Translations under genes and position numbers: made by a program | The notes under the pieces: generated by a model | Told to the model about the DNA's origin: nothing | What the model saw: the letters and a program-made list of their open reading frames with translations, nothing else | Database searches by the model: none | Source of the DNA: Kofleriaceae bacterium | GTDB lineage: Bacteria > Myxococcota_A > Polyangia > Haliangiales > Haliangiaceae | Direction of reading: 5' to 3' | DNA length: 64,000 nt | Assembly (NCBI GenBank): GCA_024762925.1 | Contig: JANTGM010000008.1 | Location: 35,743 to 99,742, forward strand | In this document: piece by piece, positions 1 through 64,000 of the stretch | Layout: every line of letters starts with the position of its first letter | Position numbering within the stretch: the stretch's first letter is position 1

Positions 1-602
1 GCGTTCAGAGCGTTGGGGCCACCAACCGCGGCCATCTTCGCAACGCGTCCCGTCTGAAGGCCAATCCTGGCTATTACATCCGCCGGCCAGAACGAGCCTA
101 TGGAGCGGAGTACACGATCAAGCATGTGCAGCGCGCGATAGCCCACGTGCGCAAGCGCCACTCCAAGACGCACCGCTTGGCTGTGGGGGACATCTCCGCA
201 AAGCACGGCGGCAAGATTTCCATGCATGCCTCGCATCAATCCGGCCGCGACATTGATCTCGGTTTCTATTTCAAAAGGCGCCCCAAAGGCTATCCGCAGA
301 GCTTTGTCGACGTTACGGCAAAGAACCTCAACTTTGATGCAACCTGGACCTTGCTGATGTCATTTGTTGAATCTTCTGGAACCCCGGGTGGCGTGGAAAA
401 GATCTTCATTAGCTACGAGACGCAGAAGGTGCTCTACAAACAGGCTCGCAAGCGTCACATCGGCAAAGCGAAACTTGCCGGCATCCTTCAATACCCACAT
501 GGGCGATCCTCCAAGCAGGCACTTGTGCGGCATGAGCCGGGGCACAATGAGCACATGCACGTTCGCTTTGCATGCCCAGCAAACGACACGCGCTGCAAGT
601 AG
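1..602 (+). CDS. mepA: Penicillin-insensitive murein endopeptidase (peptidase M74, MepA-like), 5' end outside window
   Basis: The frame is open from the first bases of the window, so the N-terminus, including any signal peptide, is cut off. The visible 199 or so residues begin with a GATNRGHLRNA stretch and contain the two zinc-ligand signatures of the family, SHQSGRDIDLGF and GHNEHMHVRF. M74 enzymes are periplasmic metallopeptidases that cut D-alanyl-meso-diaminopimelyl crosslinks in peptidoglycan and are not blocked by beta-lactams. An internal ATG exists at 126, but conserved family sequence lies upstream of it, so it is not the start. The gene ends 48 bases before the next one on the same strand. 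Family is clear; the export signal cannot be checked here. Confidence 0.88.
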   Translation, partial: VQSVGATNRGHLRNASRLKANPGYYIRRPERAYGAEYTIKHVQRAIAHVRKRHSKTHRLAVGDISAKHGGKISMHASHQSGRDIDLGFYFKRRPKGYPQSFVDVTAKNLNFDATWTLLMSFVESSGTPGGVEKIFISYETQKVLYKQARKRHIGKAKLAGILQYPHGRSSKQALVRHEPGHNEHMHVRFACPANDTRCK

Positions 603-650
603 CCGCATCTAGAGCTGAATGTTATCGCTGTTATTGGCGATACTAGAGGG

Positions 651-1670
651 GTGGAGTATGCAAGGCTCGATGGGGTGAAGGCGCAATCTTGGTGCTTGGT
701 GAGTCAGCATCGACCTGGCGTTCCTGCCACGATTGTCTTTGGGGATCCCAAGCAGGTGCTGGGCATTGCCAGCGACGGCTTCGACGAAGAAGCTCTGGAG
801 GCAGCTGTCGTTGGCGAGGTTTCGAGATTTGCTTGGCGCGAGCCAATCGACAAAGCTCTCTACCTTTTTTCGGCGGGTGGCGGATCGGCCAGATGGGTGG
901 AAGTGAGCTCGGTGGCGTTGCCCGAAGGGGGCTTGCTTGTGAGTTCGAGGCCCGCCCAACTCGGAGACTACGAAGAACTCTTACTTCGTGCGCGTCTGAG
1001 CCTAGGAGGAAGCCTGTTGGGTCCAATGGCCCACGAACTCAATAACCTGGTTCAAGGGCTCTCTTCCGCTGAGTATCTCTTTCGGGACTGCCTCGAGAAT
1101 GGCGATGCAATTGAGATGGAGGATGTGGATCAGCTTGCAGAGGCCGTGGTTGGGCTTAAGGGCATGGGAGCGCAGCTGCAATCGTTTGCCCGCATCACAT
1201 TGGCGCCGGCCGAAGCGGTATCGCTTCCGCGGATTCTCACACGCGCCGCAAAGTTCCTCTCCAGCTTGGGGCGCATGGGCATCGTCGACTTCACCAACGC
1301 GGTTCCAGAGGACTTGCCCGACATGCATTGGCGTGCGCTGGAGATCGATTTTGTGGTGCTGGCACTTCTTGCGAATGCCGTGGATGCGAGCCTGGTGAAT
1401 GGCCAAGATCCGGAGGTCTTTGCGAGAGCAAAGTCTTTGGGGGAGACAATCGAACTGGAGTTTGGCAACTCCGGGCCACCACTGGATTTGGCCGCGCATT
1501 CCAAGCCGGGAATCACGACCAAGCAGCGAAATCGCCACCTGGGATTGGGGCTGAGCGCGGTCATGGCGGTGCTCTCAAGGCGCGGCGGAAGTGCAGAGCA
1601 GGTGGAGAGTGGTGAGACCACCGTTTTGCGCGTTGTATTGCCGTTGCGTGCTAGAGAGGAAGCCGCATGA
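651..1670 (+). CDS. Histidine kinase without visible membrane segment
   Basis: A 339-residue protein with a kinase core in its second half: an H-box (PMAHELNNLVQG, His near residue 128), an N-box (LLANAVDASL) and a G-box (HLGLGLSAV). The first 110 residues match no sensor domain I recognise and contain no hydrophobic helix, so the protein is probably cytoplasmic. The chosen start is GTG at 651; the only SD-like stretch, AGAGGG, directly abuts it, so a slightly later GTG is possible. No response regulator is adjacent, so this is an orphan kinase. Its last 20 bases overlap the convergent lipoprotein gene. Kinase assignment is firm; signal and partner are unknown. Confidence 0.75.
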   Translation: MEYARLDGVKAQSWCLVSQHRPGVPATIVFGDPKQVLGIASDGFDEEALEAAVVGEVSRFAWREPIDKALYLFSAGGGSARWVEVSSVALPEGGLLVSSRPAQLGDYEELLLRARLSLGGSLLGPMAHELNNLVQGLSSAEYLFRDCLENGDAIEMEDVDQLAEAVVGLKGMGAQLQSFARITLAPAEAVSLPRILTRAAKFLSSLGRMGIVDFTNAVPEDLPDMHWRALEIDFVVLALLANAVDASLVNGQDPEVFARAKSLGETIELEFGNSGPPLDLAAHSKPGITTKQRNRHLGLGLSAVMAVLSRRGGSAEQVESGETTVLRVVLPLRAREEAA

Positions 1671-2601
1671 TCACGGGCAAGTGATCGCTAATCTGGCCTT
1701 CATAGCCGCTCATCTGCATGTCGAGTCGTGGAATGATCGTATTGCCATCAGCGAAGGCCTCATCAAATTCCTGTGTTGTGACAATGTGATCGAGCAAGAC
1801 GGAAGATGGCACAAAGCTCACATCGCCAGCGGCATCATTGCCAGCAGTTCGAATTGTATACCGATCCGCCGATCCGGTGAGTGGCGCAAAGACGGCGGCC
1901 CCGCCACTGAGTGTTTCGTTAAAGTCCCCTATTACCGCAATGCGATCGTTTCCTGGGCCGTCGACAGCTGTTCGTAAGAAATTCTCTAAGAGTACAATGG
2001 CTTCTTGGCGACGCTCGCGGTCGCTAAAACCGCCACCAGCCTTCAGGTGCAGAGCAATCGCTGTGAAGTTGACGGCGGGTTCGGTCTTCACCACAACGTC
2101 GAGCTTGAGCGCTGGCCGGGGGTACTCGTAACCATTGTCGTCAAATAACAAGAACGCGCCACTTACACTCACAAGCTCTGTTCGATAGATGTAGCCAATT
2201 TTCTGATAGCTGCCATCGCTGTAGGTGTGGCTCGATACGAGCCCGTCATAGCCACGCAACCGCGCGACAACCTCTTCAAAGGCCGCCTGATCTTGCACTT
2301 CCTGCAGCGCCACCATGTCGACGTCGAGCGAAGCAATCAGGTCTGCCACAATCTTGGGTGTCGAGACTCCCTTGGGGAAGTTCTCGATATTCCAAGTTGC
2401 CAACTCAAACGTGGAATCATTGCCGGCTGCTGGAACCAGATCGGTCCGAGGGGCGGGGTATTCAGAGTTTCCATCGACCTGGTTGTCCGGCCCCGAATCC
2501 GCTGCGGGAGTTCCCGGATCTCGACATCCGGTTGTCGCAAAGGCGCAGGCCGTCACGAATAAGAGCCACGTTCGAAGAAATCTGGAGCGCGATACCGACA
2601 A
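1651..2601 (-). CDS. Endonuclease/exonuclease/phosphatase family lipoprotein
   Basis: The N-terminus is a lipoprotein signal with a TTGC lipobox, so the protein should be lipid-anchored. After a Pro/Asp-rich linker comes a full EEP fold: TWNIENFP, then LQEVQD (metal-binding Glu), then IGDFNE, and finally SDHLPV (catalytic Asp-His). EEP enzymes are metal-dependent phosphodiesterases acting on nucleic acids, nucleotides or phospholipids; surface-located members are often extracellular nucleases. The length (316 aa) is normal and all active-site motifs are present. It is transcribed divergently from the small lipoprotein at 2675 across a 73-base gap, and converges with the kinase gene with a 20-base tail overlap. 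The substrate cannot be told from sequence. Confidence 0.87.
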   Translation of the reverse strand: MSVSRSRFLRTWLLFVTACAFATTGCRDPGTPAADSGPDNQVDGNSEYPAPRTDLVPAAGNDSTFELATWNIENFPKGVSTPKIVADLIASLDVDMVALQEVQDQAAFEEVVARLRGYDGLVSSHTYSDGSYQKIGYIYRTELVSVSGAFLLFDDNGYEYPRPALKLDVVVKTEPAVNFTAIALHLKAGGGFSDRERRQEAIVLLENFLRTAVDGPGNDRIAVIGDFNETLSGGAAVFAPLTGSADRYTIRTAGNDAAGDVSFVPSSVLLDHIVTTQEFDEAFADGNTIIPRLDMQMSGYEGQISDHLPVIMRLPL

Positions 2602-2674
2602 GATGGGCAGCTTACACAGCCACTGCGAAACGTTGGCGAAAAACTGCGAACAAAGCTGCTATATAGCAATCTCG

Positions 2675-2953
2675 ATGTACCACGGCGCATTCTACATCTG
2701 CCTCTTTCTCACAGCCTGTAGTGGCGGCGACAGCCGTCTAGTTCCAGCGTCAGATCCACAGTTTCAGCTCCTAGAAGCGCCGGAATCGGAGGGCGAATGC
2801 CAGGCCACAGGGGACTGTGAGGCATCTTGTGTCCATAGCTGCATACTCGGGAGCCAAGGCCCAATCACATGCCCAGCGGAGCCAACGGAGCGTCCCGAGC
2901 GACTTGTGGGAGCGAGCTGTGAATGTGAGCAGAGTCGCTGCATCTGGAACTAG
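2675..2953 (+). CDS. Small Cys-rich lipoprotein, unknown function
   Basis: A 92-residue protein starting MYHGAFYICLFLTAC; LTAC is a lipobox, and the short signal decides the start. The mature part has clustered cysteines (GECQATGDCEASCVHSC and later CECEQSRC), suggesting a disulfide-stabilised or metal-binding surface domain. The same frame is open further upstream, but that part overlaps the divergent exonuclease gene and looks random. The TAG stop lies inside the terminal CTAG of the repeat copy at 2950, so the repeat begins exactly where the gene ends. No family recognised. The gene is probably real because of the signal peptide and cysteine pattern. Confidence 0.6.
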   Translation: MYHGAFYICLFLTACSGGDSRLVPASDPQFQLLEAPESEGECQATGDCEASCVHSCILGSQGPITCPAEPTERPERLVGASCECEQSRCIWN

Positions 2954-3132
2954 TGCGCGATCCATAGACATTGATTCGTGATCGCGAACTCAGCTCGTTT
3001 GCTGGCGAGGCAAAAAGAGGGAGTTTGCTGGGGCAAGCGACCGAGGAACAACGAAGAAGACTGGCAGAGCCAGTTTGTCCAGCGGGCGAGAAGACGAGTG
3101 AGCGCGTTCTATCTTCATGAATCGCGCACTAG
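2950..3132 (+). repeat. MITE-like repeat, copy A
   Basis: The element runs from CTAGTGCGCGATCCA to its inverted partner AATCGCGCACTAG, 183 bases. About 150 bases of its left side match copy B (8152-8400, reverse strand) and, as far as the window reaches, copy C (63905 onward). Its right part is shorter than copy B's. It contains a perfect hairpin, ACTGGC-AGA-GCCAGT, at 3060-3074 followed by TT. It has no transposase gene. The termini begin with CTAG, as expected for an IS630-type TA duplication in a CTAG target. The upstream lipoprotein's TAG stop is part of the left CTAG. Confidence 0.85.
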
Positions 3133-3152
3133 TGCGCGATCCATGGACATCA
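3129..3152 (+). repeat. Truncated end of a second MITE-like copy, cut by the IS481 element
   Basis: Directly after the right end of copy A, sharing its CTAG, another left terminus follows (CTAGTGCGCGATCCATGGAC) and continues to about 3151, where the IS481 inverted repeat starts. The rest of this copy is not found on the far side of the IS near 4500, so it was lost. This suggests a second element inserted into the CTAG of the first, then interrupted by the IS. Confidence 0.7.
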
Positions 3153-4500
3153 GTATGAACCCGGAGCATAGGTTCCCAAACGAACTTGGAGCATGGGTGA
3201 CAAGCAAAGGTGTCTCTGCCACATGGCAGCGGTGCCTTGGAAAGAGACTTGTCGCGTGGAACAGAGAAAGAAATTCATCGAAGCGATGCTCGAAGGTAAC
3301 TACAGCCAGACCGAGCTCAGCCGCGAATTCGGCATAAGCCGCAAGACGGCCAGAAAGTGGTGGAAGCGCTTCCAGGAGGAAGGTTTGCTCGGCCTGGTGG
3401 ACCGGGATCGCATCACGTATTCGAGGCCGCATGCGACGAAGCCTGACATGGTGGCGCTCATCGTAGGAGCTCGTGTGAGGCATCCAAGCTGGGGCCCAAG
3501 AAGATTCACGCATGGTTACAAGGGCGCCGCAGCGGCCAGAAACTGCCGGCTGTGAGCACGATAGGGCGCGTGCTCGAGCGCGAAGGAATGGTGCGCCGCA
3601 GGCGCTCTCGACAGCGGCGCAACGACTACTCGGACGGCCTCCACAAACAAGATGCTCCGAACGCAGTTTGGGCTGCCGACTTCAAAGGCCATTTCAAACT
3701 TCGCACCGGCATCAAGTGCTATCTGCTCACGATTTCCGATGGCTGCAGCCGCTTTCTGCTGCGTTGTCACGGCATGCAGCATCCAACGCACGACAATTCC
3801 AAGGCCGTGTTTGAGGCCGCATTTCACGAGTATGGGCTCCCAGGCGTCATGCGAACCGACAACGGAGCGCCGTTTTCGAGCGTCTCAGGCATCAGCATGC
3901 TGTCGCTCTGGTGGATCAAGCTCGGCATCAAACCTGAGCGAATTGAGCGCGGAAAATCGACACAAAATGGCCGCCACGAGCGCATCCACCGGACGCTCAA
4001 AGCCGAGGTTCTGACTGGCAAAACGCCCAAGTCCTCTTTCTGGTCACAGCAGCGCGAGTTCGACCATTTTCGCCAAGAATACAACGAGGAAAGGCCTCAC
4101 GAAGCGCTCGGACAAACTACGCCGTCATCGGTCTACAAACTGTCAGCGAGACGATATCCCACCAAACTTCGTGAGCCCGAATATGGCGACGCATTCACCG
4201 TCCAGCGAGCCACCAACGACGGATCGATCGAAGTCGCTGGCCAAAAAATCCGGCTCTCCATAGTGCTTGCTCAAAAACCCATTGGACTTCTCGAGCAAGA
4301 AGATGGAAGCATGGAGGTTCACTATGGACCGCTGCAGTTGGCAACGATCAGTCGCAAAGGCCGGCTACGAAGAGGCTCGAAACGCCGATCGAGCAAACCC
4401 GCAGCAGAAGAGAAATCACCTGAAACTTCCGTTTCTTAACTACGAAAACCGTCACCCATGCTGCGAGTTTAAGTAGTTACCCATGGTCCGGGTCATACAC
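3153..4500 (+). mobile_element. IS481-family insertion sequence
   Basis: Bounded by imperfect inverted repeats of roughly 47-48 bases: the left end reads TATGAACCCGGAGCAT and the right end, reverse complemented, TATGACCCGGACCAT; both repeats finish with GCATGGGTGAC. Exact outer bases are uncertain by a few nucleotides and I see no convincing target duplication. It holds one transposase reading frame with a -1 disruption. It interrupts a MITE-like repeat on the left and abuts an ISNCY-type element on the right. Confidence 0.8.
3232..4439 (+). pseudogene. IS481-family transposase with -1 frame change
   Basis: The first part, from GTG 3232, encodes a helix-turn-helix region (YSQTELSREFGISRKTARKW) and runs out of frame after RHPSWGP. 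The same protein continues in the -1 frame (KKIHAWLQGRRSGQKLP) through a complete rve-type DDE core: AADFKGHF, RTDNGAPF and GRHERIHRTLKAE, ending at 4439. IS481 transposases are normally one uninterrupted frame of similar total length, so a single-base deletion is the simplest reading. The switch point, however, is G-GGC-CCA at 3492-3498, which fits the X-XXY-YYZ pattern of a -1 slippery heptamer, so programmed frameshifting cannot be excluded. All catalytic residues are intact in the downstream part. Confidence 0.82.
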
Positions 4501-4703
4501 TTATGCCGGGTGTAAACCCAATCTAGAGATGTCCGGTTCTCTGCAATTTGCAGATGTCCGGTCAGAGGGGCTTTTTAGCCCAAGGCACGTCGCTGAAAAT
4601 CGCTCCACCGCCGCTATTTCGGGCCCGGTGAGTGAGCTGGAGGCACCGCGGAACTCTCGTCGTCGGAGCGTCAGCCATCGCGTATAGTCGCCGTGAGGCA
4701 GTA

Positions 4704-5243
4704 GTGGTGGCGCAGCAATCTCTTCCCATAATTCGACCCACGCAAGCGCTCTGGAAGGCGTGGGGCGGCAAAGGGCGGCTCCCAGACGTCGAGAGCTCGC
4801 CACAAGACAGCAGTGAGCGTCCGTGCCGGCTCTGCAACTGGTTTGCTCGCGAGGTGGCGCCGCTGGGCAAGCCGATGGTTCTGACGGCTGAGGCAAGCAC
4901 CATGCTTACGTTACTTCTGCCGCTGAGTGAACTGAGCATGTCGATGGTGATCTTCCGAGAGGCTCTGCAGCGAGAGCTGAGGCGTCTGGAGATTCCGGCA
5001 GAGGCGATTGCGAGCGAGGTGGATGCTCTCGAGGACATCACCATCGCCAAGAACAACGACCGCAGCACCATGGGCTCGCTAACCCAGCTCGCGAGCGACC
5101 TCGAGTACATGGTGGACTACGACCTGGAGCGAGGGCGACAAGTGGATCTGCAGGCCCTGCAAACCAAGCTGAACCAAACACCGCACGTTAAGCGCAGGGA
5201 GTCCTTTGCTGAGGACGCGGTACGCGGTCTCTTTGGCCTCTGA
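4704..5243 (+). CDS. DUF6933 family protein carried inside an ISNCY-type element
   Basis: The protein reads LPIIRPTQAL near the start, a central CNWFAREVAPLGKPMVL segment, a hydrophobic LTLLLPL strand, and the diagnostic AKNNDRSTMGSLTQLASDL near residue 130. These correspond to the DUF6933 pattern of an N-terminal strand, an aromatic 'W.AN' segment, a LLPV-like strand and NNRSVLGSMN. Its function is unknown. Start is GTG 4704 (or GTG 4707), preceded by GTGAGG; upstream frame is open but lacks family similarity. It sits between the element's inverted ends and converges on the transposase, so it travels with the IS. It is intact while the transposase has several disruptions. Confidence 0.68.
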   Translation: MVAQQSLPIIRPTQALWKAWGGKGRLPDVESSPQDSSERPCRLCNWFAREVAPLGKPMVLTAEASTMLTLLLPLSELSMSMVIFREALQRELRRLEIPAEAIASEVDALEDITIAKNNDRSTMGSLTQLASDLEYMVDYDLERGRQVDLQALQTKLNQTPHVKRRESFAEDAVRGLFGL

Positions 5244-5255
5244 CAAGCCACCTGG

Positions 5256-6302
5256 CTAGCCGGCGACCTTCGCTGCGATGCGTTCCTTTTCGCGTTTGCG
5301 AGCACGCGCAGGGACTTTGCCTTGAGCAAGCCGGTCTTTCTGCTTTGCCTTCACCCACCTCATGGCGGCGCCCAGGCGCTTGTTTTCGACGATCTCAGTA
5401 CGAGGCTCGGCCCAGCCCTTATCGAAGAGAGAGCATAGGGAAGGGTGACACCGTCACATCGGAGCTCGACACTGCCATCAATCCACTCGACGACTTCGCA
5501 GGTCTTACGGACCATTTTAAGCGTCTCTGGCGACGGCAAGATTCGATACAGCTTGTGCTTGTAGTGAACCATCAAATCGCCCGTGATCTTCCGGGACTCG
5601 CGCAGCGCCATGGTGTCGTGCAAATAAACTGCGTCTTCGACAGCGCATCTTCGCCTTTGTGTTTCTTCTTCGAGACGCGAAAAATGGCGTGCTTGTCGCT
5701 GTAGAAGCACACGGGCTTGCCGTGCTGGCGGATGTACGATTTCGTTGCCTCGAAGTAATCCAGCGCCGTTTCCGTCGTCACAAATCGAAGCTCCATCAGC
5801 CAACTTGTGGCGTCATCGACGAAAACCAGCAGCGTGCACACCGGGCCGCGATCTTCAAACCACACGCATGCGGACTGCCATCGATTTGAACGAGTTCGCC
5901 GAGGCATTCTCGGCGATTTCGTGGCTGGTAGACGCGCCTGCGGGCGGCTCTCGGAACCCACATGCCGGCCTCGACCATCCAGGCGCGCAGCGTCTCCGTG
6001 GACAGCGAGATCCCGTGAATCTCGAGCAGCTTCTCGTTAGCCAAGGTCGGCCCGAAGTCGCTGTAGTGGCGCTTCACGAGCGCCAGAGCCTTCTTGCGCT
6101 TCGTCCGGGACAAGCGGCGGTTACTGGGAGCGCCACGCCGCTTCGAGCGCAGTCCAGCGGCGCCTTCGGCCTCGAGCGCCCGCATCAGCCGGCGCACCTG
6201 GCGCTCGCCAATGCCCAGCATCTCAGCGGCCTTACGCTGCGTGAGCCGTTAGTCGGCAACGCGCTGCAAAACCTCTAAACGGTTCAATTCCTAGCGACTC
6301 AT
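5256..6302 (-). pseudogene. ISNCY-family transposase, decayed
   Basis: Reading from ATG 6302 (with AAGGAGAT upstream) the protein would start MSR-stop-ELNRLEVLQRVAD-stop-RLTQRKAAEMLG, so two in-frame stops (TAG, TAA) interrupt the N-terminal HTH. It then continues with the ISNCY signature GELVQIDGSPH, changes frame near 5900 to WFEDRGPVCTLLVFVDDAT and FYSDKHAIFRV, changes frame again to TQRRRCAVEDAVYL, and again near 5430 to FDKGWAEPRTEIVENKRLG and the TAG stop at 5256. The DDE-type Asp motifs (QIDGS, FVDDAT, YSDKH) are still readable. At least three frame changes plus two stops mean no functional product. Confidence 0.85.
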
Positions 6303-6628
6303 GACCAGGAGATCTCCTTGAAACATGGCCCGGATATGACACCAAACCGGACATTTCTACTTGGGAGAAACCGGACATTTCTACTTTGGTCTTATGTCTG
6401 GAGTTTACATAATATCAATTATGCGACGCATTGTTGTGGGCGTTACCCAAAGGCGTGCACTGTCTCAGTCCTGCCTGATCTGCCCCAGATCTCGGCATCC
6501 CGCCACCTTCTTCGTCGCGAGCCACCCATGGGTGCGCAGAAACCTCAAGGCCGAGCCCGTCTGGCCGATGCTCTAGTTTGCGTGATGGCCATGTGTACTT
6601 GCCGCTGCGCCTTAAGTTGGAGACGATC

Positions 6629-8155
6629 ATGCCAGTGCCCGGAATCGCCGAGAGTCAGGAAGCCACGTTGCCGCGTGCTCGCAATGAGCACAACTGGCAA
6701 GTGTTGGCCGTTGACGATCAGCCAGAGGTTTTAGCGTCCCTGCAACGGCTGCTTCGGCGTCGTGGTTTCGAGTTGGACTGTTACACAAGTCCGCTTGAGG
6801 CATTGGATGTTCTGCAGAGCGGTTCACACCGCTATGACTTGGTGTTGCTGGACGTCAATATGCCTGAGATGAGCGGCCTGGAGTTGCTGCCAAAGGCAAA
6901 GGAAATTGATGGTTTCCTGCCAGTAGTCATGCTCACGGCCGATGACAGCGCCGAAACGGCAGTGGCCGCGCTCAAAGGCGGCGCGTTCAACTACCTCATC
7001 AAGCCGCTTGATGATCCGGATGCGGTTGCGATTACCCTGGCACGCGCCGGTCATCACTGCAGGCTCCAGCGACGGACTCGCGACCTCGAAAAGAAGGTAT
7101 CGGAGAGCGAGCGCTTTGAGACGCTTGTTGGCTCTACCCCTGCGATGCGCGAGGTTTTTGGACAGATCAGCAAGGTCGCCGATTCTGACGTCAATGTACT
7201 TATACAAGGAGAGTCGGGTACCGGTAAGGAGCTTGTAGCGCGCGCGATTCACGATCGCTCCAGTCGCTCTCAAGGTCCTTTTGTCGCACTCAATTGCGGG
7301 GCGATTCCCGAGGCGCTCATTGATAGCGAGCTGTTTGGGCACACGCGCGGAGCATTCACAGGCGCCACTGGAGCGCGTCCTGGTGTGTTTGCGGAGGCAC
7401 ACGGGGGCAGCCTCTTTCTCGATGAGATTGGTGACGTTCCTCTGCCAGTGCAATTGCGGCTCCTGCGCGTCTTGCAAGAAGGCGAAGTACGCGCGGTTGG
7501 TGGCACGGGCACACGTCCAATCGATGTACGTGTGATCACCGCGACCCACGTCGATTTGGAGCAAGCGACAGCGTCCAAGCAGTTCCGGCTCGATCTCTAT
7601 TACCGCCTCAATGTCGTCAATCTCTCGCTGCCCGCACTTCGCGACCGACTTGACGATGTTCCGATTCTCGCCAGCCATCTCCTCGATAAGCACGCAACGC
7701 GAATTGGTCGCGAGGAGAAGATGCATTTCTCAGTTCGAGCCATGGAGGCGCTGTGCATCTACGATTGGCCCGGCAACGTTCGCGAGTTGGAGAATGCTGT
7801 ACAGCGCGCTCTCGCAATGACGGCTGGCAACCAAATTGATTTGCCCGCCCTTCCACGGCGCATCACTGGCGGCCTTGCAGCGCTCACACGCAACAACTCC
7901 GATGAGTCGATAGGCGTCGTTTCAAACCTTCCGGCAACAGGGCCGGAATTCCCCGACCTAACCTGGACAGACTCACATGGCTTCTCTGATGCCAAGCGGA
8001 TGGCGCTACACGAGTTTGAGCGCGCCTACCTAAAGCGCCTACTTGAGCGCACCAAGGGCAACATCTCCGAAGCTGCTCGAGTTGCGGGCATCGATCGATC
8101 AAACCTTAAGCGTGTGCTCAGCCGACTGGGCTTACGCGGCACGGGAACCTCCTAG
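6629..8155 (+). CDS. NtrC-type sigma-54-dependent response regulator
   Basis: Three domains are complete: a receiver (phospho-acceptor Asp75 in LVLLDVNMPEM), an AAA+ sigma-54 activator domain with Walker A GESGTGKE, the sigma-54 contact loop GAFTGA and Walker-B region GGSLFLDEIGD, and a C-terminal Fis-type HTH (ISEAARVAGIDRSNLKRVL). Start ATG 6629 has GGAG eight bases upstream; an upstream TTG in the same frame lacks an SD. Activated by phosphorylation, it should drive sigma-54 promoters. No kinase is adjacent; the receiver and kinase genes at 8533-10130 follow beyond a repeat. The TAG stop is embedded in the CTAG end of repeat copy B, with the HTH complete, so the insertion did not shorten the protein. 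Confidence 0.92.
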   Translation: MPVPGIAESQEATLPRARNEHNWQVLAVDDQPEVLASLQRLLRRRGFELDCYTSPLEALDVLQSGSHRYDLVLLDVNMPEMSGLELLPKAKEIDGFLPVVMLTADDSAETAVAALKGGAFNYLIKPLDDPDAVAITLARAGHHCRLQRRTRDLEKKVSESERFETLVGSTPAMREVFGQISKVADSDVNVLIQGESGTGKELVARAIHDRSSRSQGPFVALNCGAIPEALIDSELFGHTRGAFTGATGARPGVFAEAHGGSLFLDEIGDVPLPVQLRLLRVLQEGEVRAVGGTGTRPIDVRVITATHVDLEQATASKQFRLDLYYRLNVVNLSLPALRDRLDDVPILASHLLDKHATRIGREEKMHFSVRAMEALCIYDWPGNVRELENAVQRALAMTAGNQIDLPALPRRITGGLAALTRNNSDESIGVVSNLPATGPEFPDLTWTDSHGFSDAKRMALHEFERAYLKRLLERTKGNISEAARVAGIDRSNLKRVLSRLGLRGTGTS

Positions 8156-8400
8156 TGTGCGATCCAAAATGTTTGACCGGCCCTCGCTTGGTTTCTCACC
8201 TTCTAGGCGCTTCGCTCTGCGTTGCTCGTCGGTCACGTATCTCGATACGCACTCGTCTTCTCGCCCGCTGGACAAACTGGCTCTGCCAGTCTTCTTAGTT
8301 GTTCCTCGGTCGCTTGCCCCAGCAAGCTCCCTCTTCCCGCCTCGCCAGAAAACGAGCTGACTTCGCGATCACGAAGCAATGTCCATGGATCGCGCACTAG
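8152..8400 (-). repeat. MITE-like repeat, copy B (full length, reverse orientation)
   Basis: A 249-base element from CTAGTGTGCGATCCA at 8152 to TGGATCGCGCACTAG at 8400. Read on the minus strand, its first 150 or so bases match copies A and C. Its remaining part carries another hairpin (CGTATC-GA-GATACG). Removing the element together with one TA copy restores CCTCCTAG-TTCCC, an intact CTAG in which the NtrC-type gene's TAG stop is unchanged. No transposase gene is present, so movement would need an enzyme supplied elsewhere. Confidence 0.85.
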
Positions 8401-8532
8401 TTCCCGCCTCGTTGTTCGACTGAATATCGGGCGAAAAGCGCAGAGATCGCGGACTTTTACCGCTGAATCCTCAAGCTTGCTCGGCTTGGTCCGATTCCCT
8501 AAACGTAGCAGCACTCGTTAGGAGAGAGGTAC

Positions 8533-8940
8533 ATGGCAGACAACTATTCCATCCTATTGGCAGACGACGAGCCAGACATTCGCAGAGCCCTAAAGCGCTC
8601 TTTGCATGTGCCTGGCTACACAATGCATGAGGCCGGTGACGGCGTTGATGCGCTGGCGCTTCTCAAGAAGACGCCTTGTGACGCCATCATCAGTGACTTC
8701 AATATGCCTCGGATGAATGGGCTCGACTTGCTCACGCAAGTACGGATCATGTATCCGAATATGCTAAGAATTCTTCTTACGGCAAGGGCTGACGTGCACC
8801 TGGCGGTTCGAGCCCTCAATGAAGGCGCCGTGCACCGCTTCTTGCTCAAGCCATGGGATCATGTCGACCTTAAGGGCATTGTTCGAATGGCCCTGCACTC
8901 GATGCAGACCGCGGCCCCAGAGCAACCCGAGGATCGATAG
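8533..8940 (+). CDS. Receiver-only response regulator
   Basis: A 135-residue protein that is almost entirely a receiver domain: acidic pocket LLADDEPD, phospho-acceptor Asp55 in IISDFNMPRMNG, switch Thr in ILLTARAD and conserved Lys in FLLKPW. There is no output domain, so it probably acts by protein contact, as CheY-like relay proteins do. The ATG is preceded by AGGAGAGAGG. It is followed after five bases by a receiver-kinase fusion on the same strand, most likely co-transcribed; the pair suggests a phosphorelay. The gene starts 132 bases after repeat copy B. Confidence 0.88.
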   Translation: MADNYSILLADDEPDIRRALKRSLHVPGYTMHEAGDGVDALALLKKTPCDAIISDFNMPRMNGLDLLTQVRIMYPNMLRILLTARADVHLAVRALNEGAVHRFLLKPWDHVDLKGIVRMALHSMQTAAPEQPEDR

Positions 8941-8945
8941 GAGAA

Positions 8946-10130
8946 ATGGGCAGCGCTGCCGCAACTATGGACTCCGCATTGACGGCGTTGAGTCCATCCT
9001 CGTCGGACAAGTCGTCTCCCGACGCGGAGACGCATGCAGCCAGAATTCTTCTGGCCGATGACGATCGGCAGGTTCGTCGCACGGTTGGCCGGGTCTTGCG
9101 AAAACGGGGCTTCGAGGTGATTGAAGCTGTCGATGGTGTTGAAGCCATGGAGGCCGCAGGAGAGCATCCACCCGATCTTGCGCTTGTCGACCTCCGAATG
9201 CCTCGCAAAGACGGATTCGATGTGGTTCGCGAGCTCAAGGGCAGCAATCCTCGCCTCCCAGTCCTGGTTCTCTCTGGTTGGGATGATGCGGAAGACCGGG
9301 TTCAGGCCTTTGACGTTGGAGCGGACGACTTTATCGCCAAGCCTGTGTACATGAAGGAGCTTCTGCGACGAATTGACGCCTTTGAGCGAACACGCCGTGC
9401 CTACCTGGAACTCCAAGCTCTCAATGAACACGCCGACCACCTTCGATTGTTTGCCGCAGAGGCCGCTGCCCTGCTCGCTCACGACCTCAACAACGGACTG
9501 AGCATTGCCTCGGCAAACATGCAGTTCATCGACGAAGAGCTGCGTGAGACGAAAGGTGATCCAGAACTTGTGGAAGCATCCTCTGCAGGAAGACGCGCCC
9601 TTCGACGCATGATTGGGCTTGTCGCCAACTTCGTGGACATTTCTCGGCTTGAGGACGCGGCGCTCCAAGTCGTGCGCTTTCCAACAAAAGTCGGTGATCT
9701 TCTGAAGAGCACTGGGCAAATCCATGAGACCAGTCGAAACGATATCGAGGGCCTCACCGTCTCCTGCGACATGGACCTCGTTTGCGAGATTGACCCCATG
9801 CTAACCGAGCGTGTGCTGCACAATCTCCTCAACAACGCCACTCGCTATGTTGATGTGGGGGGGCGAATTGGTGTCGAGGCCTATCTCGAAGATGATGGAG
9901 AAACGCTCTTCATTGGCGTCGGCAACACGGGGGCTGGCATTCCCCACGAAAAGCGCGATGGTCTCTTCGACAAATACGGCAAAGCGGGCGATGGGAAATC
10001 GCAACGCGGCATGGGACTCTACTTCTGCAGGCTCGCCTGCGAAGCACACGGTGGCAGCATTCGCATCGAAGACTCGCCCGACTTTGCGACGCTATTCGCG
10101 ATTCGCCTGTCTATCGCTAGCCAGGGTTAG
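8946..10130 (+). CDS. Receiver-histidine kinase fusion (soluble)
   Basis: An N-terminal receiver (residues 33-150, acceptor Asp82 in LVDLRMPRKDG, Lys in FIAKPV) is followed by a kinase with His179 in LLAHDLNNGLS, an N-box (LHNLLNNATRY) and a G-box (QRGMGLYFCRLA). No membrane helix is present. This order, receiver before kinase, fits a protein that is phosphorylated by another kinase and then controls its own kinase output, making it a likely partner of the receiver-only protein just upstream. The ATG at 8946 has GGAG only two bases away, so ATG 8967 is an alternative. Its stop overlaps the stop of the convergent dnaK-like gene within TTAG at 10127-10130. Confidence 0.87.
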   Translation: MGSAAATMDSALTALSPSSSDKSSPDAETHAARILLADDDRQVRRTVGRVLRKRGFEVIEAVDGVEAMEAAGEHPPDLALVDLRMPRKDGFDVVRELKGSNPRLPVLVLSGWDDAEDRVQAFDVGADDFIAKPVYMKELLRRIDAFERTRRAYLELQALNEHADHLRLFAAEAAALLAHDLNNGLSIASANMQFIDEELRETKGDPELVEASSAGRRALRRMIGLVANFVDISRLEDAALQVVRFPTKVGDLLKSTGQIHETSRNDIEGLTVSCDMDLVCEIDPMLTERVLHNLLNNATRYVDVGGRIGVEAYLEDDGETLFIGVGNTGAGIPHEKRDGLFDKYGKAGDGKSQRGMGLYFCRLACEAHGGSIRIEDSPDFATLFAIRLSIASQG

Positions 10131-11671
10131 CGATGGCTCAGCTCGCGGATTTCCCGATCGCTTAAGCCGCCAGCGGGCTCGATCGTCACGCTAGCGGCTT
10201 TCCCGGAGTCGTGCTCGGTTGCTGAGACTGCCAAGAGGCCATCGACATCTACCGTGAAGTCCACCTCTACTCGCGTCTTGCCTTTGGGGCGCGGCGGCAG
10301 GTCACCCAGAGTGAATCGCCCGAGATAGCAATTGTTCGTCACCTTCTCGTGATCGCCCTGGTAGACCTCGAGGGTTACAAAGGTCTGGTTGTCCTCGGTC
10401 GTTGCAAAGGTCTTCTGGGCCCGGGTTGGAACGGTCGTGTTGGCGTTGAGCAGAATCGACATGCGATCGCCGGTGACGCGAATGCCAAGAGAATGCGGAG
10501 TCACGTCGAGTAGAACAACCTCCTGCAGCTCCCCCCCCATGATTGCGCTCTGGGTGGCGGCCCCTTGGGCAACAATTTCGTCGGGGTTTACGCCCTTTGA
10601 CGGTTCACGGCCAAAAATCTCAACCACTCTGGACTGCACAGCGGGCATGCGACTCATGCCACCAACCAGGAGAACCTGATCAATGTCACTTGCACTCATG
10701 CGAGCGTCTCGTAGGGCTCGCTCACACGGCGCTGCGAGTGCGTCCAACAGAGGCGCGCACATCGACTCCAGTTCGTCACGTCGCAGTTCGCGCTGCAGGT
10801 GCACCGGACCTGCGGGCGATGCCGCCAAGAATGGAAGATTCATGTCGGTGCTGATGGTCGACGACAGCTCGATCTTGGCTCGCTCTGCGGCTTCTTTGAG
10901 GCGCTGCAATGCCACCGGGTCTTCGTGAAGGTTGAGCTGGTTGTTCTTGGCGAACTCTTCACAGAGCAGCTCGATGATTTTTCGGTCGAAGTCATCACCG
11001 CCAAGTTCGGTATCGCCGTGACTTGAGAGCACCTCAAAGACGCCCGATTCGATAACCAAGATTGAAACGTCGAAGGTCCCACCCCCCAAGTCAAACACCG
11101 CGAGGCGCTGGTCTTGGCCATGATGTGCTCCGTAGGCGAGCGCTGCAGCCGTTGGCTCGTTGAGAATTGCGCGAACCCGAAGTCCGGCAATGGCACCAGC
11201 GTCCTTGGTTGCCTTGCGCTGCACTTCATCAAAGTAGGCAGGCACGGTAACAATGGCTTCTTCCACTTGCTCACCAAGGTAGTCCTCGGCAATCTCTTTC
11301 ATCTTGCGCAAGATGTGGCTTGAGACTTCTTCTGGTGACATCTCATTGCCGTTGATACGTACCCAGGCATCACCGTTCTTAGACCGGACAACCGAGTACG
11401 GCAAGGTGGGGCGCAATTCCTCAATGGCTTGAGAATCAAAGCGTTTGCCGATTAGGCGCTTCACGCCGTAGACCGTGCGCTCGGGGTTGGTGACCATCTG
11501 GCGCTTTGACGGCGCTCCGACGACAACCTCCCCCTCCGCATTCCACGAAACCATCGAAGGGGTGGTTCGCCCGCCCTCGTGATTGTGGATGACGACAGCT
11601 TCGCTGCCTTCGAGCACGGCCACGCACGAGTTCGTCGTGCCGAGATCGATACCGATGATCTTGTTTTCCAT
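10127..11671 (-). CDS. Hsp70/DnaK-like chaperone lacking the C-terminal lid
   Basis: The ATPase domain is canonical: IGIDLGTTNSCVAV at the start, VTVPAYFDEVQRKATKDAG, NEPTAAALAYG, FDLGGGTFDVS and the LLVGGMSRMPAV loop. The beta-sandwich substrate domain follows (LLDVTPHSLGIRV, LLNANTTVPTR). The protein ends at residue 514, about 100 or more residues earlier than ordinary DnaK, just where the alpha-helical lid and acidic tail would start. It is therefore a secondary Hsp70, not the main DnaK, probably with fast peptide exchange. The gene upstream encodes a J-like/TPR protein nine bases away on the same strand, its likely partner. Confidence 0.9.
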   Translation of the reverse strand: MENKIIGIDLGTTNSCVAVLEGSEAVVIHNHEGGRTTPSMVSWNAEGEVVVGAPSKRQMVTNPERTVYGVKRLIGKRFDSQAIEELRPTLPYSVVRSKNGDAWVRINGNEMSPEEVSSHILRKMKEIAEDYLGEQVEEAIVTVPAYFDEVQRKATKDAGAIAGLRVRAILNEPTAAALAYGAHHGQDQRLAVFDLGGGTFDVSILVIESGVFEVLSSHGDTELGGDDFDRKIIELLCEEFAKNNQLNLHEDPVALQRLKEAAERAKIELSSTISTDMNLPFLAASPAGPVHLQRELRRDELESMCAPLLDALAAPCERALRDARMSASDIDQVLLVGGMSRMPAVQSRVVEIFGREPSKGVNPDEIVAQGAATQSAIMGGELQEVVLLDVTPHSLGIRVTGDRMSILLNANTTVPTRAQKTFATTEDNQTFVTLEVYQGDHEKVTNNCYLGRFTLGDLPPRPKGKTRVEVDFTVDVDGLLAVSATEHDSGKAASVTIEPAGGLSDREIRELSHR

Positions 11672-11680
11672 CGTGGCTTC

Positions 11681-12646
11681 CTATTTGCCAAAGAGCTTGG
11701 ACATGAGACTGCCCTTCTTCTTGCCCTCTTTTGGGAGACTCGCCATAGATTCATGGGCCAGCACGAAGCTCGCATCGAGCCCGAGGCATCGCTTGTACTC
11801 AGCACGGGCTTCATCAAGCTTGCCACTGCTTTGCAGTAGCCGCCCCTGGGCGTAGTGCATATGAAGTCGATATCGCTTTTCGCTTGGTCGCGAGACGGCA
11901 ACTGCCTTGAATGCCGACGCCGCGGCCGCGAAGTTTCCGGATTGCATGATCTTCATCGCCTTCTCAAATTCGGCTTCCTGGAGATCCGCCGACCCAGAAT
12001 CCGAAATCTTCCGATCCGTCGCTGCCCTCACCTGTGCAATGCGCTGAGTACCGCTGGCAGTTCCAAGGCGATCTCGCAACTGGCTTCTACGCCGATCCTT
12101 CTGCTGCTGCCGATCTGCGGGGTTTACGGGCGGTCGACTGCTTGCGTTGCGCCGGCGCTCGAGGCGCTCTTGCTTCTCATTGGCAATCTTTGTGCGTGTT
12201 TCCTCAAGAGCCAGAGCTGCAGCTTCACCCTTGGCGCGGTCGTAGGACTTCTTGAGAGCAAGAAACACTTCGTTGGCAAGGAGACGAATTGCCTCTGGTC
12301 GTCGTGCGAATCGATTTGGATGAAAGACCTTGGTCGCTTCGAGGAACGAGGTGCGCACCTCGCTCGTGTGACTGCACCCAAGGGCCTCCATAGAGGTAGC
12401 GGCGGCCCGCAAGCGGAGCAGTTCCGCTTGCAAGCGCTCATGCACAACCTCATCGGTTGCCTGTATCCACTGATGATCTCTCACTTCCAAGGGTGCTGGC
12501 AACGATACCAACCAAAAGCGTCGTCTCACAATCCCCGAACACAAAGGGATTTGTGGCAACGATCCAACACGGATGCCGATCTCGCAACGCTGGTAGTACC
12601 TTGGCGCACTTGCATCTAAGCCTTTGAATTGCAAAGGTCCCGCCAT
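11681..12646 (-). CDS. J-domain-like protein with HPN motif and C-terminal TPR
   Basis: Residues near 85-145 look like a J domain (LGCSHTSEVRTSFLEATKVF, then a helix ending LKKSYDRA), but the signature HPD tripeptide reads HPN. A basic linker (Arg/Gln/Lys-rich, about 150-210) leads to a TPR-like region (FEKAMKIMQSGNFAAAASAF and LQSSGKLDEARAEYKRCLG). It directly precedes the lidless Hsp70 gene, so it is probably its cochaperone or an anchor for it. HPD is needed for ATPase stimulation in ordinary J proteins, so Asp-to-Asn may weaken or change that role. The first 60 or so residues look poorly conserved and the start at 12646 is uncertain. Confidence 0.72.
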   Translation of the reverse strand: MAGPLQFKGLDASAPRYYQRCEIGIRVGSLPQIPLCSGIVRRRFWLVSLPAPLEVRDHQWIQATDEVVHERLQAELLRLRAAATSMEALGCSHTSEVRTSFLEATKVFHPNRFARRPEAIRLLANEVFLALKKSYDRAKGEAAALALEETRTKIANEKQERLERRRNASSRPPVNPADRQQQKDRRRSQLRDRLGTASGTQRIAQVRAATDRKISDSGSADLQEAEFEKAMKIMQSGNFAAAASAFKAVAVSRPSEKRYRLHMHYAQGRLLQSSGKLDEARAEYKRCLGLDASFVLAHESMASLPKEGKKKGSLMSKLFGK

Positions 12647-12688
12647 CCGGCGCAGCCATGCGCCAAAATGACGTCTCTGGAGGTTTCA

Positions 12689-12937
12689 ATGGCAAAATCC
12701 CGACCAACAATTATGAAGCGACAGCGCGAGCTCGCTCGTGCCGAAAAGCGCCGCGACAAAGCAGCACGTCGCGCAGTCAACACTCGTTCCGAAGGGCCGA
12801 GAGAGCGCCCGGAAGGCGAAGGCGATGACTACGATCCAGACATCGCTCACATTGTCGCAGGACCACAACCAATTCCTTGGGCTGACGAGTTCCCCGACGA
12901 CGAAGAAGAAGACGACAGCGACGAAAACAACGACTAG
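12689..12937 (+). CDS. Small highly charged protein, unknown function
   Basis: An 82-residue protein: a Lys/Arg-rich N-terminal half (MAKSRPTIMKRQRELARAEK and onwards), a short hydrophobic segment (DIAHIVAGPQPIPW) and a strongly acidic tail rich in Asp/Glu. ATG 12689 has a good GGAGG seven bases upstream; the frame is open further up but lacks an SD. The dipolar charge pattern suggests a nucleic-acid- or ribosome-associated protein, but I cannot name a family. It is divergent from the J-like gene. Confidence 0.6.
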   Translation: MAKSRPTIMKRQRELARAEKRRDKAARRAVNTRSEGPRERPEGEGDDYDPDIAHIVAGPQPIPWADEFPDDEEEDDSDENND

Positions 12938-12986
12938 GGAGAACCCCCACGCTTGACTGGCGCGTGTTGCGTGCCAGACTCGCGCG

Positions 12987-14555
12987 GTGCCCCCATCTCT
13001 CGAACGACTCGGCCTCTCAACAGTTCTCGCCCTCGCGGTTTTCGCGGTGGGTTGTGGTGGGCCTAGTCGACACGAGACGCTCGTCAAGCACGCACGTGAG
13101 GCGGAGAAGCGAAGAGCTTGGCTGGAAGCTGCTGAGATGTACGAAGCTGCCTGTGCACTGAAGCCAGGCGATCAGGTAACCTGCCAGCGAGCACAGGCGA
13201 TGCGCGACTACAGCATCGAGATTCGCACCTACCGCGCCCGCCAGCTTTGTGCCTCTGGGCAACTGGGGCCCTGCATTCAGGAATTCCACCCGCTGCTCTC
13301 CATACCGAGTGACAAGCAACACCTTGTGCAGGGCATTGTCCAAGAAGCGGGCGCTCTTGCCATGCGCCAGTGCAAAGCCCGCGATGCCGCGCTGACAAGC
13401 ACGCTAGCCGAACTTAGCTGTCTTCAGCATTGGCAGGCTCCGTTGTGGCGAGGGGAAAACTTTCGTCGTCACTTCGCGGACCGCTCAAGAGGGGTTGCTG
13501 GGCAACTCGCGCTCATGGCCGACTCTCAGAGCGCTGACAACGTTGGAGCGCGCATGAGCTTGCTTGAGGCTGCTCACTGCGTCGCTCCTCTCTCCGCCGA
13601 ACAAAACCGTACCTGGACTGCTGCAGCCGCACAGTTTCGCTCGAAACTCACCACGCCACTGGTTCTCAACTACACCGCGAACGGGGTAACGCGCCCAGCA
13701 CCAGGAACCTGCGCCACGATCGTAAAAGCCTTGGGACGGGGCCTCACCTGCGACGCCTCTGCTATCGGAAGCGCCAGCCGGAATATTGATACTCATGTGG
13801 AAGTATTTGGCGTTCGTCCTCATTGGAAGCACTCTCACCGAGAGACTCAGCATGTCGCACAGTACAAAGCTGGAACGGAGCAGGTCGTGAATCCAGACTA
13901 CGACAAGGTGCGTCTAGAGTACGAGCTGGCGGAGACCCGACATGGCGACGCCGAGCGCGACATGCGCGAACAGGAGCGGCGCTGCAACGAAACCGAATCC
14001 ACGTCCGATTGTGACTCGTTTGACAGGCTCCGACGAGAGTTCGATTCCCGGAAACGCGAACGAGACCAGGCTCGCAGGCGTTTTACCAATGAGCCATCCA
14101 CGATCACCCGTGACGTCTACAAGGACCATCCCTACATCACTCGGCACCATGAGTGGACGTCCCCATTTCGTGCAAGCGTGAAACTTGGTGACAACGAATG
14201 GTCACCGGAAGTCACAAACATCGTCTATCTAGACACCGAGCAGACGGGATTCTCCCCTGCTGGGATTCAATCCGATCCGTTTGAGCCACCTGCACAGACG
14301 TATTTCCGCGACCAGAGCAGTCGCTGGCTCACGTCTCGCTTGCAGGCTCATGTGGGGGGGGAGATGCGCAGGCGAGCTCAGTCGCTCATAGAGCAGTGCG
14401 ATGGCGAGCGTATGGAATGCTGGGCCCGTGCACGCTATTGGAACGGAGACGAGGGCTTTGGGCTGCCACTACTGCGCGCACTTGCCAACCAGGGTGCAGA
14501 CGCACAGAAGGCCGTGAAGCGCGAGTTACGCTGCACGGCCAGTCTGCTCCAGTGA
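12987..14555 (+). CDS. Large lipoprotein, unknown function
   Basis: GTG start followed by a lipoprotein signal with lipobox AVGC (Cys near residue 23). The mature 500 residues begin with a TPR-like helical pair (AREAEKRRAWLEAAEMYEAA), contain many scattered cysteines and a central very charged coiled-coil (about residues 310-365, rich in Arg/Glu), and then a beta-rich part. No catalytic motif is visible. Upstream at 12957-12976 there is a CTGGC...GCCAG inverted repeat close to a TTGACT hexamer, a possible promoter/operator. It is probably an envelope-associated structural or assembly protein, but this is inference. Confidence 0.7.
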   Translation: MPPSLERLGLSTVLALAVFAVGCGGPSRHETLVKHAREAEKRRAWLEAAEMYEAACALKPGDQVTCQRAQAMRDYSIEIRTYRARQLCASGQLGPCIQEFHPLLSIPSDKQHLVQGIVQEAGALAMRQCKARDAALTSTLAELSCLQHWQAPLWRGENFRRHFADRSRGVAGQLALMADSQSADNVGARMSLLEAAHCVAPLSAEQNRTWTAAAAQFRSKLTTPLVLNYTANGVTRPAPGTCATIVKALGRGLTCDASAIGSASRNIDTHVEVFGVRPHWKHSHRETQHVAQYKAGTEQVVNPDYDKVRLEYELAETRHGDAERDMREQERRCNETESTSDCDSFDRLRREFDSRKRERDQARRRFTNEPSTITRDVYKDHPYITRHHEWTSPFRASVKLGDNEWSPEVTNIVYLDTEQTGFSPAGIQSDPFEPPAQTYFRDQSSRWLTSRLQAHVGGEMRRRAQSLIEQCDGERMECWARARYWNGDEGFGLPLLRALANQGADAQKAVKRELRCTASLLQ

Positions 14556-14604
14556 CCGGGCCTTCGCGAGAAACGAGGCGCCGACACCGATCTAGAGGGT
14601 TGCG

Positions 14605-14856
14605 TTACTTGGTCGGGATGCGGATGAGCTTGTGGCGAACTCCGAAGTGCACAAGCTGCACTGCATTGCTGAGCCCAAGCCCAGCAAGAAGAGTTAGACG
14701 ATGGCTATCAACCGTCTTGAGGCCAACGCCGAGAGCGTTTGCCATCTCCTCGCGGGACATGTCGCCGCCCATCATCATAAGACCGATTTGCCGCTGGCGA
14801 TCAGTGAGTGACCACCAACGATCAAGAGAATCATTTCCACGTGCTTTGAAGCCCAT
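14605..14856 (-). CDS. Stand-alone LuxR-type HTH regulator
   Basis: An 83-residue protein consisting almost only of a GerE/LuxR DNA-binding domain: LTDRQRQIGLMMMGGDM, then REEMANALGVGLKTVDSHR (recognition helix), then LGLSNAVQLVHFGVRHKL. There is no receiver or autoinducer domain, so it would be controlled by its level or by a partner. It starts with ATG at 14856. An inverted repeat, CCCCAT-10-ATGGGG, lies 25 bases upstream and could be an autoregulatory operator. Neighbours on either side are lipoprotein genes with no evident link. Confidence 0.82.
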   Translation of the reverse strand: MGFKARGNDSLDRWWSLTDRQRQIGLMMMGGDMSREEMANALGVGLKTVDSHRLTLLAGLGLSNAVQLVHFGVRHKLIRIPTK

Positions 14857-14880
14857 GACTGAGGTCTACCACATAAGAAT

Positions 14881-14902
14881 CCCCATGTATCACCCTATGG
14901 GG
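14881..14902. promoter_or_regulatory. Inverted repeat upstream of the LuxR-type gene
   Basis: CCCCAT at 14881-14886 and ATGGGG at 14897-14902 form a perfect 6-base inverted repeat with a 10-base spacer. It lies 25 bases upstream of the LuxR-type start codon, where an operator overlapping a promoter would be expected. The rest of the 283-base gap (14857-15139) shows no gene. Confidence 0.35.
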
Positions 14903-15139
14903 AGGATATTTTCTGTGTCAGATCACCTAGAGGCCGACTGCGGCACGTATGCGGGTACGTTTTCATCGTTTCACCGAGAAGATGCGATGTTGGCGTACCT
15001 CGGAATTACCTCGTGAATAGCTGGGTCTCGAGCGTAAGTGTTCTTCTGCCCTGCCCCCGAATTCTTCCATCCCGGTCGGACCGAACCTGAAGCAAGTTCG
15101 CTTGGCAAAACCCCTGCGAGAAGTTCCTACGAAGAGTCT

Positions 15140-16126
15140 CTACCAACGGATTCGCAGTTCATCGAGTCGAACGGTCTCGCCAAGTGGCCAAGAACCGCCC
15201 ACAGTGAACTCGTACACGGCGAGCTTAGCGCTCTCGTACGTAAGTGGAACACTCAAGCCCTCTTGCCCAAAGGCCTGCAGCGGAATTTGATATAGGTGAT
15301 AGTTATCTCCTGCTTTGAGGACAAAGGGCGCGTAGACGAAGAGTTCTCTGCTGCCATCGGCTTGTTGGAACATAAGGCGCGCCTGGCTCCAATAGGAGTG
15401 TTCCGCCCCGGACGACGCTAGGGCAAATTCGTAGTATGCCCGTCCAAAGTCTTCTTCGGTCATGCTTGCAAGAGAGACATCAATGGCCTGCCTGCGTAGG
15501 TTCTCAAAGCATGCGTTGCCCTCGCACGGGGAGAGAAATTCGTAGTATTGCGATCCCGCGTAGGCGGGTCCCGAGGCATAGGTCAAGTCGCTGGGGATGG
15601 AGTACCCTGCGGTGTCGTCCTCGGAGAACAGCACCACTTGCCCCGAGGGTGGAGGTGCGGTTTGGGCGCTCACGAGCGCGCTGGAAAGCTCGCCACCGTT
15701 TCTGTCGCGCACGATGAGTTGCACGACATAGGTCGTTTGGGGAGCCAGCTGACCAATGCTGGTGGAAGTGATCTGGTGGCCCACCGTGGGACTCCGAAAG
15801 TACCCGAGACCAGGGTTGCTGCTGGAGTCGAAGCGCTGGACCTGGCATTCCGCCTGCTCCGAATCCATGAGGTGGACCTCATACTGAGAGAACTCGTCCA
15901 TGGGGTCGGTGGACTCCCAGCGAAGTCGCAAGGTGTTTGGCGTTGCATACTCGACTTCGAAGACATCTAGGCTGAGCGTTGAGGTGCTTCCGGGATCAGC
16001 AAAACACCGAGCGATACCTGTGTTCCCATCGACTATGCCGGCATCGTGCGACTCAAAAGAGATTCTCCCGCAAGATGCCAACACCAGCGTTATGCTGAGA
16101 ATTGGCACAGGGATTCGCGACTCCAT
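15140..16126 (-). CDS. Fibronectin type III-like lipoprotein
   Basis: Start ATG 16126 gives a lipoprotein signal MESRIPVPILSITLVLASC; upstream in-frame sequence lacks a signal and is left out. Residues about 50-150 look like an FN3 domain (NTLRLRWESTDPMDEFSQYE, then LAPQTTYVVQLIVRDRNGGE). The C-terminal 170 residues are beta-rich and may be a carbohydrate-binding-like jelly roll (ends with VRLDELRIRW). It is likely displayed at the cell surface and may bind polysaccharide. It is divergent from a glycosyltransferase gene 113 bases away, which gives weak support for a surface-glycan link. Confidence 0.72.
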   Translation of the reverse strand: MESRIPVPILSITLVLASCGRISFESHDAGIVDGNTGIARCFADPGSTSTLSLDVFEVEYATPNTLRLRWESTDPMDEFSQYEVHLMDSEQAECQVQRFDSSSNPGLGYFRSPTVGHQITSTSIGQLAPQTTYVVQLIVRDRNGGELSSALVSAQTAPPPSGQVVLFSEDDTAGYSIPSDLTYASGPAYAGSQYYEFLSPCEGNACFENLRRQAIDVSLASMTEEDFGRAYYEFALASSGAEHSYWSQARLMFQQADGSRELFVYAPFVLKAGDNYHLYQIPLQAFGQEGLSVPLTYESAKLAVYEFTVGGSWPLGETVRLDELRIRW

Positions 16127-16239
16127 CACCCGACTATACGGCGAAACCAGGGTTCTGCAGCGCTTTTCTGCAGTGCGCATACACCCACCGCGCCAACAGC
16201 TCCAGATGCGTCCCGCTAGGTGTGCGAGACTGGGACCGC

Positions 16240-17256
16240 ATGACAAGCAAACCTCGAATCAGTGTTGTGATGACTGCCTACAACCACAGCCAGTACATCC
16301 CAGCTGCCATCGAGAGCATTCTTGATCAAGATGTGGGTGCTGTTGAGCTCATTGTTGTCGATGATGGCTCAAAGGAAGATATTGCCTCGGTGGTGAGGCC
16401 CTATGGCGACAAGGTCCTGTTCATAGCGCAGGAAAACGCTGGCCTCGGATCCGCCCGCAACACAGGGCTTTGGGCGAGCAAGGGCGAGTATGTCGCCTTC
16501 TGTGACTCCGATGACATCCACCTTCCCTTTCGACTCTCTGCTCATTCTCGATTGCTCGATTTGCATCCAGGTGCCGCTCAGGTGTTTTCCGATCTGGCCA
16601 TGTTCAGCGACGGAGAAGTAACGTCGCAGACGACACTTCGGGGCCGCTTTGACTACGATTTTGATGCGGAGATCGAAAGCGCATTTCCGAAGCCAAAGGC
16701 AGCGCGTGACTATGGCATCGCTTTGCCGGAGCCCTATGCGGATGCAAGAGTGTTTCACGGTCGCATCACGGATCTCATCGCGGCCTATCACGTCGCCTGG
16801 GGTGGAGCTTCGCTCTATCGACGAGCCGCCCTAATTTCGGTTGGAGGGCATGACGAGACACTGCGCCGCTGGGCGGATTGGGGGCTTGCCTCACGGCTCT
16901 CTAAGAACTTTGAGATGATCTATTTGGATGCACCGGTCCTTTGGTATCGGCAACACGGCGGACAGCTCACCAAGCAGCCCGCGATTGGCGCGGCCTGCTA
17001 TCGGGATATCGTCTACCGCGAGTGGAAGAGCGACCCCATCTTTGCAGCTCGGCGCCCCGACCTACTTGCGAAGATGGTTGCACGCGCCTCGATTCGCCAC
17101 GCGCACTACCTCATGGAAGCGTCGCACTATCGAGAAGCACGGAAGCACTTGTACGACTACATCCGCCTGCGTCCCACTGACCGCCATGGCTACACAGCGA
17201 CACTGCGCAGTTTGGTTATGGAGAAGGTCTTGGGGCGGGATGTACCGGGAGCGTAG
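16240..17256 (+). CDS. Family 2 glycosyltransferase
   Basis: From ATG 16240 the protein begins RISVVMTAYNHSQYIPAAIE, the usual GT2 start, and has the nucleotide-sugar motifs IVVDDGSKED and FCDSDD, NAGLGSARNTGLWASKGEY, and the later GGHDETLRRWADWGLASRL acceptor region. It has no membrane helices, so it acts in the cytoplasm, transferring a sugar to a surface glycan. Its last 41 bases overlap the convergent asparagine synthase gene. A longer upstream reading frame exists to 16102 but overlaps the divergent lipoprotein and has no homology. Sugar and acceptor are unknown. Confidence 0.88.
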   Translation: MTSKPRISVVMTAYNHSQYIPAAIESILDQDVGAVELIVVDDGSKEDIASVVRPYGDKVLFIAQENAGLGSARNTGLWASKGEYVAFCDSDDIHLPFRLSAHSRLLDLHPGAAQVFSDLAMFSDGEVTSQTTLRGRFDYDFDAEIESAFPKPKAARDYGIALPEPYADARVFHGRITDLIAAYHVAWGGASLYRRAALISVGGHDETLRRWADWGLASRLSKNFEMIYLDAPVLWYRQHGGQLTKQPAIGAACYRDIVYREWKSDPIFAARRPDLLAKMVARASIRHAHYLMEASHYREARKHLYDYIRLRPTDRHGYTATLRSLVMEKVLGRDVPGA

Positions 17257-19189
17257 GCACTGCTCGGCGAACGCCTTCGGGGGCTTTCCACGGTGAGTCG
17301 ATCCGCTCAATGTAGCGCTGAAACCACCCTTCGAACATGAGCGCATTCCAAAGCTGGTGGCCGTGTTTGGCTAGTCCGCGTTGCGATTCGTACCACATTC
17401 GCTTGACTCCAAACCTTGAGAGCAAGCCGCTATGGCCGCCTGACCTCGCTAGGATCAATGACTCAAAGCGGGTCGCAAGTGGGCCCTGCAGCCAATCTCG
17501 TAGTGGTATTGCGAAGCCCTGCTTGTCCCGTTCGAAAAACTCTGAGTCCACCCACGGGTTGACGGCTGCCTTAAGTGCGATCTTAGAACGTCCGGCCTGC
17601 ATCTTCTGCTCAAGCGGCATTCGGGTGGCGAGCTCGATAATCCGGTGATCGAGGAGCGGACACCGAACTTCCAGAGAGTGCGCCATCGACGCTCGATCAA
17701 CTTTCACGAGTATGTCGTCACACAGGTAGGACTTGAGATCGCAGTACTGCATCCGTGAGACAAGACAATCGGTGCCTGACCGGGCGTAGAGGTCTCGAAC
17801 GGATGTGAATGGATCGTAGTCGTCCAAGCTGGCGAGAAAGTCCCGAGAGAGCAGCTCGCGAAATCGGTAGGGCTGCGGCAACAGCTGATTGTAGGCGTTT
17901 CGATCTCTGTCTTCCTTCGATGCAAAGAGTGCAGCCTGATTGAGATCGAGTGCCTTGCGGTTGTACCGACTGAGGTTTAGGAGATGCTGAAGCGGCGCAC
18001 TGCTTACCTGGCGAAGCAATCGTGGGATGCGGTCTCGTATATTGTTTGTCCACTGCGCTTGCTCGTAGTGATCGTACCCAGCAAAGGACTCATCGCCGCC
18101 ATCGCCCGAGAGCGCAACGGTGACACGTTTGCGGGTCTCTTCGCACAAGTAGTACGTGGGAGCCGCGGATGAGTCGCCAAAGGGCTCATCGTAGAAGTAG
18201 CCCAGTTGTTGCACGACGTCGCTGGCACTGGTCGAGAGCACTTGCTCGTGGTGTTCCGTAGCAAACCTGTCGGCAATCTCTCGGGCAAACTGCCGCTCGT
18301 CAAATGCCGACTCATCAAAGCCCACCGATTGCGTTACAACCCTCGATGTACCGAAACTTGCCATTGCAGCAACGACAGCAGAGCTATCGAGCCCACCCGA
18401 GAGAAACGCTCCCAGTGGCACGTCGGAACGCATTCGCAAGCGCACCGAGTCTTCGAGCAGCGCATGCAGCGCTGCGGCGTTGTCCTCAAGGGTGGCGGTC
18501 TTGTCGACATGGGCGAAGCTTGGGTCCCAGTAGGAGTCGATCTCTGGCGCCAAGCTCTTGCAGTGCGCTCGATGCCCTGCGGGTAACTTGAAGATTCGCT
18601 TGAAGATGGTCTTTGGCGCAGGAACGTATGCCAGCGCAAAGAAATCAGCGACCGCAGTGGGCTCGATTTCGCGAGGAATCATTGGATCGGCGAGCAAGGC
18701 CTTGAGTTCAGAGCCAAAGACGATGCGCTCTTTGTCAACGTAGTAGAACAGAGGCTTTTGGCCGAGACGGTCGCGGCCTAAGAAAAGTTCGTGAGTCTCA
18801 CGATCGTAGATCGCAAAGGCGAACATTCCATTGAAGTGATCGACGCAAGCGCTGCCCCAATGGGCAAAGGATGCCAGCAGCACTTCGGTGTCCGATTGAC
18901 TTCGAAACTGGTAGCCAACACCTTGAAGGCGCTCTCGCAGTTCGCGGTAGTTGTAGATTTCACCGTTGTAGGCGACCACGTACCGCCCGCTCACGTCGAA
19001 CATAGGCTGAGCACCACCGCCAATGTCGATGATCGAAAGCCGCCGGTGGCCCAGGCCAATCCCCGGCCCTGTCCACACTCCTCCGCCGTCAGGGCCTCGA
19101 TGTACCAGCGTGTCACACTGCTGCGTCAAAAGCCCTTCGTCGACGGGCCTAGAGCGATCGAATTGATACACGCCGACGAAGCCACACAT
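17216..19189 (-). CDS. asnB: Asparagine synthase (glutamine-hydrolysing)
   Basis: Cys2 follows the initiator Met (MCGFVGVYQF), giving the class II glutamine amidotransferase nucleophile; HRGPDGGG, YNGEIYNYRELR and QSDTEVLL complete that domain. The synthetase domain has the PPi loop LSGGLDSSAV, LSGDGGDESFAGY and DHRIIELATRMP. Length, 657 residues, is normal. It makes Asn from Asp, ATP and glutamine; near glycosyltransferases this family also amidates sugar or peptide carboxyls in surface polymers. It is two bases downstream of a small membrane-protein gene on the same strand and overlaps the convergent glycosyltransferase by 41 bases, so it may belong to a small envelope-glycan locus. Confidence 0.92.
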   Translation of the reverse strand: MCGFVGVYQFDRSRPVDEGLLTQQCDTLVHRGPDGGGVWTGPGIGLGHRRLSIIDIGGGAQPMFDVSGRYVVAYNGEIYNYRELRERLQGVGYQFRSQSDTEVLLASFAHWGSACVDHFNGMFAFAIYDRETHELFLGRDRLGQKPLFYYVDKERIVFGSELKALLADPMIPREIEPTAVADFFALAYVPAPKTIFKRIFKLPAGHRAHCKSLAPEIDSYWDPSFAHVDKTATLEDNAAALHALLEDSVRLRMRSDVPLGAFLSGGLDSSAVVAAMASFGTSRVVTQSVGFDESAFDERQFAREIADRFATEHHEQVLSTSASDVVQQLGYFYDEPFGDSSAAPTYYLCEETRKRVTVALSGDGGDESFAGYDHYEQAQWTNNIRDRIPRLLRQVSSAPLQHLLNLSRYNRKALDLNQAALFASKEDRDRNAYNQLLPQPYRFRELLSRDFLASLDDYDPFTSVRDLYARSGTDCLVSRMQYCDLKSYLCDDILVKVDRASMAHSLEVRCPLLDHRIIELATRMPLEQKMQAGRSKIALKAAVNPWVDSEFFERDKQGFAIPLRDWLQGPLATRFESLILARSGGHSGLLSRFGVKRMWYESQRGLAKHGHQLWNALMFEGWFQRYIERIDSPWKAPEGVRRAVPTLPVHPAPRPSP

Positions 19190-19191
19190 GC

Positions 19192-19539
19192 CTACTTACC
19201 CGTCTCGGTGGGCGGTGTCTTTGGTTCCACAACTGTTGCTGGCAGTCCACCTTTGACGTTTGCGTTGCGTTGCTCGCTACTCTTATTCCCCATGCACGAA
19301 GAGATGAAGTTGATCTGATAACCAAAGCCCATGGCGATGCAATACGCACCAAGCGCCAAGTAGGCAACGCCGTAGATCGCGTGGCTCCGTTTTGAGCGGG
19401 CGTAGTAGCCGCCCTTGCGAAAGTTTGGACGATCGTCGTCACCAGGTTCGTCTTTGCGGGTCGCAATGCGAATCCGCAGAATGCCAAAGGCGATGACCCA
19501 GAAGGCAACGGCAAACGGTATCCAGCGCGGCAACATCAT
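19192..19539 (-). CDS. Small membrane protein, unknown function
   Basis: 115 residues with two hydrophobic segments (PFAVAFWVIAFGILRI at the N-terminus and YGVAYLALGAYCIAMGFGY in the middle) separated by a charged loop, and a soluble Pro/Thr-rich tail. It ends two bases before asnB starts on the same strand, so the two are almost certainly one transcript. No family recognised. Confidence 0.62.
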   Translation of the reverse strand: MMLPRWIPFAVAFWVIAFGILRIRIATRKDEPGDDDRPNFRKGGYYARSKRSHAIYGVAYLALGAYCIAMGFGYQINFISSCMGNKSSEQRNANVKGGLPATVVEPKTPPTETGK

Positions 19540-19560
19540 GGCGGGGTTCTACCGCGGGTC

Positions 19561-20946
19561 TCAGAATAAATCGAGGTGAAGCTCTTCGTACTGCTCTTCG
19601 CCGCCTGCCACAGCTGCCAGCTGCCGCTCCCTCTCAGTGGCAAGGTCTCCGACAAAGGCCAGGACATGGGGATGCGTCATGATGGTCTCGCGAAACACAT
19701 CGCGAGGCAGCTCCAAAAGCAGGCACTTGGTGTCAGCCCTGACGGTTGCAACGGCCTCCGATTGGGCAAGCAGTGACATCTCCCCAAAGATGTCGCCACT
19801 GCCGAGAGTCGCCAGGTCGCGAGTCTCTCCATCGTCTTCAATGCGGTTGACGCTCAAGCGGCCTGCCAAGACGACGAAGAGCGCTGGCGAGTGTTGGCCC
19901 TGCCGCACAAGCGCCGTGCCCTGGGAGACCTCGAGGAAGCCAAAACGGCGGATGAGTTCCTGGCGCTGCTCTTTGAGAAACGGGGCAAAGAGCGGGCTTG
20001 TCCCCATGAGATTGCGAACCAGCCTCTCGCGCAAGAAGCTCAGTAGCACCGTTAGCACCGAAGACTCCTCTTGAATCATTTCCATGAGGAGCTGTCTGCG
20101 AATGGCCAAGAGCTCACAGTCGACGAGCGCCCGAACTGTGGCACTTCGCGGTTGCTTCGTGACCAAGCCAAGCTCGCCGAAGAAGTCGCCCTCGCGCAGT
20201 TCGCCCAAGATCGTATCGTCGGTGCCATCACCGCTTGTGTCCGCCAAGATGGAGATTCGCCCCTCGACCACGACGTATAGGGTGGTGCCCTCATCGCCTG
20301 CGCGAAAGAGCGTTTCCCCCGCTGAGAGCTCCACAAAATCTACCTCGGATATCAAGTGACGCAGACTGGCTGCTGGCAAATGCTCAAACAGCGGAGTCGC
20401 CGTGAGTGCTTCACGAGCATCGGCTAGCGACTCCTCGGTGACTTCGACAAGATCGTCTAAGTCGATCTCAATGGGAATTTCCACGATGCCAGATGGCTCG
20501 CCACCTTCGAGTCGCAGTTTTGCACCCGCCGCCGCCTTGTGTAGCGGGAGCGTCTCAAGCGGAGCATCTTCAACTTCGATGAGTACTTCTGGCGTATCAT
20601 TGGGCTGTGAAGCGGAGGGCTTCACAAAGATACCCCGTTGCTCGTTGTAGGCAATGAGTTGCTCCCTCGCCCTCGACGATTCGGGATCCATTCGCAGGAT
20701 GATCTTGCACACGGCAACGGCTTTGACAACAAAGCCAACGGCAGCATAGCGCTGGCATGCGCGCTCAAACGCGCGAACCGCGGCAACATCGTCTTTGAGG
20801 TTGCGATGCATCTCGCCTTCCTTACGAGGCCACATGCCATCGCTAGGCTCTAAAAATGAGAGTTTTTCGTAGATCCGGAGGGCCTTCTCGTACTTGCCTC
20901 TTGCTACCGCTGACGCCGCCTTGTCTCGAAGCTTGCCCGCATCCAT
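19561..20946 (-). CDS. TPR protein with two cyclic-nucleotide-binding domains
   Basis: From ATG 20946, a TPR region (KLRDKAASAVARGKYEKALR, residues 4-100) is followed by an acidic linker and two Crp-type cNMP domains (about 185-305 and 315-435). The first has a full phosphate-binding cassette (GDFFGELGLVTKQPRSATV), while in the second the Arg is missing (GDIFGEMSLLAQSEAVATV), so it may not bind a nucleotide. There is no HTH, so it acts by protein contact, not by DNA binding. A CHASE2 adenylate cyclase gene is in the same window (57623), a possible source of the ligand. It ends 22 bases upstream of the small membrane-protein gene. Confidence 0.85.
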   Translation of the reverse strand: MDAGKLRDKAASAVARGKYEKALRIYEKLSFLEPSDGMWPRKEGEMHRNLKDDVAAVRAFERACQRYAAVGFVVKAVAVCKIILRMDPESSRAREQLIAYNEQRGIFVKPSASQPNDTPEVLIEVEDAPLETLPLHKAAAGAKLRLEGGEPSGIVEIPIEIDLDDLVEVTEESLADAREALTATPLFEHLPAASLRHLISEVDFVELSAGETLFRAGDEGTTLYVVVEGRISILADTSGDGTDDTILGELREGDFFGELGLVTKQPRSATVRALVDCELLAIRRQLLMEMIQEESSVLTVLLSFLRERLVRNLMGTSPLFAPFLKEQRQELIRRFGFLEVSQGTALVRQGQHSPALFVVLAGRLSVNRIEDDGETRDLATLGSGDIFGEMSLLAQSEAVATVRADTKCLLLELPRDVFRETIMTHPHVLAFVGDLATERERQLAAVAGGEEQYEELHLDLF

Positions 20947-20966
20947 TGGAAGAATTATACCAAGCC

Positions 20967-21827
20967 CTAAGGGCCTTCTTCGAGGAAGGTCGCATACGCC
21001 CGCATTACCTGTGCGCACAAGGGTCCAGGTGCTCCAAGGCGCAGCGCGACGCCATCCACTCTTGCAATCGGCAGTACGCCTCGAATTGAGCTCGTGAGAA
21101 AGGCTTCCGGGGCCTCGCGAAGTCGTTCGGGGCCAAAGTGGCCCTGCTCAACCTCCACACCGAGTTGCTGTGCAATCTCCAGGACGCGCTGGCGGGTGAT
21201 GCCAGCCAAGAGACCAACCGAGAGGCTGGGTGTGAGTAGACGCTTGCCTTCGACAAAAAAGACATTGGAGCTGCTTCCCTCGGCTAAGAGTCCATCGCGA
21301 TCGCACATAATGGCCTCATAGTCGCCTGCGCGCTTGGCCTCGGAGAGCGCCATGATGTTGTTGAGATAGTTCCCCGACTTCACCGCTGGGTCCATTGCCT
21401 TCGCTGAGGTGCGCTGAACATTGACGAGACGAACCGCAACGCCATCTTCGTACATCGCCTGTGTCGGCAGGACCAGGGGCTTGACGATGACGAGCGTTGT
21501 TCTCCCTTCGGCAAGCGAGGTGTCGAGGCCAACCTCCCCTGAGCCGCGGGTTACAACGAGCCGCACGTAGGACTCGGTGTTGTCTGCGGATGCGAGCGTG
21601 TTGGCGATTGCTGCGCGCAAGGTGTCCTCGTCGGGCGGGTCTAAGGCAATTGCCGCCGCCGATTTGTAGAGCCGCGTGAGATGTCGCTCGAGATCGACCA
21701 GTCTTCCTTTGGAGGTTCGAATGACCTCGTAGACGCTATCGCCATACAAAAAGCCTCGATCAAAGATCGAAATCTTCGCTTCTTCTGGGCCAGTAATGCT
21801 GCCGTTTAGATAGATGCGCGTTGACAC
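20967..21827 (-). CDS. Class IV (branched-chain/D-amino acid/ADCL-type) PLP aminotransferase
   Basis: 286 residues with family-typical FDRGFLYGDSVYEVIRT, the PLP Lys in AVKSGNYLNNIMA, and EGSSSNVFFVEGKRLLTP with SVGLLAGITRQRVLE for cofactor phosphate binding. Members are IlvE-type transaminases, D-alanine transaminase or aminodeoxychorismate lyase, which cannot be separated safely by eye. A role in branched-chain amino acids is the default; a lyase (PabC) role is possible since folC and the chorismate-using trp operon are in the window, though not adjacent. It starts upstream of the cNMP protein on the same strand with a 20-base gap. Confidence 0.85.
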   Translation of the reverse strand: MSTRIYLNGSITGPEEAKISIFDRGFLYGDSVYEVIRTSKGRLVDLERHLTRLYKSAAAIALDPPDEDTLRAAIANTLASADNTESYVRLVVTRGSGEVGLDTSLAEGRTTLVIVKPLVLPTQAMYEDGVAVRLVNVQRTSAKAMDPAVKSGNYLNNIMALSEAKRAGDYEAIMCDRDGLLAEGSSSNVFFVEGKRLLTPSLSVGLLAGITRQRVLEIAQQLGVEVEQGHFGPERLREAPEAFLTSSIRGVLPIARVDGVALRLGAPGPLCAQVMRAYATFLEEGP

Positions 21828-21868
21828 ACCACCTGGTTACGCCATTTGGCCGCAGGGAGCAAGGCGTG

Positions 21869-22822
21869 CTATTTGCCAGCGCGTAAGAGGTCCTCAACGG
21901 ACGCCAATCCAAGGCTAGAGGCATCGCTCCAGGGCTTTGCCGCTGCAACCGACGAGACCGATGCTGCCAAGCTGCGAATGTAGGCACTTCTCGCGCGCGC
22001 ACGCACCTGCCGCACCTCCGAGCGCAGAGAACTGCGCATATTGGCGGCCACCTGGGGCGAGAGTTCACTGGGAAGCTCGAAGGTGAGCGATAGGGAGAAG
22101 TCGTAGTGAAGGCTGGCAATGCGAAACTCGGCTGCGACAATGGCGGTTTGATTGCCAGACTCCGCAACCTCCCGATAGGCGCGAACGGCGCGTTCCATGG
22201 CCGAGCGTTTGCCGCGGACGCTTGCTACAAGTGCCTCCAGCCGCGGTTGTAGTCGTCGCATGTGGTAGGCGCTCAAGAGTTCCTCTGCCACAGCGAACTT
22301 CTCGGCAATCTCGGGGCTCACGCCTAACAAGGCCGTGCCCGCCGCTGGCCCCCGAACCTCGATGTCCTGGGCGCGAACGGTGAGCGCAAGCCGCTGCCAA
22401 ATGGCGTCGGCAGAGTTCTTGACGCGGGGAATGTCCGAACCGAGCACGGAGGCGCGCACCGCAAGATCCATCGCTGTGCGTCGCTCTCGGCGAATCTCCG
22501 CCCAAACCGCCAATCGCAAAGCAGCCTCTGCCACAAGCTTTGGTTGCTCAGCCCCAAAGCCCAAGACGCCTTCGTAGTGCTTAGCTGCGCGCTCTCGATC
22601 CCCTCCGACAACATCGGCGAGATAGCCTCGATAGTACTCATGACGCGCGTCTTCCACTGCCGCCTCGGGCCGATGTGGAGCTGTCTGTGGCCCTGGAATC
22701 GGCGCTCTTGGAGTTGGCGGGGGCGCTGGGCCCTCTTCGCCGCAAGATGGTAAACAAGCGAAGCTGAGCGCAATAAAAACGGCGCAGCGTCGATACCAGT
22801 TACATGTCCGCCTACCTTTCAT
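21869..22822 (-). CDS. Helical lipoprotein, unknown function
   Basis: ATG 22822 gives a lipoprotein signal (MKGRRTCNWYRRCAVFIALS, lipobox LPSC). A Pro-rich linker (PAPPPTPRAPIPGP) leads to an all-helical Ala/Arg-rich mature domain with a TPR/SEL1-like feel (VGGDRERAAKHYEGVLGFG). An upstream in-frame Met exists but the signal decides the start. It may be an assembly or scaffolding lipoprotein; no family can be named. It lies 41 bases upstream of the aminotransferase on the same strand. Confidence 0.65.
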   Translation of the reverse strand: MKGRRTCNWYRRCAVFIALSFACLPSCGEEGPAPPPTPRAPIPGPQTAPHRPEAAVEDARHEYYRGYLADVVGGDRERAAKHYEGVLGFGAEQPKLVAEAALRLAVWAEIRRERRTAMDLAVRASVLGSDIPRVKNSADAIWQRLALTVRAQDIEVRGPAAGTALLGVSPEIAEKFAVAEELLSAYHMRRLQPRLEALVASVRGKRSAMERAVRAYREVAESGNQTAIVAAEFRIASLHYDFSLSLTFELPSELSPQVAANMRSSLRSEVRQVRARARSAYIRSLAASVSSVAAAKPWSDASSLGLASVEDLLRAGK

Positions 22823-23007
22823 GGTTTCTGGTACCGACGCCTTCGCCTCGCCCATGTACAGGTGTAGCAATCTTCAAAGAGCGAGGTGTCGGCCCCTTGC
22901 AAAACCTTGTCACGCTTTTGTCATGTGGCAAATCCCTCCGGGATCCTATTGGGAGCAGCAGCCAACCCCATATCGAGCAAGGATGGACCGTGGTCGGACT
23001 TCGAGCG

Positions 23008-23706
23008 TCACGCCTCCTCAGGGACGAAGCGATAGCCAGCGCCGTGAACCGTGCGAAGGTAGACAGGCGAATCGGGTTCGTCCTCTAACGCCTTGCGCAG
23101 CTTCACAATGTGATTGTCCACAGTACGCGTGTTTGGGTATTTGTCGTAGCCCCACGCCTCGTTCATCAGATCCTGCCGGCTCACGACCTCCCCAGGCCGC
23201 ATCGCCAGCGCCTTCAATATGGCGTACCCCCGGGACGGCAGATCGAGTGACTCGCCATCCTTGGTTGCGGTTTGTGATTTGAAGTTGATGATGACGTTGC
23301 CAAATCGCATCTGTTCCGGCGCTGCCCCCTCCCCTCGGCCACTTCGCCGAAGCACTGCCGAGACACGCGCTAGCAGTTCCATCAATGAGAACGGCTTTGT
23401 GACGTAGTCGTCGGCACCAAGCTCAAGGCCACGCACACGATCGAGTTCGGCGCCCCGCGCGCTGAGAATGATAACGGGAATTTCTCTTAGATCTGGCGAG
23501 GCCTTCAGGCGCCGGCATACCTCGAAGCCATCCATGTCGGGCAACATGATGTCGAGCACAATGAGATCGGGAGGATTGTCCTGCGCCTTGGCCAGCCCCA
23601 CATCCCCTCGGGTTACTGCGGTGACGGTATATCCCTTGGCCGCAAGCGTGTCTTCGAGCCCAAGGCGAATGGACGCATCGTCTTCCACTACTAGTATGCG
23701 TGTCAC
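23008..23706 (-). CDS. OmpR/PhoB-family response regulator
   Basis: Receiver domain (ILVVEDDAS; acceptor Asp in LIVLDIMLPDMDG; Lys in YVTKPF) followed by a winged-helix domain (LDLPSRGYAILKALAMRPGE, then RTVDNHIVKLRKALED and GAGYRFV). It starts with GTG directly after the TAG stop of the kinase gene, so translation is coupled and the two form a classic pair. It probably activates or represses genes for envelope or nutrient functions; targets are not visible. Confidence 0.92.
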   Translation of the reverse strand: MTRILVVEDDASIRLGLEDTLAAKGYTVTAVTRGDVGLAKAQDNPPDLIVLDIMLPDMDGFEVCRRLKASPDLREIPVIILSARGAELDRVRGLELGADDYVTKPFSLMELLARVSAVLRRSGRGEGAAPEQMRFGNVIINFKSQTATKDGESLDLPSRGYAILKALAMRPGEVVSRQDLMNEAWGYDKYPNTRTVDNHIVKLRKALEDEPDSPVYLRTVHGAGYRFVPEEA

Positions 23707-25713
23707 CTATCCAACCTCCGGTAGCTCGATAGTAAAGGTAGCGCCCTCTCCAAGTACACTGTGAACCCGTACCTCCCCGCCTTGTGCCTCCACATGGCGC
23801 TTGACCAGGGCCAAGCCCAAGCCTGTACCCTCAATTGCAGACTTGACGGCAGCTGGAGCCCGGTAAAACTCGCGGAAGATCTTTTCCTGCTCGCTGCTGG
23901 AAATTCCTGGGCCATGATCACGCACGCTCAAGGCGACGACACCCGCATCTGCGTCGCGTTGCACGCGCAATTCAATGGGGCCGTCCTCGCCGTACTTTGC
24001 GGCATTGGAGAGCAAATTGAGCACGCACTGCACCAGGACGTTTCGATCTGCCTGCACAAATCGCTCTGCGGCATTCTCATCAATTGTCTGCGTGAGCTCC
24101 TGCCCCTCGCCCTCCCGAAAGCGCGCGAACGTTTGGGCCGCTTCCCGTGCGATGTCCCCCACCCTCTGCTTCTCTTGCTTGTAGGTTCGGCTTCCGCGCT
24201 CAATCTGTGAGTAGTCCAAGAGATTGGCAATGAGCAGCCCCAAACGCTCGCTCTCTTTCACGATGATGCCCTGATAGTGGCTCTCTCGAGCCCGGTCGTC
24301 ACCAGCAACCCCTTGTTGGAGCATCTCGGCGAACATGCGGATCGAGGTGAGTGGTGTCTTTAGTTCGTGAGAGACCGTCGAGACAAAGTCGCTCTTGAGG
24401 CGGGCAAGTTCCCGTTCGCGGGCCGCTCCGCGAATGGTCGCCAAAAGGCCAAGCACCAAGACAGCAATGAGGCCGCCCGTGATCGCGCGATGTCGCCGCC
24501 GAGCTTCTGCGATGTCGCCCATGCCATCGCTGCCTTGGCCTTCTTGCCACAAGACCAGCGCCAAGTGAGGCCATAGCGGGCCTAGGCTCACCTGTGCCCG
24601 GCGTGTGTTCCGATCGACCTTCTCCACAGCCTCTGGCCGCTGCAGGTTTTCTACACTGACGTGCAGTGAGGAGTGCAAGCCAACTCCGCGAGCTTCCACT
24701 GTTGCATGCTCCCGGATCTGGGCCTCGGTTAGCACGAGTCCGTAAATCCGATCGTCTGCCCCGCGCTGATACACCAACATGCTCTCCTGCTGCCAGGGCG
24801 CCACCACGGCCTTTGCCGCGAATGTCGCGTCTGCTGCCAGCTCGGCCCCGCGGGAGGTGAGCCGCATGGCGAGAGCAGCGGTCTCTTGCAGTCCTTGCAT
24901 GTCGCGGCGAAGCGCCTCTTCTTGATCGCCGCTCTCTGGGAAGCGTGCAAGAGTCCGGAACGCTTCCTGGGCTGCCACCTCAAGCAGCGCATTGGGGGCA
25001 TTGTACTGGGCGCCGAGGATTGAACGCAGCAGCTTCAGGGTGGGGCCTGCCGTCTTTCCCACCTCTGAGAGCCCAATCTCTGCAAGGAGTGCATAGGGCA
25101 GCCCTGCGTCGCTCACTCGCTCCCCAAAGCGACCAATAAGCTCTCGATACCGACTCGCCGCCAGATCGTTCTGGCCCGCCATTCGGTGCAGTCGTGCCAA
25201 TCCGAGCAGCGCCTCTGCGCCAGTATCAGAAAACTTCTCAATTCCCTCGTAAAGCGTTGCCGCCTGGCGCAACTTTGGCGACTCAGATGTGCACGTCTTT
25301 CCTGGGCATGCCCGCGCCTCCAGAGCTCGGGCGCGCTCGAGATTTCGTTGCCGCGCTTGGAAACCACGAAGAGGAAGGAGCCCCTCGAGGATCGTTTCCT
25401 CACGCCCGCGAAGAGGTTCGATCGAGGGCACTAGGACCTTGCCTTGGGCATCGATGATGAAGTGCGCCCCATCGCTCGGGCCAACCTCCGACACGCTCCG
25501 CACCTCTTCGACGATCGCGGCTTGCACTCTTTCGCCAATTTCTTCGGCCTTTTCTTGGTGTTGCCTTCGACGCGCGTCGACGATTCCCAGCTCATCGGGG
25601 TAGGAAACCGAGGCCATATAGGCGATACCACCAGCCGACAAAAGCACTGCTAGCATCGCCACTAGGCTAAATCGCGCGCTGTGGCCGCTGCCCATAGACA
25701 ACCACGATAGCAA
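23707..25713 (-). CDS. Membrane sensor histidine kinase with TPR-like extracytoplasmic domain
   Basis: Two membrane helices (SLVAMLAVLLSAGGIAYMAS near the N-terminus and AITGGLIAVLVLGLLATIRG near residue 430) enclose a long periplasmic domain. That domain contains TPR-like helices (LRQAATLYEGIEKF, then ALLGLARLHRMAGQNDLAAS). The cytoplasmic part is a standard kinase: FVSTVSHELKTPLTSIRMF (His), LNLLSNAAKYG (N-box), GPGISSSEQ and GTGLGLALVKRH (G boxes). It ends exactly where the response regulator GTG begins. Start may be Met7 (25695), closer to the first helix. The helical-repeat sensor suggests it senses a protein or peptide, which is inference. Confidence 0.88.
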   Translation of the reverse strand: MLSWLSMGSGHSARFSLVAMLAVLLSAGGIAYMASVSYPDELGIVDARRRQHQEKAEEIGERVQAAIVEEVRSVSEVGPSDGAHFIIDAQGKVLVPSIEPLRGREETILEGLLPLRGFQARQRNLERARALEARACPGKTCTSESPKLRQAATLYEGIEKFSDTGAEALLGLARLHRMAGQNDLAASRYRELIGRFGERVSDAGLPYALLAEIGLSEVGKTAGPTLKLLRSILGAQYNAPNALLEVAAQEAFRTLARFPESGDQEEALRRDMQGLQETAALAMRLTSRGAELAADATFAAKAVVAPWQQESMLVYQRGADDRIYGLVLTEAQIREHATVEARGVGLHSSLHVSVENLQRPEAVEKVDRNTRRAQVSLGPLWPHLALVLWQEGQGSDGMGDIAEARRRHRAITGGLIAVLVLGLLATIRGAARERELARLKSDFVSTVSHELKTPLTSIRMFAEMLQQGVAGDDRARESHYQGIIVKESERLGLLIANLLDYSQIERGSRTYKQEKQRVGDIAREAAQTFARFREGEGQELTQTIDENAAERFVQADRNVLVQCVLNLLSNAAKYGEDGPIELRVQRDADAGVVALSVRDHGPGISSSEQEKIFREFYRAPAAVKSAIEGTGLGLALVKRHVEAQGGEVRVHSVLGEGATFTIELPEVG

Positions 25714-25733
25714 GGCTTCTTACTCTTGACGAC

Positions 25734-26369
25734 ATGACGCATTGCGTTACCATTAACACCATGCCTGCTCTCATGCGCTTGGCCCAGTCCCAAACCGAAG
25801 AAACAGAAAGCACTCAGATGCAATCCATGACTCAACGAATGCGCTCCATGGCACTCGAACTCGCAAACCGACTTCGCATGAGCCTGGACATTCCAAGCCG
25901 CACCGAAGTGCTGGAACTCGCCAAGCGACTCGAGACCATCAGTGGACAAATCGCGAGGATGGAGGAGCGCCAGGCCAAGGACAGCAAGCTTGTGACCGAT
26001 CTGGAAGAGCAAGTTAGGGCGCAGAAGAACTCGAAGGAGAAGACTAAGACCCGCAAGAAGAAGGCCTCGTCTGACGACGCGTCCAAGAAGAGCGAAGGAA
26101 AGAAGGCCACGACAAAAACGCCGAGCCCCAAAAAGGCCAAGAAAGCTGAGAGCAAGTCGAAGAAGGGCACGTCGAAAAGCACCACGACAAAAAAGGGCAC
26201 GGCTAAAAAAGGCACCGTCAAAAAGGCTGCGAAAACCGCCAAGACTGTGAGCAAGCCAATGAAGAACGCACCGACAAAGGTGTCAGCTGCCAAGACGTCG
26301 CCCAAGCCGTCTATAAAGCCTGCGCCGCCCAAGGCTGTGAGCAAGACATTACGGAAGAAGCCGGTGTAG
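25734..26369 (+). CDS. Phasin-like protein with histone H1-like Lys-rich tail
   Basis: The N-terminal 90 residues are a coiled coil with a PhaF/phasin-style segment (LDIPSRTEVLELAKRLETIS). The rest is a long low-complexity tail of Lys, Ala, Thr, Ser and Pro (many KKA/KKG repeats) like a histone H1-type DNA-binding tail. PhaF-type phasins bind polyhydroxyalkanoate granules through the first part and DNA through such a tail. No PHA synthase gene is in the window, so a nucleoid-associated role alone is also possible. Start is uncertain: 25734, 25761 or 25827. It is divergent from the sensor kinase. Confidence 0.65.
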   Translation: MTHCVTINTMPALMRLAQSQTEETESTQMQSMTQRMRSMALELANRLRMSLDIPSRTEVLELAKRLETISGQIARMEERQAKDSKLVTDLEEQVRAQKNSKEKTKTRKKKASSDDASKKSEGKKATTKTPSPKKAKKAESKSKKGTSKSTTTKKGTAKKGTVKKAAKTAKTVSKPMKNAPTKVSAAKTSPKPSIKPAPPKAVSKTLRKKPV

Positions 26370-26426
26370 GTGCCTGGGCGCCCAAAGTCCATACCTCTCG
26401 TGCTGTGCTAGTCTAAGGCCTCTGCC

Positions 26427-27050
26427 ATGCAAATCCTAAAGGTTCGGTTTCGAACGCACGCTGAGTTCGAAGAGCACTACCAGGAAGATCTGGAGTCGGG
26501 CGGTCTCTTCTGCCCCACGACTACAGCTCTCGAGCCGGGCAGCATGGTCATTATCGAGCTGAGTGTTCCAGCGCTGCCCAACAAGCTGCTCATCCGAAGT
26601 ACAGTGAAATCTTGGCGTCCTGCGCTTCCGCGACTTCGAGTTCGGGCAGGCGCCATTGTGGAATTCGCCGCAGACGAGGGGGACAAGCGCGCCTTCCTGC
26701 TTGGCACTGTGCGCGGAGACATCACCTCACCGAGAAAGCGCAAGCACAGCCGTCTGCCGGTCGAGATTCCGATCCAATACCGAACGGGCGAGAGCGCGGA
26801 TCTGATCGATTCGCGGTTAGGGGAAATCAGTGTTGGTGGCGCTCTGCTCGCCACGACCGTGCCTGTTCCCATTGACACGGACGTCATCTTGGAAATCACC
26901 CCCCCCGGCTCGGTAAGCCCCATTTCGATCTCTGGGAAAGCCACGTATCACCTTCCTAACGGCGCCACTGGTCTCAAATTCCTCTATCGCGATTCAGGTG
27001 GTTCTCGCCGGCTTCGGGAACTGGTTCGAAGGCTTCGGGACGGTCAATAG
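26427..27050 (+). CDS. PilZ domain protein (Myxococcota-type)
   Basis: The C-terminal half is a PilZ domain with the RxxxR c-di-GMP motif (RKHSR in RKRKHSRLPVEIPIQYR) and the later EISVGGALL (D/N-x-S-x-x-G variant with Glu first). The N-terminal half resembles a second, degenerate PilZ-like fold, as in two-domain PilZ proteins common in myxobacteria. It would bind cyclic di-GMP and control a partner by contact. The next gene starts directly after its stop codon, so both share a transcript. Confidence 0.82.
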   Translation: MQILKVRFRTHAEFEEHYQEDLESGGLFCPTTTALEPGSMVIIELSVPALPNKLLIRSTVKSWRPALPRLRVRAGAIVEFAADEGDKRAFLLGTVRGDITSPRKRKHSRLPVEIPIQYRTGESADLIDSRLGEISVGGALLATTVPVPIDTDVILEITPPGSVSPISISGKATYHLPNGATGLKFLYRDSGGSRRLRELVRRLRDGQ

Positions 27051-27569
27051 ATGCGTTTTTCCAAGCGCAGGTCTCGTGTTCGTGGTGCCGCCTTGGGGCC
27101 TTCGTCCGCGCGTCGTGCGTTCGGAAATGTTCTTAAACGCCATGGAATCGCCAAAGAAGTGCGAGAGCACCGGCTCTTGCTCCAGTGGGACAAGGTTGTG
27201 GGGCCCCGGGTCGCTGATCGCACCCTTCCCGACCGTCTCGAAAAGGGCGTCCTCTGGGTTCGTGTCGAAACCTCCAGTTGGATGCATCAGCTCAGTTTCA
27301 TGAAAGAGGACATCATCGCCAAAGCCAACGCGCTCTGTGGCGAGGATGTCGTAACCGATCTTCATTTTCACCTCGGTCGCCACAATCGCAAGGCCAACGA
27401 CCCACTCTCGGCGGCGATTCGCATTCGCCGACCACCACTGCCTGAGCGAGCGTTGCCCCAGCCGGCGCGAGGTCGAGCGCTGCGCGCGATTGAAGACGAG
27501 GCGAAGGGCGTTGAAGACGACGATCTGCGAGAGGCAATCATTGACGTTCGGCGACGCCTAAACCTGTGA
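27051..27569 (+). CDS. DUF721 (DciA-like) protein
   Basis: 172 residues; the middle part has the DUF721 pattern: WDKVVGPRVADRT, then LEKGVLWVRVETSSWMHQLSF, MKEDIIAKANALCGEDVV and DLHFHLG. DUF721 proteins include DciA, which helps load the replicative helicase in bacteria lacking DnaC. Here the family domain is followed by a charged C-terminal tail. ATG 27051 follows the PilZ stop with no gap, so it is translated by coupling. DciA function is likely but not proven. Confidence 0.75.
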   Translation: MRFSKRRSRVRGAALGPSSARRAFGNVLKRHGIAKEVREHRLLLQWDKVVGPRVADRTLPDRLEKGVLWVRVETSSWMHQLSFMKEDIIAKANALCGEDVVTDLHFHLGRHNRKANDPLSAAIRIRRPPLPERALPQPARGRALRAIEDEAKGVEDDDLREAIIDVRRRLNL

Positions 27570-27628
27570 GTCGCCATCGATACGAGTTCTTCCTAGAAAC
27601 TGCGAATGCGATCCTGGGCGCTCGCCTC

Positions 27629-28435
27629 CTAGCGTTTCATTGCAGCGCGCAGCTCTGAGACTAGCTCAGCCACCGACGAGCAGGCGCTTTGAGGGTCTCC
27701 TGCGGAAGCAATGCGGCGCACCACCGCCGAGCCTACTACGACGCCATCGGCGTAGGCTGCGATCTGTTCGGCATCCGATCCGGTCTTGATACCAAAGCCC
27801 ACGGCCACAGGTGCTTTGGTCGCCGCCTGAATTGCTTGCACGCGCTCTGCGCCGCCACAGGCGCCTCGGAAGGCAGAGCCGGTCACTCCGGTCATACTCA
27901 CGTAGTACACAAACGCGGGATCAAAGTCGGAAACTCTGGCGATGCGTTCTGGTGTGGAGGTTGGCGCAACCAACGGCACTACACCGATCCCAACCTTTGC
28001 GAGCGGCTCGTGAAGCTCCGCCAATTCATCAATTGGCACATCGACCGTTAGCAAAGCGTCCACGCCAGCATCGGCGGCCTCGGTGGCAAAGCGCTCCACG
28101 CCGCGTACGAAAATCGGGTTGGAGTAGCCAAAGAGCACAATCGGCGTTTGGTATCCGCGGTCCCGAAAGGCCCGTACTGTCCCAAGCGCCGACGATAGGC
28201 CGCCGCCAGCTTCAAGCGCCCGCTGCATTGCCGCTTGAATGACAACACCATCCGCGCTTGGATCGCTAAAGGGAACTCCGAGTTCGATCACATCGGCACC
28301 AGCGTCTGCTATCGCAACCAAGAGGTCAACGCTGGCTGAGGGTGTTGGGTCTCCTTGGGTGAGATACACGACGAGTGCTGCCCGTCCCTCCTCCGCGATT
28401 TCCTCAAACCTCCTGCGCAGACTTGCTCCGCTCAT
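27629..28435 (-). CDS. trpA: Tryptophan synthase alpha subunit
   Basis: Last gene of the trp operon. Splits indole-3-glycerol phosphate into indole and glyceraldehyde-3-phosphate and channels indole to Trp[12 protein letters not shown] at the N-terminus, [17 protein letters not shown] (catalytic Glu and Asp), and the phosphate-binding [13 protein letters not shown] and [12 protein letters not shown] are all present. Length, 268, is normal. It overlaps trpB by four bases (ATGA). Confidence 0.96.
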
Positions 28436-29619
28436 AGTTGCACCCCTCGCGCTGCTGCCACAGTCATCATGTCTTTGTCACCACGCCCTGATAGCGAGAG
28501 GACGATCGTGGAATCCTTGCCTACGGCTTGCACGACCTCTGGTAGCGCCGCTACAGCGTGTGCGGTCTCTAGCGCGCAGATGATGCCTTCGGTCCGAGCG
28601 AGCAGCTCCAATGCATCAAGTGCCTCCTCATCGGTGCGATGCAGATAGGTTGCGCGACCGCTCTCTTTCCAAAAGCTGTGCTCCGGGCCGACGCCTGGGT
28701 AGTCAAGGCCGGCGCTAATCGAGTGAGCCTCGGCAATCTGCCCTTCGTCGGAGCAGAGCAAGTACGATTTAGAGCCGTGCAGCACACCGACACGACCTCG
28801 GGTGAGTGTTGCCGCATGGCGCTCGGTATCGATTCCATCGCCCGAAGCTTCCACCCCAAAGAACCGCACAGAGGCGTCGGACTCAAAGGGCGCGAACATG
28901 CCAGCCGCATTGCTTCCACCTCCAACGCAGGCGACCAGGGCATCAGGCAAGCGCCCTTCTTTTTCGAGAATCTGCCTGCGTGTCTCCTTGCCGATTACCG
29001 CCTGAAAATCGCGCACCATCTCGGGGTATGGGTGTGGTCCAGCGACAGAGCCGATGAGGTAGTAGGTATCCTCGACATTGGTCACCCAGTCGCGCAGCGC
29101 CTCGTTCATTGCGTCCTTGAGCGTTTTGGAGCCCGCTTGCACCGGCATCACCTCCGCACCAAGCAGCTTCATGCGAAACACATTTAGGGCCTGGCGACGC
29201 ACATCTTCGGCTCCCATGTAGATTCGACACGGCATCTCGAGCAAGGCCGCTACGGTTGCGGTTGCGACGCCATGTTGGCCCGCACCTGTCTCTGCGATGA
29301 TGCGTCGCTTGCCCATGCGCTGGGCGAGTAAGGCTTGCCCAAGGCAGTTGTTGATCTTGTGGGCGCCCGTGTGGTTCAGATCTTCGCGCTTTAGATAGAT
29401 CTTGGCTCCGAGTTTTTCTGAAAGTCGGCTCGCGAAGGTGAGCCGAGAAGGACGACCGACATATTCATCTAAGAGCTCCGCTAGCTTGTCGTGAAAGTCT
29501 TCGTCGCCATCAAGCGCTTCCCATGCCTCTCGCAGCTCCTCAACTGCTGGCATGAGCGTCTCTGCAACGTACTGCCCACCGAACTGTCCAAAGCGCCCGT
29601 TCTTTGCCGCAGGGCTCAT
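28432..29619 (-). CDS. trpB: Tryptophan synthase beta subunit
   Basis: PLP enzyme that joins indole and serine. The cofactor Lys is in [14 protein letters not shown], the phosphate-binding loop in [12 protein letters not shown], and the C-terminal LSGRGDKDM is canonical. Length (395) is normal for the TrpB1 type that pairs with TrpA. It overlaps trpF and trpA by four bases each, showing tight coupling. Confidence 0.97.
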
Positions 29620-30239
29620 TGTGCTTCCTGGACTGCCTGCACAAACCTTGCGAGCTTTTCTGGGTCTTTGAACCCAGGCTGAGACTCAACGCCGGAAGCG
29701 ACATCGACCGCGAAGGGGTTCACCGCTCGGATCGCATCCCCAACGTTCTCGGGGGTGAGACCGCCAGCCAAGAAGACGTGCTCGCGACTTGCTGCGGCCT
29801 GTGCGGCGAGTTCCCAGTTGGCAGTTACTCCAGAGCCACCTCGGCTCGGCGATGAGGAATCGAGCAGCATGTATGGGCATTCATACTCAGCAACTCGATC
29901 GACATCCATCGCGTGTTCCATGGCTATGGCTTTGATGGCCCGCTCGCCAAAGCGCTTGGCAAAGACTGGGCTCTCCTCGCCATGCAGTTGCACAAAATCG
30001 AGCTTTGCTGCTTCTACTGCTGCTTCAATCTCCTTGGCAGAGTGATTCACAAAGACGCCAACGATTTTGATATCGGGATTTGCCTTGCGGGCAGCCAAAA
30101 CGATGGAGCGCGCCCGCATTCGATCGACATAGCGCTTGGATTGGCGCCAAAAATTGAGGCCCATCCACTGCACGCCGCTAGTTGCCACCAGAGCGGCATT
30201 CTCGATTTCCGTTACACCGCAGACCTTAATCTGTGTCAT
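29616..30239 (-). CDS. trpF: Phosphoribosylanthranilate isomerase
   Basis: Converts phosphoribosylanthranilate to Cd[13 protein letters not shown] carries the catalytic Cys, [20 protein letters not shown] holds the catalytic Asp and phosphate loop, and [14 protein letters not shown] is the second phosphate site. It is a separate protein, not fused to TrpC. The start overlaps the trpC end by 14 bases. Confidence 0.95.
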
Positions 30240-31023
30240 TGCTATCCTTCATCTTCCTAAGAGCACTACCCGGGCTTTCGTCCCGCATTAAGCGTTCTCC
30301 GATCAGCACCGCATGGGCTCCAGCATCGCGCAATTGGACCACATGCTCGCGTGTCCGTATGCCGCTTTCCCCCACCAAGATGCAGCCCTCTGGCATCCGG
30401 GCAGCCAAGCGCTCGGTAAGTCCAAGATCGATCGCAAAGGTGGCGAGATTGCGATGATTGACACCGATAATCTCCGCTCCAATCTCTGCGGCTATTTCTG
30501 CCTCGGCGTCATTGTGCACTTCAATCAACGCGCGCAAGCCCCATTCCCGCGAGCACTGGTAAAGTTCTGAGAGCTGCGTGGAGTCGAGTGCGCTCACGAT
30601 CAGGAGTACGGCATCCGCTCCGTTTGCCCGCGCTTCCGCAACCTGATAGGGGTGCACGATGAAGTCCTTGCGGAGGACAGGGATTGTCACTGCAGCCTTG
30701 ACTCGACTGAGAAACTCGAGCCGCCCATCGAAGTACTTCTGATCGGTGAGAACCGAAATCGCATTGGCGCCCGCCTCCTCGTACTCTCGAACAACGGGCT
30801 CGGGCTCTGCATTCGCCGCAATCGCCCCAGCTGATGGAGAAGCTCGCTTGAATTCGCAGATGAAGCGCATGGGCTGGCCACTGGTTCGGCGTAACGCGCC
30901 TCCAAAGTCCCTCGCGGGCGGCTGCTCGCGGGCGATCGCCTCAACCTCAGACATGGGACGTGCGCGCATGGCGGCCTCTACCTCAGGGCCTTTGTCAGCG
31001 AGAATCGCGGCCAGAATGCTCAT
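30226..31023 (-). CDS. trpC: Indole-3-glycerol phosphate synthase
   Basis: Closes the indole ring in tryptophan synthesis. CEFKRASPSAGAI (catalytic Lys), VLRKDFIVHPYQVAEARANG (catalytic Lys), IGVNHRNLATF and ILVGESGIRTREHV are all readable. Length 265 is typical. It overlaps trpD by four bases and trpF by fourteen. Confidence 0.96.
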   Translation of the reverse strand: MSILAAILADKGPEVEAAMRARPMSEVEAIAREQPPARDFGGALRRTSGQPMRFICEFKRASPSAGAIAANAEPEPVVREYEEAGANAISVLTDQKYFDGRLEFLSRVKAAVTIPVLRKDFIVHPYQVAEARANGADAVLLIVSALDSTQLSELYQCSREWGLRALIEVHNDAEAEIAAEIGAEIIGVNHRNLATFAIDLGLTERLAARMPEGCILVGESGIRTREHVVQLRDAGAHAVLIGERLMRDESPGSALRKMKDSNDTD

Positions 31024-32072
31024 GTGCGCGCCTCGGATGTTGCGGAATTGGTGAGTCTAACCAGGGCCGCAAGCTTTGCTGTTGCTTTGCCCGAGTCGAT
31101 GGCGTCCGCTGCTCGTTCGGCGCCATCTCGCAGATCGCTCGCAATGCCACAGGCACAGAGCGCCACCGCGGTCTCCATGATCACCGCATTGCGTCCAGCG
31201 CCTGGCTCGCCAGCAAAGAGACGTCGGGCAAAGTCGGCATTTGCGTTGGCGTCACCTCCAGCAAGCCCTGCTTCATCCACGTCTTCGAGGCCAAAGTCAC
31301 TTGGGCCAATATATCGTTCTTCGACAAGCCCAGTTGCCTCATCATAGCTGCACATAAGAGTTTTCCCAGAGACCGCAATTTCGTCGATGCCCCCTTCGCC
31401 GTGAACGACAAAGATGCGCCTGGCGCCTAGAGCCCCGAGAGCCTCGGCAACAGGACGACACCATTGCGGAGCAAAGACCCCAATGACTTGGTTGCGAGCG
31501 CGGGCGGGATTGGTGAGTGGCCCGAGCAGGTTAAACATGGTGCGCGTTCCCAATTCACGCCTCGGCGCCGCAGCATGCCGGGTGGCGGCGTGAAAGGACG
31601 GAGCGAAAAGGAAACCGATGCCAAGCTCCCGCATGCAGGTCTCCACCGTCTCCGGTGGAACCTCGATGGCCACGCCAAGCGCCTCGAGAACGTCCGCCGA
31701 TCCTGATCGCGAACTCAGGGCGCGATTGCCATGCTTTGCAACCAATCCGCCGGCAGCAGCCGTGACGATTGCGGCCATGGTGGAAACATTCACGCTTCCC
31801 GATCCGTCTCCGCCGGTTCCGCACGTGTCTACGGCATTGTCGGGATCATCGCACTGAATTGGCAGCGCTCGCTCACGCATCGAACGAGCCGCGCCAGCAA
31901 TCTCGTCTGCGGTCACTCCCTTCATGCGAAGGCCAATGAGCAATCCACCGATCTGTGCCGGTGTCGCCTCGCCATCCATGATGCGCCCGAAAACTTCGGA
32001 TACCTCAGCTGCGCTCAAGTCTTCCCGCTCCACAACTTTCTGAATCGCGAGCTTCAAATCCAGCATACTCAA
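31020..32072 (-). CDS. trpD: Anthranilate phosphoribosyltransferase
   Basis: Transfers phosphoribose from PRPP to anthranilate. The PRPP-binding glycine loop VDTCGTGGDGSGSVNVSTM is complete, as are KHGNRALSSRSGSADVLEALG and the metal-binding DE region (GEGGIDEIAVSG). Length 350 is normal and it is not fused to TrpG. It starts three bases after trpG ends. Confidence 0.96.
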   Translation of the reverse strand: MSMLDLKLAIQKVVEREDLSAAEVSEVFGRIMDGEATPAQIGGLLIGLRMKGVTADEIAGAARSMRERALPIQCDDPDNAVDTCGTGGDGSGSVNVSTMAAIVTAAAGGLVAKHGNRALSSRSGSADVLEALGVAIEVPPETVETCMRELGIGFLFAPSFHAATRHAAAPRRELGTRTMFNLLGPLTNPARARNQVIGVFAPQWCRPVAEALGALGARRIFVVHGEGGIDEIAVSGKTLMCSYDEATGLVEERYIGPSDFGLEDVDEAGLAGGDANANADFARRLFAGEPGAGRNAVIMETAVALCACGIASDLRDGAERAADAIDSGKATAKLAALVRLTNSATSEART

Positions 32073-32075
32073 ACC

Positions 32076-32669
32076 CTATCCCCGCTCCTCAGACAACCTC
32101 AAGAAATTCCGCAGAAGGCCCATGCCCTCGTCGGTCTTGATGGATTCAGGATGAAACTGCACGCCTTCAATTGGCGTACTTGTGCCAACAAAGTCACGAT
32201 GACGGACTCCCATAATTTCGTCTTCCCAGGTCTTGGCCGTAACTTCCAAAATCGGTGGCAGCGTGGAACGCTCAATGAGCAGAGAGTGGTAGCGCGTCGC
32301 CACCATGGGATTGCTGAGGCCCGCAAAGACACCTTTGTCGTTGTGAAAGACGTTTGAGAGCTTGCCATGCATCACCCGATCCGCGCGCACAATGGTACCG
32401 CCAAAGACATGCCCGATACTCTGATGCCCCAGGCACACTCCAAAGATGCCGACTTTGCCGGCGAAGTGCTCAATTACGGCGGTGGAGATGCCCGCTTCGG
32501 TTGGCGTCTTTGGCCCTGGCGAGATAACGATTCGAGATGGCTGTAGTGCGGCGAGCGCGCCGATGTCAATGGCGTCGTTGCGAATCACCCTTGGCTCGAA
32601 CCCCAGCTGGCCAAAGTACTGCGCCAGGTTAAACGTGAACGAATCGTAGTTGTCGATGAGCACTAACAC
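32076..32669 (-). CDS. trpG: Anthranilate synthase glutaminase subunit
   Basis: Class I glutamine amidotransferase: [17 protein letters not shown], nucleophile Cys in [15 protein letters not shown], and the His-Glu pair in [15 protein letters not shown]. It supplies ammonia to TrpE and may also serve aminodeoxychorismate synthase, since no separate pabA is seen here. It overlaps trpE by seven bases. Confidence 0.95.
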
Positions 32670-34234
32670 GGCTTTGACTCCGCAGCGCCCGCGAGCGCGA
32701 CTGCGCGAAGAACTCCACGCGCCTTGTTGAGGGTCTCCTCGTATTCTGAGGCAGGATCGGAATCGTGCACAATGCCGCCACCGCTTTGCACATAGATGTT
32801 TCCCTCCTTGGTCACAAGCGTGCGGATTGCGATGGCAACGTCCATATTTCCTGAGTACGAGACGTAGCCGACGGCACCTCCATAGACGCCTCGGCGTGTC
32901 GGCTCGAGTTCTTCGATAATCTCCATGGCGCGAATCTTTGGCGCACCCGAAAGAGTGCCCGCGGGGAAAGCGGCTCGCAACGCATCATCCCATCGCAACG
33001 AGTCCTTTAGGTCGCCATGCACGTTGGAAACCAGATGCATGACATGGGAGTAGCGTTCGATGACCATGCTCTCACTGAGAACCACCGAGCCTGTCTTGGA
33101 CACGCGCCCGACGTCGTTGCGCCCAAGGTCGATGAGCATGAGGTGCTCGGCGCACTCCTTTGGGTCTGAGCGCAGCTCCTCGGCAAGTGCCTCGTCTTCG
33201 GCAGCACTCTTGCCGCGAGGCCGCGTCCCTGCGATTGGGCGAACTTCAACGCGACCACGATCGCACCGCACAAGCGTTTCTGGCGAAGCTCCGGTGACCT
33301 GCGCCTCGGGAAACTCGAGGTGAAACATGTATGGCGATGGATTCACCACGCGCAGTGCGCGGTAGATATCAAAGGGCGCGACTTCATTCTGTGGGACCTT
33401 AAAACGCCTGGAAAGCACACATTGGAAGATATCGCCGGCAAGGATGTACTCTTTGACCTTCGCAACCCCCGCTAAGAACTCTTCTTTGGGGAAGCAGTCC
33501 TCGGGTTCCTCGATGCCGCCAAAGCGCAGTTGCGTCGAACCATCTTCGTCGGGCGCTGGTGGAACGAGTTCACGCAGACGTGGCTGCTCACTTCGCAGTG
33601 TCTCAACGATGGCATCAATGCGGCCGATCGCCGCGTCGTAGGCCGCATTCGCATCCGCACCCTCGTCGACAAATGGCGTTGCGACAACTTTGATGGATTG
33701 GCGCAGATTATCGAAGATGACAAGGGTATCGGTGAGCACCATGCAGAGTTCGGGAATGTCGAGTTCGTCGACGGCGAGCTCTGGAAGCTTTTCGAACGAG
33801 CGCACAGCGTCGTAGCTCAGCCAGCCAACGGCGCCGCCCCAGAATCTCGGCAGGTGCTCTGACGCGACAGGCTTGTAGGCATCCATGACCTCGGCCAGCG
33901 CGGCCGCAGGATCTTCGCATTGCCAGGTCCGAGTACTCGGCTCACCGCCGCCCTCGATGTCGTGATGGCGAAGCGTCACGGTCCCAGCTCGTGACGTGAT
34001 GACGGCTCTCGGCTCTACTCCGATGAATGAATAGGCGGCCCACTTCTCGCCGCCGACAACCGACTCGAGAAGGAAGCTGTACTCCTCCGCTCCCAACTTG
34101 GCGTAGGCGGAAACAGGGGTATCCGAGTCCGCCATGATTTCCCGGAACACGGGAATGAGGTTGCCTCGCTTGGCCGAAGCGCAAAACTGCTCCCGGCTTG
34201 GGCGTGTGTTGGGACGAATATCGTTGGCTGACAA
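32663..34234 (-). CDS. trpE: Anthranilate synthase component I
   Basis: Commits chorismate to tryptophan. The C-terminal catalytic half has [12 protein letters not shown], the [20 protein letters not shown] loop, [18 protein letters not shown] and [19 protein letters not shown]. The N-terminal [12 protein letters not shown] and SAYAKLG region belongs to the feedback-inhibition domain, though the exact LLES Trp-binding motif appears as SFLLESVVG. The start is TTG at 34234 with AAGGA just upstream. The 53 bases to glyA hold the promoters for both operons and leave no room for a leader-peptide attenuator. Confidence 0.95.
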
Positions 34235-34287
34235 ATCAGATCCTTCCGTGGGTCGACAGTGCCGCCCTCTTCGTTATTCTAGGCGCC

Positions 34288-35535
34288 ATGCCCTCTAGTC
34301 TCGAAGCCACCGACCCAACAATCTCGCGCCTAATTGCTCAAGAAACGGAGCGCCAAGCCTCGAAGCTCCGGCTCATCCCATCGGAAAACTTTGCTTCTTC
34401 TGCTGTCTTGGCCGCGACCGGTTCCGCGCTAACCAACAAATACTCCGAGGGCTACTACGGCAGGCGCTACTACGAGGGCCAGGAGTTCATAGACCAAATT
34501 GAGGAGCTGGCCATCGAGCGAGCCAAGGCGGTCTTTGGAAGCGCTCACGCCAATGTGCAGCCGTATTCCGGTTCCCCCGCCAATCTGGCGGCCTACCTGG
34601 CCTTCTGCAAGCCAGGCGATAAGGTCATGGGTCTTCATCTGCCCTCGGGCGGGCACCTCACGCATGGGTGGAAGGTCAGCATCTCGGGCAAGTTCTTTGA
34701 GGCGGTTCACTACAAAGTCGGCAAAGAATCTGGCCGCGTCGATCTTGATGAAGTTCGCGAGACGGCACTCAGGGAGCGCCCCAAAGTCCTCTGGGCTGGC
34801 GGCACAGCAGTTCCCAGGACGGTCGACTTTGCGGGCTTTGCCGAGATCGCCAAAGAGTGCGGAGCCCTGCTGTTTGCAGATATCGCCCACATCTCTGGCC
34901 TTGTTGCTGGTGGGGCGCATCCCTCGCCAGTTGGTCTCGCCGATGTCGTTACCACTACCACGCACAAGACACTTCGCGGTCCCCGTGGCGGAATGATCAT
35001 GGCGAGTGAAGAGCATGCCAAGGCCATCGACCGAGCGGTCTTTCCTGGACTTCAAGGCGGCCCGCACAATCACACGACCGCAGCGTTGGCGGTCGCGCTT
35101 CACGAGGCACAGCAAGAGAGCTTCAAGACCTACGCCCACCAGATTGTTCGCAATGCCAAAGCGCTTGCAACTCGGTTGCTCGAGCACGGCTTCGAGCTCG
35201 TCTCAGGGGGCACTGATAACCACCTAATTCTCATCGACCTGACCAACAAGGGCCTGCCTGGGAAAGTTCTGGCCAAGGCACTCGACTCTGCAGGCATCGT
35301 CACGAACTACAACTCGGTGCCATACGATCCACGGAAGCCCTTTGACCCATCGGGCCTGCGCATTGGCACGCCCGCGGTCACCACACAGGGAATGTGCGAG
35401 CCAGAGATGGTGAAGATCGCGGATTGGATGCAACAAGTCGCAGATGCGCCATCTGACGATGGGCTGCACGAGCGCATCGCTGGTGACGTTCGCGACCTGT
35501 GCAAGGCGTTTCCGGCACCCGGCGTGTCTGGCTAG
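34288..35535 (+). CDS. glyA: Serine hydroxymethyltransferase
   Basis: PLP enzyme that interconverts serine and glycine and makes methylene-tetrahydrofolate. LRLIPSENFASSAV, NKYSEGYYGRRYYEGQEFID, and the cofactor Lys in VTTTTHKTLRGPRGG are canonical. ATG 34288 is chosen because the family starts there (MPSSLEATDP); upstream in-frame sequence overlaps the trpE 5' end. It is divergent from trpE across 53 bases. Serine is also the TrpB substrate, so opposing control from one intergenic region would make sense. Confidence 0.96.
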   Translation: MPSSLEATDPTISRLIAQETERQASKLRLIPSENFASSAVLAATGSALTNKYSEGYYGRRYYEGQEFIDQIEELAIERAKAVFGSAHANVQPYSGSPANLAAYLAFCKPGDKVMGLHLPSGGHLTHGWKVSISGKFFEAVHYKVGKESGRVDLDEVRETALRERPKVLWAGGTAVPRTVDFAGFAEIAKECGALLFADIAHISGLVAGGAHPSPVGLADVVTTTTHKTLRGPRGGMIMASEEHAKAIDRAVFPGLQGGPHNHTTAALAVALHEAQQESFKTYAHQIVRNAKALATRLLEHGFELVSGGTDNHLILIDLTNKGLPGKVLAKALDSAGIVTNYNSVPYDPRKPFDPSGLRIGTPAVTTQGMCEPEMVKIADWMQQVADAPSDDGLHERIAGDVRDLCKAFPAPGVSG

Positions 35536-35909
35536 CAACGGTTTCCCGCGCATTCTGGCCGGGTAGCTTGTCGCGGATCGAGTTCACCAAGCCTGTGATT
35601 GCGACGTAGCGAGCCTATGCACGTTGCGGACGCTGCCAGCACCCAGTACCAATCCGCGAGGCTCTCTGGGCCCAACAGAGCTCCACCGATGCCCACGACA
35701 AGACCGCAAGCACGAGAGGCGGGCCCAAGGGAGTAAGAATTGTCCCTAGACGACCGCTACCAATTCCGAGTAGAGCGGCAACTGATACCGAGAAAGAGGA
35801 TGCCGAAGGACGCGTTGCGATGCCTTGTGCGCTTTGGCTTCGCAGCTCGCGACGCTGTGGGCGGCTCATCCATCACGAGACTCTGTCGCGGAGAACAGGG
35901 GAGCGTTCT
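35536..35909. other. Intergenic stretch with no convincing gene
   Basis: 374 bases between the glyA stop and the end of the sensor-kinase gene. Short open frames exist on both strands but have no RBS, no motif and unlike-coding composition. I see no strong terminator hairpin with a T-run after glyA and no tRNA. Confidence 0.6.
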
Positions 35910-37634
35910 CTATCCCGAGTCGCTGGGGACGAGACGCAGAGCAGCACGGTGACTGGTTAGTTGACCACGCACGGTCGCTATGAGTTGCTCGGGCCTGAAT
36001 GGTTTGGCGAGCAACTGCTCAGGCTTCGCGTCGATGTTCTGCAAATGGTCATCGGAATATCCGGACATGTACACGACGGGTAGGCCGGGGAATCGCTTGA
36101 CGAGTTTGGGCGCGAGCTCTGTGCCGCGCATGCCGGGCATTAGAACGTCCGTCAGGAGTAGGTCAATGGTTCCCCTGTGACCCTGTGCTGCTTGAAGTGC
36201 TTCTCTTCCTGAATGTGCCACGAGCACATGGAAGCCTTCGGCCTCGAGAATCCGTTTCGCAACCCTCGCAACAGATTCTTCATCTTCAACGAGTAGGATG
36301 GTGTACTTGCTTCGAGTTTCGACAGAGGGCTGTTCGTTGTTTTCGTGCTGCGGCGGATCGCGTAGCGGTAGGTAGGTCCGAAGGGTTGTTCCCCGTCCCA
36401 GCTCGGTGTCCAGTTCGATATAGCCACCGCTTTGTTCGGCAAACCCTCGCGCGGCGGCCAGCCCAAGTCCGGTACCTTTGTCGACATCCTTAGTAGTGAA
36501 GAAGGGGTCAAACGCATGGGCAGCAACCTCCGGTGTCATGCCCGAACCATTGTCGATGACTTCGAGTAGCGCGAAGGTCCCCGCCTCAAGATTCTCGTGG
36601 GTGGATAGCGCCTCGCTCGGGATGTCTTCAGTGCGCACTCGTATGTCTAGGCGCCCGCTCTTGCCCATCGCATCTCGGGCGTTGATGGCCAGATTGATGA
36701 GGACTTGTTCAAACTGCGTGGGATCGACCAAAACGAAGACTGGCTCTCGAGCTTGCTCGATGTGAAGCTCAATGTCTTCGCCCACAGCCTTGGCGAGGAG
36801 GGATGCGAGGGAGACCAGGTGCTCGTTGGCATCGATGAGAGTTGGGTGGAGTGGCTGTTTTCGGCTATACGCCAAGAGCTGCCGCGAGACATCCGAGCCT
36901 TTTTCCGCTGCGCTCTCGATTTCAGCAGCGAGTTCGAGCGCAAAGGCGTTGTCCTTGAGCGTCCTCTGAAGCATGACGGCGTTGTTGATGATCACCATCA
37001 AGAGGTTATTGAAGTCGTGTGCCACACCACCGGCTAGACGCCCAATGGACTCCAAGCGCAGTGCGTGATGGTCCTGTTTTTCGGCTTCGAGGAGACGTTG
37101 ATGCGACTGTTGGTTCCGCTGAATCTCGACGCGTTTTGTCGAGAGATTCTCCAATAGCTGTTGATAGGCCCTCTGGAGATTTCCGATTTCATCGCCCCGG
37201 GTGGTCTCTGGCGCAGAGGCACCTTTTGAAATGAATTGGGAGAGCCGAATGATAGGCGAAACAACCGCCCAGCGCAGAACAAAGACCATCCCTATCAGCA
37301 GCAGTACATAGCTAGTACCAAAGACAAGCAGCAGTCTGGTCAAGTTTGATTCATGGCGAATCGCGATGGGCTTGGAGTCGATGACAGTCTCTATGACACC
37401 GATTACGTCACCTCGGAGATTGGTCAGAGGACGAAAAACAACAACATCCGGATCGTGCTCAACGACCACGGAATTTGTGGTGAGCACGGTCTCAACAGCG
37501 GCGAAGTGTTGCCTCTTCGGAGTGGCGTTGAGTCGAGAGCGGATCGAGTGTGCCACGACGAGAGCGTCACGATTGAAGACCTCAACCCAACGAATGTAGC
37601 CCAGCTCGGAAAACTGTTCAGTGACACGTTGCAA
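35910..37634 (-). CDS. Hybrid sensor histidine kinase with C-terminal receiver (downstream part of a split gene)
   Basis: Contains a sensor module (GYIRWVEVFNRDALVVAHS to GVIETVIDSKP), a membrane helix (LLLVFGTSYVLLLIGMVFVL), HAMP-like linker, His in AGGVAHDFNNLLMVIINN, N-box LINLAINARDAM, G-box GTGLGLAAARGFAEQ, and a receiver with acceptor Asp in LLLTDVLMPGM. The frame is the same as that of the gene upstream (37677-38225) and is open without interruption back to the TGA at 37677-37679. The only candidate start before conserved sequence is TTG 37634, right behind a perfect 8-bp hairpin, and it has no SD. The upstream part supplies the first membrane helix and a second, similar sensor module. 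So this is either two genes or one gene broken, or read through, at TGA. Confidence 0.8.
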   Translation of the reverse strand: MQRVTEQFSELGYIRWVEVFNRDALVVAHSIRSRLNATPKRQHFAAVETVLTTNSVVVEHDPDVVVFRPLTNLRGDVIGVIETVIDSKPIAIRHESNLTRLLLVFGTSYVLLLIGMVFVLRWAVVSPIIRLSQFISKGASAPETTRGDEIGNLQRAYQQLLENLSTKRVEIQRNQQSHQRLLEAEKQDHHALRLESIGRLAGGVAHDFNNLLMVIINNAVMLQRTLKDNAFALELAAEIESAAEKGSDVSRQLLAYSRKQPLHPTLIDANEHLVSLASLLAKAVGEDIELHIEQAREPVFVLVDPTQFEQVLINLAINARDAMGKSGRLDIRVRTEDIPSEALSTHENLEAGTFALLEVIDNGSGMTPEVAAHAFDPFFTTKDVDKGTGLGLAAARGFAEQSGGYIELDTELGRGTTLRTYLPLRDPPQHENNEQPSVETRSKYTILLVEDEESVARVAKRILEAEGFHVLVAHSGREALQAAQGHRGTIDLLLTDVLMPGMRGTELAPKLVKRFPGLPVVYMSGYSDDHLQNIDAKPEQLLAKPFRPEQLIATVRGQLTSHRAALRLVPSDSG

Positions 37635-37676
37635 AGCTTCGCGGCTGCGAAGCTCCGCTTCTACGACAGAAGTGAT

Positions 37677-38225
37677 TCACTCCAGAACTCGCATCGCGAC
37701 CTCCTCGGCGTCGTTCTTGGGAAACTGCTGTTCATCGAGATCGACAATCGTCTCGACAACGCCAATCACAGCATCGCTGCTATTCAGAATCGGATCGAAT
37801 CGATTCAGGCGTCCTCGTTCGACATCGAGTTCTTCGAGAGCAACACCGCCCTTTAGGAGTTGTTGAACCATCTTTGCGTGATGGGCCATGGGGGGATTTC
37901 CCCGTCGATTCCGATCGGTATGGGCAATGACTCTTGCGTCTTCATCAAAGACTTCGATCCACCGCACACCTACCATGGTGCCCAGCTCCTCGGCGGTGGC
38001 CTGTAACAAGCGCCGTGCTTCTAAGCGGTCTACGAGGGCCGGCTCCGTGCTAGCTTGGACGATCGCCGGAAGTGTTTTGGTGGTCTCCGCCAACTCGGCT
38101 TCGTAGCTTCTGCGGTCGCTTTGGGTGATGATGAACGCACAGGTCCCCAAGCCGAGAACACCAGCGGCCAACGCTATCGCAAACAACTTCCCGCTGATGC
38201 CTAAGTCTCTCAATGGCCCCCGCAT
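37677..38225 (-). CDS. Membrane sensor module ending at an in-frame TGA (upstream part of a split kinase gene)
   Basis: 182 residues: a membrane helix (LFAIALAAGVLGLGTCAFII) and a periplasmic sensor (GVRWIEVFDEDARVIAHTD to GVVETIVDLDEQQ). This module is clearly similar to the one at the start of the downstream kinase (IRWVEVF...AHS...GVIETVID), so the two are tandem copies. The TGA at 37677 lies in the same frame as the kinase and sits inside a region that reads naturally across it (VAMRVLE-stop-ITSVVEAELRSREALQRV). The ATG at 38225 has GGAAGG upstream. Alone the product would be a membrane sensor with no output. Confidence 0.75.
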   Translation of the reverse strand: MRGPLRDLGISGKLFAIALAAGVLGLGTCAFIITQSDRRSYEAELAETTKTLPAIVQASTEPALVDRLEARRLLQATAEELGTMVGVRWIEVFDEDARVIAHTDRNRRGNPPMAHHAKMVQQLLKGGVALEELDVERGRLNRFDPILNSSDAVIGVVETIVDLDEQQFPKNDAEEVAMRVLE

Positions 38226-38448
38226 CTGCCCTTCCAGTTTACTCCTTCAAGGGAGCGAGAACAAGAAGAGGCCAGGCGTCTCGCCTAGGTGGGAGGCCTG
38301 AGCGACTGGGACGTATACCGAGTGTAGCGCGCAGGGCAATTCGCGTTTCTTCGTCGGCGCCCTGCCTGCCAATAGCACCCAACGTCTCAGCGATTGGGGC
38401 ATTGCGCCGAAGAGGGCTTGGAAGTGCGGAGATCACGGGGATTCGCAT

Positions 38449-39714
38449 CTATTGCCTTGCCTTGCCTGGGTCAGAAACCACGACCGGGTCCGCATCAGGA
38501 TAGCCAAGACCCCTAAGAATTTCCCCAAGGAGGAGGAGCGAGCCTGTAACCAATACATCTGCATCATGGGTGCGGGCACGCTGCAAAGCTCGCGTCGCAT
38601 CGTGCTCCAGCTCAACAGATTCGAATCCCAGGGCCCGGGCAGCCTCAGCAATATGCTCGGCTGGATATGCTCGGTCGCCCTGCCCCTGCGTTGCGATGAT
38701 GCTGAGAACGTGTGGCCGCAATGGCGCGAGAAACCCCGCAATCTCTTTGTTGGAACTCAGGCCAACGACAAGCACCATTTTTGCTTGCCCTTCGAGGAGT
38801 TCCGCCAAGGACTGCGCTGCCTGTGCATTGTGGGCACCATCCACCCACACCCCGGGGATTGCTTGGTGCATCCGTCCTGCAAGCTGCGCTGTCGACAAAC
38901 CATCGGTGAGGTGACGGTCCTCCCATGCAATCCCCTGCTCGTCTCGCAGAGTCCGGGCTGCCAGAACTGCGCACGCAGCGTTGTGGCGTTGGTGGTCTCC
39001 CAGCATTCGCAGATTTGGTGGCACGGCTGCGAGGTGCGTTCCATCCACCATGAGCGCGCGATCGGCCTGTGCCGCCAACAGCGCCCGAATCCGCGCTTCT
39101 GCTGAAAGGCCGATGATTGCAGGAACCCCCTGCCGGAAGATGCCCGCCTTTTCGAGGGCGATTTCCTCAAGCGTAGCGCCGAGAAACTCGCAGTGGTCCA
39201 ACCCGATTCCGGACACGATGGAGAGTGTCGAAGGAAGAGCGGTCGTCGAATCGAGCCTGCCTCCAAGCCCCACTTCGTAGATCGCCACATCAACCTTTGC
39301 TCGATCGAAAAGCCAAGCTGCTATGCCAGTGGCGTACTCGAAGAACGTGAGTTCGACGCCAAGTGCGCGTATGGCGTCAAAAGCCGCCATAAACTCCGCA
39401 CGTGTCGCCTTCTTATCGTCAATGCGAAACCGCTCCCGAATGGTGAGCAAATGCGGCGACGAAAACACCCCAACGCTAACACCTCCACAGCGCAGGATTT
39501 CCTCGAGAAAGCGCGATGTCGAACCCTTGCCATTGGTGCCAGCGACCTGCACAACGGCCCTTGGCCGGTGCTGAAGATTGAGCTTCTCCAGGCAATGACG
39601 CATGCGATCGAGGCCAAAGTCGATTCCCGCGCGTCGTGCAGCGAAGAGCTTTGTGAGGACTTTGGCATAAGCCGGCTCGCCACTGCCCGGCTCGCCACTG
39701 CCCGGCTCAGACAT
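38449..39714 (-). CDS. folC: Folylpolyglutamate synthase/dihydrofolate synthase
   Basis: Mur-ligase fold enzyme that adds glutamate to (dihydro)pteroate/folates. P-loop VAGTNGKGSTSRFLEE, FSSPHLLTIRERFRID, EVGLGGRLDSTTAL and WVDGAHNAQAAQSLAEL are diagnostic. Start ATG 39714 lies four bases after accD; an earlier in-frame ATG at 39744 overlaps accD. The first residues contain a short tandem repeat, GSGEP twice, from a 15-base DNA duplication near 39680-39710. accD-folC is a common gene order in proteobacteria. It fits with glyA nearby as part of one-carbon metabolism. Confidence 0.94.
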   Translation of the reverse strand: MSEPGSGEPGSGEPAYAKVLTKLFAARRAGIDFGLDRMRHCLEKLNLQHRPRAVVQVAGTNGKGSTSRFLEEILRCGGVSVGVFSSPHLLTIRERFRIDDKKATRAEFMAAFDAIRALGVELTFFEYATGIAAWLFDRAKVDVAIYEVGLGGRLDSTTALPSTLSIVSGIGLDHCEFLGATLEEIALEKAGIFRQGVPAIIGLSAEARIRALLAAQADRALMVDGTHLAAVPPNLRMLGDHQRHNAACAVLAARTLRDEQGIAWEDRHLTDGLSTAQLAGRMHQAIPGVWVDGAHNAQAAQSLAELLEGQAKMVLVVGLSSNKEIAGFLAPLRPHVLSIIATQGQGDRAYPAEHIAEAARALGFESVELEHDATRALQRARTHDADVLVTGSLLLLGEILRGLGYPDADPVVVSDPGKARQ

Positions 39715-39718
39715 TTTC

Positions 39719-40573
39719 TTACGCTTCGGCGCGTCGACCAGCAAACCAGCGAATCGTCCGTGACAGGGTCGCTTTCAGATCTTGGCGCTGTACCACCATG
39801 TCGATCATTCCGTGTTCCATGAGAAATTCGGACCGCTGAAAGCCTTCGGGCAGCTGCTGACGAATGGTCTGCTCAATCACGCGAGGCCCGGCAAAACCAA
39901 TCAGCGCATTGGGCTCAGTGATGATGACATCACCAAGCATGGCAAAGGAGGCCGCAACGCCTCCTGTGGTTGGATCCAGCAAGACAGAGATGTAGGGCAC
40001 ACCAGCTTCTTGAAGACGTGCTCGTGCAGCTGAGGTCTTGGCCATTTGCATGAGGGAGAGGACGCCCTCCTGCATGCGAGCGCCGCCCGATGCAGAGAAA
40101 ATGAGTGCCGGCACACGCCGCTCAAGAGCGCGCTCCAGTTGCCTTGTGATCTTCTCGCCCACAACGGAGCCCATCGAGCCACCCATGAACTCAAAAACAA
40201 AGAAGCCCACTTCGCAGGCGTGACCATCAATGGTCGCAGAGCCGCTCAAATAGGCGTCTGCCGGCCCACTCTTTGATTCCGCGCGCTTGAGCGAGTCTTT
40301 GTACTTCTTGGTATCGATGTGAAAGCTCAGCGGATCGGTGCTCTTCATGCCGGCGTCGTGCTCGACAAAGCTATCCTCGTCCACAATGAGGGCAACCCGT
40401 GTGGGGGTTGGCAGGCGCAGGTGATAGCCACAGGCTGTGCAAACCCGCAGATTCTCCTCAAGGTCGGTCTCAAAGAGAGACTCGCCGCACTGCTCGCACT
40501 TGGTCCACAGGCCGCTTGGAACAGACTTCTTGCCTTCTGCGGGCAACCCCTTCTTTCTGGACCACCATGCCAT
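39719..40573 (-). CDS. accD: Acetyl-CoA carboxylase carboxyltransferase subunit beta
   Basis: Starts with the family's four-Cys zinc ribbon (KCEQCGESLFETDLEEN, then CTACGYHL) and continues with a carboxyltransferase core (GGSMGSVVGEKITR, SASGGARMQEGVLSLMQMAK, VLLDPTTGGVAASFAMLGD, FAGPRVIEQTI). With AccA it moves the carboxyl group from biotin to acetyl-CoA to make malonyl-CoA for fatty acids. Length (284) is standard. accA is not in the window. Confidence 0.96.
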   Translation of the reverse strand: MAWWSRKKGLPAEGKKSVPSGLWTKCEQCGESLFETDLEENLRVCTACGYHLRLPTPTRVALIVDEDSFVEHDAGMKSTDPLSFHIDTKKYKDSLKRAESKSGPADAYLSGSATIDGHACEVGFFVFEFMGGSMGSVVGEKITRQLERALERRVPALIFSASGGARMQEGVLSLMQMAKTSAARARLQEAGVPYISVLLDPTTGGVAASFAMLGDVIITEPNALIGFAGPRVIEQTIRQQLPEGFQRSEFLMEHGMIDMVVQRQDLKATLSRTIRWFAGRRAEA

Positions 40574-40728
40574 GAGGGCGGAGGGTTACCGCGAACCTCG
40601 TGGGTGTGGCAAGGAGCCAGTGGGTACGGTGACCATTTTTCTTTACCGGATCCCCTCGGACCTGATATCCACCACGCAATGGCCTTCTAGGCAACTGACC
40701 AAGTAAGAGTTTTAGAGAGAGGCATCTA

Positions 40729-41040
40729 ATGAGCGAGTCTGTTCTTATCGTTGATGAAATCGCCAGCCGCCGGGATGAATTGTCCCGAGCTTTGGACGCT
40801 GAGGGATTCAGAGTTGTGCAATCTGATTCAGCCTCAGCAGCTGTGCGCGACATTTGGGAAAACCGATTTGTCGTTGTCCTTATCGCTTCGGTCCTCTCAG
40901 ACACGCGTCCACAAGCGCTCTCCGAGCAGCTCGTACAGATGGCTCCAGAAATCGAGACCCTGATCTACTCCAAGGGCGATGCGGCCCACAAACTCGCGCG
41001 CAAAGCCGCCAAGATTCGTGATGGCGAAGTTGCCGCGTAA
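40729..41040 (+). CDS. Pseudo-receiver domain protein
   Basis: 103 residues with receiver topology: SVLIVDEIASRRDELSRALD matches the first strand and helix, and SAAVRDIWENRFVVVLIASV matches the third strand. But the acceptor Asp expected at the end of that strand is replaced (VLIASV), the acidic pocket has only VDE, and the domain stops early, without the last helix. So it cannot be phosphorylated in the normal way. It has a GAGAGAGG SD. It ends exactly where the convergent glycosyltransferase gene ends (TAA abuts TAG). It may work as a phosphorylation-independent adaptor. Confidence 0.65.
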   Translation: MSESVLIVDEIASRRDELSRALDAEGFRVVQSDSASAAVRDIWENRFVVVLIASVLSDTRPQALSEQLVQMAPEIETLIYSKGDAAHKLARKAAKIRDGEVAA

Positions 41041-41733
41041 CTAGCGCGCCGTTGCGTGGCGCAAGATGCGCATGAGCTTGCGACCAGTGCCTTTGCCGCG
41101 CTTGGGAGTCTCGCTCGCCTCGGCCATTCGGGCAATCGGGACCTCCGCGATGTGCAAACCAAGTCGGACGGCTTTCACCATCATCTCGACGTCCCAGCCC
41201 TCGCCTTCCGCGCTCATGCCCAGGGCAACCAGCGCCGGATACCGAATGGCGCGAAAGCCCGAAAGCTCGGTGAAGTTGTGACCATACAGGACACCAATGA
41301 GCCCGAGCATCGCCTTCTCCCGAACTCCTGAGTGATTTCTCTGAGGCTCGATAGCTGTGGCAAGCACAAGTTCAGCAGACGCATTTTGGAGCGGAGCCAG
41401 GAGCTGGGGCAATCCGGCCGGATCTTCAGGCCCGAGTGGGTCAATGAAGATGACGATGCCAGGGCGATTGGGGAGAGCGTGCAGGTGCCGAAGCGCGCGT
41501 CGGCAAGCTCGTCCATAGCCGCCCTTTGGAGCCCTCAGCACCACCGCCCCCAGATCTCTTGCGACCTGACCACTGTTGTCAGTTGAGCCGTTATCGACAA
41601 CCACGATGGAGCGAATTCCACGCCTGGGAACACGCTCTAGTGTGCGCCTTAGGGCTCGCGCGCAATTGCGCGCCACCATCACAACGTCGACCAAAACTTC
41701 TGTGTCGGCTACCACGAGGCGGCAGCATAGCAC
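41041..41733 (-). CDS. Family 2 glycosyltransferase (DPM1/polyprenol type)
   Basis: 230 residues: VDVVMVARNCARALRRTLERVP, IVVVDNGSTDNSGQVARDLGA, KGGYGRACRRALRHL and a D-x-LGPEDP segment replacing the usual DxD (FIDPLGPEDP). It is short like dolichyl/polyprenyl-phosphate mannose/glucose synthases, with the ELSGFRAIRYPAL segment typical of that group. The exact start is uncertain (41733 or a later GTG), and it is divergent from purM by 53 bases. Confidence 0.8.
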   Translation of the reverse strand: MLCCRLVVADTEVLVDVVMVARNCARALRRTLERVPRRGIRSIVVVDNGSTDNSGQVARDLGAVVLRAPKGGYGRACRRALRHLHALPNRPGIVIFIDPLGPEDPAGLPQLLAPLQNASAELVLATAIEPQRNHSGVREKAMLGLIGVLYGHNFTELSGFRAIRYPALVALGMSAEGEGWDVEMMVKAVRLGLHIAEVPIARMAEASETPKRGKGTGRKLMRILRHATAR

Positions 41734-41786
41734 GCAGCCGGCAGGCGCTCTTGACCGCGCTACCCTGCGAAGGCACCCTCAGCGCG

Positions 41787-42818
41787 ATGGCACTCACGTA
41801 CAAGGACGCCGGGGTTGATATCAGCGCGGGGGACGCACTCGTTGAGCGCATTAAGCCCGTGGTCAAGGCGACCCACCGGCCTGAAGTCTTGGCGAACATC
41901 GGCGGTTTTGCTGGCATGTGTGGGCTGCCAACCGGCTACAAAGAGCCTGTGCTGGTGAGCGGCACAGATGGAGTTGGAACCAAGCTCAAGACAGCGCTGG
42001 CAACCGGACGTCATGAGAGCATTGGTGTCGACCTTGTTGCCATGTGTGTCAACGACGTCATTGTCACAGGTGCCGAACCTCTCTTCTTCCTCGACTACTT
42101 TGCGACGGCCAAGCTCGAAGTTGATGTTGCGGCGAAGGTGATCGAAGGCATTGCAAAGGCGTGCACCGAGAGTGGCTGCGCACTGATCGGCGGAGAGACC
42201 GCAGAGATGCCTGGCCTGTATCAGCCGGGAGAATACGATCTGGCGGGGTTTTGCGTGGGCGTGGTAGAGCGCTCGGAGATCCGCAAGGGCGATACTCTCG
42301 CAGCGGGTGACGTATTGATTGGGATTGCCAGCTCGGGGTTGCACTCCAACGGCCACTCACTGGCTCGCAACGTTCTCTTAGAAGAACTCTCACTCGACTA
42401 TGAGGCTACACCGGAACTTCTGCGAGGCGAGAGCGTGGCGGACGTGCTGCTCGAGCCCACCGTGCTCTATGTTCGCGCACTGCGAGGGCTCTCCGGAGCC
42501 AAGGTACCGTGGAAGTCTGCGGCCCACATTACGGGTGGCGGCCTCGTCGAAAACCCGCCGCGCATGCTCAAAGACGTGGCGACACTCGACATTGCACTCG
42601 ATGTCTCCGCGTGGTCGGTCCCTCCGGTATTCCCGCTCATCGCCTCGGCGGGCATAGAGACGTTCGAGATGCGCCGCACCTTCAATATGGGCTTAGGCAT
42701 GCTCGTGGTGGTACCTCCCGAGAGCGCAGATGAAGCAGTGCGAACTCTCGTGACACTTGGCTATGGGGCGTCCGTTGTTGGCGCTTTGTGTGCAGGTCAG
42801 GGTGAGGTGAGGTTCTAG
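41787..42818 (+). CDS. purM: Phosphoribosylformylglycinamidine cyclo-ligase
   Basis: AIR synthetase, fifth step of purine synthesis. YKDAGVDISAGDALVERIKP, VSGTDGVGTKLKTAL, MCVNDVIVTGAEPLFFLDYF, GGETAEMPGLYQPGEYDLAG and HITGGGLVENPPRML are all canonical. ATG 41787 is the family start; the longer frame upstream overlaps the divergent gene. purN follows after four bases. Confidence 0.96.
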   Translation: MALTYKDAGVDISAGDALVERIKPVVKATHRPEVLANIGGFAGMCGLPTGYKEPVLVSGTDGVGTKLKTALATGRHESIGVDLVAMCVNDVIVTGAEPLFFLDYFATAKLEVDVAAKVIEGIAKACTESGCALIGGETAEMPGLYQPGEYDLAGFCVGVVERSEIRKGDTLAAGDVLIGIASSGLHSNGHSLARNVLLEELSLDYEATPELLRGESVADVLLEPTVLYVRALRGLSGAKVPWKSAAHITGGGLVENPPRMLKDVATLDIALDVSAWSVPPVFPLIASAGIETFEMRRTFNMGLGMLVVVPPESADEAVRTLVTLGYGASVVGALCAGQGEVRF

Positions 42819-42822
42819 CAGG

Positions 42823-43428
42823 ATGCGCATTGCGATCCTAGTTTCCGGCTCGGGAACAAACCTACAAGCGTTGCTCGATGCTGCAGACTCGGGCAGGTTG
42901 CAGTCGGCGACCCTGGCGCTCGTGGTTTCAAATCGACCAAACGTCAAGGCACTGCAGCGGGGCGCCGCGGCCGGGGTCCCAACCATCGTTATTGATCACG
43001 AGGCATTTTCGACCCGCCATGAGTTCGAGGAAGAGCTCTTGCTTGCACTGCGTGAGCAAACGGTCGAAGCAGTGGTGCTCGCGGGCTTCATGAGAATTCT
43101 CAGCCCCTTTTTCGTCGAGAAGTTTGAACACCGCATTCTCAACACCCACCCTGCCCTCTGTCCCGCGTTCCCCGGCATTCGCGCGCCACAACAGGCGATT
43201 GAGGCGGGTGTAAAGGTGAGTGGTTGTACGGTGCACTTTGTCGACGCGGGCGTGGACACAGGGCCAATCATCTTTCAAGAGTGCGTAGCTGTTGAGCCAG
43301 ACGACACAGCGGCGACATTGCACGCGCGCATCCAAGCTCTTGAACATCGGCTCCTTCCGAAAGCGACCGAACTACTCGCTAGAGGTGCTCTGACCGTGCG
43401 AGATGGCCGTGTCGAGGTAAGGTCCTAG
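42823..43428 (+). CDS. purN: Phosphoribosylglycinamide formyltransferase
   Basis: Formyl-THF-dependent GAR transformylase. IAILVSGSGTNLQALLDA, VLAGFMRILSPFFVEKF, the catalytic NTHPALCPAFPG (His and Asn) and the Asp in HFVDAGVDTGPII are present. Length 201 is normal. purM-purN is a standard pair; the formyl donor ties in with glyA and folC in the window. Confidence 0.96.
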   Translation: MRIAILVSGSGTNLQALLDAADSGRLQSATLALVVSNRPNVKALQRGAAAGVPTIVIDHEAFSTRHEFEEELLLALREQTVEAVVLAGFMRILSPFFVEKFEHRILNTHPALCPAFPGIRAPQQAIEAGVKVSGCTVHFVDAGVDTGPIIFQECVAVEPDDTAATLHARIQALEHRLLPKATELLARGALTVRDGRVEVRS

Positions 43429-43433
43429 TCGCA

Positions 43434-44891
43434 ATGGCTACTCTCAGCTACGACGTGATTGTGCTCGGCGATGACCTTGCAGGTCTCTTTGCTGCGGCGC
43501 TCTGCGCCAGCCGAGGCATGAGAGTTCTTCTTGCGGAGCCGCGCAAGAACGTGAGCAGCTATCGCTTGGGAAAAGAGTCTGTGCCCACAGCCCCACTGGT
43601 CCTAGCCGGCTTGCAGCGCCCTGGTGCCGAGCGAGTGATTGCCGAGCTCAACTTCGATCACCTGATGCGACGGCGGCTTGAAACGCGCACTCCACCCTTT
43701 CAAGTGCTCGGCCCGAGGCTGCGTCTGGAAATGCACCCTGATAGACACCGTCTCGCACATGCGCTGCGGCGCGAACTAGGTGGCGGCAATGAGTGGCTCA
43801 TTGCCAGCGAAGCCGCACAACAGCCCCTCGATTCCCTCTTGACTGAGGATATCTGCATGCCGGGCACAGGATTTTGGGAACGAAGAGAGCTAACCAAACG
43901 CATGCCAGTGGTGCACCAGGCAAACGACGCCTGGATAAATAGCGAGCACAGCGACTCAGAAGAGTTCCTAGCCCGCGCTTGCACGCTTGCATCGGGAATC
44001 TGGGTGGGGGACGATCGCCTGGCGTGTTCTCGTGGCGTTGCCAATGCCTTGCAAGGAGTGCCCAGGCTCGGCGGGGAGGCCCAAGCCTGGCGTTCGCTCT
44101 TCCTTGATAAGTTGCAAGCACACAGCGGAGAGCGCCGCGTTCTCGTCCCAGAGACGATCGAATCGAGCTGGGGCAAAGTTACTGGGCTCACGAGCGTCGA
44201 TGACGAAGTCCGATGCGACCACATGATCGCAGCCATGCCCGTACAAGAGCTGGCGCCACTGCTCGGCGCAAAGGCGGCGAAGAAGCTCACCAACATCGGC
44301 CCGCTCCCCGAAGTCGCAGCCTTTCGCTACACGCTGAATCTCATCGTGCACGTTAGCGGCCTTCCCGAGGGACTCAGCGACTTGGCGGCCAGCATTCTTG
44401 AACCCGACGAGAGCCCTCTCGATGGCAACTACGCGCTCCTTAGCACGCGGCCGGCAACCAGTCCCGGGCGAGCGATTTTGTGCATCGAGGGCCTTGCATC
44501 CATCGCCCAGGACGGCCGCCCCAATCTCAAGGGCATGCGAGAAGCGCTCTTGGCGCACGCACAAGCCATCATGCCGTTTCTCGATAGCCACACGGAGATC
44601 GTCGATAGCCCACACGAGGCTTGCGCGAAGGGCATTGAGCGGGACCTTCACGAGCCAATTGCCCCAAAGCCCATTTGGACGAGCCCAGTCGATGACCATT
44701 TGGGCATGGGAGCATTGGCCTATGCCAGTGGACTCAAGCAGCTGTGGCTCGCAAGCGCACAGACCCTTCCCAGTCTCGGCCTCGAGGGACAGTTCATTGC
44801 CGCGTTCAGTGCTGCGAAGCTTGTGAGTGCGGGATCTTCCAAGGCCAAGTCGGCAGCAAAGCCCAGCGTCCTCTCAGCATCACGCAGCTAG
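43434..44891 (+). CDS. FAD/NAD(P)-binding oxidoreductase-like protein
   Basis: 485 residues starting with a Rossmann dinucleotide fold (YDVIVLGDDLAGLFAAALCA, then MRVLLAEP), slightly unusual in having GDDLAG where GxGxxG is expected. The organisation resembles phytoene-dehydrogenase-like amine oxidases, ending with LWLASAQTLPSLGLEGQFIA (a FAD-contacting end motif). The C-terminal 20 residues are Ser/Ala/Lys-rich. Because the second Gly of the GxGxxG is Asp, FAD binding may be weaker or lost. It starts five bases after purN, so it is probably co-transcribed with the purine genes, but its substrate is unknown. Confidence 0.65.
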   Translation: MATLSYDVIVLGDDLAGLFAAALCASRGMRVLLAEPRKNVSSYRLGKESVPTAPLVLAGLQRPGAERVIAELNFDHLMRRRLETRTPPFQVLGPRLRLEMHPDRHRLAHALRRELGGGNEWLIASEAAQQPLDSLLTEDICMPGTGFWERRELTKRMPVVHQANDAWINSEHSDSEEFLARACTLASGIWVGDDRLACSRGVANALQGVPRLGGEAQAWRSLFLDKLQAHSGERRVLVPETIESSWGKVTGLTSVDDEVRCDHMIAAMPVQELAPLLGAKAAKKLTNIGPLPEVAAFRYTLNLIVHVSGLPEGLSDLAASILEPDESPLDGNYALLSTRPATSPGRAILCIEGLASIAQDGRPNLKGMREALLAHAQAIMPFLDSHTEIVDSPHEACAKGIERDLHEPIAPKPIWTSPVDDHLGMGALAYASGLKQLWLASAQTLPSLGLEGQFIAAFSAAKLVSAGSSKAKSAAKPSVLSASRS

Positions 44892-44909
44892 CGCACCAGG
44901 CAGCTAGCG

Positions 44910-46493
44910 TTACTCGCTAAGGGGCTCAGCGCTGAGCACGGATTTGCCTGCTGGTGCGGCAATGCGATGGGGTGCAGCCTCGATCGTGCCGGCGCGCCAG
45001 CCTGGAGTGAATGCTCGGCTCGCCCCATCGCGCCACTGGCAAAGCTGCGCCTCAGGGCCACTATCGCGATGGTGCACGACCAGGTGAGTGAAGCAGCGCA
45101 GCAAACCGGGCTTGCCTGTGGGGACCCAGGTTCCGGTATTGAAGTACCAAGAGCCGTCATCGAGCTGCCGGGCGACAGGTTCGTGGGTGTGGCCAAAGGT
45201 CACAAACTTCGCGCCGACAATATCGAGGATGCGTTCGGAGTTGAGTTCCATGGTGGCGGTTGCATCCACTTCGCGACCACGACTTGACCAGAGACTGAGT
45301 CCTCCACCAACGACGCCGCCCACAACCACTCCAAGCAGTGCCAGTGCGCCATCAAAGAGAAGCAGCGAGAGAATCGCCAACATGATGCCAAGCCCCCAAA
45401 ACGCGAGTTTGTCGAGCATCAACACCGAAGCCAGTTTGCCAAACTGATTGACCACGGGCTTGCGTGAGAGATCATCGAGTTTGTTGATTTGCGGAAGCGG
45501 CATCTCCCAGGTTTCTGCGAGCGTGGCAAGGCGCTTTTCATGCGCGTCGCGAACTTTGCGGCCCGCTGGCCCACGTTTCGACTCTGCGCGCCAGACCGTG
45601 AGCAGCGTCCTGGCAAAGCTGTAGTACCCAAAGGCAAGTCGCATGCAGCCGCGCAGTCCAAGGCCGATTCCAAAGCGCACGTACCCGCTCATCGACCAAA
45701 GGTCCATGTTCTGAGCTTCGGCCTCTGCCACGTAGCTCGTCACGAAGCGAACGCCAGCGGAGTCGACGTTTGTAACAATCTCATCGCTGTCTGGTTGCCT
45801 AGGGTACAGCTGGTAGCGGAGCGAGCAGCACTCATCGTATTGGTGGCCGTGCTCCACCCATAGCACACCAGGCTCAGAAAAAAACCAAGGATGAAACGCC
45901 ACTCCTACTACGACTTCTTCTGGGGAAATCGCCCCCGGGCGTCTCGACTCCGGCATGCCTTTCCAAGCGGTAGCAAGACCTTCACAGAACGCATCTTGGG
46001 TGCCTTTCCAGTGAAACTCGGTGTCGTGGTTGCCAGAAATAATCTCAACGCGATTGCCGCGCGATAAAAAGCGCGCCATTGCCCGGAAGACCCCAAGGTG
46101 ACGCTTCACCACAGCCTGCATCTTTGCCACGGCCACCGATGGGGAGCGGCGAAGTCCGAACTCTTGCTCTTCCACTGAAGCTTTGTGGCCAGCGAAATCG
46201 GGGTGATCGGGGAAGATGGCAATCGAAACAAAATCGACCATGTCGCCGTTGATGATGAGTCTCCAGGGGCGCCCGTCCTCTCGGCGGCGGGCGTAGTAGC
46301 GGAGAAAGCCAATGAGTTGCCTCTCAACGATGTCGATGTGAAGCGTGTTGGCCTCACCAGCACTGGGCGAGAGGTCCTCACCCAAGTGCAAATCGCTGAT
46401 CACCAGCGTGTTGTATGTCCTCTCCTCGTCCTCATTGCAGGATTCGACGCCAACTTGAACGGCGTCAAGAGAACTGTGGTGGTTGTGGGACAT
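44910..46493 (-). CDS. Membrane-associated calcineurin-type metallophosphoesterase
   Basis: The five metal-binding motifs are readable: ISDLHLGE, NGDMVDF, SGNHDTEFH, VEHGHQYD and FGHTHEPVAR. Two hydrophobic helices near residues 370-410 (LAFWGLGIMLAILSLLLFDG and a Gly/Val-rich LALLGVVVGGVVGGGL) suggest membrane attachment between the catalytic segments. Family members hydrolyse phosphomonoesters or diesters (UDP-diacylglucosamine, nucleotides, serine-phosphoproteins). The substrate is unclear. It converges with the oxidoreductase gene across 18 bases. Confidence 0.85.
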   Translation of the reverse strand: MSHNHHSSLDAVQVGVESCNEDEERTYNTLVISDLHLGEDLSPSAGEANTLHIDIVERQLIGFLRYYARRREDGRPWRLIINGDMVDFVSIAIFPDHPDFAGHKASVEEQEFGLRRSPSVAVAKMQAVVKRHLGVFRAMARFLSRGNRVEIISGNHDTEFHWKGTQDAFCEGLATAWKGMPESRRPGAISPEEVVVGVAFHPWFFSEPGVLWVEHGHQYDECCSLRYQLYPRQPDSDEIVTNVDSAGVRFVTSYVAEAEAQNMDLWSMSGYVRFGIGLGLRGCMRLAFGYYSFARTLLTVWRAESKRGPAGRKVRDAHEKRLATLAETWEMPLPQINKLDDLSRKPVVNQFGKLASVLMLDKLAFWGLGIMLAILSLLLFDGALALLGVVVGGVVGGGLSLWSSRGREVDATATMELNSERILDIVGAKFVTFGHTHEPVARQLDDGSWYFNTGTWVPTGKPGLLRCFTHLVVHHRDSGPEAQLCQWRDGASRAFTPGWRAGTIEAAPHRIAAPAGKSVLSAEPLSE

Positions 46494-46549
46494 CGTAGCT
46501 AAGGTCTCGGCAAGTAAAGGCTAGATAGGTATTCTGCATGGCATGTCGC

Positions 46550-46601
46550 GCATGCGCAACCTCTTTCGCACCCATGCGTGCAAACTATTACGCATGCGAA
46601 C
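46550..46601. promoter_or_regulatory. Three spaced copies of a CATGCG-(N)-AAC motif
   Basis: CATGCGCAAC (46551-46560), CATGCGTGCAAAC (46573-46585) and CATGCGAAC (46593-46601) lie in the gap between the phosphoesterase and the Fe-S oxidoreductase. The starts are 22 and 20 bases apart, about two helical turns, so a regulator could bind all three on one face of the DNA. Position fits an operator for either divergent gene. The regulator is unknown. Confidence 0.45.
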
Positions 46602-46690
46602 TTTTCGTGTGAGCGCCATTACGATTCATGACGATCTCACAGGTGCATTATTGGCGCCTTGGCATTTTCTCCCGGGAATATCGCTGTGAT

Positions 46691-48826
<2,136 letters not shown>

Positions 48827-48849
48827 GTTGATGCGATCGGCCTGGCCCA

Positions 48850-48870
48850 GCGACCCAAAATTGGGGTCGC
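48850..48870 (+). terminator. Inverted repeat after the Fe-S oxidoreductase gene
   Basis: GCGACCC-AAAATT-GGGGTCGC, 24 bases after the stop codon, can form a stem of seven GC-rich pairs plus an A/T extension. It has no T-run, so it may be a weak or Rho-assisted terminator, or an mRNA 3'-end protecting hairpin, upstream of the next lipoprotein gene. Confidence 0.45.
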
Positions 48871-48898
48871 CGCTGCAGGCCTGATAGAATTGCCTCCT

Positions 48899-49297
48899 AT
48901 GCGAGCAAGAATTTTGGTTGCTCTGGCCCTCATGCCGCTGCCGCTTGCGGGTAGCTGTGGATTTGATGGTGCTGCCCCCGGTGTGCGAGGTGAATGCGCA
49001 ACCGCAATTGGCGAGCCTCTGTGTGAGGAGAGCCCCATTGAGTCGCCGGTCGACGCATGTTGGAAGCTTGTGCAGTGCGGTTCCATTCCCGTTGCCAACG
49101 AAGACGAAGAGAACTTCTTCGACTATGCCAATTGTCTCTCCCGCTTTGATCAGATCGGAGAGCATCGAAGCGAACTTTCGATGGCGTGCATCGCCGCCTC
49201 CACCTGTGACCAACTGCGCTTCGAAAATGGCCCAAACCGGCCTGGGAACTATTCTGAAGCGATGCCACCTTGCCTTGAGTACGGTGACCCAGAATGA
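48899..49297 (+). CDS. Small Cys-rich lipoprotein, unknown function
   Basis: ATG 48899 starts a lipoprotein signal (MRARILVALALMPLPLAGSC). The mature 110 residues contain several cysteines (CEES, DACWKLVQCGSI, NCLSRF, MACIAASTCDQL, PPCLEYG), probably in disulfides, so a periplasmic or surface location fits. The stop overlaps the start of the HEAT/barrel gene by four bases (ATGA), which strongly suggests the two proteins work together. No family recognised. Confidence 0.7.
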   Translation: MRARILVALALMPLPLAGSCGFDGAAPGVRGECATAIGEPLCEESPIESPVDACWKLVQCGSIPVANEDEENFFDYANCLSRFDQIGEHRSELSMACIAASTCDQLRFENGPNRPGNYSEAMPPCLEYGDPE

Positions 49298-51021
49298 GTC
49301 ACGTTTCCCTTCGTGCCTTCTTGTGCGTATCGCTCCTTGGCGGCGTGTTTCTCGCAACGGCAATCGTGGCCCCCTCCACCTCTTGGGCCCAAGAAGAGGA
49401 TCGGGTCGTAGACCTCATTGAGCTTGTCCGCAAGCGCCCTTCTGGCAAAGACCGCGATGCATGGCGCGATGAACGACGTGACGCCGCCCGCGAGCTCGGC
49501 ACGCTTGGCGATACCCGGGCTGTTCCAGTCCTTATCCAAATCGTCAAGACCGAGCAATTTGATGCTGTGGGGGAGATTGCGATCGTGTCCCTGGGCAAGC
49601 TTGGAGACGAGCAGGCAATTCCGGTTCTGCAAGAGGTGGCCAGCGACAGCTCGCGGGACCGCTTTGTGCGCAAGGCAGCCCGCTCGGCCCTAAAGAAGCT
49701 CGGCGCGAAGCCAGACTCCGACAGCGGCAATGACGATCCTAGCGATGAGACTGAGGGCGTTCTTGCGACAAGTGGCCTCGGGGCGGTTTCGGTCTCTGCT
49801 CCAACCTCTGCAGGATCCGTCAAGCTCGCCCCCGACTTTGGCGACGACATCTTGGCCGCCAGCGACCAGCTCACCTTTGGGGTCGGGGATGGCCAACTCG
49901 CCTACGACACCGTACGCAAGGAGGCTAGCTTCAATGGCCAGGCGGGCGCCCGCTACCTTCGCATCCGCGAGGGAAAGAGCATGGCCCTTCGTTACGAAGG
50001 ACGCGGTGACATCGTCAGCGGCTTTGTGAACTACGATGGCGAGGACTCAAGCTCTCGTCTTGCGACAGTCAATGTTGCAGGTGCAGCGCAAGCGCGCTTC
50101 TACGAAGGAAGCGGCCGCTTCTTTGGCATCGGGAGCGCCAGTGGAATTTTTGGACTTGACCACCTGCGCATCAATCGGCCCGGCGATGAGAACACCACTC
50201 GCAAGAACCTTTTCTCCGGTGAGCTGGACTTCTTTCTTGGGGCTGGCTACGGCCGTGTTCTCGACATTGGCGAAGCCTTGCGTGTACGCCGCATCGAGTC
50301 GGTCCTCAAAGGGCGAAAGCTCTTGGGCAGGCCCATCCGTCCCGACCTAGCAGAACGCATCATGCGCGCTTGGTGGCTACTCCGCAGCGAAATTGGATTT
50401 CACAATCGACTCGTCGCAACCGTGGCTCTGCTCCGCGAGGCAGGCGTTCTGTTGGGCGAGCCCGACTCGGGAACAAGTTATGCGATCCTACAAGTTCTTA
50501 GTGACGGCCAGCTCAGTCACCGAAAAGAAGGACTGCAGGTACACCTTGGGCTCGGAGAAAGCGTGCTTCTGCGCGACGACGACCTGGGACTCGAAGAAGG
50601 ACGCATTGAGACCGTCTCCTCTGTCGCTAGCTACGGGCGCCAAAACGTCTCGGGTGACAGTGAGGTGCGAGCTGAGGGCGTTGCGCGCTATCGAGTGCTG
50701 GCGGAGGATGGCGAGGCGAGCCCATGGGCCCTTCTCGGCACCGTGCACTGGCGCGACTACCACTATGGCAAGAACTACGATCCCATTGGGGCACTCGATC
50801 TGGGCGTCGACGCCGGAGCAAGTAAAGACGGCCAAGATGACTCGGAGTTGGCCACCCGTATCGGAGGCTCAATCGGCTGGCTTTGGATTCCCTCGAGGGC
50901 GAGCCGCTTCCGAGTTGCCGCAGAGGGCCGCCTTGAGGCCTCAGAGGTATTCTTAGGCGTCACCTTCGAGGGCCGCTACGGTCTTATCGACGCTGGCTAC
51001 GTTGGCGGCGGTAGCGAGTAG
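49294..51021 (+). CDS. Secreted HEAT-repeat protein with beta-rich outer-membrane-like domain
   Basis: A cleavable signal peptide (about residues 1-32, ending STSWAQ) is followed by HEAT-like helical repeats (ARELGTLGDTRAVPVLIQIV and IVSLGKLGDEQAIPVLQEVA), an Asp/Ser linker and a 390-residue beta-rich part with alternating aromatic/hydrophobic strands up to a FEGRYGLIDAGYVGGG end. The beta part could be an outer-membrane barrel or beta-sandwich. It is translationally coupled to the Cys-rich lipoprotein gene. HEAT repeats suggest a protein-binding scaffold. The exact function is unknown. Confidence 0.7.
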   Translation: MSHVSLRAFLCVSLLGGVFLATAIVAPSTSWAQEEDRVVDLIELVRKRPSGKDRDAWRDERRDAARELGTLGDTRAVPVLIQIVKTEQFDAVGEIAIVSLGKLGDEQAIPVLQEVASDSSRDRFVRKAARSALKKLGAKPDSDSGNDDPSDETEGVLATSGLGAVSVSAPTSAGSVKLAPDFGDDILAASDQLTFGVGDGQLAYDTVRKEASFNGQAGARYLRIREGKSMALRYEGRGDIVSGFVNYDGEDSSSRLATVNVAGAAQARFYEGSGRFFGIGSASGIFGLDHLRINRPGDENTTRKNLFSGELDFFLGAGYGRVLDIGEALRVRRIESVLKGRKLLGRPIRPDLAERIMRAWWLLRSEIGFHNRLVATVALLREAGVLLGEPDSGTSYAILQVLSDGQLSHRKEGLQVHLGLGESVLLRDDDLGLEEGRIETVSSVASYGRQNVSGDSEVRAEGVARYRVLAEDGEASPWALLGTVHWRDYHYGKNYDPIGALDLGVDAGASKDGQDDSELATRIGGSIGWLWIPSRASRFRVAAEGRLEASEVFLGVTFEGRYGLIDAGYVGGGSE

Positions 51022-51038
51022 GCTCAAAGCGAGTAGGC

Positions 51039-51632
51039 TCACGAACACACGTCTGGCAACAGGGCCTGCATTAGCGGACTCGCTTCATCGGCGCTCATGT
51101 GTAGCCCGCGTTCGATGTTGCGAATCCAGACCACAGTTCCCAGCGCGTGTACATCACCGACGCGGACCGCGACCTCAGCGTCGATTCGCATTGCATCGCG
51201 GTCAGCCTTGGCGAGTTCGAGGCAGCAACCCTCTTGGCTCACATTCACGATTCTCGCATCCACGGATTCCGAGCCCCATTGAGCGGCAATGTGACAATCA
51301 ACACCGAAGCGTGCATAGCGCCTTGGGGCCACGTTCTCGCTGTCGGCAAGCGCTTCAGAGAGCAGCATGTCGTGTGCCTCGCCAGAGCGAAAGGCGATGA
51401 TTGCTCGTTCACTATCGGGCTCTCGCTTCACCACCGTTCCGCGAAGTCGATACTGGCTCTCGCTAGAATCGATCGTTACTCGCAGCGACAACGGCTTGCC
51501 GACTTCAAAGCCTGGATCCGCAATGATGAGGCCGCCACCTGTGAGGTAGCCCCAGTACGAACTCAGTAGTTCGTCGCCGCTACTGAAACACACGTCAATC
51601 GCAACCTCGCCCCCCAGGCCCCCATCCTCCAT
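51039..51632 (-). CDS. PilZ domain protein
   Basis: 197 residues: a YcgR-like N-terminal segment (residues 5-95, LLSSYWGYLTGGGLIIADPG) and a C-terminal PilZ domain with the RxxxR motif (RRYAR in PRRYARFGVDCHIAAQW) and the N-x-S-x-x-G motif (NVSQEGCCLEL). It is predicted to bind cyclic di-GMP. It is separate from the first PilZ protein at 26427. It ends 17 bases from the convergent HEAT-barrel gene. Confidence 0.82.
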   Translation of the reverse strand: MEDGGLGGEVAIDVCFSSGDELLSSYWGYLTGGGLIIADPGFEVGKPLSLRVTIDSSESQYRLRGTVVKREPDSERAIIAFRSGEAHDMLLSEALADSENVAPRRYARFGVDCHIAAQWGSESVDARIVNVSQEGCCLELAKADRDAMRIDAEVAVRVGDVHALGTVVWIRNIERGLHMSADEASPLMQALLPDVCS

Positions 51633-51679
51633 GCAGCGAGGGTATCAATCGGGTAGCAAGACTTCCAAGGGCATTTGGA

Positions 51680-52543
51680 TTAACCCAGTGATTCACGCAC
51701 ATTGAGGTCAATCGTTTGAACAATTGCATCAAGGGGCAGATCGTTGGCATCTCGCCCAAAGGGCTCTTCAATCTCGACCCCAATCTCATCAATGCCGTAG
51801 AGCCCAAAGGCCACCACAGCGGCAGCAGCAGGCGCATACCACCCCATCGAACCGATCATGGTGAAGGGCGCGGTGAAACAAAAGATCGTGAGGAAGCTCT
51901 TGATGTGATGAGCGTAGGCAAACGGCACTGGCGTGCGAAGGATTCGCTCGCAGCCACTCCAAACGTCCACAAGGTTGCTCAGTGTCTGCTCAAGAGTTTG
52001 TAGCCGTACTTCCGGAAGAATGCCTGCGTTTGCTTCGGCCGTGAAGCGCTCTCCCAGCCAGCCAACGACTCGGAGTGGAGCCCCTTGCAGCTCGCGCAAC
52101 TCCTCGGCACGCTCCCCAACATACGGTCTTGCCGCTTCCACTGGGGACTCAGAGCGCAGAAAGGCAGAAAGAACGGCGCTGAAAGAAACAATCTCCGATG
52201 CAACCTCTTTCCGTCCTTGCGGACTACTGTACGGCAGATAGGAGGCACACTGGCGGGCAAGGTCACGACAGTTGCTAACAACCCCACCAATGAGAATGCG
52301 TCCCTCCCAGTAGCGGGCGTAGGAAGCATTGGTTCGGAAGACGAGAAGCAATCCGAGTGCAACGCCAACCATGGCGTGGGCGGTGCCCGGAATGGAGAGT
52401 TGAAGTGTTGTCTGATCCTGGAGAAGGATGAGGCCGACAGTGAGCAGGGCAACGGCGAGGGTCCGCCCAAGTACGCGAGGCAAGACGGTCCCACGAACCC
52501 GTAGTACTGTCGCCAACCAGTCTTGGGTCGGATACTCGATCAC
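51680..52543 (-). CDS. Bestrophin/UPF0187-type chloride channel-like membrane protein
   Basis: 287 residues with four hydrophobic segments: LAVALLTVGLILLQDQ, AMVGVALGLLLVFRTNASYA with the bestrophin-like RTNASYARYWEGR, SFLTIFCFTAPFTMIGSMGW and PAAAAVVAFGLYGIDEIGVE. The ending IEEPFGRDANDLPLD is the family's Ca-binding-loop-like signature. Members form anion channels. It starts with ATG 52543 and lies 47 bases downstream of the PilZ gene on the same strand, so it is the first gene of that pair. Confidence 0.88.
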   Translation of the reverse strand: MIEYPTQDWLATVLRVRGTVLPRVLGRTLAVALLTVGLILLQDQTTLQLSIPGTAHAMVGVALGLLLVFRTNASYARYWEGRILIGGVVSNCRDLARQCASYLPYSSPQGRKEVASEIVSFSAVLSAFLRSESPVEAARPYVGERAEELRELQGAPLRVVGWLGERFTAEANAGILPEVRLQTLEQTLSNLVDVWSGCERILRTPVPFAYAHHIKSFLTIFCFTAPFTMIGSMGWYAPAAAAVVAFGLYGIDEIGVEIEEPFGRDANDLPLDAIVQTIDLNVRESLG

Positions 52544-52854
52544 AACCTCATCGTATCGAGGGCCTGCAAGCCTGTGCCATGAGGCAGCGTGGAAATCGCA
52601 CCGTCCTTCTTAGCTGCCAGTCCGAATACTTCTTAGGGGGGTGGCGCGCTCCGCAGGGACAAGACTGGGAGGATGCACAATAGAGTGAGCGAAATTCAAG
52701 CTATGAGTGATGTGGGTTCAAGTGTCCCATCAGCAACCCAAGGAGCCATGCCCAGCTGGAGCCTCAGGTAACCATCATGCTCAAGCACCGCCCCAAACCA
52801 CCGCAACTACTGGCGATCACCCCTTTTTAGGAATTGGCCCACAGTTCGCATTAA
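52544..52854. other. Intergenic stretch, probable divergent promoter region
   Basis: 311 bases between the bestrophin and haem-lipoprotein genes, which point away from each other. It should contain both promoters. I see no ORF with RBS, no tRNA and no long inverted repeat. Confidence 0.5.
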
Positions 52855-54468
52855 ATGCAGAGCATGCGTTCTCTTGGAAAACTCTTCGCGATTCTCGCCC
52901 CCCTCGCCCTCGCCGCCCCCGTCCTTGCCACAGCAGCCTGTGGGTCCGACACAGGTCCAAGCAGCGACAGCTGCACTGGTGACAAGTGCGATGACCTCGA
53001 CCTTCCCGATTCTGAGATTCCCGACTCTGCCTGCGATGGTGTGATGCGCGATGTGAGTGGCCGAAGGAATGCGAAAGTCGCCGGTCGACTTCACGATCCG
53101 GTTGCCCAACTCCTTTGGCACAACACGGAGAGCTGCCCAACGACCTACCAAGACATTATGGCCAAGCTTCGCGAGGTCGACAACGATGGCTGCTCAGGTG
53201 AGCGTGATGGCATCAGGACACGTGTCGTGAGCGAGACTGCCCAACTCGCCGACGAGCCGACGAGCTATCGTCTAGTTACATCCCGTCGCTGTGGTGACCG
53301 TGCTGAACACGAAGTTCTCTTCTCCCTCTTTGGTGTTCGTGCTGGCGCAACCAGCCTGCCAGAGACGGTCGAGCTGATTGCCTTTGACAAGTCGGAGGGT
53401 GTCTTCAACTACTACGAAGCCGGCCCTGGTGAGATTTCCTTCTTTGGCAACTCACGCGACATGAAGAAAGGTTCTGAGGGCAACACCCGACGCTGCGCTC
53501 AGTGTCACACCGGTGGCGGCCTCATTATGAAGGAACTCGATACGCCTTGGATGCACTGGGAAGGCCACACCGACACTCCTGGCGCAGCTGACCTGGTGTC
53601 TGCACATCCGGATCTTGGAACCAAAGCAAGCGGCTCCAACATGGAGAGCGTTGTCAAAGCTGGCAACCGTGAATGGAATGAAGCACGTGTCGACTTCCTT
53701 CTCGAGCAAGGCACACTGCGTGACGTTCTAGAGCCACTCTTCTGCACGGTCGAGGTCAACATCGACAATGGCAGCGACTTCCCAACCACAAAGATGGACA
53801 GCTTCTCGGCGGACTCTCTCCTCGACCCACACCTCAAGGGCTTTGGCTTCCTGGATATTGAGAATCAAGACTATCTCGACCAGATGGAGGAGAATGGCCA
53901 GGAAGTTCCTGGTATGGGAGCTGCTGATACCCTCTTCGCCTACGCTTTCATCGAGCGTGCGCATGCCGACAATAACTTTGTCGACGCCCTCATTTCTCGC
54001 AAGATCATCACAGAAGAATTCGCAAAGGACGTGCTTGCTGTCGACTTCACCCGCCCCATCTTCTCAAGCGACCGCTGTGACCTGTTGCAGCAAATGCCAA
54101 CCGAGCGCGCCAAAGATGCAACTGCCGAAGAGCTAACCGACTCGGTGATTGCTGCCCTCGCCGGGGCTGAAGGTGGCACACCAGCCGGAGACCTTCTGGC
54201 CAATCTTGAAGCCGAAGGTGGCCACAATGACATTGTCGACGCGTTCATGGAGTCTTGCGAGGGACTGACTTCGAAACAGCGCACCGAGCGCATGATGCGC
54301 ATCCAATCTCTCAATCGCACCAAGGCTCGAGAGCTCCACGTCTTCGAATTCCCGCAGACGCTTCCCACTGACAACCTTCGCGTCAACGAAGACTCTCGCC
54401 TTGACCCAACCAACTGTGAGCTCACCAACGACTACGTGAGCATCCAAACAGCGGCTGCTCAAGAGTAA
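52855..54468 (+). CDS. Lipoprotein with single CxxCH haem-binding motif
   Basis: The N-terminal signal (MRSLGKLFAILAPLALAA, then TAACGSD lipobox) suggests lipid anchoring. A Ser/Cys/Asp-rich linker (SDSCTGDKCDDLD) is followed by a mostly helical 490-residue domain with one cytochrome c motif, RRCAQCHTGG, near residue 217. There are no further haem motifs, so it is a mono-haem protein or an atypical c-type fold. Start is 52855 or Met at 52864. A perfect terminator follows the gene. It might work in extracellular or periplasmic redox chemistry with the membrane Fe-S oxidoreductase, but this is speculation. Confidence 0.8.
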   Translation: MQSMRSLGKLFAILAPLALAAPVLATAACGSDTGPSSDSCTGDKCDDLDLPDSEIPDSACDGVMRDVSGRRNAKVAGRLHDPVAQLLWHNTESCPTTYQDIMAKLREVDNDGCSGERDGIRTRVVSETAQLADEPTSYRLVTSRRCGDRAEHEVLFSLFGVRAGATSLPETVELIAFDKSEGVFNYYEAGPGEISFFGNSRDMKKGSEGNTRRCAQCHTGGGLIMKELDTPWMHWEGHTDTPGAADLVSAHPDLGTKASGSNMESVVKAGNREWNEARVDFLLEQGTLRDVLEPLFCTVEVNIDNGSDFPTTKMDSFSADSLLDPHLKGFGFLDIENQDYLDQMEENGQEVPGMGAADTLFAYAFIERAHADNNFVDALISRKIITEEFAKDVLAVDFTRPIFSSDRCDLLQQMPTERAKDATAEELTDSVIAALAGAEGGTPAGDLLANLEAEGGHNDIVDAFMESCEGLTSKQRTERMMRIQSLNRTKARELHVFEFPQTLPTDNLRVNEDSRLDPTNCELTNDYVSIQTAAAQE

Positions 54469-54489
54469 TCACTCCATCGCAACCAGGAG

Positions 54490-54517
54490 AAAGGCACGCA
54501 GAAGCGTGCCTTTTGCC
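54490..54517 (+). terminator. Rho-independent terminator after the haem lipoprotein gene
   Basis: AAAGGCACGC-AGAA-GCGTGCCTTT gives a perfect 10-base stem with a four-base loop and ends in TTTTG. It starts 22 bases after the stop codon. Confidence 0.88.
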
Positions 54518-54580
54518 GTTTCGGCTGAATCTGGCATCACCCGTCTAATGCAGGCTAACGCACCAGCCCTTACCGTCGAG

Positions 54581-55174
54581 TTAGTCCACCAAGACCGGCC
54601 GGCCTGCCCGAAGCGCCTCGCAGAACTTTTCTGAGTCGATGCGTCCCTCACGATAGAGCAATTCATGCGGGATTCTCCTGCCGTAGTCCGCGCATGAGAC
54701 ATCGTAGCCATCCGGCGTACCTTCCTCATCTCCACAGATCCAAACAGCATCACATTCAAACTGGAGGACGTTGTCGATGCTGTCGTTAATAACGTATGGG
54801 CACTGAACCTGATCGGCACGAAGTCTGGCCCCGCTCACTTCTGTATGAATCAGATATCGAATCTTCGCCGATCCAAGTACAACTTCCGCATCATCAGCGA
54901 CTCGGAGCAGCTCTGCGGTGGCCTCTTTGCGAACAAAGAGGTTCTTATCAGTATCATCAGCTTCAATCGCCTCATCTGTGGTCAAGTTGCCTTCAACTGC
55001 GATGAGTAGAACGTCCTTGTCCTCTCCCACCATTTCTCGAACCATCTCCCAAAGGTCACCTTTCACGTGCAGGTCGCCCTGTGCAACGGCAACCTCCCCC
55101 TCAAAAATCTCCTCATTGACGAAGGCACTCTGAAGCCGGCCTCCAAAAATCTTGTTGGCCTCCTCAAAGGGCAT
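54581..55174 (-). CDS. Unknown protein with GDLxVxGDL-like beta-repeat segment
   Basis: The start ATG 55174 overlaps the stop of the upstream frame (TGATG), favouring MPFEEANKIFGG over the earlier in-frame Met at 55216. Its N-terminal part contains GEVAVAQGDLHVKGDL and LLIAVEGNLTTDEAIEADD, which look like short beta-helix turns, and later EVSGARLRADQVQ. Such segments occur in immunity-like and polymer-forming proteins, but I cannot name a family. It lies in a patch with ankyrin and LRR genes, typical companions of polymorphic-toxin immunity sets. Confidence 0.6.
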   Translation of the reverse strand: MPFEEANKIFGGRLQSAFVNEEIFEGEVAVAQGDLHVKGDLWEMVREMVGEDKDVLLIAVEGNLTTDEAIEADDTDKNLFVRKEATAELLRVADDAEVVLGSAKIRYLIHTEVSGARLRADQVQCPYVINDSIDNVLQFECDAVWICGDEEGTPDGYDVSCADYGRRIPHELLYREGRIDSEKFCEALRAGRPVLVD

Positions 55175-55446
55175 CAATTGAAGCGGTAGTTCATTCCATA
55201 CAGATTGCTCATCCACATGACGATCTTACCGGAGACGCTCGGAGATGACTTGCCTGGCGCGCTGAGATACCCATACAGGTGTGCAACGCTGTGGTGTCCT
55301 GAAGGATCCGCTGGATTCAACCTCGCCAATCGTATGAAGCGGCCCATTCCCAACACAATGCTCGAGCCGACAACCTCAGAACCGCCCGTGGCGCGGCGCT
55401 GTGGCGGATGCATGAGTGCGGGGAGTCCATACGCGACCGGAACCAT
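55174..55446 (-). CDS. Possible small protein coupled to the next gene
   Basis: Reading from ATG 55446 gives 91 residues (MVPVAYGLPALMHPPQRRAT, GGSEVVGSSIVLGMGRFIRL and ending LYGMNYRFN). The stop overlaps the downstream start (TGATG), which argues for real translation. The SD is weak (GAG). It may instead be the C-terminal remnant of a longer gene cut by the IS3 event. The opposite strand is also open here, which lowers confidence. Confidence 0.35.
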   Translation of the reverse strand: MVPVAYGLPALMHPPQRRATGGSEVVGSSIVLGMGRFIRLARLNPADPSGHHSVAHLYGYLSAPGKSSPSVSGKIVMWMSNLYGMNYRFN

Positions 55447-55525
55447 TCTCAATGGCGAAGTCTGTGTTTGGCGGTGAGTGGATCCCCCTTGGGGATAGCA
55501 ACGATCTTCTCTAACACCGCTCGGC

Positions 55526-55957
55526 CTAGTTGGCGGAGTCTTTGAGGACCTTCTCAATCGCCGCGATCATTCCCAGTCCGCCCTCCTCTTTGGCAACGTC
55601 GTGGCAGCTCTTGCCACGCGAGTTTGTTGCAAGTGGATCCGCGCCCTGGTCCAGAAGGAACCGAACTCCGTCGGAGTAAAAACTCTTGATGGCCAGGTGA
55701 AGTGCCGTGTTGCCGAACCGATCTGAGTCGCCTACGTTGGAACCGGCATCAAGTAGTTGTCTGAGCGTTGCGAGAGGGGCTCGACGTTGTGCGGCAATCC
55801 CGACAGCCGGTCCCATATACCTCGAGACTCCGTTTGCATTGGCTCCTGCCGCGACTAGCATTGGATAGTAGCTGCTACGAGAAATACCGAGAAGCTTGCA
55901 GGTGTCGACGATAGGCAAGATGCCTTGTCCCGCATCAATAATTTCTTGGGCGCTCAT
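55526..55957 (-). CDS. Chimera: IS3 orfB N-terminus fused to ankyrin-repeat protein
   Basis: Residues 1-31 (MSAQEIIDAGQGILPIVDTC, then KLLGISRSSYY) are the start of an IS3-family OrfB, with its typical C-LLG-SRSxYY motif, and start with an ATGA overlap on orfA as in a normal IS3 element. From residue 32 the frame continues without break into ankyrin-type repeats (PMLVAAGANANG, APLATLRQLLDAGSNVGDSD, GNTALHLAIKSF, LLDQGADPLATNSRGKSCHD). No catalytic DDE remains. So a deletion or recombination joined the IS orfB start in frame to the 3' part of an ankyrin gene. Confidence 0.8.
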   Translation of the reverse strand: MSAQEIIDAGQGILPIVDTCKLLGISRSSYYPMLVAAGANANGVSRYMGPAVGIAAQRRAPLATLRQLLDAGSNVGDSDRFGNTALHLAIKSFYSDGVRFLLDQGADPLATNSRGKSCHDVAKEEGGLGMIAAIEKVLKDSAN

Positions 55958-56335
55958 CGTTCGTTCTCGCGAATGAAAAGCGCCACAGATTTTTTAAGCA
56001 CTTCCTTCTCCTTTCGGAGCTGTGCCACTTCCTTGCGAAGGCGTTCAAGTTCCTCGTCCTTGCCTTCGCCTCGACCGTTGGTTGCAGCAACCGCCATGTC
56101 TCCAAATCGCTTGCGCCACTCGTAAAGCTGGCTGGCCGCGACGCCCAAGCTCTTCGCGATTTCGGCAGCGGACTGCTCGCCTCGATCTAAGAGAAGGCGA
56201 ACTGCCTCACGCTTGAATTCTTCTGTGTATCGTTTGCTCTTCTTGGCCATGTTGGGCACCTTTCTTGAGGGTAAACCCTCTTTTTCGGTGTCCAAAGAAA
56301 CGGGGAAAGCTCACAAAGTTGGACTCGGAGCCCCG
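55865..56335 (-). mobile_element. IS3-family element remnant
   Basis: Comprises orfA, the first 31 codons of orfB and the upstream non-coding end. The catalytic part of orfB and the distal inverted repeat are missing. The outer boundary near 56335 is approximate because only one end remains. The element cannot move by itself. Confidence 0.65.
55954..56250 (-). CDS. IS3-family transposase OrfA
   Basis: 99 residues from ATG 56250 (MAKKSKRYTEEFKREAVRLL) with an HTH (AAEIAKSLGVAASQLYEWRK) and a C-terminal leucine-zipper-like coiled coil (ELERLRKEVAQLRKEKEVLK), the standard OrfA layout. It overlaps orfB by four bases (ATGA). OrfA alone is not an active transposase but binds inverted repeats and may inhibit related elements. 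An upstream in-frame Met at 56295 exists; the family starts at 56250. It is preceded by AAAGGTG. Confidence 0.85.
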   Translation of the reverse strand: MAKKSKRYTEEFKREAVRLLLDRGEQSAAEIAKSLGVAASQLYEWRKRFGDMAVAATNGRGEGKDEELERLRKEVAQLRKEKEVLKKSVALFIRENER

Positions 56336-56431
56336 TCCATCTGAGAGATTGCACTTTTCTGACTTCCAGAGAATCCCAACGGGCTCAGAAAGAGTTAACG
56401 GCTTGTGTCTCCGTCGTGATAGGTAGCGTCT

Positions 56432-57262
56432 GTGTCATTGCAAGACTTAATCAATACCGTCCACAGCAAAATCTATCCCACTGATGAGCGCAAGGCGGAG
56501 ATGGACGGCCTCATCGGTCCTGCCGCCATCCTTGTAAAACGCGACTTTCGTACCTTTGAAGGTGACGCCCTGGTAGGTGGCCGCATCGATCACGAAGCAC
56601 TTCGGGAAACGGGCGCTGCTCTCCTAGCAGAGCTCAAGGATCTCCGAGAACTCGAGATCAGAGAATTCGAGTTGCCTGACCTAGGCCCTATCTCTCAGAT
56701 GACGAGTCTGAGCAAGATCCACTTGATGGAGGTTGCTGCAAGGGATCTCTCACCACTTTCCTGCCTCCCCGGCCTCACCTCCCTCACTATCCTTTGGAAC
56801 GCCGTGCCGCTGACCTTGGCACCGCTACCGACACTGGAAACCCTCGCACTCTCCTGGTCCAAGGTGGAAGATTTTGGCCCTCTCGCGACCTGCCATCATC
56901 TCCGAGTATTGACGCTGACAGGAACGTCAATTGACAGCCTTGCGCCCTTAGCTGCGCTTCGCCAACTCAAGGAGCTCACCTTGAGTGACACCGCCATCTC
57001 AACGATTTCCCCTCTGGGCGAAACTGAGAATCTTCAGAAGCTCGCTCTCAATGGCACACAAGTCTCCGATCTTGCTCCGCTGAAGACCCTCTCGCGTCTG
57101 GAGTATGTCTGGCTCGGTGAGAGCGAGGTAAGCAATCTGGATGCGCTTGAGGATTTGCCTCTCAAAGAGGTCTCTATTGGACAAGATCCATCGCCGGCAC
57201 TTCGTCGAGCCAGTAAGAAACTACAACGGAAAAGACCCGACATTCACATTTACGAAGGCTAA
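56432..57262 (+). CDS. Leucine-rich repeat protein
   Basis: 276 residues, GTG start. After 70 leading residues come about eight LRRs of some 20-22 residues with L-x-x-L-x-L-x-x-T patterns, e.g. LEIREFELPDLGPISQMTSL, LRVLTLTGTSIDSLAPLAAL, LKELTLSDTAISTISPLGET and LQKLALNGTQVSDLAPLKTL, as in bacterial internalin-type repeats. No signal peptide, so it is likely cytoplasmic. It neighbours ankyrin-like and beta-repeat genes, consistent with a protein-interaction or immunity cluster. It ends shortly before the tRNA terminator. Confidence 0.82.
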   Translation: MSLQDLINTVHSKIYPTDERKAEMDGLIGPAAILVKRDFRTFEGDALVGGRIDHEALRETGAALLAELKDLRELEIREFELPDLGPISQMTSLSKIHLMEVAARDLSPLSCLPGLTSLTILWNAVPLTLAPLPTLETLALSWSKVEDFGPLATCHHLRVLTLTGTSIDSLAPLAALRQLKELTLSDTAISTISPLGETENLQKLALNGTQVSDLAPLKTLSRLEYVWLGESEVSNLDALEDLPLKEVSIGQDPSPALRRASKKLQRKRPDIHIYEG

Positions 57263-57387
57263 TCCTTGTAAGGGCCCCCTAGTGAGGAGCGTTACGAGGC
57301 CACTGCGGCAGCTCTGGAGGCAATCAAAGTGTAGTACCAACGAAGTCGGACACGGGTCGGACAAAAGTCGGACACGGTCAAGAAAGC

Positions 57388-57421
57388 CAAAAGGCCCTCC
57401 GGTTAAGTACCGAAGAGCCTT
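57388..57421 (-). terminator. Rho-independent terminator of the tRNA-fMet gene
   Basis: On the minus strand AAGGCTCTTCGGT-ACTTA-ACCGGAGGGCCTT forms a 13-pair stem (with three G-U pairs) and is followed by TTTTGG. It begins nine bases after the tRNA CCA end and belongs to the tRNA transcript. Confidence 0.85.
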
Positions 57422-57429
57422 CTAGTTTT

Positions 57430-57506
<77 letters not shown>

Positions 57507-57622
57507 TCAAGTGAGGAGCTTTCTACGCGACCGAGCGGGCTCTGTCAACACCTTGGACGAATTCGGGAGCAAATAAATACTGAATCATGCTCTGAGGATA
57601 GGGCTGATATTCTGACCTTCTC

Positions 57623-59902
57623 GTGGCCTCATCGACTCCGCCAAGGCGACCGTGGTTTCGCCGCGTCAACGCTCCTCTATGGGCCGCGATGATCGCTACG
57701 GTCGTTTGCGCCCTCCTCTACACGGCACATCGGGCGGGCATTCTCGAAGTTCCAGGCCTCGTTTCGTGGGAGCAACGGTCCATCGATATCCGCTTTCGAC
57801 TGCGCGGCACAGTGGCCCCAAAGGACGATCGAGTCATCATCGTCGCCTTGGACAACGCCACCCGCAGAGGCATGCCCTCGCTGTGGCAAAACCGTCGCGG
57901 CTTCTCCAAACTCATTCGCAAGATCAGCGAGTCCAAGCCGCGAGCGTTTGGTGTTGATGCGTTCTTTGCGTCTCCCGAAATCAACCTGAGCAGCAAGACG
58001 GTGGCAGAGGTGCGCCGTGCCCTCGAGCAGCTTGGCACAGAAGAGGCGCTCTCTGCCGCCGGCACCGTTGCCAGCAAAGCCCTGGCGAGTGTCGACGCGG
58101 AAACGCGCGGTGATGCCGTGCTTGCGGATGCAGTCGGAGAGAGCGAATCCCTTGTGCTCGCCCTGCTCTTCTACTTGGGAGGAACGCCGCTTGCCCCTGG
58201 CACCGAGGAGCGCGTTGGCACTGAGCATGCCCGAGTCGATGAATCTCTCTTCCTCGATCAACCAAAGGACCAGCGGCCTCCACAGGCCTCTGGTCTGGTC
58301 GCTCCACTGCAAGTGATTGGCGAGAAGACCCGACATATGGGCCACGTGAATGTTCGCCACGATGCTGATGGCATGGTGCGAGAAGCGCCGCTGCTGATTG
58401 AAAGCGGTGGCCGTTTCTACCAGAGCCTTAGCCTCAAACTCGCAAGCATGGAGCGCGGAGTTCACACGAGCTATGCAAGTGGGAACTCCTTTGTGACTTT
58501 GGGCGATCAGAAGATTCCCTTGGACTCACAGACCTTCGCGCGCATCGCCTATCTCGGCCCCAATAAGACGTTTCCGCGAATCTCCGCCGTGGAAGTCATG
58601 GAGTCAAATGGGCCGAACCCTGCACTGCACGACAAGATCGTTCTCTTGGGCTACACCGATTCCGCACGCGACAAGATAACCACTCCTCTTGAGCGTCGTC
58701 TCGACGGTGTGGAATTGCACGCAACCCTTGTGCACAATCTCTTACACGGAGAGCTTCTGCGGCACACTGGAGCAAGCACCACAATACTCGTCATTCTGCT
58801 TTTTGGAAGCCTTCTGGCGGTTCTACAGCTGCGCTCGGTGCGCAAGCGCGGCACTTGGATGGTGGGGATTGGATCGCTCTCCCTCTTCACTGCCTACTGC
58901 ATTGTTGCGCAACTCGTTTTCTCGAGGACCAATCTCGTCATCGAAGTGGCGGCGCCCTTGGTGAGCGCGCTTGTCATAACGCTCACCGCACTCAGTACCG
59001 CTTTGGCCACAGAGGGGCGTGAGAAGGCGCAGCTTCGCTCGGCCTTTGGTCAATACCTGCAATCCACCTTGGTTGAACGGTTGCTCCAAGATCCCGCTCG
59101 CCTGCGTCTGGGTGGCCAACGACGGGAACTCACGGTCCTCTTTTCCGACATCCGCGGCTTCTCTCGCTTCTCGGAACAGCTGGAACCAGAACTTCTCTCA
59201 GACTTCCTCAATGAGTATCTCACGCCAATGACCGAGCTTGTCATGCAGGAATCGGGAATGCTGGACAAGTACATCGGCGACGCAGTGATGGCGGTCTACG
59301 GTGCCCCGCTGGCCGTGGACAATCACGCCGCTCGCGCCTGTGCAACGGCCTTGGGCATGCAAGCGGCGTTGGTGCCTCTGAACAAGAGCTGGAAAGACCA
59401 CAACCTGCCAGAGATTCAAATTGGAATCGGAATCAACACGGGGACGATGAGTGTTGGAAATATGGGTTCGGAGCGTCGCTTTGACTACACGGTAATGGGC
59501 GATGCTGTGAACTTAGGAGCACGTCTCGAAAGCCTCACCAAGACCTATGGTGTGAAGGTTCTTGTCGGTGCAAACACGATGCAAGCTGCCAAGCAAGAGT
59601 TCGTCTTTCGTGAACTTGATCGGGTTCGCGTGATGGGACGAAGCGCCGCAGCCAGTGTGTATGAGCTTTGTGGCACCACCGATGCCCCCAGTCTCACGAA
59701 CGCCCAACGCGATCTCTTTGCCCAAGGGCTAGCCGCGTATCGCGAACAAGACTGGGAGCGGTGCGAGAGCCAGCTGCGCGAGTTTCTGAGGCAAGTTCCC
59801 GATGACGGACCGAGCCAGACCCTCATCGAACGGCTGTCCGAGTTGCGGATGAGTGACCTTGGAGAGGACTGGGATGGCGTCTACGATCAGCGCGAGAAGT
59901 AG
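57623..59902 (+). CDS. CHASE2-domain adenylate/guanylate cyclase
   Basis: 759 residues, GTG start. N-terminal membrane helix (LWAAMIATVVCALLYTA), a CHASE2 sensor domain (about 45-380: SIDIRFRLRG, FGVDAFFASPE, GHVNVRHDADGMVRE, KIVLLGYTDSARDK), three more helices (about 385-465) and a class III cyclase (LTVLFSDIRGFSRFSEQ, LDKYIGDAVMAVYGAP, YTVMGDAVNLGARLES). The metal Asp residues and the adenine-site Lys (DKYIGD) are present, so it should make cAMP. It has a C-terminal TPR-like tail. The dual-cNMP-domain protein at 19561 is a possible effector. It starts 116 bases from the tRNA. Confidence 0.93.
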   Translation: MASSTPPRRPWFRRVNAPLWAAMIATVVCALLYTAHRAGILEVPGLVSWEQRSIDIRFRLRGTVAPKDDRVIIVALDNATRRGMPSLWQNRRGFSKLIRKISESKPRAFGVDAFFASPEINLSSKTVAEVRRALEQLGTEEALSAAGTVASKALASVDAETRGDAVLADAVGESESLVLALLFYLGGTPLAPGTEERVGTEHARVDESLFLDQPKDQRPPQASGLVAPLQVIGEKTRHMGHVNVRHDADGMVREAPLLIESGGRFYQSLSLKLASMERGVHTSYASGNSFVTLGDQKIPLDSQTFARIAYLGPNKTFPRISAVEVMESNGPNPALHDKIVLLGYTDSARDKITTPLERRLDGVELHATLVHNLLHGELLRHTGASTTILVILLFGSLLAVLQLRSVRKRGTWMVGIGSLSLFTAYCIVAQLVFSRTNLVIEVAAPLVSALVITLTALSTALATEGREKAQLRSAFGQYLQSTLVERLLQDPARLRLGGQRRELTVLFSDIRGFSRFSEQLEPELLSDFLNEYLTPMTELVMQESGMLDKYIGDAVMAVYGAPLAVDNHAARACATALGMQAALVPLNKSWKDHNLPEIQIGIGINTGTMSVGNMGSERRFDYTVMGDAVNLGARLESLTKTYGVKVLVGANTMQAAKQEFVFRELDRVRVMGRSAAASVYELCGTTDAPSLTNAQRDLFAQGLAAYREQDWERCESQLREFLRQVPDDGPSQTLIERLSELRMSDLGEDWDGVYDQREK

Positions 59903-59919
59903 GCCTGCCACCTGGCGCA

Positions 59920-59948
59920 TTGACCCAAAAGCTTCGCATTGCTAAACA
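59920..59948 (+). promoter_or_regulatory. Possible sigma-70-like promoter before marR-type gene
   Basis: TTGACC (59920-59925), a 17-base spacer and TAAACA (59943-59948) precede the GTG start at 59955 by six bases. That would give a leaderless or very short-leader mRNA. The -10 match is only partial. Confidence 0.35.
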
Positions 59949-59954
59949 TCTTAG

Positions 59955-60419
59955 GTGGGCAAGAAGAAGCACATCGACCGCATCGTCGAAACTGCCATCT
60001 ACCTGCAAAGCGAGACCAGGCGGCTCGCCAAGGAGCAATGTGCGCTCCACGGCATTACCGCAACTCAACTCGCCGTCATCAAGCTGCTCATAGAAATTGG
60101 CGATCTTAGCCTCTCGGAGTTGAGCAAGAAAATGGCGGCGCGCAACAGCACCATCACAGGCATTGTCGATCGAATGGCAACTGCTGACCTCGTGAAGCGT
60201 GCTCGAAGCCAAGAGGATGGTCGCGTCTGGATGATCCAGCTCACGGACAAGGGGCGCGACATTGCTACCAAGGTCGACGTTGCACCGTGGGATCTGCTTA
60301 GAAATTCTCTTAGTTCCCTCACGCAATCGGAAGTCAATCAACTCATCGGCCTTTTGGGAAAGCTTGCAGCGCACGTCGAGCAAGCAGCCTGCAATGGCGA
60401 AGCAAGCGAGGCACCATGA
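59955..60419 (+). CDS. MarR-family transcriptional regulator
   Basis: 154 residues with a winged [43 protein letters not shown] (recognition helix) and [18 protein letters not shown] (wing). GTG start. Its last four bases (ATGA) overlap the next gene. MarR proteins usually repress their own operon and respond to a small ligand, here possibly the substrate of the beta-keto-acid cleavage enzyme next to it. Confidence 0.88.
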
Positions 60420-61282
60420 ACGCAACTGACAAGGTCATCATTTCCTGCGCCCTGACCGGGGCTGTCACGTCGAAGAGCCACTGCCCAGCCATTCCCTATA
60501 CGCCCGTGGAAATCGCCGAAGAAGCTGAGCGGGCCTACAACGCTGGGGCTGCCATCGTGCACATCCACGCGCGCACCGATGAAGGCGCCCCGAGCTGGGA
60601 TGCCGAGGTCTTTGCAAGCATCCAGCAAGAAGTCACAAAGCGCTGCCCTGTGCTCATCAACTGGTCCACAGGGGGCGCTGGCCCTATGAGCGAGCGGGTC
60701 GCCCACCTGGATCGAACCAAACCGCATATTGCCGCCCTAAACATGGGCTCTATGAATTACGCGAAGTGGCGCCAAAGCAAGGGCGCATTTGCATTCAAAT
60801 TTGTCTTTCAAAACTCCTTCGATGACATCATCGCCTTTGCCAAAGCGATTCAGGCTTGTGGCGCAAAGCCCGAGATGGAGTGCTTCGATACAGGACACGT
60901 CTACTCCCATCGCGTCCTCGAGGACATGGGCCTCATTGCGAAGCCGTATCACTTCTCCTTCATCATGGGCGTTCTTGGTGGGATCCCGGCCACGGCGCGT
61001 CATCTGTCATTTCAAGCGGAGAATGTGCCAGCCGGATCGCGCTGGAAGGTCATTGGCATCTCGCGAGATCAGTGGAGGCTGTGCATGGCGGCCTTGAGCC
61101 TCGGCGGTGACATCCGCGTCGGCCTCGAAGACAACTTCTATCTTCCAAGCGGCGAGATGGCGCGCTCGAATGGGGAGCTTGTCGAAGAAGCCAGCAAGCT
61201 TGCACAGCTCTCAGGACGCAGTGTAGCAACGGTGGATGAAGCGAGAGCCCTCTTGTGGCCCAACGGAGGCGGGAATTTCTGA
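60416..61282 (+). CDS. Beta-keto acid cleavage enzyme (BKACE, DUF849)
   Basis: 288 residues: [40 protein letters not shown] (zinc His-His), [18 protein letters not shown] and [19 protein letters not shown] are family-typical, including the Glu that aids catalysis. BKACE enzymes condense acetyl-CoA with a beta-keto acid to give acetoacetate and a new CoA ester (Kce cleaves 3-keto-5-aminohexanoate in lysine breakdown). The exact substrate is unclear. It overlaps the MarR gene by four bases. Confidence 0.9.
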
Positions 61283-62120
61283 TTCCATTCCATACGACGG
61301 CCCGTATCGCCACGAGCTGCAAACGACCGCTGCCATTATCAAGAAGGCTGGTGCGATTCCCCTGCGCTACCACGGCCTTGCCCTTAGCGTTGAGCGCAAA
61401 GAAGGGGACGAGCCGGTCACCCTCGCAGATCGCGAGTGCTCAGAGTTTCTCGTAGCTGCGATGACCAAGGCGTTCCCCGAGGATGTCATCATTTCCGAAG
61501 AGGCTGCAGACGATCTTAGGCGTCTCGATGCCGAGCGTGTCTGGTACATCGATCCGATCGATGGCACCAAGTCGTTCATCGCAGGTGGCACAGGTTATTG
61601 CGTCATGCTGGGCCTTGCCATTGAACACCGCCCGGTCTTTGGCCTCCTCTACCAGCCCAACTTGGGCACTCTGATCTATGGATGCGCAGGTGGCGGGGCC
61701 TGGGTTCAACGCGGCTTGGACGAGCCCAGACGACTGCAGTGTTCCGCACTCCGCGATCCTGGCCACGCCCGTCTCCTATCCAAGCACGGCGGCGACCGGA
61801 AGGCGATCCGAGAAGCCTTTGGCTTTGCCGAGGATGAACCACTCGGGGCGATCGGAATCAAGCTGGCCGCCATGGCCCTTGGCGCCTGCGAACTGTACGT
61901 AAACCCCGCAAGCAACTGTTCGAGCTGGGATGTCTGCGGCCCAGAAATTCTCTTAGAGGAGGCCGGAGGGAAACTAACGGATATGCATGGCCAGCCAATT
62001 CGCTACGACAACGCGGCCACAACTAGCCTGCAGGAGGGCCTGGTCGCATCCAACGGCCCAATGCACGACACCTTCGTGGCGCGCCTCACAGCGCTCTGCC
62101 CCAAGCCATCCCCCGCATAA
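61236..62120 (+). CDS. Inositol-monophosphatase-family phosphatase (CysQ/IMPase-like)
   Basis: Li-sensitive phosphatase fold: [23 protein letters not shown], the metal motif [15 protein letters not shown] and the C-terminal [17 protein letters not shown]. The last motif has C where A is usual in WDxAA. Members dephosphorylate inositol phosphate, PAP (CysQ) or histidinol phosphate. The start at 61236 overlaps the preceding gene by 47 bases; a later start would be needed to avoid this but no good ATG/GTG with SD is seen, so it is tentative. Confidence 0.82.
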
Positions 62121-62557
62121 TGCAGAGCCCGGCGCCACACGATCTGATTCTTTATGACGGCGTCTGCGGTCTCTGCGACCGCTTTGTGCAGTTTCTGCTG
62201 GCTCGTGATTCGAGCGACCGCTACCGGTTTGCGGCTCTGCAGTCTTCACTTGGGCGGGAAGCCGTCATGCGTCATGGGGGCGATCCTGATGCGGTAAGCA
62301 CCGTCTACCTGATCGAGCATTGGGGCACGGACCGAGAACAAGCAAAGACCCGGGGCAAGGCGGCTCTCTACGCCATCGACAAGCTGGGCGGAGGCTGGCG
62401 CGTCCTGGGGCTTTTGCGCGTCTTGCCAGCGTTCCTGCTCAACTTTGGCTATGCCGTCGTGGCTAGGTTGCGCTATCGGCTCTTTGGGAAACTCGATGCA
62501 TGCCCCATCCCATCACCGGCAACGAAGCACAAGTTCCTCGACGCAGAGACGAAGTGA
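62120..62557 (+). CDS. DCC-family thiol-disulfide oxidoreductase (DUF393)
   Basis: 145 residues with the DxxCxxC signature (YDGVCGLCDRFVQFL) and the conserved RFAALQSSLGRE stretch plus VLPAFLLNFGY. Its start overlaps the preceding stop (TAATG). These proteins are predicted to be redox-active but are poorly studied. It is probably in the same operon. Confidence 0.85.
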   Translation: MQSPAPHDLILYDGVCGLCDRFVQFLLARDSSDRYRFAALQSSLGREAVMRHGGDPDAVSTVYLIEHWGTDREQAKTRGKAALYAIDKLGGGWRVLGLLRVLPAFLLNFGYAVVARLRYRLFGKLDACPIPSPATKHKFLDAETK

Positions 62558-62573
62558 CTTACACTTTCTGTTG

Positions 62574-63908
62574 GTGGCCCGTCGTTTTCTAGTTCTGATT
62601 TTCCTCATGGCATGCTCTCGCCAGTCGCCAGCACCGATGTGGGGGGCGCCGGTACCACAGGTGCTGGCTGCCAAGACTGTCAAACCGCCCCCGGAGCCTG
62701 ATCCGCCCCTGGAGCCTGATCCGCCCCTCGAACGGGTCTTTGCGCCAGGTGACTCACTAGAGGTTGCTCACAGAGGCGTCGATGGGGATGTTCTTATAGC
62801 GCCTTCACTGCGCTCCCCGAAGACCTTCGGCACCACTCTCTTAAGTCGCGGGCTTCACGTGCTCAAGTTTCGCGCAGACGGCACCGTTCGATGGAGCGTG
62901 CAACTCACGACCAATCCAGAGGCACGTGCGACATCTGTTGCGGTCGATAGCTCGGGCCACATCTACCTGGCTGGATCGTTCGCTAGAGAGTTTCGTGTCG
63001 GTGACGAAGTCATGATGGCACAAGGGGACCGGGACGTGTTCGTTGTGAGTCTTGATTTGCATGGAACGCTGCGCTGGATGCGTTCTCTTGGCGGGGTGGC
63101 CCGGGAAGAGGTCTTGGATATCTCGATTTCGGAAGATGCGAACCGACTCGTCGTCGGCGGCTGGGCCGAAAGCACATTCGTGTTCAACAGAACTCGATAC
63201 AGCGGCAGGGGGTCCGCAAAGGACGGCTTTGCTGCGATCTACGACCTGGATGGCAAGCCAGAGTGGTGCAAGCGATTTATTGGGCGCGGCGCCAAGCGTG
63301 TGCGTGCGGTTGGATTCGATCAAGACGAGCTTATCGTCACGGGCACATTTATCGATTCACTGTACCTTGGGACGGAAACTCTCAAATCTCAGGGAGAATC
63401 AGATATATTCTTAGCACGCTTTCACGCCAACGGTGAGCTGCAATGGGAACGCCACTGGGGCAGCCGCAAGGCCGATGTCGTCCGCGCCATGCGTGTGAAC
63501 CCAGATGGTGGCGTGACGCTCGCTGCGGCGTCGCACGATGATTTGCGCATCGGCGATACGCACCTGCCGAGCCTAGGAGGCAGTGACCTGCTTCTGTGGC
63601 AAGTGGGGCGCGATGGCACCACAGGGAAATCGCTCCGACTCGGAGGGACTGGTGATGAGGTGCCTACCGAAATCCTCCAGCATGGCCCCACCAAAGTCGC
63701 TGGTGTACACGTTGGCGCGACCAACCTGGGGTTCGAACCCCTCCCGGGTGGCACCTTGCCCAGGGCCTTCACGATTTCCTTGGACGAGGAGTTCCGCGTG
63801 ATTCGCAGTGGCACCACAGGCTGGCAGCAGTTGTACTTGGGCGCGGGGGGTGTGGTAGATGATGTCGAATTGGGCAAGACCGAAGCTGGGACCATTCTCC
63901 GCTACTAG
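62574..63908 (+). CDS. Beta-propeller-like lipoprotein
   Basis: GTG 62574 (or TTG 62571) gives a lipoprotein signal (VARRFLVLIFLMAC). After a Pro-rich linker with a tandem EPDPPL repeat, the mature part has about six similar blades of the SBBP type (GLHVLKFRADGTVRWSVQL, DVFVVSLDLHGTLRWMRSLG, DGFAAIYDLDGKPEWCKRFI, DIFLARFHANGELQWERHWG). Such proteins are often surface receptors or adhesins. It follows the DCC gene after 16 bases. Its TAG stop is part of the CTAG end of repeat copy C. Confidence 0.75.
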   Translation: MARRFLVLIFLMACSRQSPAPMWGAPVPQVLAAKTVKPPPEPDPPLEPDPPLERVFAPGDSLEVAHRGVDGDVLIAPSLRSPKTFGTTLLSRGLHVLKFRADGTVRWSVQLTTNPEARATSVAVDSSGHIYLAGSFAREFRVGDEVMMAQGDRDVFVVSLDLHGTLRWMRSLGGVAREEVLDISISEDANRLVVGGWAESTFVFNRTRYSGRGSAKDGFAAIYDLDGKPEWCKRFIGRGAKRVRAVGFDQDELIVTGTFIDSLYLGTETLKSQGESDIFLARFHANGELQWERHWGSRKADVVRAMRVNPDGGVTLAAASHDDLRIGDTHLPSLGGSDLLLWQVGRDGTTGKSLRLGGTGDEVPTEILQHGPTKVAGVHVGATNLGFEPLPGGTLPRAFTISLDEEFRVIRSGTTGWQQLYLGAGGVVDDVELGKTEAGTILRY

Positions 63909-64000
63909 TGCGCGATCCATGGACATTGATTCGTGATCGCGAAGTCAGCTCGTTTGCTGGCGAGGCGGGAAGAGGGAGTTTGCTGGGGCAAGCGACCGAG
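63905..64000 (+). repeat. MITE-like repeat, copy C (runs off the window)
   Basis: Starts CTAGTGCGCGATCCATGGAC at 63905 and matches copies A and B for all 96 visible bases, with the ACATTG and GATCGCGAAGTCAGCTCG stretches. As with copies A and B, the upstream gene's TAG stop (63906-63908) is within the CTAG. The right end lies outside the window. Confidence 0.85.

Follow-up and report, generated by a model that had tools for sequence, protein, structure and literature searches.

A short repeat is present in more than 100 complete or fragmentary copies across the genome of this Kofleriaceae bacterium, mostly at CTAG and often on the TAG stop codons of predicted genes. These repeats are, with high probability, MITEs that share their ends with a fragmented, likely IS630-family element of the same genome, and which were likely spread to CTAG sites by the transposase of that element. 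The mechanism would be that of an ordinary MITE in an unusual host.

The repeat family and its copies in the window

The family is a 175-bp imperfect inverted repeat without a transposase gene, with left and right ends identical at 17 of 22 positions, for which a strong fold spanning the whole element is predicted (-86.5 kcal/mol, z -6.56). In the 1.44 Mb examined of the 6.79-Mb genome, 201 full or partial matches were found, of which 60 are full length. A genome-wide search detected the end sequence CTAGTGCGCGATCC, with at most one mismatch, at 270 sites, compared to 3 for a reversed control pattern. The mean divergence of the copies from the consensus is 5.8%, a value that gives no sign of present activity.

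The window, a stretch of 64,000 nucleotides (positions 35743-99742 of contig C8, which is 99742 bases long), contains three copies (Table 1). As originally described, all three are real and each overlaps the TAG stop of the upstream gene through its CTAG border; the end on the gene side is the left end in copies A and C and the opposite end in copy B, again in agreement with that description. The left end of copy A thus faces the upstream open reading frame (ORF), whereas copy B, on the minus strand, starts with a canonical left end at 8396 and has a variant other end, TGTGCGATCCAAAATG, at 8156. The terminal sequences are not uniform: the right end of copy A (TGCGCGATTCA) and the left end of copy B (TGTGCGATCCA) each differ by one mismatch from TGCGCGATCCA. 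Copy C is interrupted by an assembly break, the end of the window being the end of the contig.

The short ORF preceding copy A is absent from the calls of a codon-usage gene finder; the regulator preceding copy B carries a Fis-type helix-turn-helix (HTH) close to its C-terminus; and part of the gene preceding copy C resembles the SBBP-repeat beta-propeller lipoprotein model, with a score far under the cut-off. Of the second tandem copy behind copy A, only about 20 bases remain in front of an IS481-like insertion that breaks it off. IS481 was considered as the partner of the repeat and rejected: the ends of the IS481-like gene (3193-4439) in this broken copy, read by eye as GTATGAACCCGGAGC and CCGGGTCATAC, differ from those of the repeat.

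Table 1. Copies of the repeat in the window and the genes that they adjoin
Feature	Position	Strand	Border or stop codon
Copy A, full-length 175-bp element	2950..3132 (body 2954-3128)	+	CTAG at both borders
Left end of second tandem copy	3129..3151	+	CTAG 3129-3132 common with copy A
Copy B, longer 241-bp variant	8152-8400 (body 8156-8396)	-	CTAG at both borders
Copy C, left part of element	63905..64000	+	CTAG at visible end
92-aa lipoprotein-like ORF, predicted only	2675..2953	+	TAG 2951-2953 within left CTAG of copy A
Sigma-54-dependent response regulator	6578..8155	+	TAG 8153-8155 within left CTAG of copy B
Predicted gene upstream of copy C	62445..63908	+	TAG 63906-63908 within CTAG of copy C

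Borders and target site

IS630-type enzymes excise the element and reinsert it at TA with duplication of the target, reportedly with a preference for CTAG. Among the best 30 similarity matches, which were collected without requiring CTAG, the left end is flanked by CTAG in 24, CGAG in 4 and CTCG in 1, the remaining flank being unreadable. Of the initial proposal of a CTAG target with TA duplication, the preference for CTAG is supported; as for the duplication, the sites fit TA or CTAG equally well. Among the 60 full copies, 29 have CTAG at both sides and 24 more at one side only, so that at least one side lacks CTAG in 31. CGAG is found at 11 of 30 junctions of adjoining elements and, where a flank stands alone, in 11 of 88 cases. 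It is nearly always in one orientation (35 CGAG versus 3 CTCG among 221 ends), a bias that is not predicted by simple TA duplication.

Insertions relative to genes and stop codons

Of the 94 insertions with a CTAG border, 44 are located on the stop of a predicted gene and none spans a predicted gene. On the other side, 5 of the 188 element ends with a flank lie more than 30 bases inside a predicted gene, and 12 of the 211 element CTAGs are gene-internal. In a test for split genes, 5 of the 94 insertions scored, compared to 44 of 502 ordinary intergenic CTAGs and 604 of 914 gene-internal ones. Neither of the two outcomes named beforehand as refutation was seen, namely that most copies lie inside genes or away from CTAG, or that related IS630 ends are missing from the genome. 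Genes that adjoin an element can be complete, as in the case of HtpG (up to 614 of 614 model positions).

The idea that the stop codon is a safe harbour is partly supported: the stop is retained, probably the reason why insertion there does little harm, and no insertion spans a gene. The cause originally proposed, rarity of CTAG inside genes, is wrong for this genome, where 1437 of the 2155 CTAGs outside the elements lie within genes. Because CTAG is common within genes, the safe harbour is more likely to result from the loss of harmful insertions than from a scarcity of genic CTAG.

The comparison of stops with other CTAG positions, also suggested at the outset, gave an outcome that depends on the reference set. 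With all non-coding CTAGs as the reference, stops are in excess (44/94 versus 215/718, odds ratio 2.06, p 0.0014), and insertions with CTAG at both borders show stop enrichment as well (22/40, p 0.0014). The excess is weaker away from gene starts (odds ratio 1.76, p 0.057) and loses significance (odds ratio 1.43, p=0.17) when the reference is restricted to CTAGs that follow a gene within 200 bp. A bias of left ends towards stops, apparent among the full-length copies, was discarded, being weaker by raw counts in a larger set, where a stop is adjoined by 28 of 104 left ends and by 16 of 84 right ends.

In the host, more genes end in TAG than in any other stop codon, namely 152 of the 282 predicted on two unselected contigs (C1 and C2). 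The high count of insertions at stops is likely to follow from this, CTAG stops being plentiful for that reason. The base before the stop is C in 49% of TAG, 52% of TAA and 23% of TGA stops; a special preference for C before TAG was accordingly ruled out, CTAG not being favoured over CTAA.

Empty sites in related genomes

The preliminary description had called for empty sites in relatives, and two were found at the congener level. The element is absent at htpG in both congeners examined (G001 and G002) and at nuoN in G002, these being the two loci examined; the congener proteins are 68-77% identical, so the empty sites are not strain-level. The htpG gene ends in ...GGCTAG without an element in G001 and in ...GCCTAG followed by the element here, which is bordered by CTAG towards the gene and by CGAG at its distal end. 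From the TAG of nuoN to the ATG of the next gene there are 38 bases in G002 and 651 here, with two elements between. The congeners contain 1 (G001) and 2 (G002) matches to the CTAGTGCGCGATCC-type end, compared to 3 and 2 for controls; with the whole of copy B as a query, G002 gave no match and G001 only 3, all short and interior. For the copy B region, the congeners offered no usable orthologous junction. A search for empty sites within the genome, using the joined flanks of 40 insertions, returned only self-matches, at three of them. The end pattern had 0 matches in viral_contigs and genome_contigs, collections from which the source genome itself was possibly left out.

A candidate IS630-type partner

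The suspected IS630-type origin is supported by remnants of IS630 transposase genes and by a transposase-like gene start that shares the end of the repeat. The DDE_3 model has four matches in the genome, on contigs C87, C40 (two) and C170, the last of these under the cut-off; the NCBIfam IS630 model matches the piece on C87 and the two on C40, under its full-length cut-off. On contigs C71 and C216, an HTH protein begins 62 bases behind the junction of CTAG with TGCGCGATTCAAAGGCATGG. The end preceding this gene start, CTAGTGCGCGATTCA, is the same as the right end of the repeat over 15 bases including CTAG, and the C71/C216 end (TGCGCGATTCAAAGGC...) matches each end of the element at 16 of 22 positions; with the right end found at the IS630 gene on C40, it agrees at 15 of 22. 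The similarity of the C71/C216 gene start to IS630 is weak (E 0.003), with other HTH families (for example, an IS66 accessory protein and IS481) scoring about equally.

For the IS630 gene on C40, identity between its right end, which is adjoined by CGAG, and the two ends of the repeat is limited to 12 and 13 of 22 positions. The recognised IS630 gene therefore fits the ends of the repeat less well than the likely one. The prediction of an IS630 element with the same terminal repeats is thus partly supported. No intact IS630 copy was recovered in the genome, the C71 and C216 gene starts running off the contig ends and the C40 and C87 genes being broken. The C71/C216 start and the DDE_3 parts probably belong to one and the same element. 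In the protein database, the IS630 piece has 18 matches, one of which is apparently the record of the query itself, the next being 82% identical and located on a 1048-base contig; no relative of the 107-aa transposase piece was found in genome_contigs.

Alternative explanations

A functional 3'-UTR or terminator RNA hairpin, kept at gene ends for aiding expression, would account for the strong predicted fold and for the many insertions that adjoin a stop codon. Yet, in an analysis of 56 of the 60 copies, with 4 divergent copies left out, single changes break a pair in 161 cases and keep one in 58, double changes keep the pair in 5 cases and break it in 4, and the rate of change is 0.039 at paired and 0.048 at unpaired positions; the base pairs look unmaintained. 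Furthermore, there is no clear orientation preference at stops, the excess of stops over CTAGs a short way downstream of genes is not significant, and an Rfam search of the window, which holds A and B in full and C in part, matched none of the copies at the gathering score and found only a tRNA. We consider this explanation very unlikely. The same holds for active recognition of stop codons or gene 3' ends by the element: the enrichment over all non-coding CTAGs and among insertions with two CTAG borders would be expected of it, but the excess fades in the comparison with downstream CTAGs and away from gene starts, and avoidance of the regions upstream of genes is a simpler account of it.

Even less probable is a REP/REPIN-like system, in which a Y1 (HUH) transposase sets a hairpin beside a tetranucleotide without target duplication. 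The tetranucleotide border, the inverted-repeat ends, the tandem arrays and the mixed CTAG/CGAG borders in one orientation are all compatible with such a system, but the ends match a likely IS630 instead, and a search that covered the Y1_Tnp (PF01797) family only yielded 0 matches in this 98.3% complete genome, with 5 of 14 control genomes positive. In the absence of a Y1 transposase of this family, a REP/RAYT origin was rejected. A further reading, which we regard as unlikely, is that the CTAG-inserting element and a genus in which most genes end with TAG, a stop that is almost universally rare elsewhere, are mutually fitted: stops would be the chief places where the element lands without harm, and the load of elements would favour genes that end in CTAG over those with other stops, since the former would survive insertion unharmed.

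Comparison with known elements

IS630 of Shigella sonnei is reported to prefer TA within 5'-CTAG-3' (Tenzen and Ohtsubo 1991), and the system described here resembles it in its likely family and in CTAG preference, but differs in that only broken transposase genes are visible and short non-coding copies dominate. The ERIC/RU-1 and Correia elements are not known to have a CTAG-specific IS630 partner. In the literature searched, mainly outside the subscription journals, we found no IS630 MITE described on stop codons.

RUP of Streptococcus pneumoniae is a 107-bp, high-copy, intergenic, non-autonomous element with IS630-Spn1-like ends and TA-containing sites (PMC2229807). The present repeat is likewise a high-copy, largely intergenic, non-autonomous element with IS630-family-like ends inserted at TA-containing sites; it differs in host, length (175 bp), CTAG context and frequent location on stops, and the likeness is one of mode. 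The frequent stop insertion, unlike in RUP, is likely due to TAG being the commonest stop here. The ERIC/RU-1 and Correia elements, regarded in the same source as MITEs, are similar by description, being short and intergenic (PMC2229807). MITEPsy1 of Pseudomonas syringae is a 100-bp MITE that duplicates CTAG or YTAA; its terminal repeats, unlike those of the present repeat, begin with GGAAGG, and an origin from ISPsy2 is suggested for it, with a listing as IS5 followed by a question mark (PMC3189936).

Implications for the host and its stop codons

Under the MITE explanation, an IS630-type transposase would move the 175-bp element into CTAG with duplication of the target, yielding CTAG at both borders. 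Where the target is a gene end (...C-TAG), the CTAG on the gene side would keep the stop in frame and leave the protein unchanged, and insertions spanning or splitting genes would presumably be lost by selection. Since TAG outnumbers the other stops and often follows C, stops would make up much of the CTAG sites at which insertion is tolerated.

The share of TAG among bacterial stops is typically about 20%, and the 'TAG paradox' of bacterial stop usage is debated (PMC9348620, PMC3549826). The present host, in which TAG leads among the stop codons, bears on this paradox, and a lineage outside the rule of about 20% lends itself to asking if stop usage is set by release factors, by mutation or by mobile DNA. 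In a gene-dense genome such as this one (about 85% coding by our own gene calls), a transposon could reach high copy number with little damage, as a palindromic target together with its duplication would rebuild the stop of the gene that is hit.

A CTAG-bordered inverted-repeat family

The positions of the three copies given in the preliminary description were confirmed on the window sequence. The window corresponds to C8:35743-99742, and copy C is cut off by the end of that contig. In the whole genome (6.79 Mb, 246 contigs, completeness 98.3, contamination 2.12), a search with copy B located the repeat in at least 52 places (40 of 422 candidates scored), and CTAGTGCGCGATCC, the sequence of the element's end, occurs in 270 places when up to one mismatch is allowed, compared to 3 for the reversed control pattern. 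The 1.44 Mb fetched, on 90 contigs, were mostly picked for holding ends, so that densities in this set are inflated; the window and contigs C1 and C2 (375 kb) are the part picked independently of ends. A profile built from the longer paired copies yielded 201 element matches in this set, 60 of them full length, with a 175 bp consensus from which the full copies diverge by 5.8% on average (median 4.0%).

CTAG is present at both borders of 29 of the 60 full copies and at one border only of 24, the opposite side being mostly CGAG, CCAG or CTCG; five copies have CGAG at both borders, two belong to none of these classes, and three of the 60 carry an unrelated tetranucleotide on one side. Among the 30 best copy B matches, selected regardless of CTAG, the left-end flank is CTAG in 24, CGAG in 4, CTCG in one and unreadable in one. 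Read left to right along the element, almost every border variant is CGAG (35 of 221 ends, versus 3 for CTCG), and such variants are commoner between adjacent elements: with flanks sorted by resemblance to the end of another element (two could not be judged), CGAG occupies 11 of 30 junctions versus 11 of 88 lone flanks, and CTAG 15 versus 66. Neither this orientation bias nor the junction excess would be expected from a simple TA duplication.

Truncated, chimeric or otherwise unpaired copies away from contig edges contribute 67 of the 221 ends; in chimeric and truncated copies, the end of one family is joined to that of another, and the new border is often CTAG. CTAG also marks the start of related repeat families whose ends differ, and this genome holds five or more additional inverted-repeat families that both start and end at CTAG.

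Insertion sites and alternative readings

Genes were called with a home-made codon-usage model trained on long ORFs, which overlooks short genes, the ORF preceding copy A among them. The 2155 CTAGs outside elements and away from segment ends comprise 1437 gene-internal, 503 intergenic and 215 stop-associated sites; for the 211 CTAGs at elements, the respective numbers are 12, 142 and 57. Among 197 element clusters, 102 are flanked by 300 bases on either side; 8 of these overlap a gene end and 94 have CTAG at one border or more. Of these 94 insertions, 44 coincide with the stop of a gene, and in no case does an insertion span a gene. Because a gene split by an insertion would escape the latter count, coding-like open frames were sought on both sides, on the same strand. 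Such frames flank 5 of the 94 insertions, 44 of 502 intergenic, 30 of 215 stop and 604 of 914 deep gene-internal CTAGs; insertions in genes are therefore rare or absent, and copies lying mostly inside genes, the outcome that the preliminary description had set against its reading, were not seen. A single CTAG serves as the stop of both genes in six convergent pairs.

The two halves of the consensus are predicted to pair over most of its length (-86.5 kcal/mol versus -59.9 for shuffles). That the element is a functional RNA hairpin is nevertheless disfavoured, given that base changes disrupt more pairs than they preserve and that the rate of change is similar at paired and unpaired positions (both in 56 of the 60 copies, four divergent ones being excluded). 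A REP-type origin lacks its enzyme, as no match to the Y1 transposase was found in the genome. Active recognition of stop codons by the element would fit the excess of stops over all non-coding CTAGs (odds ratio 2.06, p 0.0014). This excess shrinks away from gene starts (1.76, p 0.057) and loses significance when the comparison is limited to CTAGs at most 200 bases downstream of a gene (1.43, p 0.17); recognition of stop codons is thus not required. We favor a MITE, likely spread by an IS630-type transposase, that would take CTAG as its target, with insertions within genes likely lost and those near gene starts probably lost as well; with TAG as the commonest stop, stop codons offer many such targets.

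Candidate transposases

The catalytic domain of IS630 (DDE_3) has four matches in the genome. The NCBIfam IS630 model matches the C87 piece (E 1e-12) and the two C40 pieces (E 4e-6 and 1e-9), all below the full-length cut-off, as expected of pieces. The IS630 transposase genes recognised in this genome are broken ones.

Contig C71 carries an end (CTAG followed by TGCGCGATTCAAAGGCATGG), 62 bases and the start of a helix-turn-helix (HTH) protein inside which the contig ends; a 99% identical copy lies elsewhere in the genome, also at a contig end (C216). Several HTH families match this start, including IS630 (E 0.003), and we infer that it probably belongs to an IS630 gene. The C71 end shares 16 of 22 positions with either element end, and its first 15 bases counted from CTAG equal the element's right end. 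The C40 gene end (...CTATGCCTATGATCCAGACA, then CGAG), directly after the stop codon, agrees with the C71 end at 15 of 22 positions and with the element ends at 12 and 13. Of the two, the transposase-like start on C71 and C216, a likely IS630, has the end closer to those of the repeat; the recognised IS630 gene on C40 matches them less well.

Insertion at the TA of CTAG has been reported for IS630 (title cited in PMC2170065), and a passage of PMC2170065 describes the family member ISY100 as inserting at TA with duplication. The closest published analogue that we found is RUP of pneumococcus, as portrayed in part of PMC2229807.

The window also contains an IS481-like insertion with its own ends (GTATGAACCCGGAGC... 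and ...CCGGGTCATAC) inside a broken second repeat copy, and a possible remnant of another transposase-like gene, where an overlapping ORF has no Pfam match.

Relatives and empty sites

In the congeners G001 and G002, end-pattern matches are at control level (1 and 2, versus 3 and 2); 33 other relatives have 0 to 14, with controls of 0 to 41. Searched whole, copy B matches G001 at three short interior stretches and G002 not at all. The search for empty sites identified two loci in these distant, rather than strain-level, relatives. The htpG gene ends in ...GCCTAG followed by the element in this genome, in ...GGCTAG followed by other DNA in G001, and in TAA, with no element, in G002. In G002, the nuoN TAG is followed after 38 bases, with no element between, by the orthologue of the next gene (83.5% identical over 413 residues). 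Two G001 repeats resemble the element in their interior (GAGCAACGAAGAGCGAAGCGCC) but differ at the ends, and CTAG is absent from the 420 bases around each; by this sequence comparison, the element interior may be older than its ends.

Coordinates of repeats, insertion loci and transposase-related features
Feature	Location	Remark
Copy A	window 2950-3132	
Copy B	window 8152-8400	
Copy C	window 63905-end	
IS481-like transposase	window 3193-3555, 3552-4439	two overlapping frames; region 3133-4498
Possible transposase-like remnant	window 5572-6221, minus strand	HTH_32 match 5796-6221
Overlapping ORF	window 5572-5961, minus strand	
DDE_3 match	C87	broken gene
DDE_3 matches	C40	two parts in different frames
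DDE_3 fragment	start of C170	score below cut-off
htpG	C226:2679-4622	family model matched to last position
Element at htpG	C226:2504-2678	CGAG on far side
nuoN	C1:78578-79984	two elements within 651 bases before next gene
Shared stops of convergent pairs	C137:7900, C120:8510, C1:71436, L052:515, C138:12171, C143:6205	
Element between convergent genes	L099:1501-1682	both genes end in its border CTAGs
Chimeric and truncated copies	L057:1394-1514, L135:88-150	examples
Further CTAG-bordered families	L114:15-157, L114:154-318, L121:4369-4476, L071:4899-5072, L079:17620-17790	examples; ends TGTGGGATCCAG/TGTGCGGCTCAG, TGTCGGATTC, TGTCTAGTTC, AGCGTATCTC, CTAGTTTTCGTCCC
G001 repeats	L111:1480-1620, L112:1430-1570	

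TAG as the commonest stop codon

TAG accounts for 639 of 1083 predicted stops over all fetched contigs, 152 of 282 on C1 and C2, and 27 of 58 in the window's segment; C precedes 49% of TAG, 52% of TAA and 23% of TGA stops. The congeners lean to TAG as well (24 of 47 and 11 of 27, in small samples of long ORFs). Among other family members, TGA leads in five (G004 to G008, with between 5 and 14 ORFs per genome), TAA in G003 (6 of 14 ORFs), a genome of 48% GC, and TAG ends 3 of 3 ORFs in G009. The TAG share in this genome is far above the approximately 20% of genes given as usual for bacteria in passages of PMC3549826 and PMC9348620, and among all observations of the present analysis, the host's preference for TAG is the most unusual.
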